Positions 1 through 64,000 of a stretch of DNA of 64,000 bases are shown piece after piece; within the stretch, counting starts at the first letter, position 1, and the number at the start of each line of letters is the position of its first letter. This DNA comes from Nanobdellota archaeon. GTDB lineage: Archaea; Nanobdellota; Nanobdellia; Woesearchaeales; UBA9642. Below the pieces are notes generated by a model that saw only the letters and a list, made by a program, of their open reading frames with translations, ran no database searches and was not told the origin of the DNA. The stretch covers positions 1 through 64,000 of the forward strand of contig JAKAKR010000008.1 of the NCBI GenBank assembly GCA_021813435.1, in the 5' to 3' direction. A program made the position numbers and the translations under genes.

Positions 1-1
1 G

Positions 2-976
2 GATGATGTCATCTTATCGTCATCTCTATTTTTCTTGCTAATTTTATGAGGTTGAGCAGTTTGTTTTGCCCAAGTTCTAATCTTATTTCTGCTGCTTCTG
101 CTGGAGTTTTTCCTCTTAGACTATTATGTGGATTTACGTAATTGTAAATTATTGTTCGTAGTGCAAAAAAGTTTTTTGCACCGTCGAATGTTTGAAATAC
201 AGCAATCACATACATTCGTCTTTTAATTTCTCTATTATATCTTTCAATAGCATTATTGTTGTGTTTTAAGCCATACTTTTTGCAGGCGATTGGTACGCCT
301 GCATCCATCGTCGTTATTTTTGCAAGTATTCTTTTCCAAGCAAAATAATAGTTAGAGAATTTGTCTGCTACGAATTTTATTAAATTTAATCCTCGACGAT
401 AGAGCAACATTATTTGTTCGTAACACCATATTTTTATTTTTTTGAGTAATGTTTTACATTTGTTTAATGTTCGTTCACGAACAAATATTTCTGAAGGAAT
501 AAATTTTGTTTTGTTATCGATAACATTTAGATCGAAACAGTGTGTACCTTTTACGTTGATGTATTTCTCGTCGAAGTGGAGATTGCCCTTAATCTTTGGA
601 GTACCAAATCGCGTTTCGTTTTTTTTAAGAGTTTGGAGTATTTAACCATCCATTGTCTTATTGTCCATCGACTAACAATAACGCCGTCATGTTGTTTAAG
701 ATGTTCTCGAACCTTTTCGAGAGATGCACTATCTGCATATTCGTGCAATGCACGAACAATAATTTCAGGTTTTATACGCATACGTTTAAAACCATCGTCG
801 GAAACAAACCATTGTTTACATTTATGACAAAACCATTTCTGCTTCTTTTCAGAAGAATTATGTCGAAAACCTTTTTTCACAACGTCGGAAGAACCACAAT
901 AGTCGCAATTCATAAAACATCACCAATATTAAGAAGATGAACTTATATATAAAGATGACGTTTACTTGACATTATC
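2..976 (-). mobile_element. Insertion sequence with zinc-ribbon/DDE transposase and imperfect terminal inverted repeats
   Basis: The unit holds one transposase read leftward. Positions 2-25 and the reverse complement of 953-976 match at 19 of 24 bases and both finish in CGTCATCT, so they look like terminal inverted repeats. The DDE core resembles the IS6/IS240 type, while the zinc ribbon plus possible A-run frameshift resembles IS1 organisation, so family assignment is open. The element is visibly richer in A+T than the flanking genes. Because the left end meets the window edge, target duplications cannot be checked and the true left end may lie outside. Confidence 0.75.
9..913 (-). CDS. Transposase split by a -1 frameshift (zinc ribbon, HTH, DDE domain)
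   Basis: Catalyses cut/copy of the surrounding insertion sequence. The first frame (913 to about 600) begins with a C-x2-C...C-x2-C zinc ribbon followed by a helix-turn-helix-like segment. The second frame (about 607 to 9) carries the DDE core: the first Asp in FDEKYINVKG, the second in VADKFSNYY, and the Glu in NNAIERYNREIKRR, with 39 residues between the last two. The frames are joined by a -1 shift near 600-625. A run of eight A (on the coding strand) lies just upstream and both frames are open across it, so either programmed slippage or a decay mutation is possible. No in-frame ATG serves the second frame at its beginning, which favours a fused product if the element is active. Confidence 0.75.
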
Positions 977-995
977 TTAAAGAATCAATACAAAA

Positions 996-1088
996 TCAAT
1001 ACAGAGTATCAACGAATCGCATGGTCACTTCTTCAGGAACATCTTTGCCCGGGGTCATATCGTGCCAGGGACGCGTAGGGTGTGTCAT
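996..1088 (-). pseudogene. ppa: Truncated start of inorganic pyrophosphatase beside the insertion sequence
   Basis: A 30-codon frame begins MTHPTRPWHDMTPGKDVPEE and continues VTM, matching the start of family I soluble pyrophosphatases (the W-H-D-x-x-P-G-K-x-x-P-E-E-V region that precedes the EIPKGS strand). After about 1020 the similarity stops and a stop codon follows at 996-998. An A/T-rich ATAAAAAGA box lies about 22 bases upstream of the ATG, so the native promoter appears intact. The catalytic aspartates and the rest of the ~170-residue enzyme are missing here. The break lies about 40 bp from the insertion-sequence end, so insertion or a linked deletion probably destroyed the gene. The match rests on about 20 residues, so assignment is moderate. 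Confidence 0.55.
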
Positions 1089-1129
1089 GCCTTATGGATT
1101 GTGCCGCTCTTTTTATGTCTTTTGCTTTA

Positions 1130-1609
1130 CTAGTTCTCTTCCGCAGAGGTCGCGGTCAGGTATTGCACGATGATCTGTTTACATTGTTCTTCACGATGTT
1201 TCAGAAGCGATTCATAATCCATCCGTTGTTCTTTGAGCGCTGTCGTCAGATAGGTGATATAACCTGCGAGCGCATCGATGTTCGGAAATAGTGTTATTCC
1301 GAATGTTTTCTCGTACTGCTGTTCGCGGTGTGCAAATCGCGCGATTGCGATGAGTTCGTGTGGATTTGGCGGGATTGTCGCCATCATCTCCCCTGCAACA
1401 ACAGGAGGGATCATGAGGTCAGTGAACAGTCCGCCGTTATACAATACATTCATGTCAAGCAGTTCTGTTGCCACTTCCTTGCTGTGCGCATAATAATGAC
1501 AATATGTCTTGAGCAGTGCTCCGCTGTTTTTTTCTGAAGCGCCGAAAAAAAAGAACAGGTCATCGACGCTGTACGGAAGTGATTTTATTCGAGTGTTGAG
1601 TGTATTCAT
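1130..1609 (-). CDS. Hypothetical protein, 159 aa
   Basis: Not recognised. The 159-residue product is soluble, without signal peptide or membrane helix, and mostly predicted helical. It contains a run of four Phe near residue 20 and a Pro/Val segment (MIPPVVAG) near the middle. It is divergent to the DnaG-type primase gene, whose TATA box lies just beyond its start. The frame is well formed through its whole length, and its codon use resembles the neighbouring genes, so it is likely real. No function can be inferred from position alone. Confidence 0.55.
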   Translation of the reverse strand: MNTLNTRIKSLPYSVDDLFFFFGASEKNSGALLKTYCHYYAHSKEVATELLDMNVLYNGGLFTDLMIPPVVAGEMMATIPPNPHELIAIARFAHREQQYEKTFGITLFPNIDALAGYITYLTTALKEQRMDYESLLKHREEQCKQIIVQYLTATSAEEN

Positions 1610-1633
1610 CTTGGAGTAACAATAACAGTAAAC

Positions 1634-1647
1634 TATTTAAATATTTT
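1634..1647 (+). promoter_or_regulatory. TATA box of the DnaG-type primase gene
   Basis: CTATTTAAATATTTT centres near 1639, about 24-26 bases before the ATG at 1663. This spacing fits leaderless transcription and is why the start at 1663 is preferred over ATGs at 1600 and 1648. Confidence 0.6.
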
Positions 1648-1662
1648 ATGAATCCACTAGTT

Positions 1663-3660
1663 ATGTCGTATATAGACGCGGGGGATATTGTCCAACTGAC
1701 AGATATCGCACAGCATATTGGAAAAATAATACCGCTCACGGCTCAAGGAAAAAATTATTCTGGACATTGCCCATTTCATGAGGAGAAAACACCAGTATTC
1801 TCGGTCAGCGCCGAGAAGGGGACCTATTCCTGTTTTGGATGCGGTGCAAGCGGGAATGTGATCAACTTCTATCGCGATTACTACAGGATTCCGTTAATCG
1901 AGGCGATGGCGCGCATTGTGGAAGAAAATCCGTTTCCCTTACCGCAAAGATACGTCTTCAAAAAAGAAACACGAAATAATATTCTTATTGCCATAAAAAA
2001 TGATGCGCAGGAGTATTACCAAAACAATATCACTCCATCCATCAGATCCTATCTCCACCACAACGGGTATGACGATGATGCCATCTTGCGGTTTGAACTG
2101 GGATTTGCCCCGGATAACAAGACAGGTCTTCTGGACCATCTTTCTCGTAAATATTCCTTGAGTGATATCCTTCATGCAGGAATGATTTCTTTGCGTAAAG
2201 ATGCAGATCCTGATTCCATGAATCCACGCGATTATAACGATCGCTTTATAGACCAGATCATGTTTCCTATTAAGCCGCAATCCGGAACATTTGTGTTAGG
2301 ATTCAGTGCACGAAGAAATCCCGCAAAAGATCCTGCGCCCGGAGAGTTTTCAGACACTCCTCCATTGAGCCATTCTCCAGAATTCATCTATTCCCCGGAA
2401 TGCAAAGGCGACATTGCCACATATTCCCGACGAAGAACACTGTACGGACTTGACCGCATCTATAGCATGCTCAGACAAAAAAAAGAAATTGTTGTTTCAG
2501 AAGGGTACATGGATGTCGATATCGGCCAAATGCAGGGGATTTCTGTTGTAGGAACCTGCGGCACTGCGCTCACTTCTGAACAAGCAACATTGCTCTCAAC
2601 CATTGCAGATACCATCGTACTCACCGGAGACGCGCATGATGACCACATAACCGCCACAAAAAATGCGTTCACGATTCTTGTGCCGTCAGGAAAAGAGATA
2701 CGCAGGGTTGCGCTCTCGTCCTCAGAATCTGATGCGGTGTCACCCACTAACGCGTATGCTGATCGTTCTTTTGATAAGAGCAGTTTTGTCGATTTCTTTG
2801 TGACGCAGCGCAGGACCAGGAAGGATTTTGATGCACTCCCCCGATTTGACATCGTGGATTTTTACGCGCAACACACCCCTGCAAAAGCTGTCGATGCAGA
2901 TACGCATATCCGATCACTTATTGATTGCGTCTCGCACATTGAGCAGCCATTTACCCGCGCAGGATATTTCAAGAAGATAGCGACAAAGTATCCGGAATTA
3001 TCGCTAGACAGTGTCATTGCTACACACGTAAAAACGCTCTACAGCAACCCCGGACGCATGACGATCTCTCATGCATCAAAACGGTTCCTGAACAGCGCTG
3101 CAGCAAATTTTGTCGCGCATCTTCTTATCGCGTCGCAATACAATCTCGCGTACGCCGCCGCCGCAATACGCGAAGTGCCGCTTGAGAAAATACCTGCGGA
3201 CGGATCACTATTTGATCGTTCACTGCGCGAGTTCTATGTGCATATTTTAGACGCTATCAACGCAAAAAATCCCGACACCATCGACTTCATCCTCGATAAC
3301 CAATACGCGCTTTTTGAGCAGCAAAGCGCAACTGCGCTCAAAGAGTTTGAGGCATGGCTTAAAAAAAATCCTGCAGTAAACCGCACCACGATACAGACTA
3401 TCCGGAAAACATTGAAAAACATCGGATTGTACGAGAAGAATTCACGGGTCACTGCAACGACGCCTTTATCTGAATTTTTTGATTCTCAGGGAGTCGCTCC
3501 ATTCTCACTGTCATTTCTGATGCAAAAACCTCTTAAAAAGGACCTCTTTTATTATACGAAAATACTCGTCAATGAGCTGCGTAAGCGCGAGTTTGATGAC
3601 GCAGTCGCGAATGCAATCGCAACACAATTTGACGCATACAAACACGAGCACCATGACTGA
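1663..3660 (+). CDS. dnaG: Bacterial-type DnaG primase (CHC2 zinc finger and TOPRIM)
   Basis: Predicted RNA-primer synthase of the bacterial replicative type, 665 aa. The zinc-binding domain has C36, H39, C57 and C60 (CPFHEEKTPVF then CFGCGASGNVINF), the exact CHC2 pattern. A Toprim_N-like section follows with RFIDQIMFPI, GFSARR, FIYSPE and TLYGLDR, each matching conserved DnaG blocks. TOPRIM starts with EGYMDV (Glu near 280) and GTCGTALTSEQ. The acidic DGD motif is altered to GDAHDD near 322-327, so metal binding may differ. The archaeal DnaG homologue of the exosome has no CHC2 finger, so this is not that protein. The C-terminal ~300 residues are helical and divergent, as in helicase-binding tails. 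The stop overlaps the next gene in ATGACTGA. Horizontal acquisition from bacteria or a plasmid/virus is likely. Confidence 0.88.
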   Translation: MSYIDAGDIVQLTDIAQHIGKIIPLTAQGKNYSGHCPFHEEKTPVFSVSAEKGTYSCFGCGASGNVINFYRDYYRIPLIEAMARIVEENPFPLPQRYVFKKETRNNILIAIKNDAQEYYQNNITPSIRSYLHHNGYDDDAILRFELGFAPDNKTGLLDHLSRKYSLSDILHAGMISLRKDADPDSMNPRDYNDRFIDQIMFPIKPQSGTFVLGFSARRNPAKDPAPGEFSDTPPLSHSPEFIYSPECKGDIATYSRRRTLYGLDRIYSMLRQKKEIVVSEGYMDVDIGQMQGISVVGTCGTALTSEQATLLSTIADTIVLTGDAHDDHITATKNAFTILVPSGKEIRRVALSSSESDAVSPTNAYADRSFDKSSFVDFFVTQRRTRKDFDALPRFDIVDFYAQHTPAKAVDADTHIRSLIDCVSHIEQPFTRAGYFKKIATKYPELSLDSVIATHVKTLYSNPGRMTISHASKRFLNSAAANFVAHLLIASQYNLAYAAAAIREVPLEKIPADGSLFDRSLREFYVHILDAINAKNPDTIDFILDNQYALFEQQSATALKEFEAWLKKNPAVNRTTIQTIRKTLKNIGLYEKNSRVTATTPLSEFFDSQGVAPFSLSFLMQKPLKKDLFYYTKILVNELRKREFDDAVANAIATQFDAYKHEHHD

Positions 3661-5977
3661 CCATCCCTCCCCGCTTGAGAACATCTGCACTGATATCCAA
3701 GAGAAACTAGTATCCTATGATCCGAAGACTGCGACTTCCGTACAGCGTGAAGAGATGATCAGATTATATGAGCAGATGACTGTTCCGATAAAGATGAAAA
3801 ATCCTTTCCTGATTAAAGGAAAGCCGTCCAATATCACTATCCTGCCGAAAAAAGACTTTCTTGAGCAACTACGCGATTACGAAAATGATGCAACTTCCAA
3901 AACAAAAAAGCAGTCGCAACCCCTGCAGAATCCGTCTCGGCTCTCGGGAAAACACATGCGTACGCATCCAACCTACTCGCATCTCTATTTCGCGCTGCGC
4001 AAATTAGGATATTTTCTCTCCGGATCGTTTAACGCCAATGCCGCATTGACTTATCTTCAGGGCAAACCGTACACCCCGAAAAGCGATGCGAATATGCAAT
4101 TCCAGCTCATCACCACTGCACTCATCACGCCGGATTTCCTTATCAATATTGCAGAAAACCATAAGGATGGTCGCGTAGAACTCTTCAACAAATTAAAGAC
4201 TGCATCGACTGAAGTGAGACAGGCATACAAAAACCTCTGTACATCACGTTCAGAAAAGATTCGCGGAACAATCGATGCGCTCATCAACAAGCACTACGCG
4301 CAATATGTCCCGCAGCTGGGAACATTGCCTTCATTATTGCTGCTCATCCATCCCCCGTCTGAATCGCAGCTTGCAGAATTATATCGTGCGCGTTATTATG
4401 CAGGAGAGGATGTGAGCGAGTCTGCCATCGGCAAGCTTCCCCAGGGAAAAAGGATCGTATATATGACGAAGTACCCGAATGCCCGAAATCGCAAAGCAAG
4501 AAAAACCCGAAAAAATATCCGTGAATCTTATGCTACCAAGGTTTTTGAACTCATCTTTAAAGATATCCCTTTGCCGAATTATATTACCAGCAAGGACTTA
4601 TCCACTGACGCACATTCGCTACACGGAACTGCAAAGATCAGCGAATTATTATTTGCATTTCATATGAATATTCTTGCGCATCATGACCCGCAACTCACCT
4701 CCTCGCCGTTTTACGCGGCATTCATCAAGGATATGATCACAAAGGTGTATCATCCGTCGTCACAGTGGACCATGGATCACTTCCTACAACTCAAGGACGG
4801 CGCTGAGAATATCTATGCTGATGGGAGAATCGACACCGCAAATGGCTCTCTGCTCATTGAATTAAAGGCGAATGAGTATAGCCAACGAAAGAGTATTTTC
4901 ACGCAGCTCGAACGATATCAACGATTATCCTCCTGGCTTGACGGAACGCGAATCACCCAGCGCGTCCTCATCATTGAAGATATGCCGGAAAAAGATACCC
5001 GCCTGCAGCGATATGCAAAATCCAATCAGTGGACTGTACTTTCCGGAGATGATATCCGCAGGGAATTCCATGCAGCACTGGACCATTATGATGATGTCAT
5101 AGGCGCAATTCACCCCGCATTATCTGATGATCTGCGCTCCATTGATCATCATATCAACGATGCGCGTCATGTTTTTCGTCGCAAGGGTTTCCGGAAGTTG
5201 CGATCACTGACCCAGGAATTGCTGCGCCTCTGCATTCAATCCTTCTCAAACAACGTATTTATTATCCAACAAGAATATCAAACACATTACCAGTTGAAGT
5301 TGTCAGAACTCCCCATCGCCCATCCGTCTGAATTCATAACGCTTCTTGATCCGCAGACCGCATATTTTGACATCGAGGCATTGGGGGGATTAAATGATGG
5401 GAGCCCTATAACGACAACCACCATCGGTCATCGGGTAGATAATGATTTTATCATTGATGTCTATCTTGCGCCCCATCTGTTCAGCCAGGAACAGGGCATG
5501 CTCACTGTAACCAATGATCAACTGAACACGTTCGCTGCGGTTGTCACCTATAATGGGAAAGCGTATGATTTTCCCAAATTGAACGAGCGTCTTTTTTATC
5601 ACAATATACTCATAAAACAGCCTTCGTATCTGCATCGTGATCTCTATGCGGATCATTTTAGGAAAACGCGCAAGATTCAGAAACATCTGAAAACTTCTCT
5701 CAAGGAAATTGAACGCGCATATCTGCAGATTCACCGTACCGACGATGTTTCAGGAGAGGAATGCATCAAACTCTCAGAGAATCACGTCCTTCATACCGGT
5801 GATGGATTATCACAGGTCATTGCGCACAACATTCCTGATGTGGTGAACTTGGCGATCCTTGACTCTTTTGTCTATAAGAATCACCGCCCATCCCAACCTT
5901 ACACAGTCTCTGTAGCAGACATTCTTTCGCATTTGAATCTTGAGAAACCTCTCGTCCCTGAATTTACCCTTTTTTGA
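3653..5977 (+). CDS. Two-nuclease protein: PD-(D/E)XK (RecB-like) plus RNase H-fold exonuclease
   Basis: A 774-aa protein whose ATG overlaps the primase stop by 8 bases, so the two are translationally coupled. Around residues 393-405 the sequence DGRID...LLIELKANE gives the D...ExK core of RecB-like nucleases, followed by a Q-x2-R-Y helix. From about 570 a DEDD-type RNase H-like domain of the YprB kind is visible: YFDIEALGG (motif I), TYNGKAYDFPKLNE (motif II) and HNIPDVVNLA (motif III). The pairing resembles TM0106-family RecB-like nucleases without their helicase part. The first ~300 residues are basic and unassigned. Coupling to a primase points to replication, repair or mobile-element processing. 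Nuclease calls rest on motif reading. Confidence 0.7.
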   Translation: MTDHPSPLENICTDIQEKLVSYDPKTATSVQREEMIRLYEQMTVPIKMKNPFLIKGKPSNITILPKKDFLEQLRDYENDATSKTKKQSQPLQNPSRLSGKHMRTHPTYSHLYFALRKLGYFLSGSFNANAALTYLQGKPYTPKSDANMQFQLITTALITPDFLINIAENHKDGRVELFNKLKTASTEVRQAYKNLCTSRSEKIRGTIDALINKHYAQYVPQLGTLPSLLLLIHPPSESQLAELYRARYYAGEDVSESAIGKLPQGKRIVYMTKYPNARNRKARKTRKNIRESYATKVFELIFKDIPLPNYITSKDLSTDAHSLHGTAKISELLFAFHMNILAHHDPQLTSSPFYAAFIKDMITKVYHPSSQWTMDHFLQLKDGAENIYADGRIDTANGSLLIELKANEYSQRKSIFTQLERYQRLSSWLDGTRITQRVLIIEDMPEKDTRLQRYAKSNQWTVLSGDDIRREFHAALDHYDDVIGAIHPALSDDLRSIDHHINDARHVFRRKGFRKLRSLTQELLRLCIQSFSNNVFIIQQEYQTHYQLKLSELPIAHPSEFITLLDPQTAYFDIEALGGLNDGSPITTTTIGHRVDNDFIIDVYLAPHLFSQEQGMLTVTNDQLNTFAAVVTYNGKAYDFPKLNERLFYHNILIKQPSYLHRDLYADHFRKTRKIQKHLKTSLKEIERAYLQIHRTDDVSGEECIKLSENHVLHTGDGLSQVIAHNIPDVVNLAILDSFVYKNHRPSQPYTVSVADILSHLNLEKPLVPEFTLF

Positions 5978-6023
5978 TATCTTGAGCGTTTCGTATCAAA
6001 AAGCATGCGCGAGCAATCCGTTC

Positions 6024-6049
6024 AAACAGGACACGCCTGCGTCCTGTTT
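6024..6049 (+). terminator. Hairpin after the nuclease gene
   Basis: AAACAGGAC and GTCCTGTTT form a perfect 9-bp stem with an 8-base loop, 46 bases after the preceding stop. It is followed by A/T-rich sequence that holds the next promoter. Role as a terminator or processing hairpin is inferred. Confidence 0.5.
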
Positions 6050-6062
6050 CTAAAAAATAAAT

Positions 6063-6072
6063 CTTTATAAAC
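6063..6072 (+). promoter_or_regulatory. TATA box of proS
   Basis: CTTTATAAAC centres about 26 bases before the ATG at 6093, fitting a leaderless transcript. Confidence 0.6.
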
Positions 6073-6092
6073 CTCCCATTCATCCAATAAGG

Positions 6093-7580
6093 ATGGCTGG
6101 AAAAGATGTCGGAAATAGTGAAGAGAAAGAGCAGAAAGATATCGGGATCACTGTCAAGAAGTCTGAGGATTTCTCTGAATGGTACCAGCAGGTCATTCTC
6201 AAATCAGAATTTGCAGATTATAGCGCAGTATCCGGATGCATTGTCTATCGCCCGGAGTCATATCTTATCTGGGAGAAGATCCAGCGCATTGTCGATGCAA
6301 GACTCAAGAAGCTTGGCATCAAGAATTGTTATTTTCCTCTCTTTATCCCTGAGCGGCTCTTGAAGAAAGAAGCGACACATCTTGAAGGGTTCAGCCCCGA
6401 GGTTGCATGGGTCACGCATGCAGGCGATACAGAACTCGACGAGAAACTGGCGATCCGGCCGACTTCTGAAACGATCATGTATGATTCTTTTGCCCGATGG
6501 ATCAGGTCCTGGCGCGATTTGCCCCTGCGCACTGCGCAGTGGAATAATGTTGTCCGCTGGGAATTCAAGCACCCTGTCCCATTCCTGCGCGGCAGGGAGT
6601 TCCTCTGGGTCGAGGGGCATACGGTTTTTGCGTCAAAAGCAGAAGCCGAGCATGAAGGTTTAGAAATCACGCAGATCTGGGAGGATGTGCTCAAGGAATA
6701 TCTTGCGGTCGCATTCTTCACCGGAAGAAAGAGCAAGAAGGAGACATTTGCCGGCGCAGAATACACGATCTCACTTGAATCAGTCCTTCCAAATAATAAG
6801 GCGATCCAGGGACCGGACTTTCATCATGACGGGCAGATCTTTGCAAAAGCGTATGATATCAAATTCCTCAATAAGAATGGCGAGAATGAATTCGCCTATC
6901 AGAATACCTGGGCGATCAGTACCCGTATGCTTGGAGTCATGTTCGGAATCCATGGAGATGATAATGGAGTCATTGTCCCCCCGCGCGTTGCCATCACCCA
7001 TGTCGCCATTGTTCCCATCCTCTACGATGATACGATGGATCAAGTCCTCAAGGAATGCAGGAAATTACAGGAAGAACTTTCCTCGACAATGTATCATGGA
7101 GAAACCCTGGGCGTACTCATCGATGATTCCAATTACAAGCCGGGGTGGAAATATCATCATTGGGAACTGAAGGGAGTGCCGCTTCGCATTGAATTCGGTC
7201 CGAAGGATCTTGAAAAAAAACAGGCAGTCCTTGTCCGCCGCGACACCGGAGTAAAGATCACTGTTCCATTGCATGAGGTCACGGCAAAAGCCAAGGAAAT
7301 TCTTGATGAGATGCAAGAACATCTGTATCAGAAGTCTGTTGCGATCATGAATACCGCGATTATTACAGTCCATGATATGGCTGCGTTTGAAAAAGCGCTT
7401 GATGAGCGCATGATTGTCTATGCCCCGTTCTGCAACAGTCCTGCATGCGAGGACCAGATCAAGGCGCAGACCGGCGCTAAGACCCTGAATAGTCCGCTCG
7501 AGCAGAAGAATAGTGAGATGAAATGCGTGAGCTGCGGATCAGTCACCAAAGAATATTTCTATTTTGGAAGAAGCTATTAA
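6093..7580 (+). CDS. proS: Prolyl-tRNA synthetase, archaeal/eukaryotic type
   Basis: Charges tRNA-Pro with proline in the cytoplasm, 495 aa, the usual length for the archaeal/eukaryotic class. Class II motifs are present: the motif 1 helix (YFPLFIPERLL), the TSE loop (IRPTSETIMYDSFARWI), motif 2 (VVRWEFKHPVPFLRGREFLW) and motif 3 (PPRVAITHVAIVPI). After the anticodon-binding domain comes the C-terminal zinc region with PFCNSPACEDQ and KCVSCGS, ending in GRSY; a terminal Tyr is typical of this type. There is no bacterial editing insertion. The gene stands alone, with its own TATA box and a hairpin upstream. High confidence. Confidence 0.97.
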   Translation: MAGKDVGNSEEKEQKDIGITVKKSEDFSEWYQQVILKSEFADYSAVSGCIVYRPESYLIWEKIQRIVDARLKKLGIKNCYFPLFIPERLLKKEATHLEGFSPEVAWVTHAGDTELDEKLAIRPTSETIMYDSFARWIRSWRDLPLRTAQWNNVVRWEFKHPVPFLRGREFLWVEGHTVFASKAEAEHEGLEITQIWEDVLKEYLAVAFFTGRKSKKETFAGAEYTISLESVLPNNKAIQGPDFHHDGQIFAKAYDIKFLNKNGENEFAYQNTWAISTRMLGVMFGIHGDDNGVIVPPRVAITHVAIVPILYDDTMDQVLKECRKLQEELSSTMYHGETLGVLIDDSNYKPGWKYHHWELKGVPLRIEFGPKDLEKKQAVLVRRDTGVKITVPLHEVTAKAKEILDEMQEHLYQKSVAIMNTAIITVHDMAAFEKALDERMIVYAPFCNSPACEDQIKAQTGAKTLNSPLEQKNSEMKCVSCGSVTKEYFYFGRSY

Positions 7581-7651
7581 CGTGCAAACATGCACTGTTG
7601 CGCGCGGCGTATACACAAGAAACAACGCCCATTCATTATCTGTTTACCATC

Positions 7652-7668
7652 ACTGCGTAGCAGTTTTT
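7652..7668 (+). terminator. Short hairpin with T run after proS
   Basis: ACTGC-GTA-GCAGT forms a 5-bp stem immediately followed by TTTTT. It lies 70 bases after the proS stop and is a plausible terminator. A second small hairpin, GTGCA-AACA-TGCAC, lies at 7582-7595 right after the stop. Confidence 0.4.
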
Positions 7669-7716
7669 GCGGTTTTATTCATTCTTTCATAGAAAAAAAG
7701 TGTTACTACATAAAAA

Positions 7717-7724
7717 TTTATAAA
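7717..7724 (+). promoter_or_regulatory. TATA box of the PDZ-like membrane protein gene
   Basis: TTTATAAA predicts a start of transcription near 7746, giving a leader of about 23 bases with a GGTGA ribosome site (7760-7764 region) before the ATG at 7769. Confidence 0.5.
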
Positions 7725-7768
7725 TAAGTTCGTATATCGATCTAAGATAACAAGTCGTGGGTGACTAT

Positions 7769-8611
7769 ATGAAGCGTTCCACTCGGAAATTACTCCAATT
7801 TTTCAAAACCATTGTTTCTGGCATTATCGGTGCTGTTCTCCTCTTGATCTTAGGACTACTCCTCTTTGCTATCGTCAAGGTCATTTATCTTGTGCAACAG
7901 AACAACCTTCTGCTCTCGCCCTACACCATAGGAATTATCCTATTCATATTTGTCATCATCGGATTTGTCTGGGGAGTCACGAGTTTTCTCAAAAAGAACA
8001 GTCTCTATAAGATATTCCGCTGGACAAGCGCACGATTCTGGATTGCGGCAATGCTTGCACTGCTCTTTACCATCATCGCATACTTTATCGCCAAAGGCAC
8101 ATACGCAATCACTCTGGGATTCTGGCAATTTGTCATCATGCTCATCATCCTCTACTTTTTATGCTATGGATTCAGCGCAGTCGCAGTGCATATCTATACT
8201 GCCTATCCATTTACACACATGGCACGCCGAAAAACCACCTTCAAGGATTGGCTTTTCCTGGTCCTCTTCAACCCGATCTTTATCCTGCTCTATCTCTGGC
8301 TCTTTAGCATTGTTGCCTATAATTCAATGTATGTCCCCTGCGGCGTCTCCATTGTCGGCGTTGACCGGAATGTGAACACCATCAATACTGCAAGCCTTGA
8401 CATTGTTGCAGGACAAAAACTCATCAGTATCGACAATGTCCCTATCCATTCATTGCAGGATGTCCGCGACTACATGAATTCACTGACCACCACCAAAGAA
8501 GTCATTGTAGAGACGCCAAGCACATTCTATTATGTCAAGACCTATGAAGAAGGAAGCCGAAGATATATGGGTCTTGTACTCACTGAAGATATCTGCAAGC
8601 GGACAAACTGA
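7769..8611 (+). CDS. Multi-spanning membrane protein with PDZ-like C-terminal domain
   Basis: 280 aa; the ATG at 7769 follows a GGTGA site and is preferred to a GTG at 7757. Hydrophobic helices lie at about residues 14-42, 51-70, 90-112, 117-140 and 167-188. After them comes a soluble part with a PDZ-like pattern: a glycine-containing ligand loop (SLDIVAGQKLISIDNVPI) and HSLQDVRDYMNSL, as in the PDZ domains attached to site-2 proteases. No HExxH or NPDG motif is present, so it is not an active M50 protease. It could scaffold or regulate membrane proteolysis. Function is unassigned. Confidence 0.6.
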   Translation: MKRSTRKLLQFFKTIVSGIIGAVLLLILGLLLFAIVKVIYLVQQNNLLLSPYTIGIILFIFVIIGFVWGVTSFLKKNSLYKIFRWTSARFWIAAMLALLFTIIAYFIAKGTYAITLGFWQFVIMLIILYFLCYGFSAVAVHIYTAYPFTHMARRKTTFKDWLFLVLFNPIFILLYLWLFSIVAYNSMYVPCGVSIVGVDRNVNTINTASLDIVAGQKLISIDNVPIHSLQDVRDYMNSLTTTKEVIVETPSTFYYVKTYEEGSRRYMGLVLTEDICKRTN

Positions 8612-8676
8612 TAATGCTCGCGACGTTTTTCTCACATTGTTTTACATGTTTTGCCCTTTGCTGATGAACACAAAGG

Positions 8677-8684
8677 TATATAAA
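8677..8684 (+). promoter_or_regulatory. TATA box of the 188-aa membrane protein gene
   Basis: TATATAAA centres 26 bases before the ATG at 8707, predicting a leaderless transcript. Confidence 0.6.
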
Positions 8685-8706
8685 TCATTCTCTACCTCGC
8701 AGATCC

Positions 8707-9273
8707 ATGGGCTATCCTGAAGTCGATGTCATCGATAAACCAAAAGTGGAATTGATCGAGATAAAGATCAAGCGGATCAATCAGTTGTTCAATTCCATGG
8801 ATCCATCGCCATTTCTTGAAAAGGACCTTGATGATGACGCATTCGAATATATTGTGAGTTCAGTGCGCGAGCATCATGTCAAGACAAAAATCAAGATCGT
8901 CATCCATCTCCCGCTGTATGAAAAAAAGCGCGTGGTCGAAGAAGATACCCGCAAGGCAATCCATCATTTTTTCGAGTATAAGCAAAAACTTGCAGAGCGC
9001 AGCATCAAACTCAAGATCGAGGAAGGGCAAAAGAGCCTTATCATCGGGCTTGTAGCGCTCTTCTCCTGTCTTCTGCTCCGTGAGTGGATCGTGAATGCGT
9101 ACTCCACACTGCTCTCGCGCATCCTCGGCGAGGGTCTTGTCATCGGCGGATGGGTCGCGATGTGGAAGCCGATAAGTAACATCCTTTACGACTGGTGGCC
9201 GCTCAGAAAAGAAGAGCGGATCTACGAGAAGATCGCAAAGACCGAGATAGAATTCCGCTACATCCAGTCCTGA
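8707..9273 (+). CDS. Hypothetical membrane protein, 188 aa
   Basis: Not recognised as a family. The first ~95 residues are soluble and charged (two alpha/beta-like stretches with EIKIKRINQLF and KTKIKIVIHLPLY), followed by a basic amphipathic helix. Two membrane segments follow at about 111-128 and 138-155, then a charged tail rich in Glu and Arg. There is no signal peptide, so both termini are probably cytoplasmic. The gene is monocistronic with its own TATA box. The layout suggests a membrane-tethered cytoplasmic domain, but no activity can be named. Confidence 0.6.
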   Translation: MGYPEVDVIDKPKVELIEIKIKRINQLFNSMDPSPFLEKDLDDDAFEYIVSSVREHHVKTKIKIVIHLPLYEKKRVVEEDTRKAIHHFFEYKQKLAERSIKLKIEEGQKSLIIGLVALFSCLLLREWIVNAYSTLLSRILGEGLVIGGWVAMWKPISNILYDWWPLRKEERIYEKIAKTEIEFRYIQS

Positions 9274-9377
9274 TTGCCGCCCATCATTTTCTTAAATTCT
9301 TATGATGTTCTTGAATAAGAGTATCTTTAACAAATTTTAAATACCATGTGGCTTTCCCCCTCAATGAGGTATATCAC

Positions 9378-10036
9378 ATGACTGCGCTCGATGCATCGGT
9401 ACAACAATTGATCACTGCATATGAGGAAGATAGGGTCACTAATGGATTTTATGAACTTGCGCAGAAGCTCAGCCCGGAGTTCAAGAGCAAAAAACTGACA
9501 ACCGGCAATACACTGCTTGATTTCATGTTCGCGCACAATGTATTCTCCAAATCTGTCGAGAATGAATTGGGTCTGTTTAGGATGGAGTCTGAAACACACC
9601 ACAAAAATCATTTTCTACTCGTCTATGATCATGAGGACCAGGATGCGCAGTATGCCACAAGCGTCAGAACGCGCCTGCAATTCGGGACGCTTGTCGATGA
9701 AGTGCAGTTTGACATCAACAATGGAAAGATCGTCTTTCCGACAAATTTTTACGCGCAATATTACACCGGAAAAAATCTCCGCTGGGATTCCTTTGAGGGA
9801 CATATCACTATCCCATTGCGAAAGATGGTGTACTATCGTAATCCAATCATTCTGCAGCCCGGGGAGACAAATCATCGTAAGAAATATTCGTCATCGACGC
9901 AATTTTCTGAATCAATCAACGCATACTTCGGGACTGAGGAGATTGATACACTATTTTCCACGCGTTTACCCATCTGGATATCGCTGATGCAATCGAAGCC
10001 ATCAAGGAAAAGGACGATCAGCATCTTATCCAGTAA
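9378..10036 (+). CDS. Hypothetical protein interrupted by a frameshift near its end
   Basis: The ATG at 9378 has a GAGGT site 8 bases upstream and a TTTTAAATA box near 9337-9345. The frame runs about 193 codons as a soluble, mixed alpha/beta protein of unknown family. At about 9952-9964 the coding signal moves to the -1 frame: the natural frame then gives a Ser/Arg/Lys-rich tail to 10088, whereas the -1 frame gives HAFTHLDIADAIEAIKEK and ends at 10036. The latter is a normal amphipathic helix, and its stop avoids overlap with the convergent gene. A one-base loss in the T4 run at 9954-9957, a sequencing error or a fresh mutation would explain it. Coordinates given are for the restored frame. 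Confidence 0.6.
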
Positions 10037-10065
10037 TTATTCTATCTGGCGTGCGGTGCAACAAA

Positions 10066-10467
10066 TCATGTCCGTTGTTGTTCTCTAAGAATTGCAATAG
10101 TGGTGTCGATTAATTGATAGATTTTTGTGAAATCACTGTTCTTGATAAATGTATCTGCGTGCGTCGTGCATGATTCAGGATCATATTTGTACGCTGTCGT
10201 TAATTCATTGATGCGCGTGAGTGCAGTACGATCATAGAAGTGCGACGAGGGCATGTTCATGTCATGATACAGCGCATCATGCGCAGCGACAATACCTGCG
10301 GCTATCGGGAGATTGTTGATGACGGGAAGTAGCTTAGTCTTATATTCTGATAAGTCAGGTTGCACTTCCTGGATCATGACATACATCACATGGAACCTGT
10401 CCTTATCGATGATGTCTTTGAGCTGCTGCACTGTACGAAAATAGCGTGGTGTAGACATTGCAATCAT
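10066..10467 (-). CDS. Hypothetical protein, 133 aa
   Basis: Unrecognised soluble, helical protein. The N terminus MIAMSTPRYF offers ATGs at 10467 and 10458. The only notable features are a central HDALYHDMNMPSSHFYD stretch with several His and Asp residues and a single Cys near residue 100. It sits 26 bases after another short unrecognised gene on the same strand (10494-10904), with which it probably forms a two-gene operon. No function is inferred. Confidence 0.5.
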   Translation of the reverse strand: MIAMSTPRYFRTVQQLKDIIDKDRFHVMYVMIQEVQPDLSEYKTKLLPVINNLPIAAGIVAAHDALYHDMNMPSSHFYDRTALTRINELTTAYKYDPESCTTHADTFIKNSDFTKIYQLIDTTIAILREQQRT

Positions 10468-10493
10468 AAGGGGAGAATGGTGTTTATAAATTT

Positions 10494-10904
10494 TTATCCC
10501 GAATGGATACTGCTGCAGTAGAGATGTTCTGCAGCAAGAATAATGTTGAGTGCGCGATTGATATCCTCTTTTTCAATGAGTTTGTCAATGCCCATATCAC
10601 CCTTGCGCCACTCCTCTTCTTTGTTTATGGTGAGCGCAATTCGTTTTATGCGGGTATAGTCATTGACTGTCAGGGAGATATCATCCTGAGCAAATAATGC
10701 ATTGTTCTTGAAATAAGTATCCAGGATACTTAGTGATCGTCCGACATGATTTATTTTCTTGAAGAAATTTTTTTTGTATAGCATGACATCTTCAGGTGTT
10801 GCACTGCCGTTCTGTGCATCGATCTCTTCCTTCAATGATGTGATCTCATCCTTTGCGGTTTGAAATAACTGCAGATCACAGGTCATCCGTGCATCATAAC
10901 TCAT
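10494..10904 (-). CDS. Hypothetical protein, 136 aa
   Basis: Unrecognised. The product is soluble and predicted almost entirely helical, with a charged coiled-coil-like segment near residues 14-32 (FQTAKDEITSLKEEIDAQ) and a Lys-rich stretch KNFFKKINHVGRS. It is divergent to the large surface-protein gene at 11060 and precedes the hypothetical gene at 10066-10467 on the same strand. Similar size and strand arrangement suggest the two act together, but sequence similarity between them is not evident. Confidence 0.5.
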   Translation of the reverse strand: MSYDARMTCDLQLFQTAKDEITSLKEEIDAQNGSATPEDVMLYKKNFFKKINHVGRSLSILDTYFKNNALFAQDDISLTVNDYTRIKRIALTINKEEEWRKGDMGIDKLIEKEDINRALNIILAAEHLYCSSIHSG

Positions 10905-11028
10905 TGCAGGGATGTTACTGCAACAATGATTTTATAAATGTTTGCTTATGATGGTAGTGCAGCATACACTGTTGCGGTTCAGAACACTATGGCGACTGTG
11001 TCTGTCGTTTTTCAGTATTTTCAAAATC

Positions 11029-11036
11029 TTTATATA
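11029..11036 (+). promoter_or_regulatory. TATA box at the head of the surface-protein cluster
   Basis: TTTATATA centres about 28 bases before the ATG at 11060, consistent with leaderless transcription of the first cluster gene. Confidence 0.55.
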
Positions 11037-11059
11037 GGTATATCTTCCAGTCCAGAGTG

Positions 11060-14000
11060 ATGTCTATTCAGCAAAAAAGGGGTCAGGTGACTATTATTGT
11101 CATTCTTGCAGTAGTGCTCTTGTTCATTGTTCTCTTCCTGCTCTTTATCCGTGCATCACTCATCAAAAAGCAGATCACTGCAGCAGCAGCGCAGGAGATT
11201 CATGATTATGCTGATCAGACTGCGATACGACAGTATGTGACGAGTTGTCTTGACGCCGTAAGCGATGAAGTCATGATCCGCAGTGCAATGCAGGGCGGAA
11301 TCCTTGATTTTCCGCCAGATGGTGAGAACAAGACCTATACTGCTTATTTTGATGAGATATACAATCGCAGCTTCAATGTGTCGATTGCTATCATTGACAA
11401 TTATGGTTGCCCGCTTGTCCGGCACCTGCCTCCGGATTACCCGTTTGAAAATACTACGCTCTCGACACTTGCACTCTATTATGACCGGATGTGCGGAACC
11501 ATAAGTCCGCTCGTCGCGTATAGTGGGTTTTTTGGATTGGACAATTATACGCGGCTCTGCGCCTGGAATGGTTCGAATCGTGTCGGGGTTACGGGCGGAA
11601 GATACTCGTATCAGAGTTGTATTCCCGGAACATATAATGATCCCGATACGCCCAGCATCCAGGATATGATGGAAAAAAATATCTCTGCAGAGATGGAAAA
11701 ATGTGTGAATGTGACGCTTATTCATGAACGATTCCCCTCGAATGTTTCCATGATCGCTGCCCCGCAGACCATAGTCACCTATGGAGAGACCGGGGTCACT
11801 ATCACGACTGCGTATCCGTTTCTTGTCACACTCAATAATCGCGAGCCAGTCGAGCGGATGATCAATTTTACAGTCACCCGCGATATCCCATACAAGCGGA
11901 TGTATAATTATGTGTTCCGACTCATCACTGCAGATGTGCAATTGTTTGATTTCAATAAGTTCTCGCAGCAGAATCTTGCAGGATACAATAATTATATTGT
12001 CAATAGGACAAGCATCCCTATCAACAATACGTTTGTTGATATCATCCACATCATCGATAATGGAACCATCATCCAGGGCAGACCATTCATGTTCAATGTC
12101 GCGATCTGGAACCGCAGGCCTGCATTGGACTATATGCATTCAAGTAATTCTCGGGAGTGGGATCTTGTCGGCATCGAGAACCAGACCTTGACATTGCGGC
12201 CCGAAGGGTATGATCCTGACGAGGACATCATATTCTACAATTATTCCCTCTGGTATGAAACATACAATGAAAGCTATGATTTCACCGGTTCCAAATGCAA
12301 GAATTTCAAGAATATCAACATCAACGATTTAAAGAGCTGCGTCAAGAGGGATAATCCGCCAACTATTGAGCCGCATAATTGGACGAATTCCACAGATTTC
12401 AAGGCCTCACACCAGAATGCAACTATTCTCTTGAAGAAGAGGGATATTGGGTACCATGAAGTGAATATCAGCATCTGGGATCGCGGATTATTGAAGGATT
12501 GGCAGCTTGTGCGCATACTCGTCATCGATAAGCCAGTCGCAAATGCGACAGGAAGAAATATTTATGACGATGTAAAACAAGAGATGGCAAGTTTTGAGGA
12601 CCCGTATATCCTGAATGGTTCACTCTCGCACGTCATCATCGGAGGATTCGGTCTATTTGTCTGGAATGACACGCGCGGAGATATACATGCAACAAAATAT
12701 TCATCTGGTCCAGACCCTTTTGTCTTATCCATACCGAATGAGTCCACATATCCGACAGTGACGACGTTTAACATGAAGAGTATTGTTGATGAACCATTTA
12801 AACGTCCGGAACAGTTTAAATCTACACAAACACAAAATCCAGAATACTCCGGGTATATCGATAATATCACCCTTACAGTGTTTGCAGCAGTCGGAGGGGT
12901 CGGGATAAGTACGAGCGATAACACCACAATCAGTGTGAATGTGACCCAATGCCTCCCGCATCGGAATAACACTGATCCGGCATTCCCTTACAATGCAAAT
13001 CCCGCAGACATCTATTCCTCACTCCAGGCAAATCACACCTGCTGCCTTTACACATACCAATACGACGCTGCAACAACACAATGCTACGAGAATATCAGTT
13101 ACGGCGGAAATAAAAGTTTTAAGGATTTATGGACTCCTGCGGGTGTTTCAACTGCACCATATCCTCCTAACGGCATACAAAATAGTCGCCGGCCAATCAT
13201 CACGTATGATTACAACGGAGACTCAAACACTACGCACAGCGGCGAGGCGTACAGTCTATACGACAACGATATCTACATGCGCACATTTGATAGGAATTGT
13301 TCTGGCGATCGCGGGAATATCTGCTCAGGAAACGCAACAGAAGTACGGACACTCATCGAGAAATGCAGGGATATCACGGAAAATCCTTCGGTATTTCAAG
13401 GAAGATGTTCAGGACCACCATTAACACAATATGGCGATGCAATAAATTATGACAATAAGAATGATGCACATTGCGTCAATTATTCTGGATTTACATTTGA
13501 ACAATTAACAAGTAATCAATCGAATAACGCCCCTAATTGCGTCAAGACAAGACAGAATGTTAATTGGCAATGCGCAGATATATCGGGGCGCTTTGATGGT
13601 AGCAATCCTAAACCGCTTGCATGCACAGGCGCATGCGATGGTCAAGGAATGTGCGTCGGAGATCCTAGTACTTGTAGATGCGAAAAAGCATGCGCACCTA
13701 ATGTTGTTGATGATTTCTGTGTCAATCAGCCTACATATAAAGATATCGGATGTCTACACAGCACTAACAACGTCCCAGATTTATGCAATGGATGTAAGTA
13801 TGTGCCCGGAGGCGGAAAGAACAAAAATGGTGTTATTGGTGCATGCTCAAATGATAATGGATGCCGTGCAAGCCGCGAATGTGCAGACAATAATAAGAAA
13901 CCTGGAGAAGCATTAACAGATGGAAGTGATGGGCAGTACTGTAATAATACATGTCAATTAAAGAGTTGTGATAATGGGTTAAAATATGATAGTTCAAATA

Positions 14001-14092
14001 GCAATTGTTATTCGAGTTGCGTAGAGAATGGAACTCAGGATAATTCTCGATGTGCTTCAGGAAGCTGCAAATCCGATGGATCTTGTTCTTAA
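11060..14092 (+). CDS. Giant pilin-anchored surface protein with cysteine-rich C terminus
   Basis: 1010 aa. The N terminus QKRGQVTIIVILAVVLLF is pilin-like: basic residues, G, then one long hydrophobic helix (about 10-31), as in archaeal class III signal peptides cut by a prepilin peptidase. The rest is extracellular in prediction, with many N-x-S/T sites and beta-rich, Ig-like stretches up to about residue 620. From about 640 it becomes dense in Cys (HTCCLYTY, then disintegrin-like runs such as CTGACDGQGMC and CRCEKAC), implying many disulfides. It opens a ~28-kb same-strand cluster. The last kilobase is richer in A+T than the first two. The GTG three bases upstream is an alternative start. 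Adhesion is plausible but not shown. Confidence 0.75.
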   Translation: MSIQQKRGQVTIIVILAVVLLFIVLFLLFIRASLIKKQITAAAAQEIHDYADQTAIRQYVTSCLDAVSDEVMIRSAMQGGILDFPPDGENKTYTAYFDEIYNRSFNVSIAIIDNYGCPLVRHLPPDYPFENTTLSTLALYYDRMCGTISPLVAYSGFFGLDNYTRLCAWNGSNRVGVTGGRYSYQSCIPGTYNDPDTPSIQDMMEKNISAEMEKCVNVTLIHERFPSNVSMIAAPQTIVTYGETGVTITTAYPFLVTLNNREPVERMINFTVTRDIPYKRMYNYVFRLITADVQLFDFNKFSQQNLAGYNNYIVNRTSIPINNTFVDIIHIIDNGTIIQGRPFMFNVAIWNRRPALDYMHSSNSREWDLVGIENQTLTLRPEGYDPDEDIIFYNYSLWYETYNESYDFTGSKCKNFKNININDLKSCVKRDNPPTIEPHNWTNSTDFKASHQNATILLKKRDIGYHEVNISIWDRGLLKDWQLVRILVIDKPVANATGRNIYDDVKQEMASFEDPYILNGSLSHVIIGGFGLFVWNDTRGDIHATKYSSGPDPFVLSIPNESTYPTVTTFNMKSIVDEPFKRPEQFKSTQTQNPEYSGYIDNITLTVFAAVGGVGISTSDNTTISVNVTQCLPHRNNTDPAFPYNANPADIYSSLQANHTCCLYTYQYDAATTQCYENISYGGNKSFKDLWTPAGVSTAPYPPNGIQNSRRPIITYDYNGDSNTTHSGEAYSLYDNDIYMRTFDRNCSGDRGNICSGNATEVRTLIEKCRDITENPSVFQGRCSGPPLTQYGDAINYDNKNDAHCVNYSGFTFEQLTSNQSNNAPNCVKTRQNVNWQCADISGRFDGSNPKPLACTGACDGQGMCVGDPSTCRCEKACAPNVVDDFCVNQPTYKDIGCLHSTNNVPDLCNGCKYVPGGGKNKNGVIGACSNDNGCRASRECADNNKKPGEALTDGSDGQYCNNTCQLKSCDNGLKYDSSNSNCYSSCVENGTQDNSRCASGSCKSDGSCS

Positions 14093-14130
14093 TGCGATAA
14101 GTATACGTTTTCTCTCATAAAAGCACAACC

Positions 14131-14142
14131 TATTTAAATATA
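14131..14142 (+). promoter_or_regulatory. TATA box of the 1508-aa surface protein gene
   Basis: GCACAACCTATTTAAATATA places TATA at about 14131-14140, predicting transcription from about 14161. This supports the ATG at 14173 over the one at 14146. The upstream BRE-like CACAACC recalls the CCGCAAC stretch before two other promoters at 33350-33367 and 39711-39729. Confidence 0.55.
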
Positions 14143-14172
14143 AAGATGGGGTATAAGAGGAAAAAGGTGGGT

Positions 14173-17100
14173 ATGGTGGATTTGATAAAGAAACGACTGT
14201 TCATATTCTTGGGAATCGTGCTAGTGCTCGCAGTGTTTGCAGTACATTATGCTGCAGCAGACTGCTGTCTTATTTTAGGTAATGGATGTTATAATTATGA
14301 TACGAACACATGTAAGTCTAATAATGGTATGAGTTTACCAATCAATCAGTGCCCTGATATCACTCCTCCTGTTACAGGTACTGATCAATATATTAAGATG
14401 TGCTCGTACTCTTGTTGTTGTAGTATTAATGATAATATCTCTATTTATGGTAAAAATCCAATAAATCAAAATGAAACCAAATGCATTAGTGACGGTGGAA
14501 AATTTATTTATGGATTAGATAAAAGCGCCTCATGCGATGTTATCTGCGGCAATCAACAAAAATATACTCTGAATATCAGCGTCAACGATACTGCAGGTAA
14601 CCCTATTAATGGTGCAACAATTACAGTAACAAGTAATCCCCGGCAGGGCAGTACAAATAGCATAACCCCTACAGGCGGAGGCAATTATTCGATTACAGAT
14701 CTTCCTCTCGGAACATCTATTATCCAAGTATCAAAAAAAGAGTGCCAGACAAGTACACAAGATAAACAGATCACAGGTCAAGATACGCCTACACTCTATG
14801 TCACATTGAATTGTACGCCATGCAGTTTAGTCGAATGGCCATGCACAGGAACAGCATATAGTGGAACAGCGACCATGAGTTGCCATGGAGAGACCATAAG
14901 TCAAACAGTCCAATGCACCCCACCAGATACCGCGCCAAAATGCAATGATGGAATATTTGAAAAAGGGGAATGGTGCGAAAAGATCGGTAATAACATTGTC
15001 AATAATTGTCCCATAAATCCTTATGATTCTACAGGAGCCAAATATGTCTGTAACGTGAATGACTGTACAAAATGCATTGTTCCCAATAATCAAAAGCTAC
15101 CGACTTGCGGTAATGGGAAGAAAGAAAGTGGTGAGCAATGCGACTTTGGTCAGACATCAAATTTCACAGAATGTTCAAACACTTCGATTGATGCATGCGA
15201 CACCGGCATCTGTCAATGCAAGCCGACAGGTCAGATTTGTGAGTGGAATTATACAGGACCGCCTTGTCCAACATCGCAGGCAGATGTCGATGCTGAAGAA
15301 GCGAACGGGCATCTGAAGCTACCCGCAGGATGTCTCGCAGGATTTATCGCGCCAAAACCTAATTTTATAGACATCCGTCAAGCGCATAATTGCGATCAGA
15401 ATACTGCTGTTGCAGGATCATGCGGCAATGGACTTGTCGAACGCAATTTAGGCGAACAATGCGACTGGAACATGAGCAAAAATCCTCCAACCACGAATGA
15501 TTCGACTGTCTGCGCAAATGTGTCATTAAAAGAAAACGGTTGTATCCTGAACTCCTGCCAATGCAAGCCAAACACGTATCACTGCGACTGGAATTGTCAA
15601 GATGTTGGCGTATGCGATGGTACTGTGCAATCAATCCGAAAGGTTTGCACTCCAAGCAAAGATCCAAATTGTGCAAAACCTGGCGCATATTACGATGCAA
15701 ATCCTGAAGGCATTATCCCTTGTAAAAATTTTAAAGGGTTATGCGGAAATGGAAAGCTCAATACTGGCGAGGATTGTGATTACAATGCAACGAGCGGAAA
15801 TTATACTCAAGGCAACTGCATTGCAAATCCAGATGCCTGCCAGAATTGTGCCTGCACTGCAAAACCACCAGCCCCGACAGATAATTGCGCGCAAGATCCC
15901 GGCAATATCTCACTGCAACCCATTGCTGCAACACGCGGAGTATTGAACCTGCAGCTCGGCTGGGCAACAAATAATTCCAACTGCAAAAATTATATCGATC
16001 ATTTCGAGATACTGCGCTGTACCAACACCAGCACTGCTTCATGCGATTCTACAACAATAGATACACTCAGTAATGTCATCAATGATTCTGTACCTAAAAA
16101 TATTTGGAAGTATAGTGATAATTCTAGAATCAGCGCTGATAAGGTATACTGTTATGCTGTAAAGACAGTGTTCAATGGTTCAGTTGCAGACGATAAGACC
16201 CCGCAGCTCAGCAATATGCAGTGCAAGTTCAGCGGCAATGCATCCTGCATGAACAATCAGATACCCTTACCTGACGGTGATTGTGTCAGCGGGCAATCAG
16301 CAGATCCTACTATTAAATGGGGTATACGCCAATGCGACGAGAATAACACCATAATAATTAAAGACTGTAGCAACGCGCAATATTGCGCCATGAGCAGCAA
16401 TGGCAATACTCCTCAATGCATGGACCAATCGGCATGTAATTCCTGCAATGGACTATTCGGATTCTCAATGTTTGGAACATACGGACTGACGTTTTTAGAT
16501 GCGGGCACGAAAACCAATGTCAAGTGTCCGAGCCTATTGCTCAAGACGAACTCTGCGACAGAGGAAGGATGCTTTATTGATTATAGCAAGAGCACTGTGG
16601 ACATGACCTATAGCTGCATTAATGTACAGAGTTGTTATGATTATAAGTCTGCAGCGACATGCCTGAATGATGCCTGCAGCGCATTCATCGACGCGTCAGG
16701 AAATACGACTTGTGAATGGGTGCCATACGGTGGAACATTCGATGTGTTCAATCGCGGGATCTGCAGGCCAAAGAACACGCTAACCCCGCAATGCGATCTC
16801 TGTAAAAATCCATCGTATAATCGCATCACACCAGAATGCACGCCAAGCACTTGCGCATTATTCGGCAAATGTTACGGCACTGCAAATAATTGCGCAAATC
16901 CTGGAGATATCGACTGCACAAGCTTCACGAACGAAAATGATTGTATCGGTGTTCCGGGTTCAAACAATCCCCCACAGAATATCACTGTTAATGTCACATG
17001 GGACGCAAGTACCGGCAAACCGAGAATGATTGACGGGAATAACGCTATCACTGATTATAGCAATGATTATACTGCGCAACATCATTTCGATTATCAAGCG

Positions 17101-18699
17101 CTCGGTATCTGTAAGTGGACCAATAATGCGTGCATCCGTGATACAAATGGCGACAATATTGATGATTGTATTAATCGAAAAAATTCTGCAGATAAACATG
17201 CCTGTGAGCGTGATATGGCAATACCGCAGACAACAATCCGTAATAAAAAACAGTATGCAGTGCTCATGGATCTTTCGAATGCAGTCAGCGTCACTAATCT
17301 AGGAACAAGTACGCTCCAAAATTGCAACAAATATCCCGCCTGTATTGAACGTTCCCAAAACAACAAAAATCTGAATGCAGCGTATCTCTATTATGCCATC
17401 GCGAATGCAACTGCGCCTGCAGCATACCCGCAGACACCACTGACTGTTTCAGGAACAGGCGCATTCCTCATCAATCTCTCGGCAATTCCTGAAATACAAC
17501 CATTGCGATCAGGACAGAACTATACCTTGTATTATTTTACTGAGAGTGCAGCGCACAATCTTGAGGGTGTCAAGCATTTCACCTTCACCCTTGACCGTGA
17601 TCCTCCAGAGATCAATATCTCATTTACCGAAAAGACCTTCCGCTATTTCAACAATGCGCCTTGGGCAACAAACCTTACGGTGACTGCAACACTCCTCAAT
17701 GACGAGCAGAGCCCGCCAGTCATCTGCAGCATCAAACTCGAGCCCGGAACATATCCTGGATGGGAGATCTTTGATCTTGACAACACAAAGCCCATGATCA
17801 GGCGCATGATGACTAAAGCAAATGATACGGTAAATACAGTATATCCCGGACTTATCGACAGCGATTATAATATCACGACCACCTGCAGTGATGATGCAGG
17901 AAATGTGTACACCAACACCACAATCATTACCATCGAGGCAAATAACCAGATTACCGGACCATCCCCGCGCGGCGGAGTCTACACTAATCTTACATTACCG
18001 CAGAATATCAGCTTCAGGACAAACATGACAAATAATACTGCAATCGAATGCAGGTATTCCGAAAATGCAAGCAAGCGATTGTTCACTGACATGAATGCAA
18101 GCAAGAGGTTCTATAACAGCTCATCAACAGACTGGTACCTGAACATGTCAGACATCATCCCGAAAGTCTCTGACTCAGGATTCTACCGCTACTTTATTGC
18201 ATGCAATTTCACCGGCGGCGTTATTGTCGAAGATGTACCGGGCGATGAGATCTACTTTGCACTGGATAATCTCCCGCCGATCACTACGCTCATCAATAAT
18301 AAGACCCGCAAGGAATATATTGCCAATGCCTCTGACAATACGACCAATAATCTTACACTCATCCTGCGCGCAGATGATCTGCCGGCAAACTTTAGTTATC
18401 AGTCGATGAGTCGCACCAATTTCGGGGTCAATACCACATATTGGTGCATGGAGAACGCCAGCGACACTATGACTTGCAATGATACGATAGCAAACTACGC
18501 GCCAGTCACAGATCCAATCCAACTCGATTATATCAATGACGATAATGGGCTTGCAGCACAGTATGGACGAAACCCGCGCATCTGTTATTATGCAACAGAC
18601 TGGGGTAATAACACCGCGCCCATCACTTGCGTCCAGACTATCATCAAGAACACGCTCTTCAACAGTCCAACCATCATAATCACCGAAGGCAGCCGTTAG
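14173..18699 (+). CDS. Giant secreted cysteine-rich repeat protein
   Basis: 1508 aa from the ATG at 14173, which lies 3 bases after GGTGG and fits the TATA position. A Sec-type signal peptide (KKRLFIFLGIVLVLAVFAV...AAA) precedes the mature start DCC. Residues about 125-205 look like a carboxypeptidase-regulatory/Ig-like beta domain (NISVNDTAGNPINGATITV). Then come repeats of the CGNGxxExGEQCD type known from myxobacterial cysteine-rich repeats (near 312, 418 and 525). An FN3-like stretch and further Cys-rich and Ig-like sections follow (for example ITTTCSDDAGNVYTNTTI). N-glycosylation sequons are abundant. No C-terminal anchor is evident. The gene is followed after 7 bases by another giant protein, so the pair is likely co-transcribed and may interact at the cell surface. 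Confidence 0.75.
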   Translation: MVDLIKKRLFIFLGIVLVLAVFAVHYAAADCCLILGNGCYNYDTNTCKSNNGMSLPINQCPDITPPVTGTDQYIKMCSYSCCCSINDNISIYGKNPINQNETKCISDGGKFIYGLDKSASCDVICGNQQKYTLNISVNDTAGNPINGATITVTSNPRQGSTNSITPTGGGNYSITDLPLGTSIIQVSKKECQTSTQDKQITGQDTPTLYVTLNCTPCSLVEWPCTGTAYSGTATMSCHGETISQTVQCTPPDTAPKCNDGIFEKGEWCEKIGNNIVNNCPINPYDSTGAKYVCNVNDCTKCIVPNNQKLPTCGNGKKESGEQCDFGQTSNFTECSNTSIDACDTGICQCKPTGQICEWNYTGPPCPTSQADVDAEEANGHLKLPAGCLAGFIAPKPNFIDIRQAHNCDQNTAVAGSCGNGLVERNLGEQCDWNMSKNPPTTNDSTVCANVSLKENGCILNSCQCKPNTYHCDWNCQDVGVCDGTVQSIRKVCTPSKDPNCAKPGAYYDANPEGIIPCKNFKGLCGNGKLNTGEDCDYNATSGNYTQGNCIANPDACQNCACTAKPPAPTDNCAQDPGNISLQPIAATRGVLNLQLGWATNNSNCKNYIDHFEILRCTNTSTASCDSTTIDTLSNVINDSVPKNIWKYSDNSRISADKVYCYAVKTVFNGSVADDKTPQLSNMQCKFSGNASCMNNQIPLPDGDCVSGQSADPTIKWGIRQCDENNTIIIKDCSNAQYCAMSSNGNTPQCMDQSACNSCNGLFGFSMFGTYGLTFLDAGTKTNVKCPSLLLKTNSATEEGCFIDYSKSTVDMTYSCINVQSCYDYKSAATCLNDACSAFIDASGNTTCEWVPYGGTFDVFNRGICRPKNTLTPQCDLCKNPSYNRITPECTPSTCALFGKCYGTANNCANPGDIDCTSFTNENDCIGVPGSNNPPQNITVNVTWDASTGKPRMIDGNNAITDYSNDYTAQHHFDYQALGICKWTNNACIRDTNGDNIDDCINRKNSADKHACERDMAIPQTTIRNKKQYAVLMDLSNAVSVTNLGTSTLQNCNKYPACIERSQNNKNLNAAYLYYAIANATAPAAYPQTPLTVSGTGAFLINLSAIPEIQPLRSGQNYTLYYFTESAAHNLEGVKHFTFTLDRDPPEINISFTEKTFRYFNNAPWATNLTVTATLLNDEQSPPVICSIKLEPGTYPGWEIFDLDNTKPMIRRMMTKANDTVNTVYPGLIDSDYNITTTCSDDAGNVYTNTTIITIEANNQITGPSPRGGVYTNLTLPQNISFRTNMTNNTAIECRYSENASKRLFTDMNASKRFYNSSSTDWYLNMSDIIPKVSDSGFYRYFIACNFTGGVIVEDVPGDEIYFALDNLPPITTLINNKTRKEYIANASDNTTNNLTLILRADDLPANFSYQSMSRTNFGVNTTYWCMENASDTMTCNDTIANYAPVTDPIQLDYINDDNGLAAQYGRNPRICYYATDWGNNTAPITCVQTIIKNTLFNSPTIIITEGSR

Positions 18700-18706
18700 G
18701 CTGCTG

Positions 18707-21700
18707 ATGACGAAAATGAAAAAGAGGTATGCACAGATTATCGGAGTAGTGATAGTGATAGCAGCACTCATTGCACTTATCCCGATGGTCCGTGCAATAA
18801 ACACTTACACGACTTCTGAAATCATGATCAATGTCAGCTATGACAAGCTGCCGGTCACCATCATATCACGAAATCTTACCAGCAGCACAAATCCCGGACT
18901 GGCGTTTGCACTGTATAATCTCACGACAGAATACAATGCGATGAATTTTAGTTACAGCACCTCATTTCTTCCGAATGGAAATTATAAGTTCAGGGTCTGC
19001 GCGCATGATACTGATTACAATATCGCGTGTGGAACGCAGGACTTTATTGTCAATCATCCCAGCTTCAATATCACCATCATCGAGCCCAAGGTCGGAATAT
19101 CGACAAAACCCGTCTATGATATTCTTGTCAGCAGTATTTATGATGCAAACTGCAGGCTTACAGGAAGTGTCAGTGGCAGCGCGTCAATCATAAGCAGCAA
19201 GAAGAATGCATACGCGACGCTTACACCCTATGCGTTTGACGTCACCGGATATACGAGTCACGCAAAATATAATTTTGATGCGAGCGGCTTTGATCTTAAC
19301 AAGGGAAATTATGGTGTTGTCTGGGTGGTCTGCCAGCTCAATAACAGCGATGCAAATCTGAGTCTTGAGAGCAGTTATGACGCTAAACAGATTTATGTAG
19401 GGTATGATGCGACTCCTCCAGTCATCACTGTTGCTGCAAATCCTAATCCAGTCACCAGCCCAAGCGATCTCTATACTGACCTCACAGTCACTTCTGATGA
19501 TGCCGTAGTCTGCAGGATTGACCATGACGGGGACGCTGCAATCCACTCCTGGTTCAATGGAGTCAATGACAGCATATTCTCCACCTATAATAGAACAAAC
19601 ACCATCCATCTTGATTATAATGGGTTGCTCCTCACTAACCAGCAATACGCACTCACCTATACAGTCACCTGTACTAATCTTGCACAATTGCAGAGCACTG
19701 CAACCTATACGGTCAATTATGTGATTGCAAACAGTCTTGCGATACAATCCGCAATGTCAAATTATACATTCAGCCAGCCCGTCAGTTATACGATTACCAC
19801 AAATATGAATGCTGATTCCTGCAGCATCAATGTGAATGGCTCGACCACATGGCTGCCCATGGTCTCGACAAATAAGCGCAATTTCACTGCGGCAGTGCCG
19901 CTGGGCGCAGGAAATAACATCATCAGCGTGCAATGTGATTCTTCAGTGCCGGGCATTATGCAACGCCACGCCACTGCGCAATACAGGATGGTCTATGATC
20001 GCGCGCCGCCTGCTGCAAGTATCAGCACGAGCAGCAAGACCTGCAGTCTCACCAATATCACATTCCACCTTGATGCCAATGATTCTGACTCGCCGATAAC
20101 GCGCATAGACTATACGGTCACTGGACCAGGCACATTCGCGTATACTGAAAGCGACACGAGCGTCTCAAGTAATGTCATCTCGCAATCTGTAAGTCTTCCT
20201 TCGCCAAGCCTTGCGCCATTATTCACCATCATTCCCGGCGTATCATACTTAGTCAGTGTCAATGTATCCTCTGCCTCTGGACGATCAACAGTCGTACAAA
20301 AGACTCTTACTGGTTCAGTTGCAACTGATGCTGCGTGTCCGGTCTGCGGCGATGGCAAACAGGCAGATCCTGAAGAGTGCGACTATAGTCCGACTGATCC
20401 TAATGCATATTATTTCAAGGCAGGCAAGAATTCATGCACCAATTATCTCTATCAGGATGCAGCGACAAAACAGTGGCTGCCCTATGTCGGAGGGATACTG
20501 CGCTGCAACAAGGACTGCAAATCAGTCAATACCAGCGATTGTAATCCTGCAAAAGTCGAGTATTGCGGGGATAATGTGACGAACAATTTCCCGAATGAAC
20601 AATGCGATGGCAATCCTAACCCTGCGCAATCTAATGTCAAGTTTGACTGGGGAAACATTCCTGCAACAAAGGACTTGGGATGCCAGGCATTCGGCTTTGC
20701 AGGCGGAACACTGTCCTGTAATCCTCCCGGGACTTTGCGGCAATGCCACTTCAACACCACGCAATGCATTGGCAACGCGCAGCCTTCAACCTGTAAGCTC
20801 GATGATAATAATTATGGACCAGGAGAACAATGCACATTCACTGAGACTGCAAAATCCTCACTGCTCAATAAACTCTCCTGCAATTCATTCAATGCAAAAT
20901 TCCAGGGCGTACTCTCCTGTAATGATCCCATCAACTGCGAAATTGATATCAGCAAGTGCACGATGTGCGGCAACGGGATTGTAGAATCCGGAGAGCAGTG
21001 CGAGATCGGCAATACCACGCAATGTACAACACTCTCCAACGCCACCATAACCTATGTGAATGGCACTGCAAGCTGCAATGCTGATTGCACATGGAATACT
21101 GCATCCTGCGAGCTTCCAGGCGTCTGTGGCGATGGCAGGGTCAACAGCAATGAAGCATGCGATTATAATGCGACAACAGGACGCGTCAGGTTCCGTTCAG
21201 GACAGGATCAATGCAATGATTATTATGCGAATGCTGCAAACAACCAAAAATTTGTCGATGGAGTACTGGGATGCGCAGCAGATTGCAGTGCAGTCCTGAC
21301 CAGTAATTGCGTAGCCAATTATACGACAGGATTCTGCGGCAACAGCAAGATCGATAATTATCCGAATGAGCAATGCGATGGAAATACCTGGGGCAGCATC
21401 ACTTCCTGCAAGGATTTGGGATTTGATGGCGGAACACTTTCCTGCAATCAACCTTATAGCACTGAAGAGTGCATGTTCAATACCAGTCGGTGCACAAAGA
21501 ATGGCGTCCCTGCAGGTGGGAGTTGTGGTGACGGGTATCTCAACCCGGGAGAGCAATGCATCCCGAATGAGAATTTCACTGCATACGGCATATTCTGCAA
21601 ATCATTTGACTCATTCATCAACGGTACACTGAATTGTAATGCAAATTGCCGGATTGATATCAGTGGATGCAGGCGAGCGAATGTATGCGGCGATGGCGTC

Positions 21701-23689
21701 ACAGACCCTCTGGAACAATGCGATTTTACAGGCACTATCAATTGCACCAGTATCGATAGCACAATATATAATGGTGGCACTGCAACATGTCATGGCCCGG
21801 GAAACCCACAGGCATGCACGTATGATACAAGCAAATGTACGCATGCGGCAGTCTGCGGTAACAGCATTCTTGAGTCCGGCGAACAATGCGAAGGATCAAA
21901 TCTTAACAGCATCAGCTGTGCAAGCTTCAATGGCGCGTTCACTAGTGGGAATGTGAGCTGTTTTGCAGCAAATTATTGGGACAGTACCAAACGATGCCTG
22001 GTGAATACGCAATCATGTGTTGCGCCAAAACCTGTCAATTGCACAACAAACACCACCGGCAATGCGAGCAATGCAACAGTATGCAAGAATACGCCAGGGT
22101 ACTGCGGGGATCATAAGGTTGATCCTGGAGAGGAATGCGACGGCGCAGTAAGCAATCCTGCATTCTGGAAATCAAAGATGAATTGCCCGGATGATGTTGC
22201 ATGCAGTGGATGCATGGTGACTTGCGCTGCAAAAGGCGCGCATTGCCTTAACAGCGTCAAGGATGCGGATGAGACTGGTGTTGATTGCGGCGGCCATGAT
22301 TGTACAGGATGCGCGATAAACCAGTTCTGTGTCGTCAATAAGGACTGTCAATCCAAACATTGCGTGAATGCAACATGCGCTCTTGATCCCTGCCTGAATG
22401 GGGTCAAGGATGTATCAAACGGCGAGACTGATACTGATTGCGGGGGAAATAATTGCGCGCCCTGCAGTACGAACCAGACATGCGCAAAAAGTGCTGATTG
22501 CCTATCGAATAATTGCCTGAATGGGATATGCCAGCCGCGACAGTGTGAAAATACTGTACAAGATGGTAATGAGACTGATGTTGATTGCGGTGGTCCAAGC
22601 TGTGACGCATGCGCATTAGGGAAAAAATGCAGTGTAAATACTGATTGCGCATCAAATGCCTGTACTAAAGGAACCTGTACAGTTACCGCGCCACCAAAAA
22701 CTTCCTCGAGTACTGGAACTATACTTATCATTGCAGGAGTGATCCTTATCATCGGCGGCGCAGGATACGTGGTCTATAGGACGTATATTGCAAAGCCGAA
22801 GATGAGCGCAGGCGCAGGAAATACTGATGGCGCATCTATACTATCACCGCTTGGTCCCATGACGAGCGCCAAACAGCAGCAGGCATTGCTTGAACGCCGA
22901 AAGCATGAGCAGGAACAATGGGCGCGGATCCAAAAACGCCTTGGGGAAAAACATGCAGCGAAAGAGAAAGAGCGCTCCTCGCTTCTCGATAAACTCGATG
23001 CAGAAAGCGCAAAACCAAAACCTGACGAAACTGTCAAGAAAGACGCACCGGACGCTATTGAATTTGTCGATATGGATGCATTGACGCGTGAAGTCAAAAG
23101 AAAAGATGAACTCCAGAAGGCAGGCGCTGCAAAACCCGGCAAAGGAAAAACAAATACCGGCAGCGCTAGTAGCGGTTCAAGCGGCAATCTATTCGAGAAA
23201 CTTTCAGGCATCAATGCTGCAGGCGCAAAAGACGCAACAACACATACTGCAACTACAACCGCAGGAAAAACCAGTACAGGGTCCAGTAAGGTAGCTGCAG
23301 GCGCGGCAGGAAAACAGGATAAGACTGCTTTGGATGCAACAAAGAACAAGGATACTGATCCTTTCGCAAAACTCAAAAATATCGGACAAGATGGTTCAGG
23401 CAAGGATATCACGCATAAGCTTGCAGAACTCTCAGGAAAACCCAAGGGGCGGGTTGATGCAATGCTTGAAGTTGCGTCACTGACGAAAAAACAGACGAGC
23501 GAATTATTTTCAAATATGGATCATAAGCAATTGACCTCTGATGTGTTCCAGGAAATCCTTGCAGGGCTTATCAGCACTGGAAAACTCTCTAAGGAAAGCG
23601 TCATGCACTTCCTCTTTGAGTATATGGATAATGGAACGCTCACAAAGGGCGATGTTGCAAAGATTGCTTCTGCACTCAAATTGGTGTGA
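18707..23689 (+). CDS. Giant type I membrane protein with myxobacterial-like Cys repeats and cytoplasmic tail
   Basis: 1660 aa. A signal peptide (KKRYAQIIGVVIVIAALIALIPMVRA) leads into several Ig-like beta domains (to about 540). From about 545 come at least eight repeats of the form CGDG...ExCD, and from about 1180 three units of the type NGVKD...ETDTDCGG...C..C...C....DC.S..C. A membrane helix lies near 1336-1360 (TILIIAGVILIIGGAGYVVY). The ~300-residue inside tail is rich in Lys, Glu, Ala and Gly, with a coiled-coil-like part (ERRKHEQEQWARIQKRL), a Gly/Thr-rich linker and a terminal helical domain ending in GDVAKIASALKLV. A big ectodomain wired to an interior domain suggests a receptor or an anchor linking the surface apparatus to the cytoplasm. 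Alternative start at 18716. Confidence 0.75.
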   Translation: MTKMKKRYAQIIGVVIVIAALIALIPMVRAINTYTTSEIMINVSYDKLPVTIISRNLTSSTNPGLAFALYNLTTEYNAMNFSYSTSFLPNGNYKFRVCAHDTDYNIACGTQDFIVNHPSFNITIIEPKVGISTKPVYDILVSSIYDANCRLTGSVSGSASIISSKKNAYATLTPYAFDVTGYTSHAKYNFDASGFDLNKGNYGVVWVVCQLNNSDANLSLESSYDAKQIYVGYDATPPVITVAANPNPVTSPSDLYTDLTVTSDDAVVCRIDHDGDAAIHSWFNGVNDSIFSTYNRTNTIHLDYNGLLLTNQQYALTYTVTCTNLAQLQSTATYTVNYVIANSLAIQSAMSNYTFSQPVSYTITTNMNADSCSINVNGSTTWLPMVSTNKRNFTAAVPLGAGNNIISVQCDSSVPGIMQRHATAQYRMVYDRAPPAASISTSSKTCSLTNITFHLDANDSDSPITRIDYTVTGPGTFAYTESDTSVSSNVISQSVSLPSPSLAPLFTIIPGVSYLVSVNVSSASGRSTVVQKTLTGSVATDAACPVCGDGKQADPEECDYSPTDPNAYYFKAGKNSCTNYLYQDAATKQWLPYVGGILRCNKDCKSVNTSDCNPAKVEYCGDNVTNNFPNEQCDGNPNPAQSNVKFDWGNIPATKDLGCQAFGFAGGTLSCNPPGTLRQCHFNTTQCIGNAQPSTCKLDDNNYGPGEQCTFTETAKSSLLNKLSCNSFNAKFQGVLSCNDPINCEIDISKCTMCGNGIVESGEQCEIGNTTQCTTLSNATITYVNGTASCNADCTWNTASCELPGVCGDGRVNSNEACDYNATTGRVRFRSGQDQCNDYYANAANNQKFVDGVLGCAADCSAVLTSNCVANYTTGFCGNSKIDNYPNEQCDGNTWGSITSCKDLGFDGGTLSCNQPYSTEECMFNTSRCTKNGVPAGGSCGDGYLNPGEQCIPNENFTAYGIFCKSFDSFINGTLNCNANCRIDISGCRRANVCGDGVTDPLEQCDFTGTINCTSIDSTIYNGGTATCHGPGNPQACTYDTSKCTHAAVCGNSILESGEQCEGSNLNSISCASFNGAFTSGNVSCFAANYWDSTKRCLVNTQSCVAPKPVNCTTNTTGNASNATVCKNTPGYCGDHKVDPGEECDGAVSNPAFWKSKMNCPDDVACSGCMVTCAAKGAHCLNSVKDADETGVDCGGHDCTGCAINQFCVVNKDCQSKHCVNATCALDPCLNGVKDVSNGETDTDCGGNNCAPCSTNQTCAKSADCLSNNCLNGICQPRQCENTVQDGNETDVDCGGPSCDACALGKKCSVNTDCASNACTKGTCTVTAPPKTSSSTGTILIIAGVILIIGGAGYVVYRTYIAKPKMSAGAGNTDGASILSPLGPMTSAKQQQALLERRKHEQEQWARIQKRLGEKHAAKEKERSSLLDKLDAESAKPKPDETVKKDAPDAIEFVDMDALTREVKRKDELQKAGAAKPGKGKTNTGSASSGSSGNLFEKLSGINAAGAKDATTHTATTTAGKTSTGSSKVAAGAAGKQDKTALDATKNKDTDPFAKLKNIGQDGSGKDITHKLAELSGKPKGRVDAMLEVASLTKKQTSELFSNMDHKQLTSDVFQEILAGLISTGKLSKESVMHFLFEYMDNGTLTKGDVAKIASALKLV

Positions 23690-23925
23690 ATGAGAGGGCG
23701 CATGCGACAAAAGCTTGCGCAACTGACGCCACGCATCTTGTGAAAGGAAAAGTGAAGTAAGAAAGTCATCAGCTAGCGAGCTGTCGATTAATAACGCCAA
23801 AACAAATAACTCGGGAAACAAATTATGATATGTACGATGCGAGCCTGATGACTTGCATCATATTCGCAACTTAATTGCCCTTGCAAAGAAAACTATAAAA
23901 AGGGCAGAGCCAAGTGTAGGACAGT
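23690..23925 (+). other. Non-coding gap inside the surface cluster
   Basis: No gene is supported. A box TATAAAA at 23894-23900 lies 27-30 bases before the ATG at 23926, so a new transcription unit starts here. The segment has short inverted runs (for example CAGCTAGCGAGCTG) but no tRNA-like or repeat signature. Confidence 0.4.
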
Positions 23926-24426
23926 ATGGGACGTATCACTAATATTCGTGGACAGATCATCGGACAGGTATTCATCTATATTATGGTCGGACTCGTCATA
24001 GGAGTCATTATTCTTATCGGGTATAAGGCGATTACCGGCATCACTGCAAAAAGCTGTCAGGTCGAACAATTAGGGTTCCAGACTGATATCGAGGCATTCA
24101 TCGCAAAATACAATTCCTATGGTTCTGTCACCAAAAAGACCATGACAGCGCCCTGCAATTATGAGACTATTTGTTTTGTCTCAGTGGACGCTGATACGGC
24201 TCCGGGAAAATTCAAGTGCGGCAACGTAATCATCCAATCATCTTATGATCCTAAGGCAAAGCAGAATATCTATGTTGTCTCAAAAAAAGCCACACTTCCT
24301 ATTGGATACGCGCCGCTACTCACCACTGCAGATGCGAATAATTGCACATGCATTCCGCAACGGAACGGTAATTTCTACCTGACATTTATTGGACAAGGGT
24401 CCAGGACCAATGTGACTGCATCATGA
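23926..24426 (+). CDS. Pilin-like protein, 166 aa
   Basis: The N terminus ITNIRGQIIGQVFIYIMVGL shows the basic-G-Q cleavage pattern followed by a hydrophobic helix to about residue 36. The remaining ~130 residues form a compact soluble domain with five Cys (KSCQVEQ, APCNYETICF, KCGNV, NCTCIP) and a sequon near the C terminus. The stop overlaps the next gene as ATGA, so it begins a tightly packed set of four pilin-like genes (23926-26594). Size and position resemble minor pilins, but no family was recognised. Confidence 0.7.
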   Translation: MGRITNIRGQIIGQVFIYIMVGLVIGVIILIGYKAITGITAKSCQVEQLGFQTDIEAFIAKYNSYGSVTKKTMTAPCNYETICFVSVDADTAPGKFKCGNVIIQSSYDPKAKQNIYVVSKKATLPIGYAPLLTTADANNCTCIPQRNGNFYLTFIGQGSRTNVTAS

Positions 24427-25487
24427 GCATTGTACGAAAGCGCCGGAACAATAAGCGGGGCGCCATAGAGCTCCAATTCAACTGGATATTTGTATTGGTC
24501 GCAGGTTTCATCATCTTCACATTTATCATCAGCATTATCCTTAGCCAGAAGAAAAGTGCAGATGCTGCGCTCGGAGTGGACATTACAAACCAGATCACTG
24601 CAGAGTTGCAGGGCAAACGCGCCCCGAATACATTCTATGAGGTCACTATCCCGGAAAGTACCTTCACATTCCGCTGCACCAAAGATGATGGGTATTTTGA
24701 CATGAAGATCAGCGAGAGTACGCCGCTTCCCACTGATATTATTTTTACTGACAAGACATTGCAGACCAAAAAACTTTATCTTTGGACCAGAGAATTCCGA
24801 TTGCCCTACACTATAACGACTGTGACCTATCTGACGCAACCGAGCACTGCATTCATCCTCTACAATGCGACAGGAAATACTGCATATACTGTAAATGAAC
24901 TACGGTATCTTGATGAGATATATGCTGATCTTTCGAGCACAAACATCACGCTTCTTGTTGCAAATGGAAATGATATCGCATCAAAGGCAGGACAGTTCAA
25001 GAGATCGCACATCATCTGTTTTGATGGCAACTGCCCGAAAACTATCGCGAATACAAATGTCTATGATATCACTCCTAATCAAACGCTCAACAGTCTTGAC
25101 GCGTACGGAACAATCAAAATTAATGGTGGTGATGAGACAGCATATATCACCAAGACCACACTCTACGGCGCAATATTCTCAGAGAACAAGAATTATTATG
25201 AATGCCAATTGAACAGGCTCATGGGCCAATTCGAGATCAAACGCGAACTCATGCAGACGCGGATTGCACTGCTCGATGAAGGCTATAAAAAAATAAATAA
25301 TGACTGTAGATTCAGGCTGACTGGTCCAGAACAAAGTATTATAGATATGAATATCAGCACGTCATCATCATGGTACAACAATGACACCATAACAAATTCC
25401 AATATGAAGCGCGCATATGACAATACCCTTCAAGTCAATAATGGCAATGAAGACCTCAAGATCCATAGCTGCACGCTACTCTATTAG
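24423..25487 (+). CDS. Pilin-like protein, 354 aa
   Basis: The ATG overlaps the previous stop by 4 bases. The N terminus NNKRGAIELQFNWIFVLVAG carries Glu at the fifth-residue region after the G, as in true type IV pilins, then a hydrophobic helix to about residue 38. The ectodomain is mixed alpha/beta with a Cys-x3-Asp-Gly-x-Cys-Pro turn (ICFDGNCPK) and a helical section near the end (ECQLNRLMGQFEIKRELM). A final Cys lies in HSCTLLY. The gene probably functions with its three coupled neighbours. No enzyme motif is visible. Confidence 0.7.
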   Translation: MSIVRKRRNNKRGAIELQFNWIFVLVAGFIIFTFIISIILSQKKSADAALGVDITNQITAELQGKRAPNTFYEVTIPESTFTFRCTKDDGYFDMKISESTPLPTDIIFTDKTLQTKKLYLWTREFRLPYTITTVTYLTQPSTAFILYNATGNTAYTVNELRYLDEIYADLSSTNITLLVANGNDIASKAGQFKRSHIICFDGNCPKTIANTNVYDITPNQTLNSLDAYGTIKINGGDETAYITKTTLYGAIFSENKNYYECQLNRLMGQFEIKRELMQTRIALLDEGYKKINNDCRFRLTGPEQSIIDMNISTSSSWYNNDTITNSNMKRAYDNTLQVNNGNEDLKIHSCTLLY

Positions 25488-25506
25488 GCAAAAAACCAAT
25501 CACCAC

Positions 25507-26040
25507 ATGATACGACACTCCATATTGAGAAGAGCGCAAATCCAAAGTGTTGAAACCATCGCAGTAGTCATCATTATCATCATTCTCATCATCATCGGGA
25601 TCGCATTCTGGGGCAATGTCAAAAAAAGCGATGTCCAGCAGACTGCAGCAGAATCGCAGGATCTCTCAGTTGTCGAGATATCAAAATATCTCAATGAAAT
25701 GCCAGAATTCAATTGCTACCAGAGCGGTGTCGAAGATGTGAACTGTGTCGATCTCTATAAGATCCTGGCATTCAACGCAACCATGAACAACAGAAGCGAC
25801 CCCGCTGCGCAAGCGCGTGCAGATAAATTCTTTGCATTCTACAGACCATATTTCAAGAATTCAAGGATCGTATTCGAGCAGATCTATCCTGCGCAGAGCG
25901 CATTCAATATCACGATCTATGACAATAATATCAGCAATACGACAACGCGGCAGATCTATCTTCCGGTCATCATCAAAGACAGCATCACTGGCCGCAACAA
26001 TTTCGGAGTCGTCATCGTCGACGGTTACTATCGCCCATGA
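25507..26040 (+). CDS. Pilin-like protein, 177 aa
   Basis: ATG 25507 lies 19 bases after the preceding stop; upstream in-frame ATGs overlap the previous gene and would give an unnatural N terminus. The start MIRHSILRRAQIQSVETIAV has the R-R-A-Q cut pattern and a Glu early in the helix. After the hydrophobic helix (about 17-36) comes a soluble domain with two Cys (FNCYQS, VNCVDLYKIL) and a beta-rich C terminus with sequons. Its last four bases overlap the next start (ATGA). Unknown role within the pilin-like set. Confidence 0.65.
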   Translation: MIRHSILRRAQIQSVETIAVVIIIIILIIIGIAFWGNVKKSDVQQTAAESQDLSVVEISKYLNEMPEFNCYQSGVEDVNCVDLYKILAFNATMNNRSDPAAQARADKFFAFYRPYFKNSRIVFEQIYPAQSAFNITIYDNNISNTTTRQIYLPVIIKDSITGRNNFGVVIVDGYYRP

Positions 26041-26594
26041 ACACGCACATCACATCTCCTACACGAACCGCAAGAGTTCCGGAACGCACACGCAAGGGAC
26101 AGATGGAGGCATTCGGCCTTGCAGTCATCGTCGTCCTCATCATCATAGGATTCTTCATATTCGTGCTCTTTCGCGCACATGAGCGCGCAAACACCCCGGT
26201 CTACCACAATGAGTATATCACTGATCAGACGCCGGTAAAATTCGTGACTGCATTCGTGAACCTTGATGTCGATGAATGCGCCAATTACCAGAACAAGCAG
26301 AATATCGAAAAACTCATCTACGACTGCGCGACAACGCAGACCATACGCTGCGGAACGCAGGACTCCTGCACCATTGTCAACGAGACACTCCACACCCTGC
26401 TTAATGCGACGTTTGTTCAACGGCAGAGTTCGTTCGTCATCTACACCAAAGGGATGGGCGAGCATGACATCCAGGTAAGCTACCTTGGCTGCACTGCAGA
26501 CGCGACAACCGAAAAGGGATACACGGGAATGACGATTATCGCATTATGGCCTTATGCAGGAAATGTTGAAGTATACATGGCATTCTGCAAGTGA
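26037..26594 (+). CDS. Pilin-like protein, 185 aa
   Basis: ATGA overlap with the gene before. The N terminus has a long basic lead (TRTARVPERTRKG) then QMEAFGLAVIVVLIIIGFF, the best match in the cluster to the classical K-G-Q-x3 pilin signal, with Glu three residues after the cut. The ectodomain has Cys at ECANYQN, YDCATTQTIRCGTQDSC and LGCTAD, and at the end AFCK, so several disulfides are possible. It ends the four-gene coupled set. Confidence 0.7.
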   Translation: MNTHITSPTRTARVPERTRKGQMEAFGLAVIVVLIIIGFFIFVLFRAHERANTPVYHNEYITDQTPVKFVTAFVNLDVDECANYQNKQNIEKLIYDCATTQTIRCGTQDSCTIVNETLHTLLNATFVQRQSSFVIYTKGMGEHDIQVSYLGCTADATTEKGYTGMTIIALWPYAGNVEVYMAFCK

Positions 26595-26665
26595 GAATGT
26601 CACCCTAATTCTGCAAGAGTGCAAAAACATCACGCAGATGCCGCAGGTTATGAGAAAAGAATAAC

Positions 26666-26674
26666 ATTTATTAA
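26666..26674 (+). promoter_or_regulatory. TATA-like box before the 37-aa membrane peptide gene
   Basis: ATTTATTAA lies about 27 bases before the ATG at 26697 and fits a leaderless start. Confidence 0.45.
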
Positions 26675-26696
26675 GCATGGTTCTCAAAATAGGACT

Positions 26697-26810
26697 ATGG
26701 AAGATGCAATGTGGGAGAAGCTCACCACTATCATATTCGTTATCGGCATCATCATTGTGCTGCTGATTTTTTTGACACTGGTACTCACACACGCATTAGT
26801 CACGAATTAA
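26697..26810 (+). CDS. Small membrane peptide, 37 aa
   Basis: Reads MEDAMWEKLTTIIFVIGIII then a second half of the same helix ending in THALVTN. It is a single hydrophobic helix with a short acidic/basic N terminus and lacks the K-R-G motif of its neighbours. A TATA-like box sits 27 bases upstream and the next gene follows after 21 bases. It may be a minor subunit or helper of the surface apparatus. Because it is very short, reality depends on conservation in relatives. Confidence 0.5.
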   Translation: MEDAMWEKLTTIIFVIGIIIVLLIFLTLVLTHALVTN

Positions 26811-26831
26811 AGATCAGAGTGGAGAACACCG

Positions 26832-27614
26832 ATGAATAAACGCGGACTGGAAGGAAACCTAACGAACACCATCATCTGGATCATTGCAACAATCCTGCTA
26901 CTCGTCATTGGGATGATGATCTATACTAATTATTCCCAAAAAACCCCTGAAGAAGCATGTAGGGCAAGCGTCGTGATACAGGCAAATACAAAGATAGGGG
27001 GTAAAAGCCCTTTTGATTTTAACTGTCAACGAAAATTTGTCACTATGGGGACTAATCAAGTAAAAACATCATACATTGCTGGTCAAGAGGGAAATCCGGA
27101 AAGCATACAGACTGATACAGGGAAAATCTCTAAATACCCTTCTGCTACGAACGACGTGGTTAATTATGTCATCGCAAATGAAATGCAAAAGTGCTGGTAT
27201 ATGTTTGGTGAGGGAAATGTCGATGTATTCCAGAATAAGGTATTCGCCGATTACAATGCCTGCTTTATTTGCGCAGAAGTGCGATTCAATACCGACGTAC
27301 CAAAAACAGAATTTCACGGACTATTAGAATTTATGAAGACACATAACATTGCCAACCAAAAAGAATCATACCAAGCGTATCTCACAAGCGGACAACAACC
27401 ATACAAGCCGTGGAGTGATCTTGTCGCCGAGAGTAGTGATACATACAATTCGATTTCAACAGAAGACACGCAGTATATTGTATTCATAAAGAATGTGCCG
27501 TGGATTTTGGTGCGCGATTGGAGTATCCAACTAGGAAAAAACAAGAATTCGTATTATGTTGTCATGTATAACGACACCAGTATAAATTACCATTGCAGTT
27601 TTATTGCAAATTAA
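26832..27614 (+). CDS. Pilin-like protein with C-W-Y / C-x2-C domain, 260 aa
   Basis: The N terminus MNKRGLEGNLTNTIIWIIAT is followed by a helix to about residue 30. The ectodomain includes EMQKCWYMFGEG near 118-129 and YNACFICAEVRF near 142-153, then SYQAYLTSG. The gene immediately downstream (27616) has the same three landmarks in the same order, so the two arose by duplication. The paired cysteines (C-W-Y and C-x2-C) may form disulfides or bind metal. The second half of the gene is richer in A+T than its neighbours. Function is unknown. Confidence 0.65.
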   Translation: MNKRGLEGNLTNTIIWIIATILLLVIGMMIYTNYSQKTPEEACRASVVIQANTKIGGKSPFDFNCQRKFVTMGTNQVKTSYIAGQEGNPESIQTDTGKISKYPSATNDVVNYVIANEMQKCWYMFGEGNVDVFQNKVFADYNACFICAEVRFNTDVPKTEFHGLLEFMKTHNIANQKESYQAYLTSGQQPYKPWSDLVAESSDTYNSISTEDTQYIVFIKNVPWILVRDWSIQLGKNKNSYYVVMYNDTSINYHCSFIAN

Positions 27615-27615
27615 C

Positions 27616-28506
27616 ATGAACCGCAAAGCACAGGACAAACTGATTGTTGCAGCAATCGTCGGTATCATCGCTATTATACTCGTATTTGCACTCCTCTACA
27701 ACTTCTATACCTCAACGAAAGAGAAGCTTGCAATACAGGATTGCAAGAATAGCATTGCAGCGCATAGCGTTCTTATGGGAGCAACAGGGCGAGAGGTAAT
27801 CACAGATATTAAATGCCCGACAAGAGATATTGTAGTTGCCAACGATAAGGAAGACGCTGCAAAACGCCAGATTGCAGACGATATGCAGCGCTGCTGGTAT
27901 GAATGGAACAAGGGCGACGGAACATATTTCAAAGGTGATGGAGTATTCTGTCATATTTGTTCAACGTATATATTTAAAAATCCACAGAAGAATGTTAATG
28001 GATTCATACAGTACCTTGCAGAGACGCCCATTGCACACACCTATGCAGGAGATACACCGGGCGTGAGTTATCAGGATTATTTTCAGGGATTCAAAACCCC
28101 GAAGTCTGCTACTGCAATAAAAAATGCCAATATTCAAGATTTGACAAAGGTCGATTATATCGACGCCTCAAAAGAATACACCACTATTTTTGTCTATGCA
28201 TCAAGCAAGGATGCAGTGGATAAAGCAGTGGAAGGCGGTGGACGGACAACGCTAGCAACTGCAGGGATGTTTGGGGTTATAGGTGGAGGCCTAGCAGTAA
28301 CTATAGGACTCGCATCAAACCCTGCAGGATGGATAATAGGAGGAGTATTAGTTGCGGGTACAGGAGTTGCTGCAATCTGGAAAGCACTCGACATCACGCC
28401 CCCCGAGGTCGTGTCATTTATTGTCTTTCGACCATATGATGCAGATCAGCTCAAAGCGATCGGTTGCGAGAAATCGCAGGTCAATGAACAGTCACACACG
28501 GGCTGA
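27616..28506 (+). CDS. Pilin-like protein, paralogue of the preceding gene, 296 aa
   Basis: ATG 27616 lies one base after the previous stop. The start MNRKAQDKLIVAAIVGIIAI has the K-A-Q cut pattern. DMQRCWYEWNKGDG (near 94) and FCHICSTYIF (near 112) match the preceding protein, as does SYQDYFQGF. A second hydrophobic stretch near 215-250, rich in Gly and Ala (FGVIGGGLAVTIGLASNPAG), forms one or two further membrane segments not found in the paralogue. The C terminus may therefore be membrane-embedded or inside the cell. No catalytic motif is seen. Confidence 0.65.
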   Translation: MNRKAQDKLIVAAIVGIIAIILVFALLYNFYTSTKEKLAIQDCKNSIAAHSVLMGATGREVITDIKCPTRDIVVANDKEDAAKRQIADDMQRCWYEWNKGDGTYFKGDGVFCHICSTYIFKNPQKNVNGFIQYLAETPIAHTYAGDTPGVSYQDYFQGFKTPKSATAIKNANIQDLTKVDYIDASKEYTTIFVYASSKDAVDKAVEGGGRTTLATAGMFGVIGGGLAVTIGLASNPAGWIIGGVLVAGTGVAAIWKALDITPPEVVSFIVFRPYDADQLKAIGCEKSQVNEQSHTG

Positions 28507-28540
28507 CCGACTGTAGAGCGCAAGAATTATTGTATTGAAC

Positions 28541-28690
28541 GGCTCCTTTCAAAAAGTCGTTTTTGCCATGCAAAAGTGAGCGAAAATTTAACACATAAAC
28601 GATTGCAAAGGAATATTACAAGAGGGAATTTGCATATCAATAAACATATAACGTGAGCGAAACATGGCAAAAAGAAAAGATTTTGAAAGG
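28541..28690 (+). repeat. MITE-like element, copy A
   Basis: Begins GGCTCCTTTCAAAAAGTC, the same 18 bases as the reverse complement of the end of the copy at 55723-55866. The inner ends CCTTTCAAAA...TTTTTGCCATG and CATGGCAAAAA...TTTTGAAAGG are inverted repeats. The middle contains GATTGCAAA and GTGAGCG, also shared with the other copy. It has no coding capacity and lies between a pilin-like gene and a new promoter. Confidence 0.6.
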
Positions 28691-28706
28691 CGTAGTGAAC
28701 GATAAA

Positions 28707-28715
28707 CATTTAAAT
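28707..28715 (+). promoter_or_regulatory. TATA box before the 47-aa pilin-like gene
   Basis: CATTTAAAT centres about 25 bases before the ATG at 28736. A GGAG ribosome site also lies at 28726-28729, six bases before the ATG. Confidence 0.5.
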
Positions 28716-28735
28716 GATAAAAACAGGAGCAATAC

Positions 28736-28879
28736 ATGAGAAAACTGAATAAAAAAGGGGGAGAGGAGTCGCGATTTGTCAACTACGCACTTATGATCAT
28801 CGCCATTATCATTGCAGTGATCATCATGGGCATCATACTCTTTCCCAGTATAAGAAAATTATTAGGTGGACTCCCGTGA
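28736..28879 (+). CDS. Minimal pilin-like peptide, 47 aa
   Basis: Encodes MRKLNKKGGEESRFVNYALM, a hydrophobic helix, and the short tail PSIRKLLGGLP. The K-K-G-G-E-E lead matches the other pilin-like signals, with Glu right after the cut region, but there is almost no ectodomain. It has its own TATA box and ribosome site and overlaps the next gene (GTGA). Comparable minimal pilins exist in type IV filament systems; here it could be the main filament subunit or a helper. Missed by gene finders with a 60-codon limit. Confidence 0.65.
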   Translation: MRKLNKKGGEESRFVNYALMIIAIIIAVIIMGIILFPSIRKLLGGLP

Positions 28880-29499
28880 ATGCGCGCAGAAAAATCCCTT
28901 CAGGTAAGCGTGGCACAGGACTCGGAACGATCATAACAATTTTTTTGGCAATCGTAATACTTATCTTATTAGTAAGTTTGGCCATCCAATGGCTTAAGAC
29001 AAGCAAGAATGCGACAGACACGCTCGTCAATCCTTCGCTTGCTAAAGAGAATGCAGTATACCGGGTCAATTATCTTGGTGTTGCAGCGCAGACCTTAAGT
29101 AGCGGGGACTGCTCGCGGGCAGGTAATGCCGGCAATACGTATACGTGTAAGGCCGGCGCAAAAGTGCAATTCTATGTAAATATGAACAATTATCTTAAAG
29201 ATCGCAACAACCTTTATGCGCGCGCAATCATCGGTAAGAATTGCGATTCCAAATATACTTATGATTCTTGCACCACAAAAGATATCCTTGAAGGAGAGCC
29301 TGCCTGTGGTATCAGTGCGCAATCAAGCAGTGATTGCCCAGTCAATGCGCCTTATCAATTTACCCGTGGAACGTATGTCGTGTATGCTGGTGGCAGGTGC
29401 ACTGGCGACCAATGCGTTGATACAAAAACATACACGTATAGTAACGCGGGACTTCTTGCCTATAATGTCGATAATTATATTCTTATCACCGTACCCTAA
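28876..29499 (+). CDS. Pilin-like protein, 207 aa
   Basis: Starts with GTG overlapping the preceding stop (GTGA). The signal IPSGKRGTGLGTIITIFLAI leads to a helix ending near residue 41. The ectodomain is beta-rich, with six Cys (GDCSRAG, YTCKAG, KNCDSKY, DSCTTK, PACGIS, SDCPV) and a C-terminal GRCTGDQC. The pattern YRVNYLGV...CKAGAKVQFYVNM and the ending VDNYILITVP resemble the second half of the protein at 31383-32099 (EWIGM...CAAGTTVEFYVKV and NNWIDIYVTSP), so the two share an Ig-like extracellular domain. Confidence 0.65.
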   Translation: MNARRKIPSGKRGTGLGTIITIFLAIVILILLVSLAIQWLKTSKNATDTLVNPSLAKENAVYRVNYLGVAAQTLSSGDCSRAGNAGNTYTCKAGAKVQFYVNMNNYLKDRNNLYARAIIGKNCDSKYTYDSCTTKDILEGEPACGISAQSSSDCPVNAPYQFTRGTYVVYAGGRCTGDQCVDTKTYTYSNAGLLAYNVDNYILITVP

Positions 29500-29564
29500 T
29501 GCAGGGTAATAATCGCAGGTACATTGACGCGAATCCTCTACAAAAGCATTAAATTTATCAAAAA

Positions 29565-29575
29565 GTTTATAAATA
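29565..29575 (+). promoter_or_regulatory. TATA box before the defensin-like set
   Basis: GTTTATAAATA predicts transcription from about 29596. The first gene of the set starts at 29619 after a GAGGTG ribosome site. Confidence 0.55.
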
Positions 29576-29618
29576 TGTGTGACAGATTTTAGACTAGATA
29601 TTTACACGAGGTGTTATC

Positions 29619-29879
29619 ATGAAAAACAAGAAGGGTGTCGAGATGTCATTGAATGTTATTATCATCGCCGCCATAGGATTATTGATCCTGTTGATTCTGG
29701 CGTTTCTTGTAGTCAATTATGTCGGCAAGACGCAGAAAGGCCTGGATAGTTGCACTGCAAAATACGCAGGAATCTGTTCATCCAGTTGCAGCGCAGACCA
29801 GACACCGATTGGAAATACAGACTGTTCAGCGCGAACCGATGGCAAGACATCCTGCTGTAAGATTTTGAGCACAGGATAA
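29619..29879 (+). CDS. Pilin-like protein with defensin-like six-cysteine domain, 86 aa
   Basis: The signal NKKGVEMSLNVIIIAAIGLL, with Glu after K-K-G-V, is followed by a helix to about residue 34. The short ectodomain is C-x7-C-x3-C-x11-C-x9-CC, six cysteines ending in a vicinal pair. This is the cysteine order and rough spacing of vertebrate beta-defensins (C-x6-C-x4-C-x9-C-x6-CC). The GAGGTG ribosome site and TATA box make it the first gene of a four-gene set sharing this framework (29619-32099). Defensin-like folding is an inference from spacing only. Confidence 0.65.
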   Translation: MKNKKGVEMSLNVIIIAAIGLLILLILAFLVVNYVGKTQKGLDSCTAKYAGICSSSCSADQTPIGNTDCSARTDGKTSCCKILSTG

Positions 29880-29905
29880 GTTTTTTCTCCTCTTATTTTT
29901 TTCAC

Positions 29906-30160
29906 ATGTCCCGCTTCCATAAAAAGGGTGTTGAATTGACGATGAATACAGTCATCATCGCAGTGATGGTGCTCCTGGTCCTACTGGTCATTGCATTCAT
30001 ATTTCTTGGGGGAACAAAATCATGGATCAAGGGAACAAACTGCGCTGACAAAGGTGGGGAATGCCTTGCTGATTGCGCAGCAGGACAGAGTGCTACACCC
30101 TGGTCCTGCGATCAGAAGAACACCAAATGTTGCGTATCAATCATCAACACCGGCACATAG
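29906..30160 (+). CDS. Pilin-like protein with defensin-like six-cysteine domain, 84 aa
   Basis: Lead FHKKGVELTMNTVIIAVMVL is a close match to the previous protein, including the V-E-x-x-x-N order, so the two are recent paralogues. The helix is followed by a GGTKSWIKG linker and C-x6-C-x3-C-x10-C-x6-CC, the closest of the four to the beta-defensin spacing. It ends a few residues later in IINTGT, as the previous one ends ILSTG. The gene starts 26 bases after its neighbour without a new promoter. Confidence 0.68.
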   Translation: MSRFHKKGVELTMNTVIIAVMVLLVLLVIAFIFLGGTKSWIKGTNCADKGGECLADCAAGQSATPWSCDQKNTKCCVSIINTGT

Positions 30161-30168
30161 GTACATGT

Positions 30169-31386
30169 ATGAAACAGAAAAAAGGAATCTGGAGCGATCT
30201 GAAGAATATCATCATTACACTCCTTATTATCCTTGCAATTCTTGCAGTCATGAAATACACCGGAATCTGGGATAAACTTGCAAAGACCATCAGTCCGGAT
30301 TGCGCTGGTGTATGCAAGAATTCCTGCAATTATGATACTGAATATGAGTATGCAACTGCACGGTGTAAAGTGGGCAGTCAGGTCTGCTGCATACCCTATA
30401 ATGATAAATCCAACGCGAATACGGATAATACTGGCGTAGGAAATACCACTCAAAATCCTGCTACAGGATCAGCAGATGAGGGAAAAACATGCACTACGCA
30501 ACAATCAAGCCAAAACATGGTTGTTGCATTCAATGGCGAGTGCGTCTCAAAATGCGAGTATTGCGCAAACCCGCTCAACCAAAAGAAACGCGCAGAAATC
30601 TGCAAAACACCCAGCAGTGATTTTGTATTCACGGCAAATTTCAAATGCGACTGCAATCAGCAGCAGGAAGTGTATCTTGCGCGATACAACAAAGCCATTA
30701 CCCAATTCTGCCCAGGAGCAGTGACCGATAATAATGCATTCTGCTGTGATAAGAATTATGACACGACAAAACCGACTGTCACAGTCACTATCTGGCCAGC
30801 GCCTGACGCAAATACCTACGCCGATACGTATAAATTACAGGTCGAATGCAAGAAAACAGTCGGCATTGGAGGCGGATGCGACACCAATCTGCGCTATATT
30901 ATCGTCGACAAGACTGTCCCTTTAACTACTGTTGATTCCTGCAGCAAGAGCATCATATTCCAGAACGCAAGCAACGCTACTTTAGTCAGTGGAAGCGCTG
31001 AATTCACACTCACCAACACTACCATAACCAATGAACTTTGGATTGGCGCAAATAAATATACTAAAGGCGCAGGATATCGTGGCAATGTCTATGTCATGTT
31101 CTGCGCTGAAGACAAGATTGGAAACGCAGGTACTGCAACAACTGCAGGATTGCCCATACTGCTTGAAGGCAATACATCCAATTGCCTGCGCGGCAATGGG
31201 ATCCTGAGCACAGCAAACACCTGCCGCGACCACCTCCCCGTCCCCTGCTATGGAACTGGTTGGGGCAAAATCACAGACCCACTCACCACTGGACTACTCT
31301 GCAAGGGAACTGATGAATACTATTTCTCTGATATGAACGCATGCCTTGCATACCAGCCAGAGATCATTGGGTGCGGAAAACGATGA
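30169..31386 (+). CDS. Pilin-like protein with defensin-like domain and larger Cys-rich ectodomain, 405 aa
   Basis: ATG 30169 follows the previous stop by 8 bases; upstream in-frame ATGs lie inside that gene. The lead MKQKKGIWSDLKNIIITLLI precedes a helix, then the six-cysteine unit C-x3-C-x3-C-x12-C-x6-CC near 44-75. A Cys-rich domain follows (CVSKCEYC, CKTPSS, CDCNQQ, FCCDKN) and then a beta-rich Ig-like part with WIGANKY and several sequons. The stop overlaps the next start (ATGA). The defensin-like unit is thus a module that can be extended by other domains. Confidence 0.68.
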   Translation: MKQKKGIWSDLKNIIITLLIILAILAVMKYTGIWDKLAKTISPDCAGVCKNSCNYDTEYEYATARCKVGSQVCCIPYNDKSNANTDNTGVGNTTQNPATGSADEGKTCTTQQSSQNMVVAFNGECVSKCEYCANPLNQKKRAEICKTPSSDFVFTANFKCDCNQQQEVYLARYNKAITQFCPGAVTDNNAFCCDKNYDTTKPTVTVTIWPAPDANTYADTYKLQVECKKTVGIGGGCDTNLRYIIVDKTVPLTTVDSCSKSIIFQNASNATLVSGSAEFTLTNTTITNELWIGANKYTKGAGYRGNVYVMFCAEDKIGNAGTATTAGLPILLEGNTSNCLRGNGILSTANTCRDHLPVPCYGTGWGKITDPLTTGLLCKGTDEYYFSDMNACLAYQPEIIGCGKR

Positions 31387-32099
31387 GATGGAGTAATAAG
31401 AAAGGGGATGGCGATTCATATGGTATTATGGAAATAATAATTATCGGACTTATTATTGCAGGAATAATCCTCTTTGCAGTACTTAAGGCAAATGCTAACG
31501 CCAAGTCTGAGACAAAAAAACTCACAAGTTGCTCAGGACCTTATGGCGCTGGATCCTGTAAGTCAAGTTGCACCGCTGATGAGATATCATTGCCCAATTG
31601 GGGCGAATGCAAAGCGCCGACAAGCACATGCTGTATTGCAAAGGACCTTGGCACATCGAACGTGGATAATTATGGGGCGACAAGCGAGTACTCTTTCAGT
31701 GTGGAATGGATTGGGATGAATGCAGTCCATGGATGTACAGAGGATAAGAACAATGGCGTATGGAATTGCGCTGCAGGAACCACTGTTGAATTCTATGTCA
31801 AGGTCAAAAATACCGGAACAAAAACTGTTGATGTCTTTGGTAATCCTGAAGTCAAACAGGATGAGCGCAGTACAATGGTCTGGCTTTCAGGCGATAAGAA
31901 CCCGCAGACTGTTGCTGCGGGCGGCGAGACAGATCATATCGCTGCAGGAACACTCACCATCGACAAGAATGCGCAAAAGTATCGCGTATATGCCGCAGCC
32001 AAATGTTTAAGCAAAGAATGCACTGATGCTGCAGGAGCAGACGGTGTTTTTGTCATCAATAAGAATAATTGGATTGATATCTATGTCACGAGCCCCTAA
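31383..32099 (+). CDS. Pilin-like protein with defensin-like domain and Ig-like domain, 238 aa
   Basis: ATGA overlap with the previous gene. The lead RWSNKKGDGDSYGIMEIIII precedes a helix and the unit C-x8-C-x3-C-x12-C-x6-CC (near 53-89). The second half (YSFSVEWIGM to WIDIYVTSP) resembles the ectodomain of the protein at 28876-29499, with shared features C-x-A-G-x-x-V-x-F-Y-V and a C-x4-C pair. It joins the two ectodomain types of the neighbourhood in one chain. The next gene starts inside its last codons (32083). Confidence 0.68.
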   Translation: MRWSNKKGDGDSYGIMEIIIIGLIIAGIILFAVLKANANAKSETKKLTSCSGPYGAGSCKSSCTADEISLPNWGECKAPTSTCCIAKDLGTSNVDNYGATSEYSFSVEWIGMNAVHGCTEDKNNGVWNCAAGTTVEFYVKVKNTGTKTVDVFGNPEVKQDERSTMVWLSGDKNPQTVAAGGETDHIAAGTLTIDKNAQKYRVYAAAKCLSKECTDAAGADGVFVINKNNWIDIYVTSP

Positions 32100-33306
32100 C
32101 CTGTTCTCTCAAAAAAAAGGCCAGCAGATACTCAACCGTCAGCTTACAGAGACGATTATGGCAGCAATATTCATCCTGCTCATTATCGCGCTTATTGTTG
32201 CATTCTGGAATATACTTGTGCCGAGCGCTGACAAGGCCTCGCGCCAGAGCTTTGATACCCTTGCAACACTCATCGCGCTCAAAGATAAATCGCTCAAGTC
32301 ATATGATTCAGCAAAGTATACTGTCTATCTCAAGGACAGCTATCAGATTGTGATGTTTGGCATTGATGTCAATGCAGCAGAGTGCGGTTCGCGTCCTGCA
32401 ACCATCATGACGATGAGCGGTCCCACACTTGATCCGACCAAAGAAAAGTATACTATTCCTAAACCCTCTGATTGCATCCAAAACCGCCGCTGTATGTGCT
32501 TATATAAGGATGATCCTGCAGATACCGGCAATGTTGTGGAATGCAAGAATTTTGACGCAAATGAGCGGTTCAGTGTCGGTGCATTCGAATTGAATGACGA
32601 AAAATGCAAAAAAGTCTCTAATTTCAATAATCTCATCATTGCAATGAAGAGCGCCAAGGATGCAAACAGCCAGACCATCAGGACATTATATGTCTGGCAG
32701 AGTACCGATGCACATATTGCAGAAGATAAACAGAATAGTGCCGCAGTATGCCCCAGCACACCTAATAAACCAAGACCCTGCGATGGACAAAGCGACGGTT
32801 CGCCTGCGCCCTCAACTGTTGCATGGCCCTGCGGCAGTGAAACAATCGGGGACGCGCGATGCACACTCAGTGCTGATCAAAAATCCTGCGAGATCAAGTG
32901 CGCGCACACTATTAAATGCAGTGATATCAAGACCTGTAATGATTATAACACACTTGCGGGAGAAGGCGGCCCGCCAGGATTCTATCTTACGGCAGAAAGT
33001 CTCGGATATAATCCCTGCAAGAACGATGCAACATCCTGTAATGTGAATCAGGGAAAAAGCTGCGTTCTCAATCCACAGCCGGGACAGGTATGCAAGCCAA
33101 GCGCTACAAATGAATGCCTTCAAGCATTACAGGATAATATGGATACGTGTAAAGTGGAGTATACTACCGCAACTGATAAGTATACGCGAATCATCACTGC
33201 AATCGGCCCTGATACTTCAAGCACGAATGGCATCTGCACTGCAATAACGAGTAATTATCTCGTTCCGATGTATACCTGTGCTGCACCGGCAAGCGCCACG
33301 CCATAG
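32083..33306 (+). CDS. Pilin-like Cys-rich protein, 407 aa
   Basis: ATG 32083 lies 17 bases inside the previous gene. The lead SQKKGQQILNRQLTETIMAA and helix end near residue 42. The ectodomain starts with a helical part then a Cys-dense region (RRCMCLYK, ECKNF, KCKKVS) and a Ser/Pro/Gly-rich stretch with regular cysteines (CDGQSDGSPAPST, WPCGSETI, SCEIKCAHTIKC, KTCNDY). Its end is again Cys-rich (MYTCAAPAS). The repeated disulfide-rich design fits an extracellular spot. No family recognised. Confidence 0.65.
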   Translation: MSRAPNLFSQKKGQQILNRQLTETIMAAIFILLIIALIVAFWNILVPSADKASRQSFDTLATLIALKDKSLKSYDSAKYTVYLKDSYQIVMFGIDVNAAECGSRPATIMTMSGPTLDPTKEKYTIPKPSDCIQNRRCMCLYKDDPADTGNVVECKNFDANERFSVGAFELNDEKCKKVSNFNNLIIAMKSAKDANSQTIRTLYVWQSTDAHIAEDKQNSAAVCPSTPNKPRPCDGQSDGSPAPSTVAWPCGSETIGDARCTLSADQKSCEIKCAHTIKCSDIKTCNDYNTLAGEGGPPGFYLTAESLGYNPCKNDATSCNVNQGKSCVLNPQPGQVCKPSATNECLQALQDNMDTCKVEYTTATDKYTRIITAIGPDTSSTNGICTAITSNYLVPMYTCAAPASATP

Positions 33307-33349
33307 AACGCATCACGAAGTGAGAAATGTTTTCTTTAAGGTCTCTAAA

Positions 33350-33367
33350 ACCGCAACCTATTTAAAC
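33350..33367 (+). promoter_or_regulatory. Promoter with CCGCAAC BRE-like stretch and TATTTAAAC box
   Basis: AAACCGCAACCTATTTAAAC ends at 33367 and predicts transcription from about 33388; the gene starts at ATG 33405. The same CCGCAAC-x2-ATTTAAAC layout lies before rpa (39711-39729). Confidence 0.55.
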
Positions 33368-33404
33368 ATTATTCTCTGGAATCGCATTGCAGGTCGCGTA
33401 CGCA

Positions 33405-34364
33405 ATGTTCAACAAAAATAAAAGAGGGATGGAGGATAAGCTCTATTTTGTCATCTGGGAGCTTATCGCTATAGGGATGGTGACAGTCATCCTTGTTCTT
33501 GCAGTACGCGGCATCGCGCAGAATTCTTCTTACTGGAAAAAATATTACTCTACAGATCTTGGACTCATGGCAGACATTGCAAACATCAACCAAGGGGATT
33601 TTGTCGTCAATTACCAACTGAAAAAGAGTGCGGATCTCCCAAGTGCAAAACCGCCAGAGATCGTACTCACCCCAACGCGTGTTGAAGTGTATGATGCGCC
33701 GAAAGAAGAGTCCAAAGTACCCTACACCTGGCCGTACGCCCGCTCAAGAAGTGTTGAATCAGTCAATAGCTCAACTATCGCAGAATTGATCGTCATGTCA
33801 AAGATTGACACCATCTTTCGCATCGATACCAGCGCGCCCACTGATGCTATGACCTGTCCTGCATTCGATACCGCGCAAGCGCTTGATGCAAAGACCGCAT
33901 TCAACATCATCACTGTGGATGATCAGACGCGACCCGCAGCAACTGCGCTTGAAAGCATCATGAAAACAAAAGGGTATGGAAGTGACCCTGGAGCAAAGAC
34001 ACTCACTACATTCATCCTTGCCACGTCGCATACAGATTCTGTACTTATCATATATCCTGCAGATACACATATGAGCATTGCAGGAAAAATGTCCTGTCTT
34101 ATCGCCCAGGAGTTCAATGGCGCAAATGGACCGCATGCACGCACAGTTACTTATGTGCCCGATCAAAATGATAATAATCAGACTGCTCTTGATGCAGCGC
34201 AACAACAGGTTATAGATACGTATACGGCCGCAGTCTCGAGTGATCCGCAACGTTCCGGAGAGTTCTGGGTACTCGTCGCGTTACCAAACAATCCTGCAAT
34301 AGACCCCGGAACTGTGGCCAAGAGCATCAGCACAGCGCTGGAAAAATACTATATCGCGCCCTAG
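33405..34364 (+). CDS. Pilin-like protein, 319 aa
   Basis: The ATG at 33405 gives the signal MFNKNKRGMEDKLYFVIWEL with Glu close to the cut, then a helix to about residue 34. The ectodomain is an alpha/beta domain with only two Cys, unlike its Cys-rich neighbours. Strands alternate with helices (for example LTTFILATSHTDSVLIIYPAD, and FWVLVALPNNPAI near the end), which recalls a Rossmann-like or peptidoglycan-associated fold, but no catalytic motif is clear. It begins a new transcription unit with the following pilin-like genes. Confidence 0.65.
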   Translation: MFNKNKRGMEDKLYFVIWELIAIGMVTVILVLAVRGIAQNSSYWKKYYSTDLGLMADIANINQGDFVVNYQLKKSADLPSAKPPEIVLTPTRVEVYDAPKEESKVPYTWPYARSRSVESVNSSTIAELIVMSKIDTIFRIDTSAPTDAMTCPAFDTAQALDAKTAFNIITVDDQTRPAATALESIMKTKGYGSDPGAKTLTTFILATSHTDSVLIIYPADTHMSIAGKMSCLIAQEFNGANGPHARTVTYVPDQNDNNQTALDAAQQQVIDTYTAAVSSDPQRSGEFWVLVALPNNPAIDPGTVAKSISTALEKYYIAP

Positions 34365-34395
34365 ACGTCGCGCGCCAATACATAAAACCAAGAAC

Positions 34396-34965
34396 ATGAA
34401 GAAAAAACCATTATTCCGACGGAATCTTGCACGAAAAGGACAAGTCAAATACATGCTTGAAAATGCGTTCAGGATATTTTTTCTTATGGCAGCGCTTCTT
34501 GCATTCTTCCTGCTCATCAGTTATTATATCAACAATCGGATTGACACGCGACTAATCCAGGCAGAAACGCTTGCAAACCGGATCGTATACTCAGACACCA
34601 TCATGCAGCAGGATCCGACACTATTTAGGACCTATGCCGGAATTGTCAATCTTGAAAAGATCAATGATACACTCATCGAGCAATCACTATCCTATACGCC
34701 GACCCGCCATGCGGCAGCAAAAATAAAGATTATCAGCAAGCCGCAAAGCACCGGTACAGAAGTATTCATCAAAGAGGCATATCTTAACCGGAAACAATTC
34801 AATGACTTTTATGTGATGATCCGGAGCGGGATACAGGGATCAGAATCGGCAATTCAGGCCGTGAAAAAATTCCCTGTCACCTGTTACGATAAAGACATCA
34901 GCCCTCCTGCCTCTCCGTATTACTATTGCACATTGGTTGTTGAAGTAATGATTCCTAACACATAA
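34396..34965 (+). CDS. Pilin-like protein, 189 aa
   Basis: The lead RRNLARKGQVKYMLENAFRI has the R-K-G-Q pattern with Glu eight residues after G; the helix runs to about residue 45. The ectodomain is short, with beta and helical segments and two Cys near the end (VTCYDK, YYCTLV). The remaining ectodomain (TRLIQAETLANRIVYSD, RTYAGIVNL) resembles the FlaG/pilin-type globular head in size only. It lies 31 bases after the previous stop in the same unit. Confidence 0.62.
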   Translation: MKKKPLFRRNLARKGQVKYMLENAFRIFFLMAALLAFFLLISYYINNRIDTRLIQAETLANRIVYSDTIMQQDPTLFRTYAGIVNLEKINDTLIEQSLSYTPTRHAAAKIKIISKPQSTGTEVFIKEAYLNRKQFNDFYVMIRSGIQGSESAIQAVKKFPVTCYDKDISPPASPYYYCTLVVEVMIPNT

Positions 34966-35009
34966 GGCACGCAGAGGAAAAACACGAAAAAAATAATGTA
35001 AATGAATAT

Positions 35010-35618
35010 ATGAAACAAATGATACACACCTCATTCAAGAAAATACGTCGCAAAAAGCGTGGAGAGAACCTTCTTGTAGATCTTTGGGTCATCATCGCAT
35101 TCGTCATTGTACTTATTGTAGTGCTCCTGCTCTTTATCGCAACAAAAAAGCAAGTCAATCAGGGGATAGTGCAGGACTTCCAATCCAAAGACGCAGCATT
35201 CATGCTCGACGCGTATTTACGCGCCCCCGATCTTATCAATGGAAATACTGTGACCGGAAAGACCATTGCAACAATCATCGCTGAAGATGCTGCGAATGGC
35301 AATTTTACCCGCACTAAAGGATTGACTAATTATTATTTCAGTGGCATCACCACCTACAGCGGAACACTGGAAAACGATTATTATACTGCAAAACCCATCA
35401 GTGTCATCAAGGTATGTATTTATGACGAAAAGGACAGTTTTTTAGCAGGGTATGAGATAGATCCTCAGGCGCGCACCATCAGTGACCTGCATTTCTATTG
35501 CGGAACAGTAGCGCAGAGCAGTGAGTATACCTATACCCTTGCAAAAACGAATATCCCTGCATTTGAGAATAATCTTTTTGTGGAACTCGTCATAAAACAG
35601 AAGATCAACAGTAAATGA
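35010..35618 (+). CDS. Pilin-like protein, 202 aa
   Basis: A 17-residue basic lead ends in RRKKRGENLLVDLWVIIAFV, again with Glu straight after the cut; the helix runs to about residue 45. The soluble head starts with a helix (VQDFQSKDAAFMLDAYLRAP) and becomes beta-rich. Two Cys (KVCIYDE and HFYCGTV) could form one disulfide. The gene lies 44 bases after its neighbour and 27 bases before the wall-hydrolase gene, so it is probably co-transcribed with it. Confidence 0.62.
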   Translation: MKQMIHTSFKKIRRKKRGENLLVDLWVIIAFVIVLIVVLLLFIATKKQVNQGIVQDFQSKDAAFMLDAYLRAPDLINGNTVTGKTIATIIAEDAANGNFTRTKGLTNYYFSGITTYSGTLENDYYTAKPISVIKVCIYDEKDSFLAGYEIDPQARTISDLHFYCGTVAQSSEYTYTLAKTNIPAFENNLFVELVIKQKINSK

Positions 35619-35645
35619 TAATTAAAGAGATATAGCCCGGCAAAG

Positions 35646-38600
35646 ATGATACCGAAAAACAAATTTATTCGTGGACAAAAAGCGCAGATATTCATCCTAT
35701 TCACTGCAGTAGCAGTAACTATCTCGCTCTTCACTGCATTCATCCTGCTTGATCATTATTACGCTGACAAAAGCACAGATGAACATTTCGGATCCTATGA
35801 ATCAGGGATGATCAATGCAATCATTGACGGGGATCGCGCATTCATCTCCATTGATCAGGCTGCAGGGTATGCTGCAAGTGACGCCATGAGCGCATTCAGC
35901 AGGAACGGTGGAGTGGATATTGCGCCGGAAAATGGCGAGGACACTGCTGGACCCAAATGCGGCACTTATGTATATAATCTTTGGAACAATGAACAGGAAG
36001 ATTGTTATCCAATGTCGCAGCAAACATTCGCATCATATCTTGATACTGCAATGAACACGCGTCTTGGCGCGCTACCGGATAAGACACTGCACAAAGAACT
36101 CAGCCACAGCATCATTTATGAACCGACCGTGAACAGTACGACAATCTGGGCTATCACTGCAGACAAACTGGATTTTTATATATTCAAAAATAATAATTAT
36201 AAGGATAACACTGATATTCAAAAATATCTCTCAACCAAAAGCGTCTATGGTGGAGATTTTATCTGGCCAGTACCAGGGCATTATACTGTCAGTAGTTGTT
36301 TCGGGTATCGTGGCACTGGGACCGGCGGGAACGCAAATCATGGAGGGATTGACATCCCTGCACCGCCCGGAACACCTGTTGTTGCAGCAGCGGATGGCAC
36401 CGTAGCGGATTTTCTTCCCAACTACAACGGGATCATCATTGATCATGGCGGGATACGCACTATTTATTTACATATGAGTAAAGTTGATGTACAAAAAGAT
36501 GACACTGTTACGCAAGGGCAAAAGATTGGCGAGGTTGGCGGTAAGGGACCACTCGGCGCAAATCAGTATGCAGACCATCTCCACTTTGAAGTATCGCCAA
36601 AAGAGATCGGTACTGCACTCCAGTTCCAGGGTGTTGCTGCGACAAGCGTCAGCGGCGGCCGGACTGACATTAATCCTATCTGCATCTTTCCTGCAGAATA
36701 TTTCTCTCAAAACCATATCACACTGACTGTTGGAGATAATGAAGGATGCAAGACCATTTGCGATGGTAAGAACTGCGCTGATCCATCGTCCTGCGCAACC
36801 GATGGCACCCGATGCCTCTATAAGTTCTGCGGAGTCTACACGCAACTCATGCCGCAAAATACCGTATGCCAGACTACTGACAATACAGACTGGAAGGTGA
36901 GCAATCTTATGGTCTCATCCAATGCAGTGAGCGGCGATCAGACACTCAAGATCACTACAACGATTGAGAATACAGGCAAGGAGTGCATCAGCGTGCAGTC
37001 CTGGCCGATCATCACTGATACTGCAACGGGAAAAGAATATACTATCCTTGATAAAACGCTGAATACTGCATATACAAAGAGTTCTATAGATCAATATACC
37101 AATATTGACGTAGAATGCATATTCAGCACTGATCCCGCGGCAGTACAAGCAGGGCAACGCGCACGCAAATGCGTACTTCCTGCGCCAAGCAATGATCAGG
37201 TCATCACTTACAAGATTCATGCGTCAGCAGTCGACGCCAAAACCCGCGTGGACACTTCATTTAATAGAGACCAGACTGTACGCGTCACCAAACCACTTGC
37301 AGGAACAACCGGCGATACCGCAGGAGCTGCCGCATCGAATGCTGCGCCAACAGTGACACTGACCAAAACCCAGCAGGGGCAATTTGACAAAACAAAAAAG
37401 AATCTTGAAACCTTGGGACTTATCAATTATATTGATAAAATCTGTCAGGAGAATAGCGTCCCCACACCGATCATGCTCGGGCTCATCACCCAGGAATCTG
37501 GAGGAAACCCTGACGCAAAATCCAAGGACAAGAACGGCAATGTTATCGCCGTGGGCATGACGCAGGTCGTCAAGAGCTTACATAAAGCAGAAATATCAAG
37601 TGAATGCAATTATGACGCATTTGATTCAGACGCACAATGCCAAGTCCGCGTCGGTGTAAGAATTATGAAGGGGCTATATATCCAATATGGCGCAAAAAAT
37701 AATAATTACAAATGCGCAGCATACTGCGATCCCAATAATCACTGCCAGGATGCAATTGATGCAACATATACGAGTTGGGAGGCAGCGCTCCGGGCATACA
37801 ATGGTTTAGGATGCAAGGGATATCCTGATTTCACCTATGTCGACAAAGTCAAGACCTACGCGCAGGCATGGGGCTATGCAGGTGCAAGCATCACCAAATA
37901 TCAGGAAGTGTCGCGCGATGAAGTAGAGTCCAAAGGAATTCTCGGAACATATTCTATCAAGCCATCATTCAAGACAACGATCAATTTTGATATGCGCCTC
38001 ATTGATGAACTCAAGACATTTGCCAAAGATATCAATAGCGCATGCAGCGGCAGCGATCAATTGCCCCGTGACTGCGTCAATACGCAAGTTGCAGCATTCA
38101 ATAAGCGCATTACACCGCAATACGCGCAAGCAGGATGGAATGTCCAGCTCGATACCTATTGTGAGGCAGGAGATGCCGCTGCTGTTGCTGGCGCAGTCGA
38201 ACATCTTGATCAATGTGCAGATGCGACACAGACTGGCTGCTGGTGCGATCTGAATTCCACAAGCGCGCTACCAATCACACTCCAAGGATCGACAGATGGG
38301 ACACAATTCCTTTTTACTGATGCTGCAGGAGCGCAATCATCGTTTGGCACAGCGCAAATCATTACTGACGAGAATAATAAGAATATTGGCACTAAAAATA
38401 TTGCACTCACCGACATTGTACTCTACAAAACAGGAGAAAACACGTATCAACTGAAGTCAAAGTCCGCAGGCGATACTCATTATTGCGCGCAGACTGAAAA
38501 TCAGGTACGGCTCTGTCTCAAAACTAATTATACGTATGACGCGCTTGAAAAAGATAAGAGGGTAATGCGCGTCGGTAAAGAAAATATCACTATCAAATTC

Positions 38601-39488
38601 GCGATTACAGTGCGCGATAACATCCCGCCTGCGCCGGTGACTGGCTTTGAACTCACCGATGAACCGCACGCCAAGGACGCGCTCATGATCGTGTGGAACA
38701 AAAATCCTGAAAAGGATGTTGTGGAGTATAAGATTTATTTTGCAGATCATGAGACAGACATCACTGGAAAGAATATGAGCGCGCTACAGAAAACTATCCC
38801 GATAGACTCCGTAAACGTTCTTAATCATTATGAAATCTATGATGACATCGTCTATACTGGAGATCCGTACTGTATCAATGCAACGACTGCAGACGGGCAG
38901 CCCTACTGCGTCTTCAAGTATCCGGCAACAAAGGATGGCAAGGGAATGTGGATTACGCTTGACCCGAATGTAACTTATTATCTTTCTGCGTCAAAAAAAT
39001 TCATTCGCATCATCTCTGCAAGCGCCGAGAATATGCTTAAAGAGAATAAGGAAAAGGCTATTCTTATTACTGCAATTGATTCTGCAGGCAATGAGATCGG
39101 AACAGATCAGGCAGTGTCTGGAAAGAATATGCGCGCAATCACAGTGAAGGATCTTCGCGAACCCGGACTTGTTGTGCGACCGCTCGTCCAGATGACAACT
39201 GATGATACTACCCGGCGCTTGAAGAAAACATTGAGTTGGCTTCCTGTAAAGATCATGATCGATGGATCAAATAGGGATACGGGAAGTGTGGATCATTATG
39301 ATATCTATAATCAATGGACGAGCTGCACTGGAGATTTCTGCATGGTGCAGCCGCCGTATGCGCGTATCGCATCCACGACCCAAACCAGTATTGATATCGA
39401 TGTCACTGATGACCCTTCTGCAAAACTCGGCGTTGTTGCAATCGATGACAACGGCAAGGGATATTACGCAGGATTTGTACCCACATAA
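35646..39488 (+). CDS. Pilin-anchored M23 endopeptidase and lytic transglycosylase fusion
   Basis: 1280 aa. The N terminus KFIRGQKAQIFILFTAVAVT gives a pilin-like anchor. Residues about 200-330 form an M23 (LytM/peptidase) domain: the zinc site NHGGIDIPAPPGTPV (near 231-236) and HLHFEV (near 310), plus GYRGTGTGG and ADGTVADF, all typical. Residues about 570-730 are an SLT-type lytic transglycosylase: IMLGLITQESGGNPDAKSK with catalytic Glu near 617, followed by AVGMTQV and WEAALRAYNGLG. Further on lie a Cys-rich part and FN3-like sections (PPAPVTGFELTDEP near 996, then VEYKIYFADHE). These enzymes cut peptide bridges and glycan strands of murein, which archaea do not make, so the target is probably a bacterial wall. 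All key residues are present. Very likely a genuine, active-looking protein. Confidence 0.85.
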   Translation: MIPKNKFIRGQKAQIFILFTAVAVTISLFTAFILLDHYYADKSTDEHFGSYESGMINAIIDGDRAFISIDQAAGYAASDAMSAFSRNGGVDIAPENGEDTAGPKCGTYVYNLWNNEQEDCYPMSQQTFASYLDTAMNTRLGALPDKTLHKELSHSIIYEPTVNSTTIWAITADKLDFYIFKNNNYKDNTDIQKYLSTKSVYGGDFIWPVPGHYTVSSCFGYRGTGTGGNANHGGIDIPAPPGTPVVAAADGTVADFLPNYNGIIIDHGGIRTIYLHMSKVDVQKDDTVTQGQKIGEVGGKGPLGANQYADHLHFEVSPKEIGTALQFQGVAATSVSGGRTDINPICIFPAEYFSQNHITLTVGDNEGCKTICDGKNCADPSSCATDGTRCLYKFCGVYTQLMPQNTVCQTTDNTDWKVSNLMVSSNAVSGDQTLKITTTIENTGKECISVQSWPIITDTATGKEYTILDKTLNTAYTKSSIDQYTNIDVECIFSTDPAAVQAGQRARKCVLPAPSNDQVITYKIHASAVDAKTRVDTSFNRDQTVRVTKPLAGTTGDTAGAAASNAAPTVTLTKTQQGQFDKTKKNLETLGLINYIDKICQENSVPTPIMLGLITQESGGNPDAKSKDKNGNVIAVGMTQVVKSLHKAEISSECNYDAFDSDAQCQVRVGVRIMKGLYIQYGAKNNNYKCAAYCDPNNHCQDAIDATYTSWEAALRAYNGLGCKGYPDFTYVDKVKTYAQAWGYAGASITKYQEVSRDEVESKGILGTYSIKPSFKTTINFDMRLIDELKTFAKDINSACSGSDQLPRDCVNTQVAAFNKRITPQYAQAGWNVQLDTYCEAGDAAAVAGAVEHLDQCADATQTGCWCDLNSTSALPITLQGSTDGTQFLFTDAAGAQSSFGTAQIITDENNKNIGTKNIALTDIVLYKTGENTYQLKSKSAGDTHYCAQTENQVRLCLKTNYTYDALEKDKRVMRVGKENITIKFAITVRDNIPPAPVTGFELTDEPHAKDALMIVWNKNPEKDVVEYKIYFADHETDITGKNMSALQKTIPIDSVNVLNHYEIYDDIVYTGDPYCINATTADGQPYCVFKYPATKDGKGMWITLDPNVTYYLSASKKFIRIISASAENMLKENKEKAILITAIDSAGNEIGTDQAVSGKNMRAITVKDLREPGLVVRPLVQMTTDDTTRRLKKTLSWLPVKIMIDGSNRDTGSVDHYDIYNQWTSCTGDFCMVQPPYARIASTTQTSIDIDVTDDPSAKLGVVAIDDNGKGYYAGFVPT

Positions 39489-39563
39489 GTTTTCTATACT
39501 GTCATTGCGCGCAATTTTTCAGTCGACACTGCAAAGCTGAATAAAGTCAGGTGAGGTGTTTTT

Positions 39564-39692
39564 AGTGTCATTGCGTATCTGTTCACTCTTACTGATGGTT
39601 TTTTGAGTAGCAACATCTCCGGAGGAGGCAACCCTCTGTTGCTGTAGGTTCTGTTTTTTGATATTCGTTCACCTTAGGATAGCAATGACACT
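39564..39692 (+). repeat. 129-bp inverted-repeat element before rpa
   Basis: AGTGTCATTGC at 39564-39574 is a perfect complement of GCAATGACACT at 39682-39692. Inside, AGCAACA and TGTTGCT pair around a CTCCGGAGG core. TGTCATTGCG also occurs at 39500-39509, before the element. It may be a structured RNA, a MITE or an operator set; there is no coding capacity. Confidence 0.45.
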
Positions 39693-39710
39693 TAAGCTGA
39701 CTTCACATAA

Positions 39711-39729
39711 AACCGCAACACATTTAAAC
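39711..39729 (+). promoter_or_regulatory. Promoter of rpa
   Basis: CCGCAACACATTTAAAC predicts transcription from about 39751. The ATG at 39763 is preceded by GAGGGG, so the messenger has a ~12-base leader with a ribosome site. Confidence 0.6.
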
Positions 39730-39762
39730 CATAGGGAAATAACAAGTCTCGAGGGGTTTACT

Positions 39763-40890
39763 ATGATTACTATTCCACTTAAAGATATTATCACTAAAAT
39801 CAGCCAGAAAGCAGGCATAAGCGAAGACGAGGTCAAAAAGCAGATTGCTGCAAAAGTCGAGCAGCTTTATGGACTGGTCAGTGAGGATGGCGCAGCGCAC
39901 ATTATCGCAAATGAGTATGGCATCAAAGTCCTGGAACTCCCGGGCGATTTGAAGATCAAGGATATTCTTATCGGCATGCGATCAGTTGATGTCGCAGGGA
40001 AAGTCATGCGCAAGTATGAATTGCGCGAATTTGCGACAGAAAAACGCAAGGGAAAGGTCGCAAACCTCGTGCTTGGCGACGAGACCGGAGCGATCCGTGT
40101 CGTATTCTGGAATGACAAGACTGATGATTTTACCCAGATCAAGGAAGGCGATGTTATTAAGATCAAGAGCGCGTATGTTCGCGAGAATATGGGACGCAAG
40201 GAATTGCATCTAGGTGATAGCGCAAAAATCATTATCAATCCTGCAGATGTCACAATACAGCCACGTGAACGTATTGAGTATGATCGCAAGCATATCGCAG
40301 AATTGCAGGAGGGGACCACGGGCGAGATTCTCGGAACTATTGTCCAGGTCTTTGACATCAAATTCTTTGAGGTATGCCCGCAATGCAATAAGAGGCTTCG
40401 CCTCTCAAGCGACGGATTTGCCTGTGATGACCATGGAAAGGTTGCGCCGCAATACAATTATGTCCTCGGACTCTATATTGACGATGGGACAGGCAATATT
40501 CGCGTGACATTCTGGAAACAGCAGACGCAAAAACTCCTTAAACTCAGCGATGCAGAGGTTGCAACATTGCGCAATAGTCCGGAATTATTTGAAAAATACA
40601 AGACTGATCTTTTAGGAATACAGGTTAAAGTGCTCGGGCGAGTCAAGAATAATATTACTGGAAGGCTCGAATTCACTGCAGATCTGGTCTATACTGATCT
40701 CGATCCTGCGCAGGAAACTGAGATGCTTAGTCATGCAAAAGAGATCGCGCTCAAGACAAATAAGTATGATGAGAATCCTCTGCCGACCGCTACCGCTGCG
40801 CGTAATGATAAAGGCAGTGCGATAAAACCGGCAAAGCCTCCTGTTGATGAAGATGAATTTGAGATCAGTGAAGATTTCTTAGAAGAATAA
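39763..40890 (+). CDS. rpa: Replication protein A (single-stranded DNA-binding)
   Basis: Coats single-stranded DNA in replication and repair, 375 aa. The ATG at 39763 follows a GAGGGG site; upstream in-frame ATGs overlap the promoter. An N-terminal helical part (to about 75) is followed by an OB fold (VAGKVMRKYELREF...KKGKVANLVLGDETGAIRVVFW), a second OB-like region from about 195, and a zinc finger CPQCNKRLRLSSDGFACDDH inside it. The tail after about 340 is acidic and disordered (DEDEFEISEDFLEE), as in other single-stranded DNA-binding proteins. Layout fits the archaeal RPA41/RPA1 family. It stands alone, just after the surface cluster. Confidence 0.92.
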   Translation: MITIPLKDIITKISQKAGISEDEVKKQIAAKVEQLYGLVSEDGAAHIIANEYGIKVLELPGDLKIKDILIGMRSVDVAGKVMRKYELREFATEKRKGKVANLVLGDETGAIRVVFWNDKTDDFTQIKEGDVIKIKSAYVRENMGRKELHLGDSAKIIINPADVTIQPRERIEYDRKHIAELQEGTTGEILGTIVQVFDIKFFEVCPQCNKRLRLSSDGFACDDHGKVAPQYNYVLGLYIDDGTGNIRVTFWKQQTQKLLKLSDAEVATLRNSPELFEKYKTDLLGIQVKVLGRVKNNITGRLEFTADLVYTDLDPAQETEMLSHAKEIALKTNKYDENPLPTATAARNDKGSAIKPAKPPVDEDEFEISEDFLEE

Positions 40891-40941
40891 TAAAAACAAC
40901 AAAGAGAAGAATAATAAACTAAGTCAATTCTCACCACATCT

Positions 40942-41304
40942 CTATGACGCGCGTGTTCTTACAGGTGTCGGTGCAGGCATGGGTTGCGGCTGTGGCGCAG
41001 GCGTTGGTGTGACAACTGGGGCTGGCTGCGGAGCGCTTGCAGGCGCGTTTGCACTCGATCCTGAAGTATCTGCAGGGATATCAGTCGAGACAGGGATGTT
41101 ATCCAGACCAGAAATAGTGGTATTCGTGCTGTTCTTTTTAACCGCCGTTGCAGGTATCGCAATATCCTGGACAGTGGTTGTCTGCGTACTCGGAGTCTGG
41201 ACAGTCTTTGCAGAGAGTATTCCTGCAGCAATGATGCCTGTTGCAAGGAGTACAAATAGTGCAAGTGCTATTCCTACAACTATCCGTAATTTCTTGAATC
41301 TCAT
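40942..41304 (-). CDS. Signal-anchored Pro/Ala/Thr-rich peptide, 120 aa
   Basis: A signal anchor (KKLRIVVGIALALFVLLATG) is followed by a low-complexity exterior rich in Thr, Ser, Ala and Pro, ending in alternating Pro-Ala/Thr/Gln pairs (PTPAPQPQPMPAPTPV). Its ATG overlaps the stop of the flavoprotein gene upstream (41301), so it is the last gene of an ApbE-flavoprotein operon. It could be a wall-spanning stalk or a carrier; a stretch DTSGSSA weakly recalls a flavinylation site but does not fit well. Function is unknown. Confidence 0.55.
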   Translation of the reverse strand: MRFKKLRIVVGIALALFVLLATGIIAAGILSAKTVQTPSTQTTTVQDIAIPATAVKKNSTNTTISGLDNIPVSTDIPADTSGSSANAPASAPQPAPVVTPTPAPQPQPMPAPTPVRTRAS

Positions 41305-42614
41305 CTGAAATCAAATGCCTCCTCGTGGATATCTTCATCAGAGACGCGCTGCTTTTTAAGATTTATGATAATTGCCTCCTTAAATGAGGGCGGTCCGCAG
41401 AGGAAAAACTCTTTGTAGCGGAATGGACCGGTTTCCTTACGGATAGCATCGATTGTGATATATCCCTGCTTGCGAGTATTCCAGGGGATGAATTTGAACT
41501 GTTTATATGCTGATGCGACCTGTTCCAGAAGATCATATCCTACAAAGTCAGTATCTTCACGCGCAGAATAAAACAAGTAGACCTTGCTTTTTTTCATGGT
41601 CTCATGGTCTAAATCCTGGACCATGCCAAGAAAGGGGGTTATTCCGATTCCTGCAGCGATCCAGACCTGATCATATCCATACTTCGGAGTGTAATTGAAC
41701 CGCCCATAAGGCCCTTCGACAGACACCTTGTCGCCTATTGCAAGATTTTCAAGCTGCGCAGTATAGTCGCCGAGCCGTTTGACTACAATTTTGATATCAG
41801 GGCTATTGGATTTTGAGGCAATGGAAAAAGGATGCGACTCGCTGGAAAGTTTCTTGTTATAGAATCGCAGGAATATGAATTGTCCGGACTTATACGCCAT
41901 AGGCTTATGTTCAGGGCTCATGGTAATTTCAAAGAAATCTCCTTTGCGCTTCAGGTTGCGTATTTTATAGACTGCATTCTTGAGTATCCGGCCTTTGATG
42001 AAAAGGCTGTAGCCGAATGCTGCAAGCCCTATGATTGAGACAATGCCTGCATACCAATAGTATCCATCAAAGATATTATCCTGCGAGATCGTGTTGCGAA
42101 CCAAGATGATATGCAGTACGGCAAGAAAGAACATTAATCCAAGAAATTCGTGCGTGAATTTCCAGCGGTGATACTTCATTTTTGTGAAGAGCGTAATGAT
42201 AAGTAAAAGGATCATTCCCAAAAGCGCAATGATGCCGAAATTGACAGACCAATACGAACTGGGAAGGAGGTATGTCGCTGCGCGATCAATAGCGCCAGGT
42301 ATAAATTTAAGCACAAGAAATATCGGATGGAAGAGGATGAGTACGAGCGCAGTCCCTCCCAGGATGGCATGCGCAATATAGACCTTGTCAAGCCCACCAA
42401 AAATATCCTCAATAAAATCAATTCTTGTCGAGAGCACAAAGGTGAGTGCAAACATCGTCATGCCGACAAGCCCGAAGAGTTCTCCAAGACTGTGTGTGAG
42501 ATGATCATACCCTTGCAGGTCAACTGTTCCTGGACCGAACGAGAGCCATAAAAATATGGGAATGATAGAAATGATGAGTAGTAGTGTCCAGCCAATGATT
42601 GTTTTGGTTTTCAT
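41301..42614 (-). CDS. Membrane ferric-reductase/NADPH-oxidase-like flavoprotein
   Basis: 437 aa. Six hydrophobic helices in the first ~210 residues hold candidate haem histidines (ILFHPIFLV, KMKYHRWKFTHEF, LAVLHIILV), as in ferric reductase-like membrane domains. The soluble half has the FAD-binding SESHPFSIAS motif near 257-266, GPYGRF near 306, the nucleotide loop AAGIGITPFLG, and FLCGPPSFKEA near the end. Such proteins pass electrons from reduced pyridine nucleotides across the membrane to iron, oxygen or a partner. It is followed by the Pro-rich peptide gene (4-base overlap) and preceded by apbE, so an exterior electron-transfer path is likely. Confidence 0.85.
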   Translation of the reverse strand: MKTKTIIGWTLLLIISIIPIFLWLSFGPGTVDLQGYDHLTHSLGELFGLVGMTMFALTFVLSTRIDFIEDIFGGLDKVYIAHAILGGTALVLILFHPIFLVLKFIPGAIDRAATYLLPSSYWSVNFGIIALLGMILLLIITLFTKMKYHRWKFTHEFLGLMFFLAVLHIILVRNTISQDNIFDGYYWYAGIVSIIGLAAFGYSLFIKGRILKNAVYKIRNLKRKGDFFEITMSPEHKPMAYKSGQFIFLRFYNKKLSSESHPFSIASKSNSPDIKIVVKRLGDYTAQLENLAIGDKVSVEGPYGRFNYTPKYGYDQVWIAAGIGITPFLGMVQDLDHETMKKSKVYLFYSAREDTDFVGYDLLEQVASAYKQFKFIPWNTRKQGYITIDAIRKETGPFRYKEFFLCGPPSFKEAIIINLKKQRVSDEDIHEEAFDFR

Positions 42615-42670
42615 GGGTTCTTTGCATTACGTGCAGTATTGTTCGTGTGTGTTGTGGCGTGTTTGCAGTG

Positions 42671-43525
42671 TTATGAATCGTAGTGCACCAGTGCGTTGAA
42701 TCCATTATATTCCTGTGATGCAAGTGTCGTGTCAATCACGAGTGCAGCAATCTGTTCGTTTCGACTGAGCAGTTCCTTGCGCTGCGAAGCGTCAATGACA
42801 AAAAGCGCTGTTGCATATGCGTCAGCCTGCATAAGTGTTGGTGCGATAACAGTTATTGAGGCTGCATCCTGCTGGTTGAGGATATGTGAGTTATTATAAG
42901 TTTTATGAAATTGGCGATAATCCCCTGAGGTAGCAACTGCCTTGTTGACAACGCGGATAGTGCAGTATGCCTGTTCTGTAATCCGTGGGTGCTGGACTTC
43001 AATAAGATGTTCGCGACTGCCAAAAAAGATAATATCCCCACGTGCATCAATCATCCCATTCTCAATGCCATACGATTGCAGGAATTGCGCAAGGGTATCT
43101 GCAATATATCCCTTGGCAATGCTTCCCAAATCAATAAAGACATCAGGATGCTTCAGTGTCGCGATATGATTTTCAATATGGATATCGGTGTAGGAGCAGG
43201 CCAGTGGAGTTATGGGATTGCCGTATTTTCGCTGCATAAAAGATTTTCCGAGCGAGATATCATACGCGCCGCGGGTTTCTTTGCATACGAGAAGCGCAGA
43301 GGTAAGCACTTCCTCAAGTTCAGGTGAAAGTTGCGCGCTGCGCCGGGAATTCAGAATTGAGAGTTCGCTTGCAGGATCGTAGAAATTGAATATCTTTTGC
43401 AGGCGCAAAGCTTCATGATACATCTCTTCAAGAATCTCCTGCGCTACCGATTCTTCGACATCATAGAGCCTGACCCGTAGCTTTTCTCCGAAGAGATCAC
43501 GCTCAAAATAGAGCTCAGCAACCAT
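42671..43525 (-). CDS. apbE: FAD:protein FMN transferase, ApbE family
   Basis: Attaches FMN to Thr or Ser of target flavoproteins outside the membrane. The 284-residue product has the ApbE landmarks: FNFYDPASELSILN near 45, GAYDIS, DLGSIAKGYIADT near 132-144, NGMIDARGDI, ATSGDYRQF and the metal site TLMQADAYATALFV. No lipobox or strong signal peptide is seen at the start MVAELYFERDLFG, which is unusual because most ApbE proteins are exported. It is the first gene of an operon with the ferric-reductase-like protein; the substrate is unclear since no clear flavinylation motif was found nearby. The start lies 26 bases from a TTTTTATAG box. Confidence 0.9.
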   Translation of the reverse strand: MVAELYFERDLFGEKLRVRLYDVEESVAQEILEEMYHEALRLQKIFNFYDPASELSILNSRRSAQLSPELEEVLTSALLVCKETRGAYDISLGKSFMQRKYGNPITPLACSYTDIHIENHIATLKHPDVFIDLGSIAKGYIADTLAQFLQSYGIENGMIDARGDIIFFGSREHLIEVQHPRITEQAYCTIRVVNKAVATSGDYRQFHKTYNNSHILNQQDAASITVIAPTLMQADAYATALFVIDASQRKELLSRNEQIAALVIDTTLASQEYNGFNALVHYDS

Positions 43526-43815
43526 GCAATATACAAGGGTGAAATACTATAAAAAGATGATGGAAAAAGGGTTGAGGACGAAAGTTACGCAGGATAATTG
43601 AGCATCATAAGGTTCACGAATATCTATAAAAGATAAGTGTGCAAAGAAAATTCCAATATGAATTTGCATAGCGATAAAAGAAGAGAACAGAGCGAACAGA
43701 TGCTAAAGTATGCATGAGCATGCCGACGATGTATAAGGAGATGGATCTCGACAGAACAGCAGTAAAAACAATATTTATAAAATCAGCAGTCACAAGGACA
43801 CTAAAAGAGGTCATC
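43526..43815 (+). other. Intergenic region between apbE and the SpoIIM-like gene
   Basis: Divergent promoters: a TATA-like box near 43546-43555 for apbE and ATTTATAAAA at 43772-43781 for the gene at 43816. I see no coding frame or RNA gene in the middle 200 bases; it is rich in A+T with a TCTATAAAAG stretch near 43632. Confidence 0.4.
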
Positions 43816-44610
43816 ATGCTTGAAAATATGTTAAAGCCGGATTGGCTTGAGAATCGGCCGCGATTCGCATTCATCATCGGACTCGTCTATGCAATCCTTG
43901 CAATTCTTGCAGCATATTGGATCTTTCCCAAAAGCCAAGGCATTGCAAGCATTGCATTCCTTTCAGTGCTTCTTGTCCCTTCGCTCAATAACATCCTCAA
44001 GATCGAAGAGATCCAGGATACCCATGAACGATTCTTTTCCATCAGGCGCGCATTCCGCGACCATAGCGACGTCCTTGAAATCTACTTTCTCCTCTTTCTC
44101 GGAATTTTTTTTGCCTACGCGCTGCTCTCTGTACGATTCCCGAGCATACTGGTCAGCGGGATCTTTGACAACCAGTTGCGCGTCATCGGAGTAACAGGCG
44201 GCGCAACCCTTACGAGCGGATTCTGGAGCATTGTCGCAAACAATCTCAAAGTCATATTCATCTTTCTCGTACTGTCCCTTGTTCTCGGCGCAGGGTCAAT
44301 CATGTTTCTTGCATGGAACGCCTCAGTCTGGGGTATCGCATTCGCGTACATGGCAACACATTGGGGCAATGCATTCAATAATTTCTCGAGCATCTTTGTT
44401 CGCGTGATGCCTCACATGCTCCTTGAAGCAGGGGCGTATTTCTTTGCAATCATCGCTGGAGGAATCATGTCGCAGGCAATATTGCGCGAAAAGATCGGCT
44501 CGAAAAAATTCAATTACGTCCTCAAGGATGGGATGTTATTTCTCCTCTGCGGACTGGTGCTGCTCATCCTTGGCGCATTGGTTGAGGTCTATGTGTTCCC
44601 CGTGCTATAA
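43816..44610 (+). CDS. SpoIIM/DUF95-like membrane protein
   Basis: 264 aa from the ATG at 43816, which follows GAGGT and a TATA box; longer forms run back through the promoter. Six or so hydrophobic segments are visible. The core pattern (VANNLKVIFIFLVLSLVLGA, then AWNASVWGIAF and PHMLLEAGAYFFAIIAGG) matches the stage II sporulation protein M family, which is common in archaea and bacteria that do not sporulate. The family is thought to act at the cell envelope; its exact role is unknown. A hydrophilic helical part (EEIQDTHERFFSIRRAF) lies between the second and third helices. The gene is monocistronic. Confidence 0.75.
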   Translation: MLENMLKPDWLENRPRFAFIIGLVYAILAILAAYWIFPKSQGIASIAFLSVLLVPSLNNILKIEEIQDTHERFFSIRRAFRDHSDVLEIYFLLFLGIFFAYALLSVRFPSILVSGIFDNQLRVIGVTGGATLTSGFWSIVANNLKVIFIFLVLSLVLGAGSIMFLAWNASVWGIAFAYMATHWGNAFNNFSSIFVRVMPHMLLEAGAYFFAIIAGGIMSQAILREKIGSKKFNYVLKDGMLFLLCGLVLLILGALVEVYVFPVL

Positions 44611-44696
44611 CGCCTCGCTGAAGAAAGAAGGGCGATGATATTTTTTCTTTAAAGAGGAGAGCAATACTGTGCTACGACTTTTCGAGGAGAGCGAGA

Positions 44697-44729
44697 TTTA
44701 TAAATGGTTTATAAATGGTTTATAAATAA
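44697..44729 (+). repeat. Three tandem 11-bp TATA-like repeats
   Basis: TTTATAAATGG occurs at 44697-44707 and 44708-44718, followed by a third, altered unit TTTATAAATAA at 44719-44729. The period is about one helical turn, so all copies face the same side of the DNA. It lies 60-90 bases before the gene at 44789. Confidence 0.65.
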
Positions 44730-44788
44730 GCTGATTCGTTGTCGAGTGAAAACGATAGGTTAATATATTAGTACCCTTTTACCGCACC

Positions 44789-45379
44789 ATGATTAGTAAA
44801 CAGTTTGTGGAGTCGTATACCAACAGCTGCTATCTGGTGTTCGATAAGCAGGTACCGGGCTTTCGCATCATATACAAGAAGGAAATCTCAACGCTTTTTG
44901 TCGCAACGCTTGCAGAGCGAAAGATCAAGACCAAGAATATCCAGAACCCCAAAGTGTTTGACAGTTACAACTATGCGATGTTTCGCGTCTTCTACAAACG
45001 ATTGCGCGACAAGGCAAAGATTCATCTGATCATGAAATTCATCGGTAAGAAGATCTATGATGAGTTCAAGCGCAAAAATAAGGTCTCCGGCAATCTCAAA
45101 AAAGATTTGTCAACCATACAACGTTACTTCCAGAAGAGCAAATTCTTTTCCAACGCACAATTCTCCTGGACTGACAAGAAAAGTTTCAAATATATCATCA
45201 ACGCACCAGTCACTTATGAAGGATCAAAAGAGATCTATAATGAGCTCGGATTTTCCATCAATGTATTCTCAAAAGTTCTTGAGGCATACTTCAATGAATT
45301 CAAGATCAAGGCATTTGAGCGTAATTTCAACCCTTACCAGCAGAATAAGAAGATCATCGAATTCTGGGAATTCAAGTAA
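44789..45379 (+). CDS. Hypothetical basic protein, 196 aa
   Basis: Not recognised. The protein is soluble, basic and rich in Lys, Phe, Tyr and Asn. Alternating strands and helices are suggested, with a C-terminal helix (FNEFKIKAFERNF). No Cys clusters or catalytic motifs are seen. It starts about 25 bases after an AATATATTAG box, so it may be leaderless. Three tandem TATA-like repeats further upstream make its control unusual. The basic character would fit a nucleic-acid binder, but this is weak evidence. Confidence 0.5.
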   Translation: MISKQFVESYTNSCYLVFDKQVPGFRIIYKKEISTLFVATLAERKIKTKNIQNPKVFDSYNYAMFRVFYKRLRDKAKIHLIMKFIGKKIYDEFKRKNKVSGNLKKDLSTIQRYFQKSKFFSNAQFSWTDKKSFKYIINAPVTYEGSKEIYNELGFSINVFSKVLEAYFNEFKIKAFERNFNPYQQNKKIIEFWEFK

Positions 45380-45406
45380 AAAGAGCAGCTCGCCAGTGCT
45401 GGAGCG

Positions 45407-45739
45407 CTATGGCTTCAACTTCTTTTTCATAACATGTGTGCGATAAGTTGCGATTTCTCCGAAGCGTTCTGCAATCGGATCATACTTGAAAAGCTGATTC
45501 AATATTTCCTTATATTCGGGTAGTTCCTTTTCTTTTGCCGCATTACGTCTCCGAAAAAAGAATGATTTGTATGCGTATACTTCAGGAGCGGTGTTCATGT
45601 TTTTAAGGATATGCGTATGTATATGATCGATATATTTGAGTACACCGGTGTATTCATCGCGGCGATTCAAAGAAAGAATTGCATCTGTAGTGAATGCCTC
45701 TTCGAGAATGGTTTCAATAGTAATTTCTGACGAAGTCAT
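45407..45739 (-). CDS. Hypothetical helical protein, 110 aa
   Basis: ATG 45739 (MTSSEITIETIL) lies 7 bases after the stop of the gene upstream (45746), so the two are probably co-transcribed. The product is soluble and almost fully helical, with a His-containing segment (YIDHIHTHILKNM) and a basic C terminus ending THVMKKKLKP. The charge pattern FFFRRRNAAKEKELPEYKE suggests helix pairs. No known family was recognised, and no signal or membrane segment is present. Confidence 0.5.
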   Translation of the reverse strand: MTSSEITIETILEEAFTTDAILSLNRRDEYTGVLKYIDHIHTHILKNMNTAPEVYAYKSFFFRRRNAAKEKELPEYKEILNQLFKYDPIAERFGEIATYRTHVMKKKLKP

Positions 45740-45745
45740 TGTCAA

Positions 45746-46117
45746 TCATAGTCGTTTTGAGCGATTGCGCGCATTCTCATAGTGTTCCTTGAGTGCAGGA
45801 CCCGTTGTAATGGTTGGCGCTGTCGTAGGTTCAAGCACAATGTTATATATCTTGTTGTGCTCGCGGGGCATTTTCGCGTATAATAAAAAATCTAAGGGAA
45901 CAAGATGCGCATTAGGCGGCGCTGTTTTCGTTGCGTGATCTAATGGATAATAATAAACAATGATGGAACTCGTCTGGCCATTAATATACATGCTGTTTGC
46001 CCAGTGACCAATATGCGTTATGGTGCGGCCTATCTGTTGGTATACGATCTCAGATAAACTCAGTTTAAGACCATCTATGATCTTTTTACGTAGTTTTTTG
46101 TCCTCTAAGGTCGCCAT
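45746..46117 (-). CDS. Hypothetical protein, 123 aa
   Basis: The start at 46117 (MATLEDKKLRKK) follows a GGGGG-type ribosome site and a TATA-like ATTTTTATA at about 46153-46161; the ATG 21 bases upstream overlaps the leader. The protein is soluble, alpha/beta, with the strand-rich stretch SSIIVYYYPLDHATKT and PLDFLLYAKMPREHN. The pair with 45407-45739 is unrecognised. It lies divergent from the small radA-side gene. Confidence 0.5.
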   Translation of the reverse strand: MATLEDKKLRKKIIDGLKLSLSEIVYQQIGRTITHIGHWANSMYINGQTSSIIVYYYPLDHATKTAPPNAHLVPLDFLLYAKMPREHNKIYNIVLEPTTAPTITTGPALKEHYENARNRSKRL

Positions 46118-46200
46118 AAAACCCCCTTCAATCTCCAAATACTCACCCCTATAAAAATATTACTATTTCCGAATGGATACGCACCAAGGATATGTACGCT

Positions 46201-46243
46201 GCGCACTGGACACACTGCTCAAAGTCACGCAGGGTATTTAAAG
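46201..46243 (+). promoter_or_regulatory. 43-base conserved promoter element, copy before the 102-aa gene
   Basis: GCGCACTGGACACACT... ends with CGCAGGGTATTTAAAG. It matches the element at 52984-53026 (before hef) at 34 of 43 positions with no gaps, including the TATA box. Since TATTTAAA at 46235-46242 predicts transcription near 46263, the 102-aa gene would have a ~115-base leader. Confidence 0.65.
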
Positions 46244-46378
46244 AAGGAAAGTAATTACATTCTTGTCATCATATGAACATATGGTGATACCTCGTCGCCT
46301 GGACTTGCAATGCCTTGCGCATTGTCGGTCATAATCGAAGGGCGATTTGAAACAAAATGCGACAAGCAAGAGGGTAAA

Positions 46379-46687
46379 ATGGAAAAAACAACTAAAGCAA
46401 AGGTCCCTAGCGTCAGTGACGTTATGGGAAAGAATCTGCCTGAAAAAAAGTTCAGGGCAGGCGCTGTTGCTGCAACAGTCTGGACCAATGAGACTGTCCG
46501 TGACGGAAAAAAAGTCTCGTATCAGACTGTCTCTTTCGAGCGCAGCTATAAAGACAAGGATGGCGCCTGGAAGAACACAAATTCTCTGCGGATAAGCGAT
46601 CTTCCTAAGGCAGTGCTCGTTCTCGGAAAAGCATACGAGTTCCTTGCACTCAACAACGAGCAGATGGACGAAGAAGATATCTACTAA
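46379..46687 (+). CDS. Small conserved-looking protein beside radA, 102 aa
   Basis: ATG 46379 follows a GAGGGT ribosome site. After a basic lead (MEKTTKAKVPS), the core FRAGAVAATVWTNETVRDGK, then SYQTVSFERSYKDKDGAWKN and TNSLRISDLPKAVLVLGKAY suggests a small beta-barrel followed by a helix, as in single-stranded nucleic-acid binders (PC4- or OB-like). The acidic C terminus (NNEQMDEEDIY) also fits a single-stranded DNA-binding tail. It precedes radA by 110 bases and shares a promoter element with hef, so a repair role is likely. This is an inference; I cannot name the family. Confidence 0.6.
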   Translation: MEKTTKAKVPSVSDVMGKNLPEKKFRAGAVAATVWTNETVRDGKKVSYQTVSFERSYKDKDGAWKNTNSLRISDLPKAVLVLGKAYEFLALNNEQMDEEDIY

Positions 46688-46797
46688 GAGAAGGAATAAA
46701 AAAACATTCCAAAAAATATTTTTTTGATTTTTTTATGGATTTCAAAAAAAAGAAATACAAGAACATAATTGAACAAAAATGAACGAAAGGTGAAATC
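46688..46797 (+). terminator. T-rich terminator between the 102-aa gene and radA
   Basis: GGAAT...ATTCC can pair at 46694-46711, and ATATTTTTTTGATTTTTTTA follows at 46719-46738, an archaeal-type oligo-T signal. radA then has a GAAAGGTGAA ribosome site and no clear TATA box, so leaky read-through or a weak own promoter must drive it. Confidence 0.5.
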
Positions 46798-47811
46798 ATG
46801 GCACGAAAACAAATGGTTATTGAAAGTGAGGCAGATGAGGATGTAAATATTGACCTGAAAAATATCAAGCAGACAAAAGATATGTCGCTTTCAAGTCTTC
46901 CTGGTGTGGGTCCTGCGACTGCAGAAAAACTCTCCCAGAGCGGATTTGACAATCTTATGGCAATCGCAGTCGCAACAGTCGGAGAGATTGTTGAGGCAAC
47001 AGGACTTACTGAAAATGCTGCACGCAAGGTCATCCAAGCTGCACGCGCATCAATGGATATGGGATTTTTGTCTGGCGAAGAAGTCATGCAGAAACGCGCA
47101 CAAATCAAAAAGATTCCCACCTACTGCGAAACTGTAGACATGCTTCTTGAGGGAGGGTTTGAGACTCGCGCAATCACTGAATGTTTTGGACAGTATGGTA
47201 GTGGCAAGACGCAGATAGGGCATCTTCTTGCAGTGACTGTCCAAAAGGATGATCCGACTGCGGCCGTAGTCTATATTGACACTGAAAGTACATTCAGGCC
47301 TGAACGCATTGTCCAATTCGCTAAGGGACATGGACTTGACCCTGAACGGATATTGCAGAATATCAAGGTCGCACGCGCCTACAATTCCGACCATCAGATG
47401 CTTCTTGCAGAAAAGATCGAGGACCTCATCAAACAAGGTCTTAATGTCAAATTGGTTGTGGTTGATTCGCTTACTGCGCATTTCCGCGCGGAATTTGTCG
47501 GCAGGGGAACACTTGCAGACCGTCAGCAGAAATTGAACAAGCACATGCATATTCTTGCAAAGCTTGCAGACCTGTACAATCTGACTGTCTATGTGACTAA
47601 CCAGGTCATGGCAAAGCCTGACACATTCTTCGGTGACCCTACTGAAGCGATCGGTGGAAACATTGTCGGACACAACTCGACATTCCGAATCTATCTGCGT
47701 AAGGGCAAGAAGGGTTCACGCGTCGCAAAACTCGTTGATGCACCGAACATCCCTGATGGCGAGGCTGCATTCTACGTCAAGGAAGAAGGGCTCGAAGCAG
47801 TGACTGTATAG
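46798..47811 (+). CDS. radA: RadA recombinase
   Basis: Archaeal homologue of RecA/Rad51, 337 aa, performing ATP-driven strand exchange in recombinational repair. An acidic lead is followed by the helix-hairpin-helix domain (SLPGVGPATAEKLSQSGF near 33-50). The core begins with the Walker A loop GQYGSGKTQ near 131-139; Walker B is KLVVVDSLTAHFRAEF. LNKHMHILAKLADLYNLTVY and NQVMAKPDTFFGDP hold loop 2. Length and domain order are normal. It is followed by a T-rich stretch (47834-47862) that acts as a terminator. Confidence 0.97.
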   Translation: MARKQMVIESEADEDVNIDLKNIKQTKDMSLSSLPGVGPATAEKLSQSGFDNLMAIAVATVGEIVEATGLTENAARKVIQAARASMDMGFLSGEEVMQKRAQIKKIPTYCETVDMLLEGGFETRAITECFGQYGSGKTQIGHLLAVTVQKDDPTAAVVYIDTESTFRPERIVQFAKGHGLDPERILQNIKVARAYNSDHQMLLAEKIEDLIKQGLNVKLVVVDSLTAHFRAEFVGRGTLADRQQKLNKHMHILAKLADLYNLTVYVTNQVMAKPDTFFGDPTEAIGGNIVGHNSTFRIYLRKGKKGSRVAKLVDAPNIPDGEAAFYVKEEGLEAVTV

Positions 47812-47833
47812 ACCGTCACACACGCATAAAAAA

Positions 47834-47862
47834 TTTTATTTTTCTCCTTCTTTTTTCTTTCG
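47834..47862 (+). terminator. T-rich terminator after radA
   Basis: ATTTTATTTTTCTCCTTCTTTTTTC follows the stop by 23 bases, an oligo-T signal of the archaeal type. Confidence 0.5.
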
Positions 47863-47908
47863 CTATGTATCTTACTTCAAACCCAAGAACAGTCCGTTCA
47901 CCAAAAAA

Positions 47909-47916
47909 TTTATATT
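47909..47916 (+). promoter_or_regulatory. TATA box of the SRPBCC-like gene
   Basis: TTTATATT centres about 27 bases before the ATG at 47940, predicting a leaderless transcript. Confidence 0.55.
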
Positions 47917-47939
47917 GATTTATCTATTAGTATGAAATC

Positions 47940-48326
47940 ATGAGAGAAAATAAAGTCAATATTATCATAAACAAACCTATCGAGGATGTTTTTGAATTCA
48001 CAATAAATCCCCAGAATACTCACGTATGGATCCCTTCAATTCAAAAAGAAGTTTCAGACGAATTCCCTCCAAAGATAGGGACGCGGTATAAGAATTGCGG
48101 AAAAAATGCAGATTGGAGTTTTTACAAAGTCATGGAGTATGAGTGGTGTAAGATATTTACATTATCTGACCTCAATGAAAACTATCATGTAAAATACACT
48201 TATCATAAATTAAAAAATGATCAAACTGCCATGGAGTACTTTGAATGGATGGAAAATGGTGAATTGGAAAATCCATTCACACAGGATATCTTGGATCATC
48301 TCAAATCAGTTATGGAAAAAAGATAG
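47940..48326 (+). CDS. SRPBCC/START-like protein, 128 aa
   Basis: Small cavity-forming protein. It starts with the strand VNIIINKPIEDVFEFTINPQ, typical of polyketide-cyclase/START-like folds, followed by HVWIPSIQKE and GTRYKNCG, then antiparallel strands and a long C-terminal helix (ITQDILDHLKSVMEKR-like, near 110-128). No catalytic residues can be named; such proteins bind hydrophobic ligands. The gene is monocistronic, convergent with ahpC. Codon use is more A+T-rich than that of radA, so recent transfer is possible. Confidence 0.65.
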   Translation: MRENKVNIIINKPIEDVFEFTINPQNTHVWIPSIQKEVSDEFPPKIGTRYKNCGKNADWSFYKVMEYEWCKIFTLSDLNENYHVKYTYHKLKNDQTAMEYFEWMENGELENPFTQDILDHLKSVMEKR

Positions 48327-48397
48327 TTATCTTCTATGCACAAAGAATAGCGCGTATGATTTGTATAAAGAAGAATCAAAAAAATAATTAAAATTAA

Positions 48398-48967
48398 TTA
48401 TATCTTTCCGATAAGATATACACCGGGCTTTAATGTCTTTGCGCCAGGCGTCCAGTTCATAGGGCAGACCTGTCCGGAATGTGTTGCAACAAACTGTGCG
48501 GCCTGTAATTTGCGTAAGAGTTCAGTGATGCTGCGTCCGATGCTGTTGTCATGAAATTCGAATGCTTTGACATTCCCATTAGGATCGATAATGAATGTTG
48601 CGCGCAGGGACAATCCTTCGTCTGCAATGAGTGTTCCATACGCAGTGCATACACGTCGCGCAGGATCTGCAAGCATGGGGTAAGTTATCTTCTTGATGGT
48701 TTCTGAATTGTCATGCCATGCCTTGTGGACAAATGCAGTATCGGCACTGACGCTGATGATTTCTGCGCCAAGTTTCTTGAATTCAGCATAGTGGTCTGCA
48801 AGTTCGCCAAGTTCAGTCGGGCAGACGAATGTGAAGTCTGCGGGGTAAAAGAAGAGGATGACCCATTTTCCTTTGTAGCTTGACAGGCTTAATTTTTCTA
48901 TCTCGCCCTTTTCTGCAAGATATGCGTCTTCAGTAAATTCAGGGGCTTTTGCATTGATTGCTATCAT
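48398..48967 (-). CDS. ahpC: Peroxiredoxin, AhpC type (2-Cys)
   Basis: Reduces hydrogen and organic peroxides, 189 aa. The peroxidatic C49 lies in FYPADFTFVCPTELGEL and the resolving Cys near 168 in GQVCPMNWTPG, giving a typical 2-Cys AhpC. The start MIAINAKAPEF follows a GAGGTGG ribosome site. trxB lies upstream on the same strand with a large hairpin between them, so thioredoxin-reductase-type electrons probably recycle it through the glutaredoxin-like protein also nearby. High confidence. Confidence 0.95.
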   Translation of the reverse strand: MIAINAKAPEFTEDAYLAEKGEIEKLSLSSYKGKWVILFFYPADFTFVCPTELGELADHYAEFKKLGAEIISVSADTAFVHKAWHDNSETIKKITYPMLADPARRVCTAYGTLIADEGLSLRATFIIDPNGNVKAFEFHDNSIGRSITELLRKLQAAQFVATHSGQVCPMNWTPGAKTLKPGVYLIGKI

Positions 48968-49008
48968 TATTCCACCTCACGTCAATTATTTAGTTTGATG
49001 AGTATGAG

Positions 49009-49120
49009 CGTTACTGTCGCACGTATTCGCATGTGTTGTTAATAGAAATTCTTGCCACTTGCAATCCTGCAAGAATTTCCCGCATATGTATTTGAAGATA
49101 CGTGCACATTGACAGTAACG
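49009..49120 (-). promoter_or_regulatory. Nested inverted repeats between trxB and ahpC
   Basis: CGTTACTGTC (49009-49018) and GACAGTAACG (49111-49120), then GCACGTAT (49019-49026) and ATACGTGC (49098-49105), form an outer 18-bp stem with a 5-base bulge. Inside, GAAATTCTTGC (49045-49055) pairs with GCAAGAATTTC (49069-49079). It could terminate or process the trxB transcript, or be an operator; ahpC then has its own start region. Confidence 0.55.
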
Positions 49121-49143
49121 TAAATAACAGTGTAAGTAAAAGA

Positions 49144-50052
49144 TTATCTATTTTTCGCAAGATAATCATATATCCCAAGGACTGCATTCGCGCCTGCGGC
49201 TGCTGCAATCACAATCTGCTTGTAAGGCGCGTTTGTCACATCGCCTGCGGCAAAGATTCCGGGAACAGAGGTCATGTTGTGTTCGTCAACAATGATGTCG
49301 CCGAATGGCGTGAGCGCAACAAGTCCGTTAAGGCATTTGGTGTTTGGCGCATAACCGATATTGATGAATACTCCATCAACAGGGACTGCGCGCAATGCCC
49401 CATCTTTTTGCTTGACAGTGATTGCAGTGACGAATCGCTCGCCATTGATTGATTGGGTACTCGCTTCGTAGAGTATCTCAAGCTTCGGACTCTGTTTTGC
49501 CTTCTCGACCATGATGGCATCTGCCTTGATGTCAGCGTACTTGCTGACAAGATAAACCTTGTCGGCGATATCAATCATCTGCAGAACTGTCGTGAGTCCG
49601 GTGTTTCCTGCGCCGATGACTGCGACATTTTTTTCTGCAAAGAGTGGTCCGTCGCATGTCGCGCACCAAGAGACCCCTTTACCTGCATATTCTTTTTCGC
49701 CGGGAATGTTAAGTTTTTTAGGATTGGCGCCGGTGGTGATGAGGACTGTCTTTGCCTCGAGCTCGCGGTCCGTGAGCGTTACTGTAAAATATTTTCCGTT
49801 CTGCACCACCGCACTGACTTCATCCTCGATGATTTCTGGCTTGAACACCTTCATATGCTCTTCAAAGATTGTGGTGAGTTCTGCGCCAGAGACATTCTTG
49901 TAGCCAGTATAATTCTCAATATAAGTTGTCTTTGCCACTTCGCCACCGATCTCTTTGTAGATGATGGCAAATTTCATCTGCTTGCGCGCAGCATAGATTG
50001 CTGCAGTGATTCCTGCGGGTCCCCCGCCTATGATAACAAGGTCATACATCAT
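49144..50052 (-). CDS. trxB: Thioredoxin reductase-like flavoprotein
   Basis: FAD enzyme that passes electrons to a thiol carrier, 302 aa. The FAD loop is GGGPAGITAAIYAARK, the redox pair lies in WCATCDGP, and the second nucleotide loop is VIGAGNTGL. The usual NADPH-binding HRRxxxR stretch is absent (here LVSKYADIKADAI), as known for archaeal relatives that do not use NADPH, so the electron donor may be NADH, F420 or another. A ribosome site GGTGA precedes the ATG, with a second ATG three bases on. It is upstream of ahpC and divergent from the end of the glutaredoxin-like gene. Confidence 0.92.
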   Translation of the reverse strand: MMYDLVIIGGGPAGITAAIYAARKQMKFAIIYKEIGGEVAKTTYIENYTGYKNVSGAELTTIFEEHMKVFKPEIIEDEVSAVVQNGKYFTVTLTDRELEAKTVLITTGANPKKLNIPGEKEYAGKGVSWCATCDGPLFAEKNVAVIGAGNTGLTTVLQMIDIADKVYLVSKYADIKADAIMVEKAKQSPKLEILYEASTQSINGERFVTAITVKQKDGALRAVPVDGVFINIGYAPNTKCLNGLVALTPFGDIIVDEHNMTSVPGIFAAGDVTNAPYKQIVIAAAAGANAVLGIYDYLAKNR

Positions 50053-50120
50053 AACTCACCTTTAAGTACTGGTTTATTGAAGTCAGAATCCATTAAAAAG
50101 GTATTGCTTTGTTGCACAAT

Positions 50121-50372
50121 TTAATGCGCGTGCAGGTTGAGCAGGTGCGCAATAGTGTGTTGATCGAACCCTACGACGATTTGTCCATTGATGTCTGCGA
50201 CCGGAACGCCCATCTGTCCGGATTTCTGGACCATTTCCATTGCTGCTGCGCGATCACGGCTGACGTCGATATCCTGGAATTCCACTTTATTTTGTTTCAG
50301 GAATTCCTTGAGCTTGTGACAATAAGGACACGTGGGTGTTGAATAGACTTTGACTGTTGTTTTTTCTGCCAT
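50121..50372 (-). CDS. Glutaredoxin/NrdH-like thiol carrier, 83 aa
   Basis: Carries electrons through the CPYC pair near residues 15-18 (YSTPTCPYCHKLKEF). The cis-Pro loop GVPVADINGQIVVGF follows, so the fold is complete. The ATG at 50372 lies five bases after a GAGGT site; a longer form to 50390 would overlap the leader. A TATA-like box on the same strand lies near 50422-50430. It is the likely middle carrier between TrxB-like reductase and peroxiredoxin. The family is certain; the partner is inferred. Confidence 0.88.
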   Translation of the reverse strand: MAEKTTVKVYSTPTCPYCHKLKEFLKQNKVEFQDIDVSRDRAAAMEMVQKSGQMGVPVADINGQIVVGFDQHTIAHLLNLHAH

Positions 50373-50442
50373 AGTAACCTCCAATCGCATATGCGATGAT
50401 AACCCTTGTAAAGTTCCTCTCTTTTATATACCTTGTGAACTA

Positions 50443-50469
50443 GTGCATTTTTGGATAGGGAAAATGCAC
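50443..50469 (+). promoter_or_regulatory. Hairpin or palindromic operator before the glutaredoxin and pdaD genes
   Basis: GTGCATTTT pairs with AAAATGCAC (9 bp, loop TGGATAGGG). It sits in the divergent gap upstream of both genes, close to the glutaredoxin TATA box, and is a candidate regulator site. Confidence 0.45.
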
Positions 50470-50642
50470 ACACTACTGCACTAAATCTGCACAACCGTAA
50501 TTTTTATGTACGAATGCGTGAAAACATCTACAATGCCATTGTGACGCGATATTTAATAATATTTATAAATAGAAATAGAGTTATTTCTTTTTTCAGCATT
50601 TGCTGTATTTCAGGAGGAGGATGTTTTAGTCAAGCAGCAGAA

Positions 50643-50738
50643 ATGATTCAACCCGTACCATCATACCCTGTGCGTGCTAGATCCTATCCGAATAATTCTC
50701 AAACCAAAGAAAAGATCATCACACAATTGGAGGAATAG
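50643..50738 (+). CDS. Possible leader peptide before pdaD, 31 aa
   Basis: The frame MIQPVPSYPVRARSYPNNSQ continues to a stop at 50736-50738, eight bases before the pdaD ATG. A TATA box TTTATAAAT at 50562-50570 predicts a messenger that begins about 150 bases before pdaD, so the frame lies in the leader. A strong AGGAGGAGG stretch at 50612-50620 sits just before a two-codon frame (ATG TTT TAG). Whether any of this is translated, or regulates polyamine synthesis, is unknown. Confidence 0.3.
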   Translation: MIQPVPSYPVRARSYPNNSQTKEKIITQLEE

Positions 50739-50745
50739 TTCTGAA

Positions 50746-51306
50746 ATGGTACAATCAAAAGCCATCAAAAAACAAGCAAGCATTCTTATCGGAAACAGGG
50801 TCCCTAAAGAGTATTTTGTGACCCGAGGGTCAGGGGAGTCAGATATCCAGATCCATGCAGGATCTTATCATCTGGCGCTCAAGGATGCAGGGATTGAATG
50901 TTATAATGTCATGACTTACTCTTCAATACTCCCGGGCATTGCCCGGGAAATCAAAAAACCCGGCAGCTATGCGCATGGCGCTGTTGCAGAGACCATCACT
51001 GCAGCCGCAAGTACGACCAAGGGTAAACGCGCAACTGCTGCAATCATCTACGGCTGGCTCTATGACAGAAAAACAAAGCAGCGCTATGGCGGCCTTGTCT
51101 GCGAATACAACGGCGATCTTTCTGAAGAGGATGCAGGAAAATCACTGAGTGCAAGCCTCAACGAATTATACACCAACGGGTTTGATCATAAATATACCTT
51201 AGGAGATATCAGGCTCATGACTAAGAGCATTGTCCCAAAAAAGAAATACGGAACAGCGCTCGTTGCAATCGTATTTGTCAGTTATGAAGTGCCGATCATC
51301 GGCTAA
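50746..51306 (+). CDS. pdaD: Pyruvoyl-dependent arginine decarboxylase
   Basis: Converts arginine to agmatine, the first step of archaeal polyamine synthesis; 186 aa. The ATG at 50746 gives an N terminus with ILIGNRVPKEYFVTRGSGES, matching the family. The self-processing site is MTYSSILPG near 55-63: cleavage between the two Ser residues creates the pyruvoyl group. AHGAVAETITAAAS and IYGWLYDRKTK also fit. The stop overlaps the convergent NUDIX gene. Length is slightly above the usual 160-165 residues. High confidence. Confidence 0.92.
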   Translation: MVQSKAIKKQASILIGNRVPKEYFVTRGSGESDIQIHAGSYHLALKDAGIECYNVMTYSSILPGIAREIKKPGSYAHGAVAETITAAASTTKGKRATAAIIYGWLYDRKTKQRYGGLVCEYNGDLSEEDAGKSLSASLNELYTNGFDHKYTLGDIRLMTKSIVPKKKYGTALVAIVFVSYEVPIIG

Positions 51307-51758
51307 TCGCCGGAGATATAGAATTTCTTTTTCTTATAATTCCTCAGCACTTTTGCGCTCGGAAAATATATCTTTTCCGGGAGCGCGTCAAGATTGAACC
51401 AGCGCCATTCCACAATCTCATCAGGCTCCATGATTTGCGCCTTACCGGAGAAATCATCTGAAAACATGCCGATGGTCACGAAATGCGCATGTTCGTTCTT
51501 GTCATTGTTGACGCTGATAATCTGCACAGTGTGCAGCTGTATACTGGTCTCTTCTAAAACTTCTCTTCTTGCGCCATCCTCGAATGATTCGCCATAGTCC
51601 AATTTTCCACCCGGCATTGTCCATGTTCCTTCGCCATGCAGTTCTGAATCTGCCTTGGCAGGATCATCATGCCTTCGTCCCAAAAGTATGTTTCCATCAT
51701 GTAAAAGCATGACTCCAAATCCGACGCCGATCTTTTTAAGAAGGGACTTATCAGGCAT
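51303..51758 (-). CDS. NUDIX hydrolase (MutT-like), 151 aa
   Basis: Cleaves nucleoside-diphosphate-linked compounds. The NUDIX box is complete in the segment beginning GGKLDYGESFEDGARREVLE, with E-x7-R-E-x2-E-E geometry. The start at 51758 overlaps the previous gene by 8 bases (ATGCCTGA), so the two are coupled. The product begins IGVGFGVMLLHDGNILLGRR and ends WFNLDALPEKIYFP, all typical. The substrate is not predictable; house-cleaning of oxidised nucleotides is likely. Convergent with pdaD. Confidence 0.85.
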   Translation of the reverse strand: MPDKSLLKKIGVGFGVMLLHDGNILLGRRHDDPAKADSELHGEGTWTMPGGKLDYGESFEDGARREVLEETSIQLHTVQIISVNNDKNEHAHFVTIGMFSDDFSGKAQIMEPDEIVEWRWFNLDALPEKIYFPSAKVLRNYKKKKFYISGD

Positions 51759-52173
51759 ACACACCACCTGCAGTCTTGTAGAGTGTTCTAAATGAATGAT
51801 TTTTATAATCAATCTCCTCAAGGAATAAGTGAAGAAGCTGATTATAACGCCTATCGGGCGATTCCAGGAGTTTTCGATCAGTAAATATTCTCCCGTCAGA
51901 AACAAGGATGCTCACCGGGCGTTCAAGAGGATAAGGCACAAAATCCATGTGTTGGACAACAGGGCTAGTGGTTGAAACTGTCGTCAGTTGAGCGTTGCGC
52001 AAGATATAGATCAGATCAAACGTATATGTCGAGATGATCTGCGTCGTCGTATCGCGTATAGGAAGCTTATAGGAAAGAACGTACGATCTGCCAAATGATC
52101 CTGAATCTCCACCTTCAAGAATGACCTTGCGTTGACGCAGATCATATTTCGTAAGCAGCACATTGTTCATCAT
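51751..52173 (-). CDS. Hypothetical protein coupled to NUDIX gene, 140 aa
   Basis: Unrecognised soluble protein, beta-rich in the first half (RKVILEGGDSGSFGRSYVLS, TTTQIISTYTFDLIYIL) and helical at the end (NQLLHLFLEEIDYK). No catalytic motif is visible. Two consecutive ATGs at 52173 and 52170 are possible. It shares a bidirectional TATA region with the TrmB-type regulator gene at 52224, so it could be a regulatory target. Coupling to a NUDIX hydrolase suggests involvement in the same metabolite, but that is speculation. Confidence 0.55.
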   Translation of the reverse strand: MMNNVLLTKYDLRQRKVILEGGDSGSFGRSYVLSYKLPIRDTTTQIISTYTFDLIYILRNAQLTTVSTTSPVVQHMDFVPYPLERPVSILVSDGRIFTDRKLLESPDRRYNQLLHLFLEEIDYKNHSFRTLYKTAGGVYA

Positions 52174-52188
52174 TCGTGTAAAACCATC

Positions 52189-52221
52189 AGTTTTATATAC
52201 CTAATTCACTACCTCTGGTAG
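52189..52221. promoter_or_regulatory. Bidirectional TATA box and palindrome before the TrmB-type gene
   Basis: TTTTATATACC at 52190-52200 reads as a TATA box on both strands, at suitable distance from the starts at 52173 (leftward) and 52224 (rightward). CTACC-TCT-GGTAG at 52209-52221 lies just before the regulator ATG, a place where binding would block its own transcription. Confidence 0.5.
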
Positions 52222-52223
52222 TC

Positions 52224-52943
52224 ATGGAAAAGATTCTTGATAAGATGGGCTTTAGTATGTACAAGAAAAAGGCATATCTGGCGCTACTTCATCTTGAAAA
52301 GGCAGGCGCAATCACCATTGCAAAGCACGCAAATATCCCCACCTCGAAAGTCTATGAGATATTGAATACACTGTACTGTGAGGGGTATATTTCAGTGGTG
52401 TCCCCGCATCCGCTGATCTATCGCGCAAATGATCCTCGCCCTATCATTACCAGCAAAATCAAGACGCAGATTGACGCCCTGAAAATTGTCGAGGATGAAT
52501 TACGCAAGTGGAATGCGCGCACGACAATTACTGAGCAAGGCACATTCCAGATCATTTATGGACGAGATGCCTTCTACACCAAGGTCAAGGAAGCAGTTGC
52601 AGGATCACAAAAGAGTATTATCGCAATCGTCAAGAACTGGCGTCTTGACCATGAACTGGCAGAATTGACTAAGACATTTACGGCGCAGGGAGGCAAGGCA
52701 AGATTTCTTGGACCTATCATGAAAGAAACACGGCAGAAAATCCAGTATTGGCACGAGATTGGCGTCAAGACTAAACATTATGTCCCGAACGAGACACGTT
52801 TTACAGTCTGGGACGGACGGATCATCACTATAGGGTTCAAGCAGGAGAATACGCGCGAATATTTCTCATTATGGATTGAGAATGAGTACCTTGGTAAAAT
52901 TCTAACGCAACATTTTGAAAGTTTATGGAAACAAGCAAAGTAA
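52224..52943 (+). CDS. TrmB-family transcriptional regulator
   Basis: 239 aa. The N terminus is a winged helix (KKAYLALLHLEKAGAITIAK, then IPTSKVYEILNTLYCEGYIS), the DNA-reading part of TrmB proteins, which control sugar or other metabolism in archaea. A helical linker (PIITSKIKTQIDALKIVEDELRKW) precedes a phospholipase-D-like sensor domain (GRDAFYTKVKEAVAGSQKSI...). The last part EYFSLWIENEYLGKILTQHF closes the fold. It is divergent to the 140-aa gene and may control both. The ligand is unknown. Confidence 0.85.
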   Translation: MEKILDKMGFSMYKKKAYLALLHLEKAGAITIAKHANIPTSKVYEILNTLYCEGYISVVSPHPLIYRANDPRPIITSKIKTQIDALKIVEDELRKWNARTTITEQGTFQIIYGRDAFYTKVKEAVAGSQKSIIAIVKNWRLDHELAELTKTFTAQGGKARFLGPIMKETRQKIQYWHEIGVKTKHYVPNETRFTVWDGRIITIGFKQENTREYFSLWIENEYLGKILTQHFESLWKQAK

Positions 52944-52983
52944 CAAGGTAATGGACTTTGTAATAGAGATAACACATATATTG

Positions 52984-53026
52984 GCGCACTGGTCACACTT
53001 CCCGACCATACGCAGGCTATTTAAAG
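52984..53026 (+). promoter_or_regulatory. 43-base conserved promoter element, copy before hef
   Basis: GCGCACTGGTCACACT... ending CGCAGGCTATTTAAAG matches 46201-46243 at 34 of 43 bases. TATTTAAA at 53018-53025 predicts transcription at about 53048, exactly at the hef ATG. Confidence 0.65.
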
Positions 53027-53047
53027 CGCAGCGCGCTAGATTTATAT

Positions 53048-55390
53048 ATGCAGGAATCAATGCTGGTGACTATGGCAAAGCGCGCAAGTAGTGAAGGGCA
53101 GGAAGAATCAAAGCATATGCTCAAAGATTTTACTCCCCGACTCTACCAAGAGCACATTTTCCATACCTGCACTAAACAAAATACACTCGTTGTTCTTCCG
53201 ACTGGTGTCGGCAAGACCGCAATATTTCTTTTGATGGCAGCGTACCGCCTGCAGATGTACCCTAAGAGCAAAGTCATACTTCTCGGACCCACACGCCCGC
53301 TCATCGAGCAATACTCTTCTGTCTTTGAAGAGCACTTCAATATTGCAAAAGAGGAGATGGTCATATTTACCGGCTTTGTAAGCCCAGAGAAGCGTGCTGC
53401 ATTGTGGAAAAATGCGCGGGTCATCTTCTCAACGCCGCAAGGGTTGGAAAACGACATCCTCTCAAGTAAGATCGATCTCTCTGAAGTATCACTCATTGGC
53501 TTTGATGAATCCCACCGCGCAACAGGAGAGTATAGCTATAATTTTATTGCAAAGCAATACATGAAAAAAGCATTGCACCCGCGCATCCTTGCGCTCACTG
53601 CAAGCCCGGGAAGCGACCAGGAAACAATTCAGGAAGTCTGCAAGAACTTATTCATTGAGTCTATCGAAATCAGAACCATAGAAGATGAGGATGTGGCGCC
53701 TTATGTACAGGAAGTGGATATCAAGAAGGTTTTTGTCGAATTGCCTGATGAATTTCTCGCAATAAAAAAGCACCTCTCTGAGTGTTATCAGTCCAAACTC
53801 CGGGAACTCAAAAATTATGGATTTCGCATCGATACCACGGCGTCCAAGAGGGAATTGCTCGGTATCCAAGCAGGGATCCATGGGCAGCTCGCGCGCGGCG
53901 AGCAGGATTTTGAGATGATGAAGGCAATAAGTCTCATTGCCGAGGCAATCAAGGTGCATCACGCAATTGAGCTCATCGAGACCCAAGGCATCCACTCACT
54001 TCAGGAATATTTCAATAAGCTCCAGCACGAGGCATCGACAGGAAAGACCAAAGCGACAAAAAACCTTGTTAATGATATTAATTTCAGAAATGCATATGCA
54101 AGAACACTGCATGCAAGTACAGTGATTCATCCTAAGCTAGCAGAATTGAAATCCATTGTCACTGCAGAACTGGATCCTGCAATCCCTGAAAATAAGAGCA
54201 AAAAAATCATTATTTTCTCACAATACCGTGATGCAGGAAAACAGATTACCGAAGAACTTGCGGCATTAGATATCAAGACTAAACTCTTTGTCGGACAGGC
54301 CAAAAAGAAAGACACAGGGCTCTCCCAGAAAAAGCAGAAGGAAATGCTTGATAATTTCAGTGCAGGCGCATTCAATATCCTTGTTTCAAGCTCTGTCGGC
54401 GAAGAGGGATTGGATATTCCGCAGGTCGATCTTGTCATATTCTATGAGCCAGTGCCGAGCGCCATCCGCAAGATCCAGCGGAGCGGCAGGACTGGAAGAC
54501 TGGAAAAAGGAAGGATCATTATGCTTATCACCAAGGACACTATTGATGAGATATATTATCATGTTGCGCGCAACAAGGAGAAACGGATGTATCGCGCCAT
54601 CGACACTATCAAACGGATATTTCCTAACGGACAAATGACTGCGTCGCAAAAGAATACACCGCAGGCTGCGCCAACAGTCAATACACTTCTTGAATATGAA
54701 AAACAGAGTCAGAAGTCAGAAAATCCGGATGCGAACCCTGCAATTGCAACAGCAGTCAGCATCACTGCAGACTATCGCGAGAAAGGATCCGGAGTCCTTA
54801 AAGAGATTGTTCAGCAGGATATTACATTGCATCTGGAAAAACTTGCTATCGGGGATTTTATCCTCAGCCCACGCGTCATTGTTGAGTATAAGACTGTCCC
54901 TGATTTTGTTGATTCCATCATCGATGGAAGATTATTATCACAATTAAAAGAACTCACAACCTATGCGCGCCCAATGATTATCATCGAGGGGCAAGAGGAT
55001 TTATATGCTGCACGTAAGATCCATCCGAATGCCATTCGGGGAATGCTTGCAACAATTATGGTCTCCTATGGCATCCCTCTTCTCCAGACAAAAAATCCGA
55101 AAGATACCGCAGAGCTATTGATCGCGATTGCAAAGCGTGAACAGCTCGACCAGACGCGAGAGGTCGTCTATCATCATGCAAAGCCGCTCTCGCTTAAAGA
55201 ACAGCAGGAGTACTTTATCTCCGCACTCCCGAATATCGGTACCGGCGGCGCGCGTCCACTACTCAAACACTTCGGCTCTGTAAAAAATATTGTGAATGCT
55301 TCTACCGAGGAATTGCAGGATGTCGCGCTCATCGGCCCGAAAAAGGCCAAGGCAATGAAGGAAGTTTTCGAGAAGGAATGGGAAGAGTAA
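53048..55390 (+). CDS. hef: Hef-type helicase-nuclease for stalled-fork repair
   Basis: 780 aa. The superfamily 2 helicase part has the Walker A loop LPTGVGKTAIF near 53-63, the DESH box (IGFDESHRATGEYS), LTASPGS, and motif VI IQRSGRTGRLEKG near 476-488. From about 605 an XPF/ERCC4 nuclease follows (GDFILSPRVIVEYKTVPDFV then IIDGRLLSQLKEL). The canonical ERK triad reads EYK here, so the middle Arg is replaced. Two helix-hairpin-helix motifs close the chain (LPNIGTGGARPLLKHFGS, LIGPKKAKAMKE). The protein is known to resolve forks and flaps in archaea. The ATG at 53048 fits the upstream TATA; 53072 with GGTGA is an alternative start. Confidence 0.95.
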   Translation: MQESMLVTMAKRASSEGQEESKHMLKDFTPRLYQEHIFHTCTKQNTLVVLPTGVGKTAIFLLMAAYRLQMYPKSKVILLGPTRPLIEQYSSVFEEHFNIAKEEMVIFTGFVSPEKRAALWKNARVIFSTPQGLENDILSSKIDLSEVSLIGFDESHRATGEYSYNFIAKQYMKKALHPRILALTASPGSDQETIQEVCKNLFIESIEIRTIEDEDVAPYVQEVDIKKVFVELPDEFLAIKKHLSECYQSKLRELKNYGFRIDTTASKRELLGIQAGIHGQLARGEQDFEMMKAISLIAEAIKVHHAIELIETQGIHSLQEYFNKLQHEASTGKTKATKNLVNDINFRNAYARTLHASTVIHPKLAELKSIVTAELDPAIPENKSKKIIIFSQYRDAGKQITEELAALDIKTKLFVGQAKKKDTGLSQKKQKEMLDNFSAGAFNILVSSSVGEEGLDIPQVDLVIFYEPVPSAIRKIQRSGRTGRLEKGRIIMLITKDTIDEIYYHVARNKEKRMYRAIDTIKRIFPNGQMTASQKNTPQAAPTVNTLLEYEKQSQKSENPDANPAIATAVSITADYREKGSGVLKEIVQQDITLHLEKLAIGDFILSPRVIVEYKTVPDFVDSIIDGRLLSQLKELTTYARPMIIIEGQEDLYAARKIHPNAIRGMLATIMVSYGIPLLQTKNPKDTAELLIAIAKREQLDQTREVVYHHAKPLSLKEQQEYFISALPNIGTGGARPLLKHFGSVKNIVNASTEELQDVALIGPKKAKAMKEVFEKEWEE

Positions 55391-55421
55391 AAAATAGGCG
55401 TTCTTCTCCAATGTTTACGCA

Positions 55422-55676
55422 TTATCCGTATCTAATCTTTAGATATAATATCCCCGATGCAAGAATTAATCCTATGCTGTTGGTCACGGCGACAGGACCG
55501 CTCTGGATAAGAATAGCATAGATTATCCAGAGTATAAGCCCGACACTATAGATAATATACCTCCATAATGAGATATCCTTGGTGGATCTTGTTCTCCAAC
55601 TCTTGATGAATTGGGGAAGTAATGACCCTACGACAAGGATTCCTGCAATATACCCTAGGATTGCAATAAAGTCCAT
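55422..55676 (-). CDS. SemiSWEET-like sugar transporter, 84 aa
   Basis: Three membrane helices of a PQ-loop protein: GYIAGILVVGSLLPQFIKSW with the P-Q pair, then WRYIIYSVGLILWIIYAIL and a third helix ending LKIRYG. SemiSWEETs form dimers that move sugars across the membrane, which would help an organism living on a host. Length is normal for the family. It lies next to the MITE-like element at 55723. High family confidence; substrate unknown. Confidence 0.88.
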   Translation of the reverse strand: MDFIAILGYIAGILVVGSLLPQFIKSWRTRSTKDISLWRYIIYSVGLILWIIYAILIQSGPVAVTNSIGLILASGILYLKIRYG

Positions 55677-55722
55677 GAATCACAAAGAGTTTTCCAAGTA
55701 TATAAATTTTAGGGATTCAAAG

Positions 55723-55866
55723 GGCTCCTTTCAAAATCTCGTCTTCGACTCGACTTTTTTTGCCGCTCACATCGCAATAATGTATCATTGTGTGACGAGC
55801 TATTTGCAATCGCCATAGTCATTTGAGTGTTCGCAAGGCAATAAAAGAGACTTTTTGAAAGGAGCC
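55723..55866 (+). repeat. MITE-like element, copy B
   Basis: GGCTCCTTTCAAAA (55723-55736) and TTTTTGAAAGGAGCC (55852-55866) are perfect 14-bp terminal inverted repeats around ~115 bases without a gene. The end, reversed, starts GGCTCCTTTCAAAAAGTC as does copy A at 28541. Copy A also shares GATTGCAAA and the GTGAGC motif. A transcript would fold into a long hairpin. Confidence 0.65.
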
Positions 55867-55927
55867 GGATTCAAAGAAGTGAGAAGAAAATCAAAAGAAA
55901 AGAAAGAAAAATAAAAAATACGACGAT

Positions 55928-56296
55928 TTATTCGTCGTGTGCAAGTGCCCAGATTGCCTTTAATGCAACAATGATTGTTGCGGGGATGACGAATATCATC
56001 ATTGCCTGCAAGAATCCCTGCAAGTATGGGCCGATGGTTGCAACTTGACCAAGAATATTTCCGCCAGCAGCAGAAACGATGATCAATGCAACTGATGCGA
56101 GCAAGAAAGGTGTTGTTTCCTTACCAGTCACATTCAGGAATCCGACGATCAATCCTAAGATGATGAGGATTGAAGTGGTTACTGCGTTTCCAGTGCCTGT
56201 AGTGAAAATCCCTACAAGCAGTGCAATTATCACACCAATGATAAATGCCCAACTACCGACTTTTGCAAGCAAATTTGTAGATTGTTGTTTTGCCAT
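55928..56296 (-). CDS. Small membrane protein, 122 aa
   Basis: Four hydrophobic segments (near 12-31, 40-56, 61-84 and 95-118), rich in Gly, Ala, Ile and Val, joined by very short loops. The first lies after a Gln/Ser-rich lead (MAKQQSTNLLAKVGS). No charged residues lie in the membrane except near the ends, so transport of ions is unlikely; a structural or lipid-associated role is possible. The ATG follows GGGGGT and the gene has a TTTATAAAT box upstream. No family was recognised. Confidence 0.6.
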   Translation of the reverse strand: MAKQQSTNLLAKVGSWAFIIGVIIALLVGIFTTGTGNAVTTSILIILGLIVGFLNVTGKETTPFLLASVALIIVSAAGGNILGQVATIGPYLQGFLQAMMIFVIPATIIVALKAIWALAHDE

Positions 56297-56475
56297 TGTT
56301 GTACCCCCTAACGTTCAAATTAAATTAAGGAAAAAATATGCTTCCTTATTTATAAATTTTACTCCGCGGCTGTATCTATTCATCAAAAGCAACAGGAGGA
56401 GTTTAACAAAATTTATAAACATTCAGGGATTGCAACAATCGTATATATCGTGTATAAATAAAGAGGGTGGTGTCT

Positions 56476-57030
56476 ATGGTTTGGGGAATCATTATCAGTG
56501 CAATTATTGTGCTTATTGTATTAGTGCTAGTCATTAGCTACAATCGGTTTGTGGTACTCCGCAACAGAATCGACAATGCATGGTCACAGATCGATGTCCA
56601 GTTGAAGAGGCGGTATGACCTTATCCCTAATCTTGTAGAGACAGTGAAGGGATATGCAAAACACGAAAAGAAAGTGTTTGAAGAAGTCACTAAGGCGCGC
56701 AGCGCGCTCATGAGCGCAACAACGCTGAGTGAGAAGGCAAAAGCTAATAACCAGCTCAGTGCGACACTCAAATCACTCTTTGCAGTTGCAGAGAACTATC
56801 CGAAACTTGAGGCAAGCGAGAATTTCAGGATGCTTCAGGAAGAATTATCCGGCACAGAGAGCAAGATTGCATACTCCCGACAATTCTATAACGACTCAGT
56901 TCTCAGCTACAACAACGGCATCGAGATGTTTCCTGGCAATGTTGTTGCAGGCATGTTTGGATTCAAGCAGCGCGAGTTCTTCAAGACTGAGGAAGTGGAG
57001 AAAGGACCAGTGCATGTAAAATTTGAGTGA
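56476..57030 (+). CDS. lemA: LemA family protein
   Basis: 184 aa. One N-terminal membrane helix ([20 protein letters not shown]) is followed by the conserved [24 protein letters not shown] pattern (shown here only in part) and a helical bundle including [21 protein letters not shown]. LemA proteins form cytoplasmic or periplasmic four-helix assemblies of unknown role, frequently next to HtpX or TPM-domain genes. Here htpX lies one gene further on, separated by a hydrolase. The ATG at 56476 follows an AGGGTGG site. Confidence 0.92.
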
Positions 57031-57084
57031 ACAAGCAGCAATAAGATTGCGGTAAACTACACTGTTGTAGCCCTTCCATAACCT

Positions 57085-57870
57085 ATGGTACAGATCAAGA
57101 AATTCATCAAGAACAAGAATCAGGAAAAAATCTGTATACTTATCGACAAGCCGAGGCATCCGAAAGGCATTGCCATCATCATGCATGGGCTTGGAGTTAC
57201 TAAAGAATGGGTTACTATCGCCAATAGTACAAAGCTATTCTTGAAAAGCGGTTTTATTGTCGTACGTTTTGATGCGCGCGATACTTTTGGTGAGAGCGAA
57301 GGCAAGTATGAAGATGCAACTGTCAGCAGTTACTTGCAGGATCTTACTGATGTTGTCCGGTGGTCGAAAGGTCAATCATGGTTCAGAAAACCAATGATCC
57401 TGGTCGGTCACAGTATTGGCGGATTATGTGTAGTCAAATATGCGACAAGACGCCCTAAAGATATCGCAAGCATTATTACCCTCTCGACCGTTATCTCTGG
57501 AAAGCTGACCATGCAAAGCCCTGAATATCGCGATTGGCGGGAATGGAAAAAGAAGGGTTGGAGAGAGCGCCGCGACGCAAATGGCGTTCTGAAGAGGCGC
57601 ATCAGATGGAATCATTACGCTAATCGACTCCGATTCGATCTGCTCAAGGATGCAAAAAAGATCAAGGCGCCGATGCTGATGATTTCAGGAAGCAAGGACA
57701 AGATCACGCCTGCTGCAGACAATAAACTGCTCTACGACAGATTACAGGTCAAAAAAGAGTTCCATACCATCAAAGGCGCTGAACACGACATCAAGGAACC
57801 CGCACAGATCGTCAAAATCAATAAAATCATGAGGCATTGGACAGTGGATATATTGAGAAATTATAAGTGA
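57085..57870 (+). CDS. Alpha/beta hydrolase, 261 aa
   Basis: Serine hydrolase of the alpha/beta fold. The oxyanion loop is MHGLGVTKEW near 34-43, the nucleophile Ser lies in LVGHSIGGL near 112, the acid in ISGSKDKITP near 207, and the His in KGAEHDIKEP near 232, so the triad is complete. The cap between is basic (EWKKKGWRERRD). The stop overlaps a GTG just before htpX. Placement between lemA and htpX suggests a membrane-lipid or protein quality role, but the substrate cannot be told from sequence. Confidence 0.85.
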   Translation: MVQIKKFIKNKNQEKICILIDKPRHPKGIAIIMHGLGVTKEWVTIANSTKLFLKSGFIVVRFDARDTFGESEGKYEDATVSSYLQDLTDVVRWSKGQSWFRKPMILVGHSIGGLCVVKYATRRPKDIASIITLSTVISGKLTMQSPEYRDWREWKKKGWRERRDANGVLKRRIRWNHYANRLRFDLLKDAKKIKAPMLMISGSKDKITPAADNKLLYDRLQVKKEFHTIKGAEHDIKEPAQIVKINKIMRHWTVDILRNYK

Positions 57871-57875
57871 TACAT

Positions 57876-58772
57876 ATGGCAAATTCATTTGATGAGGCGG
57901 CAAAGAACAAGTGGAAGAGTTATTTCTTGATGTTCATCTTTTCGCTTATCATCATCGCCTTAGGATATGTTTTCGGAATGGTGTATGGAAAAGGGAATAG
58001 CGGGATCATTATTGCATTCATGGTCCTTGCATTCTGCATTGCGATCGTTATGGGCCTCATCAGTTATTATTGGGGTGACAAGGCAGCGCTGAGTATCAGC
58101 AAGGCAAGGCCTGCAACTAGAAAAGATCATGCGTATCTTATCAACACTGTCGAGGGGCTTGCGATTGCTGCAGGGATCCCCAAGCCTGCAATTTACGTGC
58201 TTCCGGACCAATCAATCAATGCGTTTGCAACAGGTAGAAATCCTGAACATGCATCTATTGCAGTGACTGAAGGCGCGCTCAAAAAACTGAATCGACAGGA
58301 GCTCGAGGGAGTCATTGCGCACGAAATGTCGCATGTCAAAAATTATGATATGCTCCTCATGACCATTACAGTCATTCTTGTCGGACTTATCGTGCTGCTC
58401 AGCGATATCTTCCTGCGCAGCCTCTTTTTTAGAGGTGACGACAGGGATAGGGATGGGGGAAATTGGATATTTCTTCTCATCGGTATTGCTCTTGCAATCC
58501 TTGCTCCCATCATTGCTGAACTTATCAAGCTTGCAATATCCCGCAAGCGGGAGTATGCTGCAGATGCGACAGGCGCAATCCTGAATAGAAACCCGCAGGG
58601 ACTTGCAAACGCATTAAAAAAGATCCAGAAGGATAGCGAAGTAACTAAGGTCTCGACAAAAGCCACAGCGCATATGTATTTCTCTAATCCGCTCAGGAAG
58701 GGATTCTGGAATAATCTGTTTTCAACCCATCCGCCGATCGAGGAGCGTATCCGGCGGCTTGAAGCAATGTAA
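57876..58772 (+). CDS. htpX: HtpX-like membrane zinc metalloprotease
   Basis: 298 aa. Two N-terminal membrane helices are followed by NTVEGLAIAAGIPKPAIYVL, then the zinc motif VIAHEMSHVKNYDML (H near 148 and 152), two more helices, and the third ligand region SRKREYAADATGA. These are the marks of M48B proteases, which degrade damaged membrane proteins. The C terminus STHPPIEERIRRLEAM is also typical. The ATG at 57876 is preferred over a GTG at 57867. Runs in the lemA-hydrolase-htpX series. Confidence 0.93.
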   Translation: MANSFDEAAKNKWKSYFLMFIFSLIIIALGYVFGMVYGKGNSGIIIAFMVLAFCIAIVMGLISYYWGDKAALSISKARPATRKDHAYLINTVEGLAIAAGIPKPAIYVLPDQSINAFATGRNPEHASIAVTEGALKKLNRQELEGVIAHEMSHVKNYDMLLMTITVILVGLIVLLSDIFLRSLFFRGDDRDRDGGNWIFLLIGIALAILAPIIAELIKLAISRKREYAADATGAILNRNPQGLANALKKIQKDSEVTKVSTKATAHMYFSNPLRKGFWNNLFSTHPPIEERIRRLEAM

Positions 58773-58795
58773 TAAACAGGATTCTGGAGATTCGA

Positions 58796-58825
58796 CACTG
58801 GTCATTCCACGACAATCTATATAAA
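58796..58825 (+). promoter_or_regulatory. Promoter of the fused primase gene
   Basis: TATATAAA at 58818-58825 centres 25 bases before the ATG at 58847. CACTGGTCA at 58796-58804 repeats the start of the element before hef, but 22 instead of 31 bases from TATA. Confidence 0.5.
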
Positions 58826-58846
58826 TCATAGGCATATCCGAAGAGT

Positions 58847-60598
58847 ATGCTTGAGCTCAAAGATACTCTCTCGTATTATAAGCGTCGCGATGTGATGAAG
58901 CTTATTCTCGAACAAGCACAGCACAAAGAGATCGGAGTACGCTATGGCGATGGATTCGGCAAGCGTCCGGACATCCTCCAGTATGAAAATGACATTCTTG
59001 AATTCGCAAAAAAAGGATGCACCTCATTTCATTCATCTGAGGAATCATGGGATAACCCATTACAATTAAACGCAAACCTGCGCAAGAATGAGCTTGATGA
59101 ATTGCGCAGCGGATGGGACCTTATCCTTGATATTGATTGCCCCTACTGGGAACTCTCCAAAATCATTACGTACACATTCATAAAGGCATTAAAAGATCAT
59201 AATATTAGCGCCACTACTGTAAAATTTTCGGGAAGTAAGGGATTCCATATTGCGGTTCCATTCGAAGCATTTCCTATAAGTATTGCTCGCTTCGACAGTA
59301 TACAAGGAAAAACACTGCAAGTTAACACAAAAGATTGGTTCCCTGATGGTCCAAGAAAAATCGCAGAATACTTATTGTATTATATTCAGCAGAATCTCAT
59401 AAAAATAAACTCTAAAACAAAAACAGTACAGTTTGGTAAAGTAGTACACGTAAGCTATGAACAATTTATGAAAATAACTGAAAAAAAAGAGGAGGAGTTG
59501 TTTATCCATCAGTGCAAGAAATGTAAAAAGATTTTGAAAGAACGAGAAATAGATGAATCAGAATACATTTGTCCGAACTGCGAAACAACATTTCGAGATC
59601 ATAGTCGAAATGTTATGCTCTGTCCAAAATGTAGAAAAATAATGATACAAAAAAGTATTGTAAAAACTTTATGCCCGTGCGGTTCGGATGAAGGAGAAGA
59701 AGTGTTTGATCTTCGCAAAATTGTCGACGTCGACACTGTGCTTATTAGCTCAAGACATCTCTTCCGAATAGCATATTCACTCCACGAAAAAACAGGTTTA
59801 GTATCGATGCCATTTGACATAAAGCATATCCTTAAATTTGAGAAAGAAGAAGCAAAACCTACTGCCTTTAATCCACATCCCTACTTAGATCGTCGAAATG
59901 CGAAAAGCGGGGAAGCCACAGAATTATTTCAAAAAGCATTTGAGTATAGTAGTGAAGGGTTAAAGAGAGATAGAGAAAACGTCTCAAAGAAGTTCCATGA
60001 CTACAAAAAAGAGATCACTACGCAAGGAATGCCTTTTGTACAGGATGCGATCCCTGAAGAATGCTTTCCACCCTGCATTAAAAAAATCTCAGCAGGACTT
60101 GAGGACGGGAAAAAACGCGCATTGTTTGTCTTGATCAAGTTCCTCGATAACTGCAACTGGACTCCTGAAGCAATTGAAGAATATATTTTTGCATGGAATG
60201 AACGCTGCAAGCCGGATCAATTGAAAGAGACATATATTCGCGGACAATTGCGCTATCATCAATCGCAGCGCAAGAACAGCAGCGACCCCAAGGATCGTAG
60301 TCCTGCACCGAACTGTGATAACCGCGGGTATATGATTGATACGCAATTCTGCAATCCTGATACACTCTGTCGGGGGATAAAAAACCCCATCCAGTACGCA
60401 CGCAAAAAGAGTTACCTGCTCAATACAGGGAAAATCACCCGTGCAAGAAAGCGTACAGGAAATGATGAGGCAAAAGACACTTCCGCTCAAAAACCTATAC
60501 GGCGAAAACGCGAACTCGACGCAAAAGGTATCGCAGAGAATCTCAAGACACAAGGAACAGTCATTGATAAGGGAAAATCAAAGGATGAATTCGAGTAA
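58847..60598 (+). CDS. priSL: Fused archaeal primase: PriS catalytic and PriL iron-sulfur parts in one chain
   Basis: 583 aa. The first ~340 residues are a PriS-type archaeo-eukaryotic primase: the catalytic pair in LILDIDCPYWE near 93-103, FSGSKGFHIAVPF near 126-138 and SSRHLFRIAYSLHEKTGL near 302-319. Between them lie four Cys knuckles (CKKC, CPNC, CPKC, CPC near 223-282), two zinc ribbons rather than the usual one. From about 385 a PriL C-terminal domain follows: FPPCIKKISAG with a first Cys near 409, then the helix pair TPEAIEEYIFAW, and CDNRGY...FCNPDTLCRG with three more Cys near 488-505, the four ligands of the 4Fe-4S cluster. Fusion of the subunits is known in Nanoarchaeum-like archaea. 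The middle (59240-60000) is visibly richer in A+T. Confidence 0.9.
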   Translation: MLELKDTLSYYKRRDVMKLILEQAQHKEIGVRYGDGFGKRPDILQYENDILEFAKKGCTSFHSSEESWDNPLQLNANLRKNELDELRSGWDLILDIDCPYWELSKIITYTFIKALKDHNISATTVKFSGSKGFHIAVPFEAFPISIARFDSIQGKTLQVNTKDWFPDGPRKIAEYLLYYIQQNLIKINSKTKTVQFGKVVHVSYEQFMKITEKKEEELFIHQCKKCKKILKEREIDESEYICPNCETTFRDHSRNVMLCPKCRKIMIQKSIVKTLCPCGSDEGEEVFDLRKIVDVDTVLISSRHLFRIAYSLHEKTGLVSMPFDIKHILKFEKEEAKPTAFNPHPYLDRRNAKSGEATELFQKAFEYSSEGLKRDRENVSKKFHDYKKEITTQGMPFVQDAIPEECFPPCIKKISAGLEDGKKRALFVLIKFLDNCNWTPEAIEEYIFAWNERCKPDQLKETYIRGQLRYHQSQRKNSSDPKDRSPAPNCDNRGYMIDTQFCNPDTLCRGIKNPIQYARKKSYLLNTGKITRARKRTGNDEAKDTSAQKPIRRKRELDAKGIAENLKTQGTVIDKGKSKDEFE

Positions 60599-60710
60599 GC
60601 GAAGAATGCGATATACCTATGGAACACACTCCAAGAAATACCTATGAAAAATAATAATCAAGAGGATTGCTCCTCTCGAAAAAGAATAAAAATCGAAAGA
60701 AAAGAATGAT

Positions 60711-60947
60711 TTACTTTCTCTTCTTCTTGCCGCCACGTGCCATCTTTGCGCGTGAAACGTTTCCTTTCTTGTCAACAAAGTATAAGTATCCCTTTTCCTT
60801 TTTGACGCCAACTTTTGCAACTTTCTTTGCGCCCTTCTTGGCCTTTCCGCCACGAGCCATAGTTGCTGCGGAGATGTCTCCCTGCTTGTCTACGAAATAC
60901 AACATTCCTTTCTCTTTCTTCACGCCAACTTTTGCAACTGTTTCCAT
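60711..60947 (-). CDS. Small basic protein made of two tandem 32-residue repeats, 78 aa
   Basis: Residues 4-35 and 43-74 are 26/32 identical: each reads VAKVGVKKEKG-x-LYFVDK-x-G then S-x-A-x-MARGGK. The units are joined by AKKGAKK and the chain ends KKKRK, giving a strong positive charge and no acidic patch. A compact SH3- or KOW-like strand pattern with basic flanks suggests nucleic-acid binding, perhaps chromatin or ribosome. It has a TTTATAAAC box on the minus strand and a GGGGTGA ribosome site. No family name is certain. Confidence 0.65.
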   Translation of the reverse strand: METVAKVGVKKEKGMLYFVDKQGDISAATMARGGKAKKGAKKVAKVGVKKEKGYLYFVDKKGNVSRAKMARGGKKKRK

Positions 60948-61080
60948 AGTTTCACCCCAACTCTTTCAGAGTTATTACTCATTCTTAGAGGAGGTTGTTT
61001 ATAAAGTTTATGATTTCCTGCAGGATTTGTTGACGGGAAAATGTACTACTTTAGACGAGACGACAGAAAAAAATTTACGC

Positions 61081-61102
61081 GTTCACGCTGCAGCAGGTGA
61101 AC
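61081..61102. other. Hairpin between the basic protein and S2P-like genes
   Basis: GTTCAC-GCTGCAGCAG-GTGAAC has a 6-bp stem around a palindromic CTGCAG core, in the gap between two minus-strand genes. Function unknown; could be a processing or terminator hairpin. Confidence 0.3.
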
Positions 61103-61138
61103 ACGCCGCAAGATATCGTCGATCTTCCCGTACCATTC

Positions 61139-61912
61139 CTAATTTTGCTGTTCAATCGCGATACTATAGATGATCGCAAAGACAACGCCCAGAATGAATG
61201 CGAGGATAAATGACCAGACCTGCGCAAAAAGGATTAATATGGCGTAACAGACAATGGTCATAAAGACCAGCACATAGATCGTCCGGGAAAAGAAGAAGAG
61301 CCCAAGTCCATCAGATCCTGCATCCATACGCTTGGGGATGTCGAATTTAGGGAGCGGGAGACAAGAGAGCACGGCAAGGAAGAGATTAATAATGATGAAA
61401 AGGTACAGCGCGCCGTCGCGTGTTGCACCGGTCCACATATAGAATAGTCCTGCAATAAGGACCAGGATGATATGCGTCAATGGCCCGGCAAGTGAAACTC
61501 GCGCGATATCTTTAAGATTTGTACCATAACGGAATTTTCCGAGACGCAGTTTCGGGATATGCTCGATACTTACTGATCCGGGAAGGATAAATGGCACATA
61601 GCCGAGTGTGAAAAAGGAGAAGAAAAAGGATATCAACACTCCATTCAGCCAATACGCATATGTTGCGCTGTAGCCGAGTTTTATCGCCATGACCTTCTGG
61701 AATGCGACATGTAACCAGAGTGAAAGTGTGATAAAGATGAATGCGAGAATAAGAAACATGACGGTATCTTCAAGAACGACTGGTTTTCTGAGAAATCCCT
61801 TAAAGAATGCAGTCAGGATAAAGGAGAATGCTATCGACGTCCAAAGTACTCCTGCGATTTCCTTGCGCTCAAAGGAGAAGTACTGTTTTACTGCATAAAA
61901 AAATCCATACAT
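61139..61912 (-). CDS. Site-2-protease-like membrane protein lacking the active site
   Basis: 257 aa with about six membrane helices in the M50 layout. The helix that should hold HExxH reads LWLHVAFQKVMAIKLG, so the Glu and second His are lost. The partner motif NPDG-type reads LPKFDIPKRMDAGSDG, with the Asp kept. The central SLAGPLTHIILVLIAG stretch matches the family (usually AGP-x2-N). It is thus probably an inactive homologue that may bind substrates or regulate an active partner. The promoter overlaps the end of the upstream RNase P gene. Confidence 0.75.
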   Translation of the reverse strand: MYGFFYAVKQYFSFERKEIAGVLWTSIAFSFILTAFFKGFLRKPVVLEDTVMFLILAFIFITLSLWLHVAFQKVMAIKLGYSATYAYWLNGVLISFFFSFFTLGYVPFILPGSVSIEHIPKLRLGKFRYGTNLKDIARVSLAGPLTHIILVLIAGLFYMWTGATRDGALYLFIIINLFLAVLSCLPLPKFDIPKRMDAGSDGLGLFFFSRTIYVLVFMTIVCYAILILFAQVWSFILAFILGVVFAIIYSIAIEQQN

Positions 61913-61934
61913 AGAGCATATACTGCCGCCAGTA

Positions 61935-62507
61935 TTATTTAAATGTTTTTAATCCAAGAATGCGTCCGGTTGCGTGCAATGATTCGGGAGGGATCATCTC
62001 CTGCGGGGACTGCGCAAAACTGTAACAATACACATCCACCTTTTGCTTGCGCGCAATTGTGGCATCCTGTTTCATGCGACCAAAAAGACGCTGCTGCTCC
62101 ACACGCGATGCATAACGCAGCGCGCCAATATCCATGCATAATGCAATGCGGTGTGTACGACATAACCGTGCATGGACCTGGTTCAATGCAGTGTTGCGAT
62201 AATGGAAGGAATCATGGCCCTTGCTGGATTCAAGACCGACAATGTAATCGATGTCGGATTCGAAAAATTCACGGGTCGCAGGTGCAAAAAGATAATCGAA
62301 TTTTTTTCGCATGATAGGGATCTCATTAACAGTTTTCAAGAAATACGCTGTCTTGACGCGCAGTTTGGAGTGGATAGATTTGTAGACATACTGCTTGTCT
62401 GCAGAAAGGAGGATAAGCTCATTGAATCCGAGACGTATGGCAGTCTGCACAAAGAGGGATTCCTGCGTTCCTGCGGCGTTAACGACGATGACATCACGAT
62501 AGTGCAT
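61935..62507 (-). CDS. rnp3: RNase P protein component 3 (Rpp30)
   Basis: Subunit of the tRNA 5'-end maturing RNase P, TIM-barrel type; 190 aa from the ATG at 62507. This start is leaderless, 25 bases from TTTTTAAATT on the minus strand; upstream ATGs run through the divergent promoter. The family shows in DYIVGLESSKGHDSFHYR, NQVHARLCRTHRIALCMDIG, GRMKQDATIARKQKVDVYCY and ILGLKTF. The sequence is somewhat shorter at the N terminus than in other archaea (~210-230 residues), as in reduced genomes. The gene for the RNA is not in the window. Confidence 0.85.
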   Translation of the reverse strand: MHYRDVIVVNAAGTQESLFVQTAIRLGFNELILLSADKQYVYKSIHSKLRVKTAYFLKTVNEIPIMRKKFDYLFAPATREFFESDIDYIVGLESSKGHDSFHYRNTALNQVHARLCRTHRIALCMDIGALRYASRVEQQRLFGRMKQDATIARKQKVDVYCYSFAQSPQEMIPPESLHATGRILGLKTFK

Positions 62508-62526
62508 GAGGTGATGATGCGAGAAT

Positions 62527-62547
62527 AATTTAAAAAGGTTTATAAAA
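62527..62547. promoter_or_regulatory. Divergent TATA boxes between rnp3 and the pseudouridine synthase gene
   Basis: AATTTAAAAA (62527-62536), read leftward, is the box for the ATG at 62507. GTTTATAAAA (62538-62547) read rightward is the box for the ATG at 62568. Both give leaderless transcripts. Confidence 0.55.
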
Positions 62548-62567
62548 ACCTGCGCATTTGTTCCGGC

Positions 62568-63248
62568 ATGGAAGAGCGCGTTCAGAAGATCATTGCAAAT
62601 GCAGGACATTGCAGTAGAAGGGCAGCAGAAGAGTTTATTGCCCAAGGAAAGGTCCGTGTCAATGGCAGGGTCATAAAACTGGGTGATAAGGCAGACATTG
62701 CCAAAGACGAGATACTTGTGGGCACGACACGTATTGAAGGAGCGCGACGGGTATACTTGATGCTCAATAAGCCGCGCGGGTATGAAGTGAGCATGAGCCC
62801 GCTCATCCGTAAGAGCGTCATGAATCTTGTGCCGCAGGACGAGCGCATCGTCCCAGTCGGGCGGCTCGACAAGAATACTACAGGATTATTATTTTTCACA
62901 AACGACGGTGATTTTGCGAATAGGATTACGCATCCGCGCTATGAGAAAGAGAAGACCTACGCGGTTGTCCTCGACCGCAAGATAAGCAAGGAAGACATCA
63001 AGAAGATCGAGGAGGGCGTACATCTCAAGGACGGGTTTCTCAAGGGAAAAATCAAGGTCTATTCGCCCACAAATCTCGAGATCACGATCCACGAGGGAAA
63101 GAAATGGATTGTCAAGCGCCTGTTCTTCAAGCAGGGATATTATGTCAAGGAACTCTCGCGAACAAGAATCGGTCCTGTAAAGCTTGATGTCAAGATCGGC
63201 AAATGGAGATACCTGCATCAACGCGAGATCGACCAGTTGATGCGATAA
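62568..63248 (+). CDS. RsuA/RluB-type pseudouridine synthase
   Basis: Isomerises uridine in ribosomal RNA, 226 aa. The N-terminal S4 RNA-binding domain reads ERVQKIIANAGHCSRRAAEE then GKVRVNGRVI. The catalytic domain has the Asp in PVGRLDKNTTGLLFFTNDG and the later KTYAVVLDRKIS and GYYVKELSRTRIGP, matching RsuA/RluB. This subfamily is bacterial and scarce in archaea, which suggests transfer from bacteria. The gene is leaderless and stands divergent from rnp3. High family confidence; target base unknown. Confidence 0.92.
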   Translation: MEERVQKIIANAGHCSRRAAEEFIAQGKVRVNGRVIKLGDKADIAKDEILVGTTRIEGARRVYLMLNKPRGYEVSMSPLIRKSVMNLVPQDERIVPVGRLDKNTTGLLFFTNDGDFANRITHPRYEKEKTYAVVLDRKISKEDIKKIEEGVHLKDGFLKGKIKVYSPTNLEITIHEGKKWIVKRLFFKQGYYVKELSRTRIGPVKLDVKIGKWRYLHQREIDQLMR

Positions 63249-63267
63249 AAAATAAAGTAAAGGTATC

Positions 63268-63696
63268 TTATAACCCTTCTGCTTCTTTAATATGCCCAAG
63301 AGCTTCGCTGAGCGCGATCTTCTCAGGATCCCAAGTCAATTTGCTCTTGACACTCTCCAGCATTGCCCAAAGATAATTATCGTGCTTTTTGTCTGCATTA
63401 TAATTCTTTACTGGAATATTCATGCTGGCATTAATCAGGAAGAATTGGAATACATGGGTATCCTGTCCATCCTGGAATGCCTGCGTCGAATTCATGGATT
63501 TTACGATGCGGTGTTTGGAGATACCGACTTGGTCTTTCACCAATCGATTGACTGCATCTTCCTCTTTTTCGCCTTCGCGGATAAGCGTCTTAGGAAATTC
63601 CCATCCCTTCCATCCTTCGACCCGTCGGAGGATTAAGAAGAATAATTCCCCGTTATTATCGTAAGTTATGATCTGTACACCTTTCTTTTCAACCAT
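63268..63696 (-). CDS. NUDIX-like protein with degenerate box, 142 aa
   Basis: The ATG at 63696 follows AAAGGTGA by six bases. The fold is NUDIX-like: GVQIITYDNNGELFFLILRR, then GWEFPKTLIREGEKEEDAVN. The NUDIX box itself is degraded (NRLVKDQVGI in place of REVxEE), similar to bis(5'-nucleosyl)-type or mRNA-related relatives that retain the fold only. It may bind rather than cut nucleotides. Convergent with the pseudouridine synthase gene. Confidence 0.6.
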   Translation of the reverse strand: MVEKKGVQIITYDNNGELFFLILRRVEGWKGWEFPKTLIREGEKEEDAVNRLVKDQVGISKHRIVKSMNSTQAFQDGQDTHVFQFFLINASMNIPVKNYNADKKHDNYLWAMLESVKSKLTWDPEKIALSEALGHIKEAEGL

Positions 63697-63800
63697 AGAC
63701 AATCACCTTTCTTGTTATATCTATACACGTGAAGAAGTCTTTTAAATAGTTTATGATTATGTCCAATCATAATCTCACATCGTTCGGAATTTTTTGAGAA

Positions 63801-64000
63801 TTATCCGAAACAGATATCGCAATTGCTCTTGCGGATGTCACAGTTGCTGCAAAGGATCCGCTGCCTGCGGCAGAATTCAGTGACGCGTGAGAGTTCCTGC
63901 AGCGCGATTTTAGGATCTTCAGTTGCGGCGATATGCTCGATTGCACGCGCAATCTCCTGGCGGGATTTTTCATTAAAGATGATGTTGGTCTGCGCGCGTT
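63801..64000 (-). CDS. C-terminal part of a Cys-rich protein, cut by the window edge
   Basis: A minus-strand frame without ATG in the window runs from 64000 down to a TAA at 63801-63803. It reads QTNIIFNEKSRQEIARAIEH, then a helix IALQELSRVTEFCRRQRILC, ending with CSNCDIRKSNCDICFG. The end C-x2-C-x6-C-x2-C resembles a zinc knuckle. Coding signal is clear (regular charged helices, normal stop), but the start lies outside the window and the family is unknown. Confidence 0.6.
   Translation of the reverse strand, partial: RAQTNIIFNEKSRQEIARAIEHIAATEDPKIALQELSRVTEFCRRQRILCSNCDIRKSNCDICFG

Follow-up and report, generated by a model that had tools for sequence, protein, structure and literature searches.

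The window analysed here (a stretch of 64,000 nucleotides) contains an array of 21 genes, c01 to c21, which we propose to encode parts of a machine of the type IV filament superfamily that is specific to the lineage. The genes would supply its pilin-like subunits and its giant secreted partners, and the machine would present interchangeable murein hydrolases to bacteria. We give this reading a probability of roughly one half. Membership of the superfamily as such is well supported. It is a more tentative proposal that the machine forms a new branch of type IV filaments, with a divergent ATPase and tandem-platform motor maintained throughout the order, some 18 pilin-like subunits and swapped murein hydrolases as warheads, and that it may be a contact organelle which breaches bacterial walls.

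The genes are consecutive on the plus strand and span positions 11057–39488 in the ORF listing of the window, the tally of 21 being made up of 18 ORFs of at least 60 residues together with those at 26619–26810, 28736–28879 and 29906–30160 (Table 1). Eighteen of the 21 carry [KR][GA] directly before a single hydrophobic helix, as in class III signal peptides, which confirms the count made in the first-pass annotation. The exceptions are the genes at 14146 and 18707, which have ordinary Sec type I-like signals, and the small transmembrane (TM) protein at 26619, so that such Sec signals occur in just two of the 21 proteins and not in most. Under a strict automatic rule the class III site is found in 17/21 array genes, compared to 6/112 genes elsewhere on the contig (Fisher 4e-13); when only genes with a hydrophobic N-terminus are considered, the figures are 17/20 and 6/29 (1e-5). 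The gene at 34396 misses the strict rule solely through extra basic residues.

The ATGA coupling described earlier is present as 4-nt overlaps at four junctions (24423, 26037, 28876 and approximately 31383), counted with internal ATG starts placed next to the cleavage site. The ectodomains had been described as Cys-rich, Ig-like and enzymatic. The enzymatic part holds for c21, which contains the wall hydrolase that had been noted; a Cys-rich character applies only to about half of the genes, and the Ig-like matches are weak, with one CarboxypepD_reg domain and Big-type matches below the cut-off. Pfam names for most of the array proteins were set aside, being sub-threshold matches to unrelated membrane families that we attribute to chance. 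The window gave no match when scanned for Rfam families and tRNA genes.

Table 1 Genes and domains of the array. A slash marks the predicted class III cleavage site.
Feature	Position	Strand	Basis and remarks
c01, large Cys-rich pilin-like protein (KRG/QVTIIVIL)	11060..14092	+	ORF; orthologues in 7 arrays, Q at +1 in 6/7
c02, giant Cys-rich secreted protein	14146..18699	+	Sec type I-like signal; CarboxypepD_reg PF13620 1.6e-9; Cys-rich repeats (myxo_disulf_rpt)
c03, giant receptor-like protein	18707..23689	+	Sec signal; Cys-rich repeats (DUF4215-like); C-terminal TM near residue 1335; cytoplasmic tail ~300 aa
c04, pilin-like (IRG/QIIGQVFIYIMV)	23926..24426	+	Orthologues in 17 arrays
c05, pilin-like (KRG/AIELQFNWIFVL)	24423..25487	+	Alignment with invariant Cys; best conserved marker of the array
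c06, pilin-like (RRA/QIQSVETIAVV)	25507..26040	+	ORF opens 25417; Q at +1 in 16/17; acidic +6 in 82%
c07, pilin-like (RKG/QMEAFGLAVIV)	26037..26594	+	Q at +1 in 16/17; acidic +3 in 94%
c08, small single-TM protein, no class III site	26697..26810	+	ORF opens 26619; in 4 arrays
c09, pilin-like (KRG/LEGNLTN), c10 paralogue	26832..27614	+	Alignment
c10, pilin-like (RKA/QDKLIV), invariant Cys	27616..28506	+	ORF opens 27604; alignment with c09, AF2 model
c11, 47-aa pilin-like protein (KKG/GEESRFVNY)	28736..28879	+	ORF, class III site
c12, pilin-like (KRG/TGLGTI)	28876..29499	+	3 arrays
c13, small pilin-like protein (KKG/VEMSLNVIII), candidate main subunit	29619..29879	+	Family counts
c14, c13 paralogue (KKG/VELTMNTVII)	29906..30160	+	ORF, family comparison
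c15, Cys-rich pilin-like (KKG/IWSDLKN)	30169..31386	+	ORF opens 30073
c16, Cys-rich pilin-like (KKG/DGDSYGIME)	31383..32099	+	ORF opens 31341; 7 arrays
c17, Cys-rich pilin-like (KKG/QQILNRQL)	32083..33306	+	ORF opens 32026; 19 arrays
c18, pilin-like (KRG/MEDKLYFV)	33405..34364	+	ORF opens 33387; 29 arrays; site in 27/27 members tested
c19, pilin-like (RKG/QVKYMLEN)	34396..34965	+	30 arrays; 27/60 relatives by direct search
c20, pilin-like (KRG/ENLLVDLWV)	35010..35618	+	27 arrays; site in 24/24 members tested
c21, pilin-like N-terminus and murein hydrolase domains	35646..39488	+	30 arrays; domain searches
M23 peptidase domain of c21	36336..36602	+	PF01551 7e-22; metal ligands HxxxD (HGGID) and HxH (HLH)
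SLT lytic transglycosylase domain of c21	37428..37802	+	PF01464 9e-9; catalytic-type ES motif (QESGGNPDAKS) in translation

Gene order is strongly conserved across the order, being kept in 32 of the 33 loci examined, and c05 is present in 199 of the 281 genomes from the class. The synteny runs from c01 to c21 and then continues into RPA, SpoIIM and RadA in many families of the order. These observations support the earlier suggestion that the genes form one assembly programme. The class III site is retained in orthologues of c05 (15/18), c06 (17/19), c07 (17/18), c18 and c20, compared to 13–31% in shuffled sequences, and is lowest among the well-sampled families in c19 (19/30). Q at +1 is a conserved feature of the c01, c04, c06 and c07 families, and an acidic residue close to the mature N-terminus is common, at +3 in c05 (80%) and c07 and at +6 in c06. 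All syntenic orthologues of c03 (929–5637 aa) have the C-terminal TM. The c13/c14 family has 53 members across 26 arrays, frequently as tandem copies; small size and multiple copies are what would fit a major pilin.

Two of the 18 pilin-like proteins were modelled using AF2, and both have a pilin build, with an N-terminal helix of 54–55 residues and an ectodomain: c05 (pLDDT 84, helix 11–64) and c10 (pLDDT 76, helix 7–61). A fold search with these two models against the PDB found nothing at E<=0.001; the best matches were tRNA synthetases, with a low score, and were taken as spurious. For c21, a search for related loci in named organisms returned no more than three matches, which were short and partial and came from bacterial records.

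The first-pass annotation placed the export machinery elsewhere in the genome, and this is supported: all T2SSE and prepilin peptidase matches of the genome lie outside the window. An A24 prepilin peptidase is found at C13:36963-37316 (E 2.7e-15), and the enzyme is present in 58/60 relatives and in 75/77 genomes of the order. At C14:988-5634 there is a GspE/CpaF-like ATPase (~760 aa) with a tandem TadC-like platform (~735 aa). In 11 genomes examined, the ATPase (756–775 aa) adjoins the membrane protein (714–764 aa), with mean column identities of 69% and 60%, respectively. The ATPase matches GspE 2oap (1.6e-33), CpaF and FlaI. An hhalign comparison relates the membrane protein to TadC-type platforms (91%, 1.1e-6, 128 columns), PF00482 giving just E=0.8 in one member. 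This pair is likely to be the motor of the array. Because the array and the pair were never found adjacent in the genomes examined, the link between them is one of co-conservation only. A T2SSE match at C9:71812 was rejected as a motor, since it is a PIN/KH protein.

It is rather unlikely that the array simply supplies minor pilins and adhesins to the conventional type IV pili that the genome also encodes, as ordinary pili with many accessory pilins. The genome has two conventional ATPase/platform sets, at C10:97.9–101.9 kb and C16:44–47 kb, both with PF00482 platforms, and the C10 locus (approximately 90–102 kb), on the contig that carries the array but separate from it, includes a classic QAAMEFLMTYGWA pilin at C10:90501-90977; either set could serve the array, and archaeal pilin sets are often unlinked from their ATPase/TadC modules (PMC4858521). 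However, among the 29 genomes of the order that lack a clear PF00482 platform, c05 and the peptidase are each kept in 28, and c05 is no rarer there than in the platform-positive genomes (42/48). The C14-type pair is present in all seven of the genomes without a recognisable type IV pilus platform that were examined, and G044 and G024 (three contigs each) suggest an array with the C14-type motor only. The idea that the array works without any type IV pilus motor was dropped, because the divergent pair exists in platform-negative genomes too.

Nor is it likely that the array encodes a static complex of the cell envelope, in which class III-processed, unpolymerised membrane-anchored proteins are combined with giant Cys-rich coat proteins. 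The lack of a classic major pilin in the array, its highly diverse ectodomains, the giant c03 receptor with its C-terminal TM and the absence of a motor linked to the array would all be consistent with such a complex, but a long N-terminal helix and an acidic residue that is conserved close to the start of the mature protein typify subunits that pack into a helical core, and the platform-negative relatives retain a GspE/TadC-type motor. A pseudopilus for DNA uptake or gene transfer is very unlikely. In its favour, RPA follows c21 in many genomes, with RadA a few genes further; against it, the full-length RPA match and the array are on different contigs in G006 and G009, so that this neighbourhood may be ordinary chromosomal order, and it would not predict the swapping of hydrolases described below.

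In 21/30 arrays a hydrolase is present either in c21 or in a paralogue next to it, while c21 itself has none that was recognised in 9/30. The types found across the arrays are M23, SLT, Amidase_2, NlpC/P60, glucosaminidase and a weak VanY, and within the genus of the genome studied here M23 plus SLT (the set of this genome), Amidase_2, and a weak NlpC/P60 plus SLT interchange at about residues 230–400. The NCBIfam matches of these domains are bacterial cell-wall enzymes. The genome itself has no Mur ligase match, and the archaeon is therefore not expected to make peptidoglycan. Close relatives differ in the hydrolase type that they carry, and for this reason the probable target is the wall of bacteria, partners or prey, that vary likewise. 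The least probable of the alternatives is a remodelling by these enzymes of the envelope of the archaeon itself for passage of the structure, for which bacterial secretion systems use M23 and SLT domains and with which the bacterial character of the enzymes would agree, but which is hard to reconcile with the expected lack of peptidoglycan and does not predict different domain types in congeners. The contact or attack organelle suggested by the first-pass annotation thus gains support from the swapping, and a role for c21 in attack on bacteria remains our inference from the genes.

In the machine that we propose, Sec would insert the subunits N-in/C-out, the A24 peptidase would trim them after [KR][GAS], and the unlinked C14 ATPase and tandem platform would assemble them. 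The small, repeated c13 and c14 may form the bulk of the structure, with c04–c07 and c18–c20 as its conserved core and c03 as a giant transmembrane receptor or adhesin. The c21 protein would put a peptidoglycan hydrolase onto the structure, and the wall of the bacterial partner or prey would be opened for attachment, feeding or entry.

The features shared with the type IV filament superfamily (T4P, T2SS, archaellum, Tad and Com; for archaeal T4P see PMC4858521, PMC6668835) are class III signals, an A24 peptidase, a GspE/CpaF/FlaI-type ATPase, a TadC-type platform and subunits built from a helix plus an ectodomain. Pilin sets and motors at separate sites are already known in archaea (PMC4858521). 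The differences are that a single conserved array combines approximately 18 pilin-like ectodomains unrelated to one another, that it includes giant Cys-rich partners, that one pilin-like subunit is fused to interchangeable murein hydrolases, and that the platform is too divergent for PF00482. The array proteins scanned against Pfam include no archaellin match, as an archaellum would have, and no solute-binding domain, as in a Sulfolobus-type bindosome. The earlier claim that this make-up is unlike that of any known set is fair within the literature compared, with the qualification that DPANN islands are on record in which dark-matter proteins bearing signal peptides, interpreted as diverse pilins, lie beside FlaI/TadC (PMC6393860). 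In the parts of that account consulted, the islands share clusters of diverse predicted pilins with the array, but they hold motor genes, which here are elsewhere, and are described without a wall hydrolase or order-wide conservation.

Murein transglycosylase proteins have been reported from Woesearchaeota and Pacearchaeota (module 98/fam00969, PMC8204110; "vampiristic" MAGs, PMC9723730). They resemble c21 in having extracellular murein-degrading domains, in small-genome archaea, with a proposed contact with bacteria, but are reported as isolated proteins, with no mention of pilins or class III signals in either paper. The very large SLT proteins (~2000–2700 aa) of other orders are not beside c05 in G137, G128 and G172, and a positional tie between the two was rejected. 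Archaeal peptidoglycan hydrolases that kill bacteria have also been described (PMC12352652). That set shares with c21 the occurrence in archaea of murein hydrolases, M23-type and others, which are frequent in Nanoarchaeota and have been proposed as weapons; the enzymes studied closely there, in the sections consulted, are from Halobacteria, and those sections describe no pilin array.

Cognate pilins were not found for one clade of nanoarchaeal secretion ATPases (PMC4858521), and the array supplies candidates for them. It also ties to a machine the kind of bacterial-wall enzyme that in archaea has so far been known from isolated proteins. For work on the ways in which uncultured archaea with small genomes, DPANN lineages among them, contact and exploit their partners, the array provides a gene set that can be sought in environmental proteomes and in co-cultures. 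With it the question of archaeal attack on bacteria becomes directly testable; the array may be what allows these poorly known archaea to attack or feed on bacteria.

The array combines pilin-like signals and build with co-conserved machinery in the genome and with interchangeable murein hydrolases on one subunit. All of the 21 consecutive plus-strand genes annotated on first pass between 11060 and 39488 were found in the ORF lists and translations. The class III (prepilin) signals claimed for 18 of them are also present: the cleavage motif [KR][GA] lies directly before a single hydrophobic helix in 18/21 proteins, gene starts being picked by eye if the earliest start codon precedes the site. 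The exceptions are c02 (14146) and c03 (18707), which have Sec type I-like signals, and c08 (26619), a small TM protein. A strict scripted rule places the site in 17/21 array genes versus 6/112 others (C10:1-124 kb; Fisher 4e-13), and, counting only genes with a hydrophobic N-terminus, in 17/20 versus 6/29 (1e-5). Several of the six positives outside the array belong to a conventional T4P locus.

In evolution, too, the array signals behave as class III sites: most orthologues retain the motif in c05 (15/18), c06 (17/19), c07 (17/18), c10 (23/29), c18 (27/27), c19 (19/30), c20 (24/24) and c21 (29/34), against a rate of 13-31% when residues ahead of the helix are shuffled. Q at +1 prevails in the c01, c04, c06 and c07 families, and an acidic residue is common at +3 in c05 (80%) and c07 (94%) and at +6 in c06 (82%). 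The site is never found in c02 orthologues and seldom in those of c03. Two of the 18 pilin-like proteins, c05 and c10, were modelled with AlphaFold2 (pLDDT 84 and 76). Both are predicted to have a pilin build, with one unbroken N-terminal helix of 54-55 residues and, after it, an ectodomain containing β strands. Neither model matched the PDB at E≤0.001, and the ectodomains are therefore not placed in any known pilin family. The best candidates for the main subunit are c13/c14, which are small (84-86 aa in the window) and multicopy, which fits the major pilins of other archaea, likewise small and with several paralogues (PMC4858521). c03 is predicted to be a giant receptor-like protein: its syntenic orthologues are 929-5637 aa long and end in a C-terminal TM plus a charged cytoplasmic tail. 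A tail recognisably like that of the window protein occurs in G001, G005 and G046. The longest orthologue, 5637 aa in the congener G001 (L029:236-17149), has an N-terminal signal and a C-terminal TM.

The genome that holds the array is 1.41 Mb and 96% complete (the window is G000:C10:1-64000), a small size that would suit DPANN. With c19 as sole query, relatives were found in 27/60 genomes. Array families are present at 32/33 loci read (c19 at 30, c21 30, c18 29, c20 27, c13/c14 26, c10 24, c05 18), and much of the absence arises because contigs or stretches end there. The array extends across the order, with gene order kept for c01-c02-c03, c04-c07, c09/c10, the c13/c14 copies and c17-c21. 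In G003 (L027-L028), c01-c03 are on the opposite strand to c09-c21 and ~8 kb upstream of them, and c04-c07 were not found within the stretch read. Across 281 genomes sampled from the class, mostly draft assemblies and each ≥80% complete, c05 was found in 199, including 70/77 of the same order, as counted by hand from printed tables. Downstream of c21 many genomes carry RPA, SpoIIM and RadA. The window itself has matches to RadA, RPA, an ERCC4-domain helicase and archaeal/eukaryotic-type primase, which identify the DNA as archaeal. It also holds a DnaG (1600-3660) with a bacterial-type CHC2 zinc finger and DNAG_N domain, overlapped by an 801-aa RNase_H_2-domain gene (3572-5977); elsewhere in the window, PriS- and PriL-type primase matches fall together on one protein (58847-60598). 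Between RPA and SpoIIM, a ferric reductase-like membrane protein sits beside an ApbE family gene (41301-43525); no such pair was seen there in the relatives read.

In the last subunit, c21, wall hydrolase domains come after a pilin-like N-terminus, and the type of enzyme differs between arrays.

Wall hydrolase domains of the array, and loci of possible assembly machinery
Feature	Genome	Location	Detail
M23 of c21	own	residues 231-318	HxxxD and HxH ligands
SLT of c21	own	residues 595-719	ES motif
Last subunit, same genus	G003		M23 + SLT
Last subunit, same genus	G001	residues 233-405	Amidase_2
Last subunit, same genus	G002		weak NlpC/P60 + weak SLT
Last subunit, same family	G004		NlpC/P60
Last subunit, same family	G005		NlpC/P60 + weak glucosaminidase
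Last subunit, elsewhere in order	G009, G015, G039, G041, G057		M23 (weak in G057)
Last subunit, elsewhere in order	G011, G014, G016, G046, G047, G052		SLT (weak in G014)
c21 and next gene	G050		M23 in c21, SLT in next gene
Downstream paralogue	G018		SLT
Last subunit	G010		weak VanY/M15
Last subunit	G006		M23 + SLT
Prepilin peptidase	own	C13:36963
Conventional T4P locus (L024)	own	G000:C10:90501-101878	QAAMEFLMTYGWA pilin, ATPase with PilB3_C match, platform genes
Second ATPase/platform set	own	C16
TM-protein/coiled-coil neighbours of ATPase/platform pair		L095:12657-14388, L101:12868-14754, L103:7031-8627 and similar

A hydrolase was recognised in 21/30 arrays, a few by weak matches; in the other nine (G012, G013, G017, G019, G036, G037, G042, G044, G045) no hydrolase domain was recognised. 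Comparing listed positions by eye in the class sample, an M23 or SLT match follows c05 on its strand at no more than ~20 kb in at least 11 genomes of the order, as well as in two of other orders (G105, G209). Other orders have very large SLT proteins (~2000-2700 aa), perhaps a fam00969-like family, which do not adjoin c05 where checked. No Mur ligase match was found in the archaeon's own genome, and most relatives have none or one (three only in G010), so these hydrolases are unlikely to act on a murein wall of its own.

The T4P locus, which follows the array at a distance of 50 kb, includes further pilins with IEYL/IEFL motifs. By the same hand count of the class sample, no clear PF00482 platform was found in 29/77 genomes of the order (26 with none, three with one sub-cut-off match), of which 28 keep c05 and 28 the A24 peptidase; c05 is present in 42/48 platform-positive genomes. 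A motor-free system is ruled out by an ATPase/platform-like pair in platform-negative genomes (G014, G017, G024, G029, G037, G039, G044). In 11 genomes read, these seven among them, a T2SSE ATPase of 756-775 aa adjoins, or lies one gene away from, a protein of 714-764 aa that has 6-8 TM helices; the stretch read in G012 lacks the pair. T2SSE matches occur in 60/60 relatives, some of them being PIN/KH proteins. Mean column identity is 69% for the paired ATPase and 60% for the membrane protein, and far lower for array proteins (c05 30%, c10 21%, c21 11%). The ATPase profile matches GspE 2oap (1.6e-33), CpaF (1.5e-28) and FlaI, and profile comparison aligns the membrane protein with conventional TadC-type platforms (91%, 1.1e-6, 128 columns). 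In one member, PF00482 gives a sub-threshold match to the first half of the protein, consistent with a tandem platform. The machine thus likely comprises the array, the A24 peptidase and a divergent ATPase/platform motor, on the basis of co-conservation rather than linkage. Possible further motor parts lie beside the pair in several genomes: three adjacent 4-5-TM proteins of ~170-215 aa that share a ILPFLLIFTIVFAILEKTKVLG-like motif, a soluble protein of 200 aa, and a coiled-coil protein whose FlaC-like matches are weak.

Diverse DPANN pilins have been described in islands beside FlaI/TadC (PMC6393860). Wall attack was earlier proposed from isolated murein transglycosylases in Woesearchaeota and Pacearchaeota (PMC8204110, PMC9723730), and archaeal peptidoglycan hydrolases are reported to kill bacteria (PMC12352652); in the available portions of these papers the hydrolases are described without a pilin array, whereas here they are tied to one. 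We propose that the array subunits assemble into a filament, pseudopilus or spike, that this structure would contact bacteria, and that the bacterial wall may be breached for feeding, attachment or entry. The enzyme type is exchanged among congeners with the N-terminal part kept, as would be expected where the target varies, be it bacterial prey or partners.
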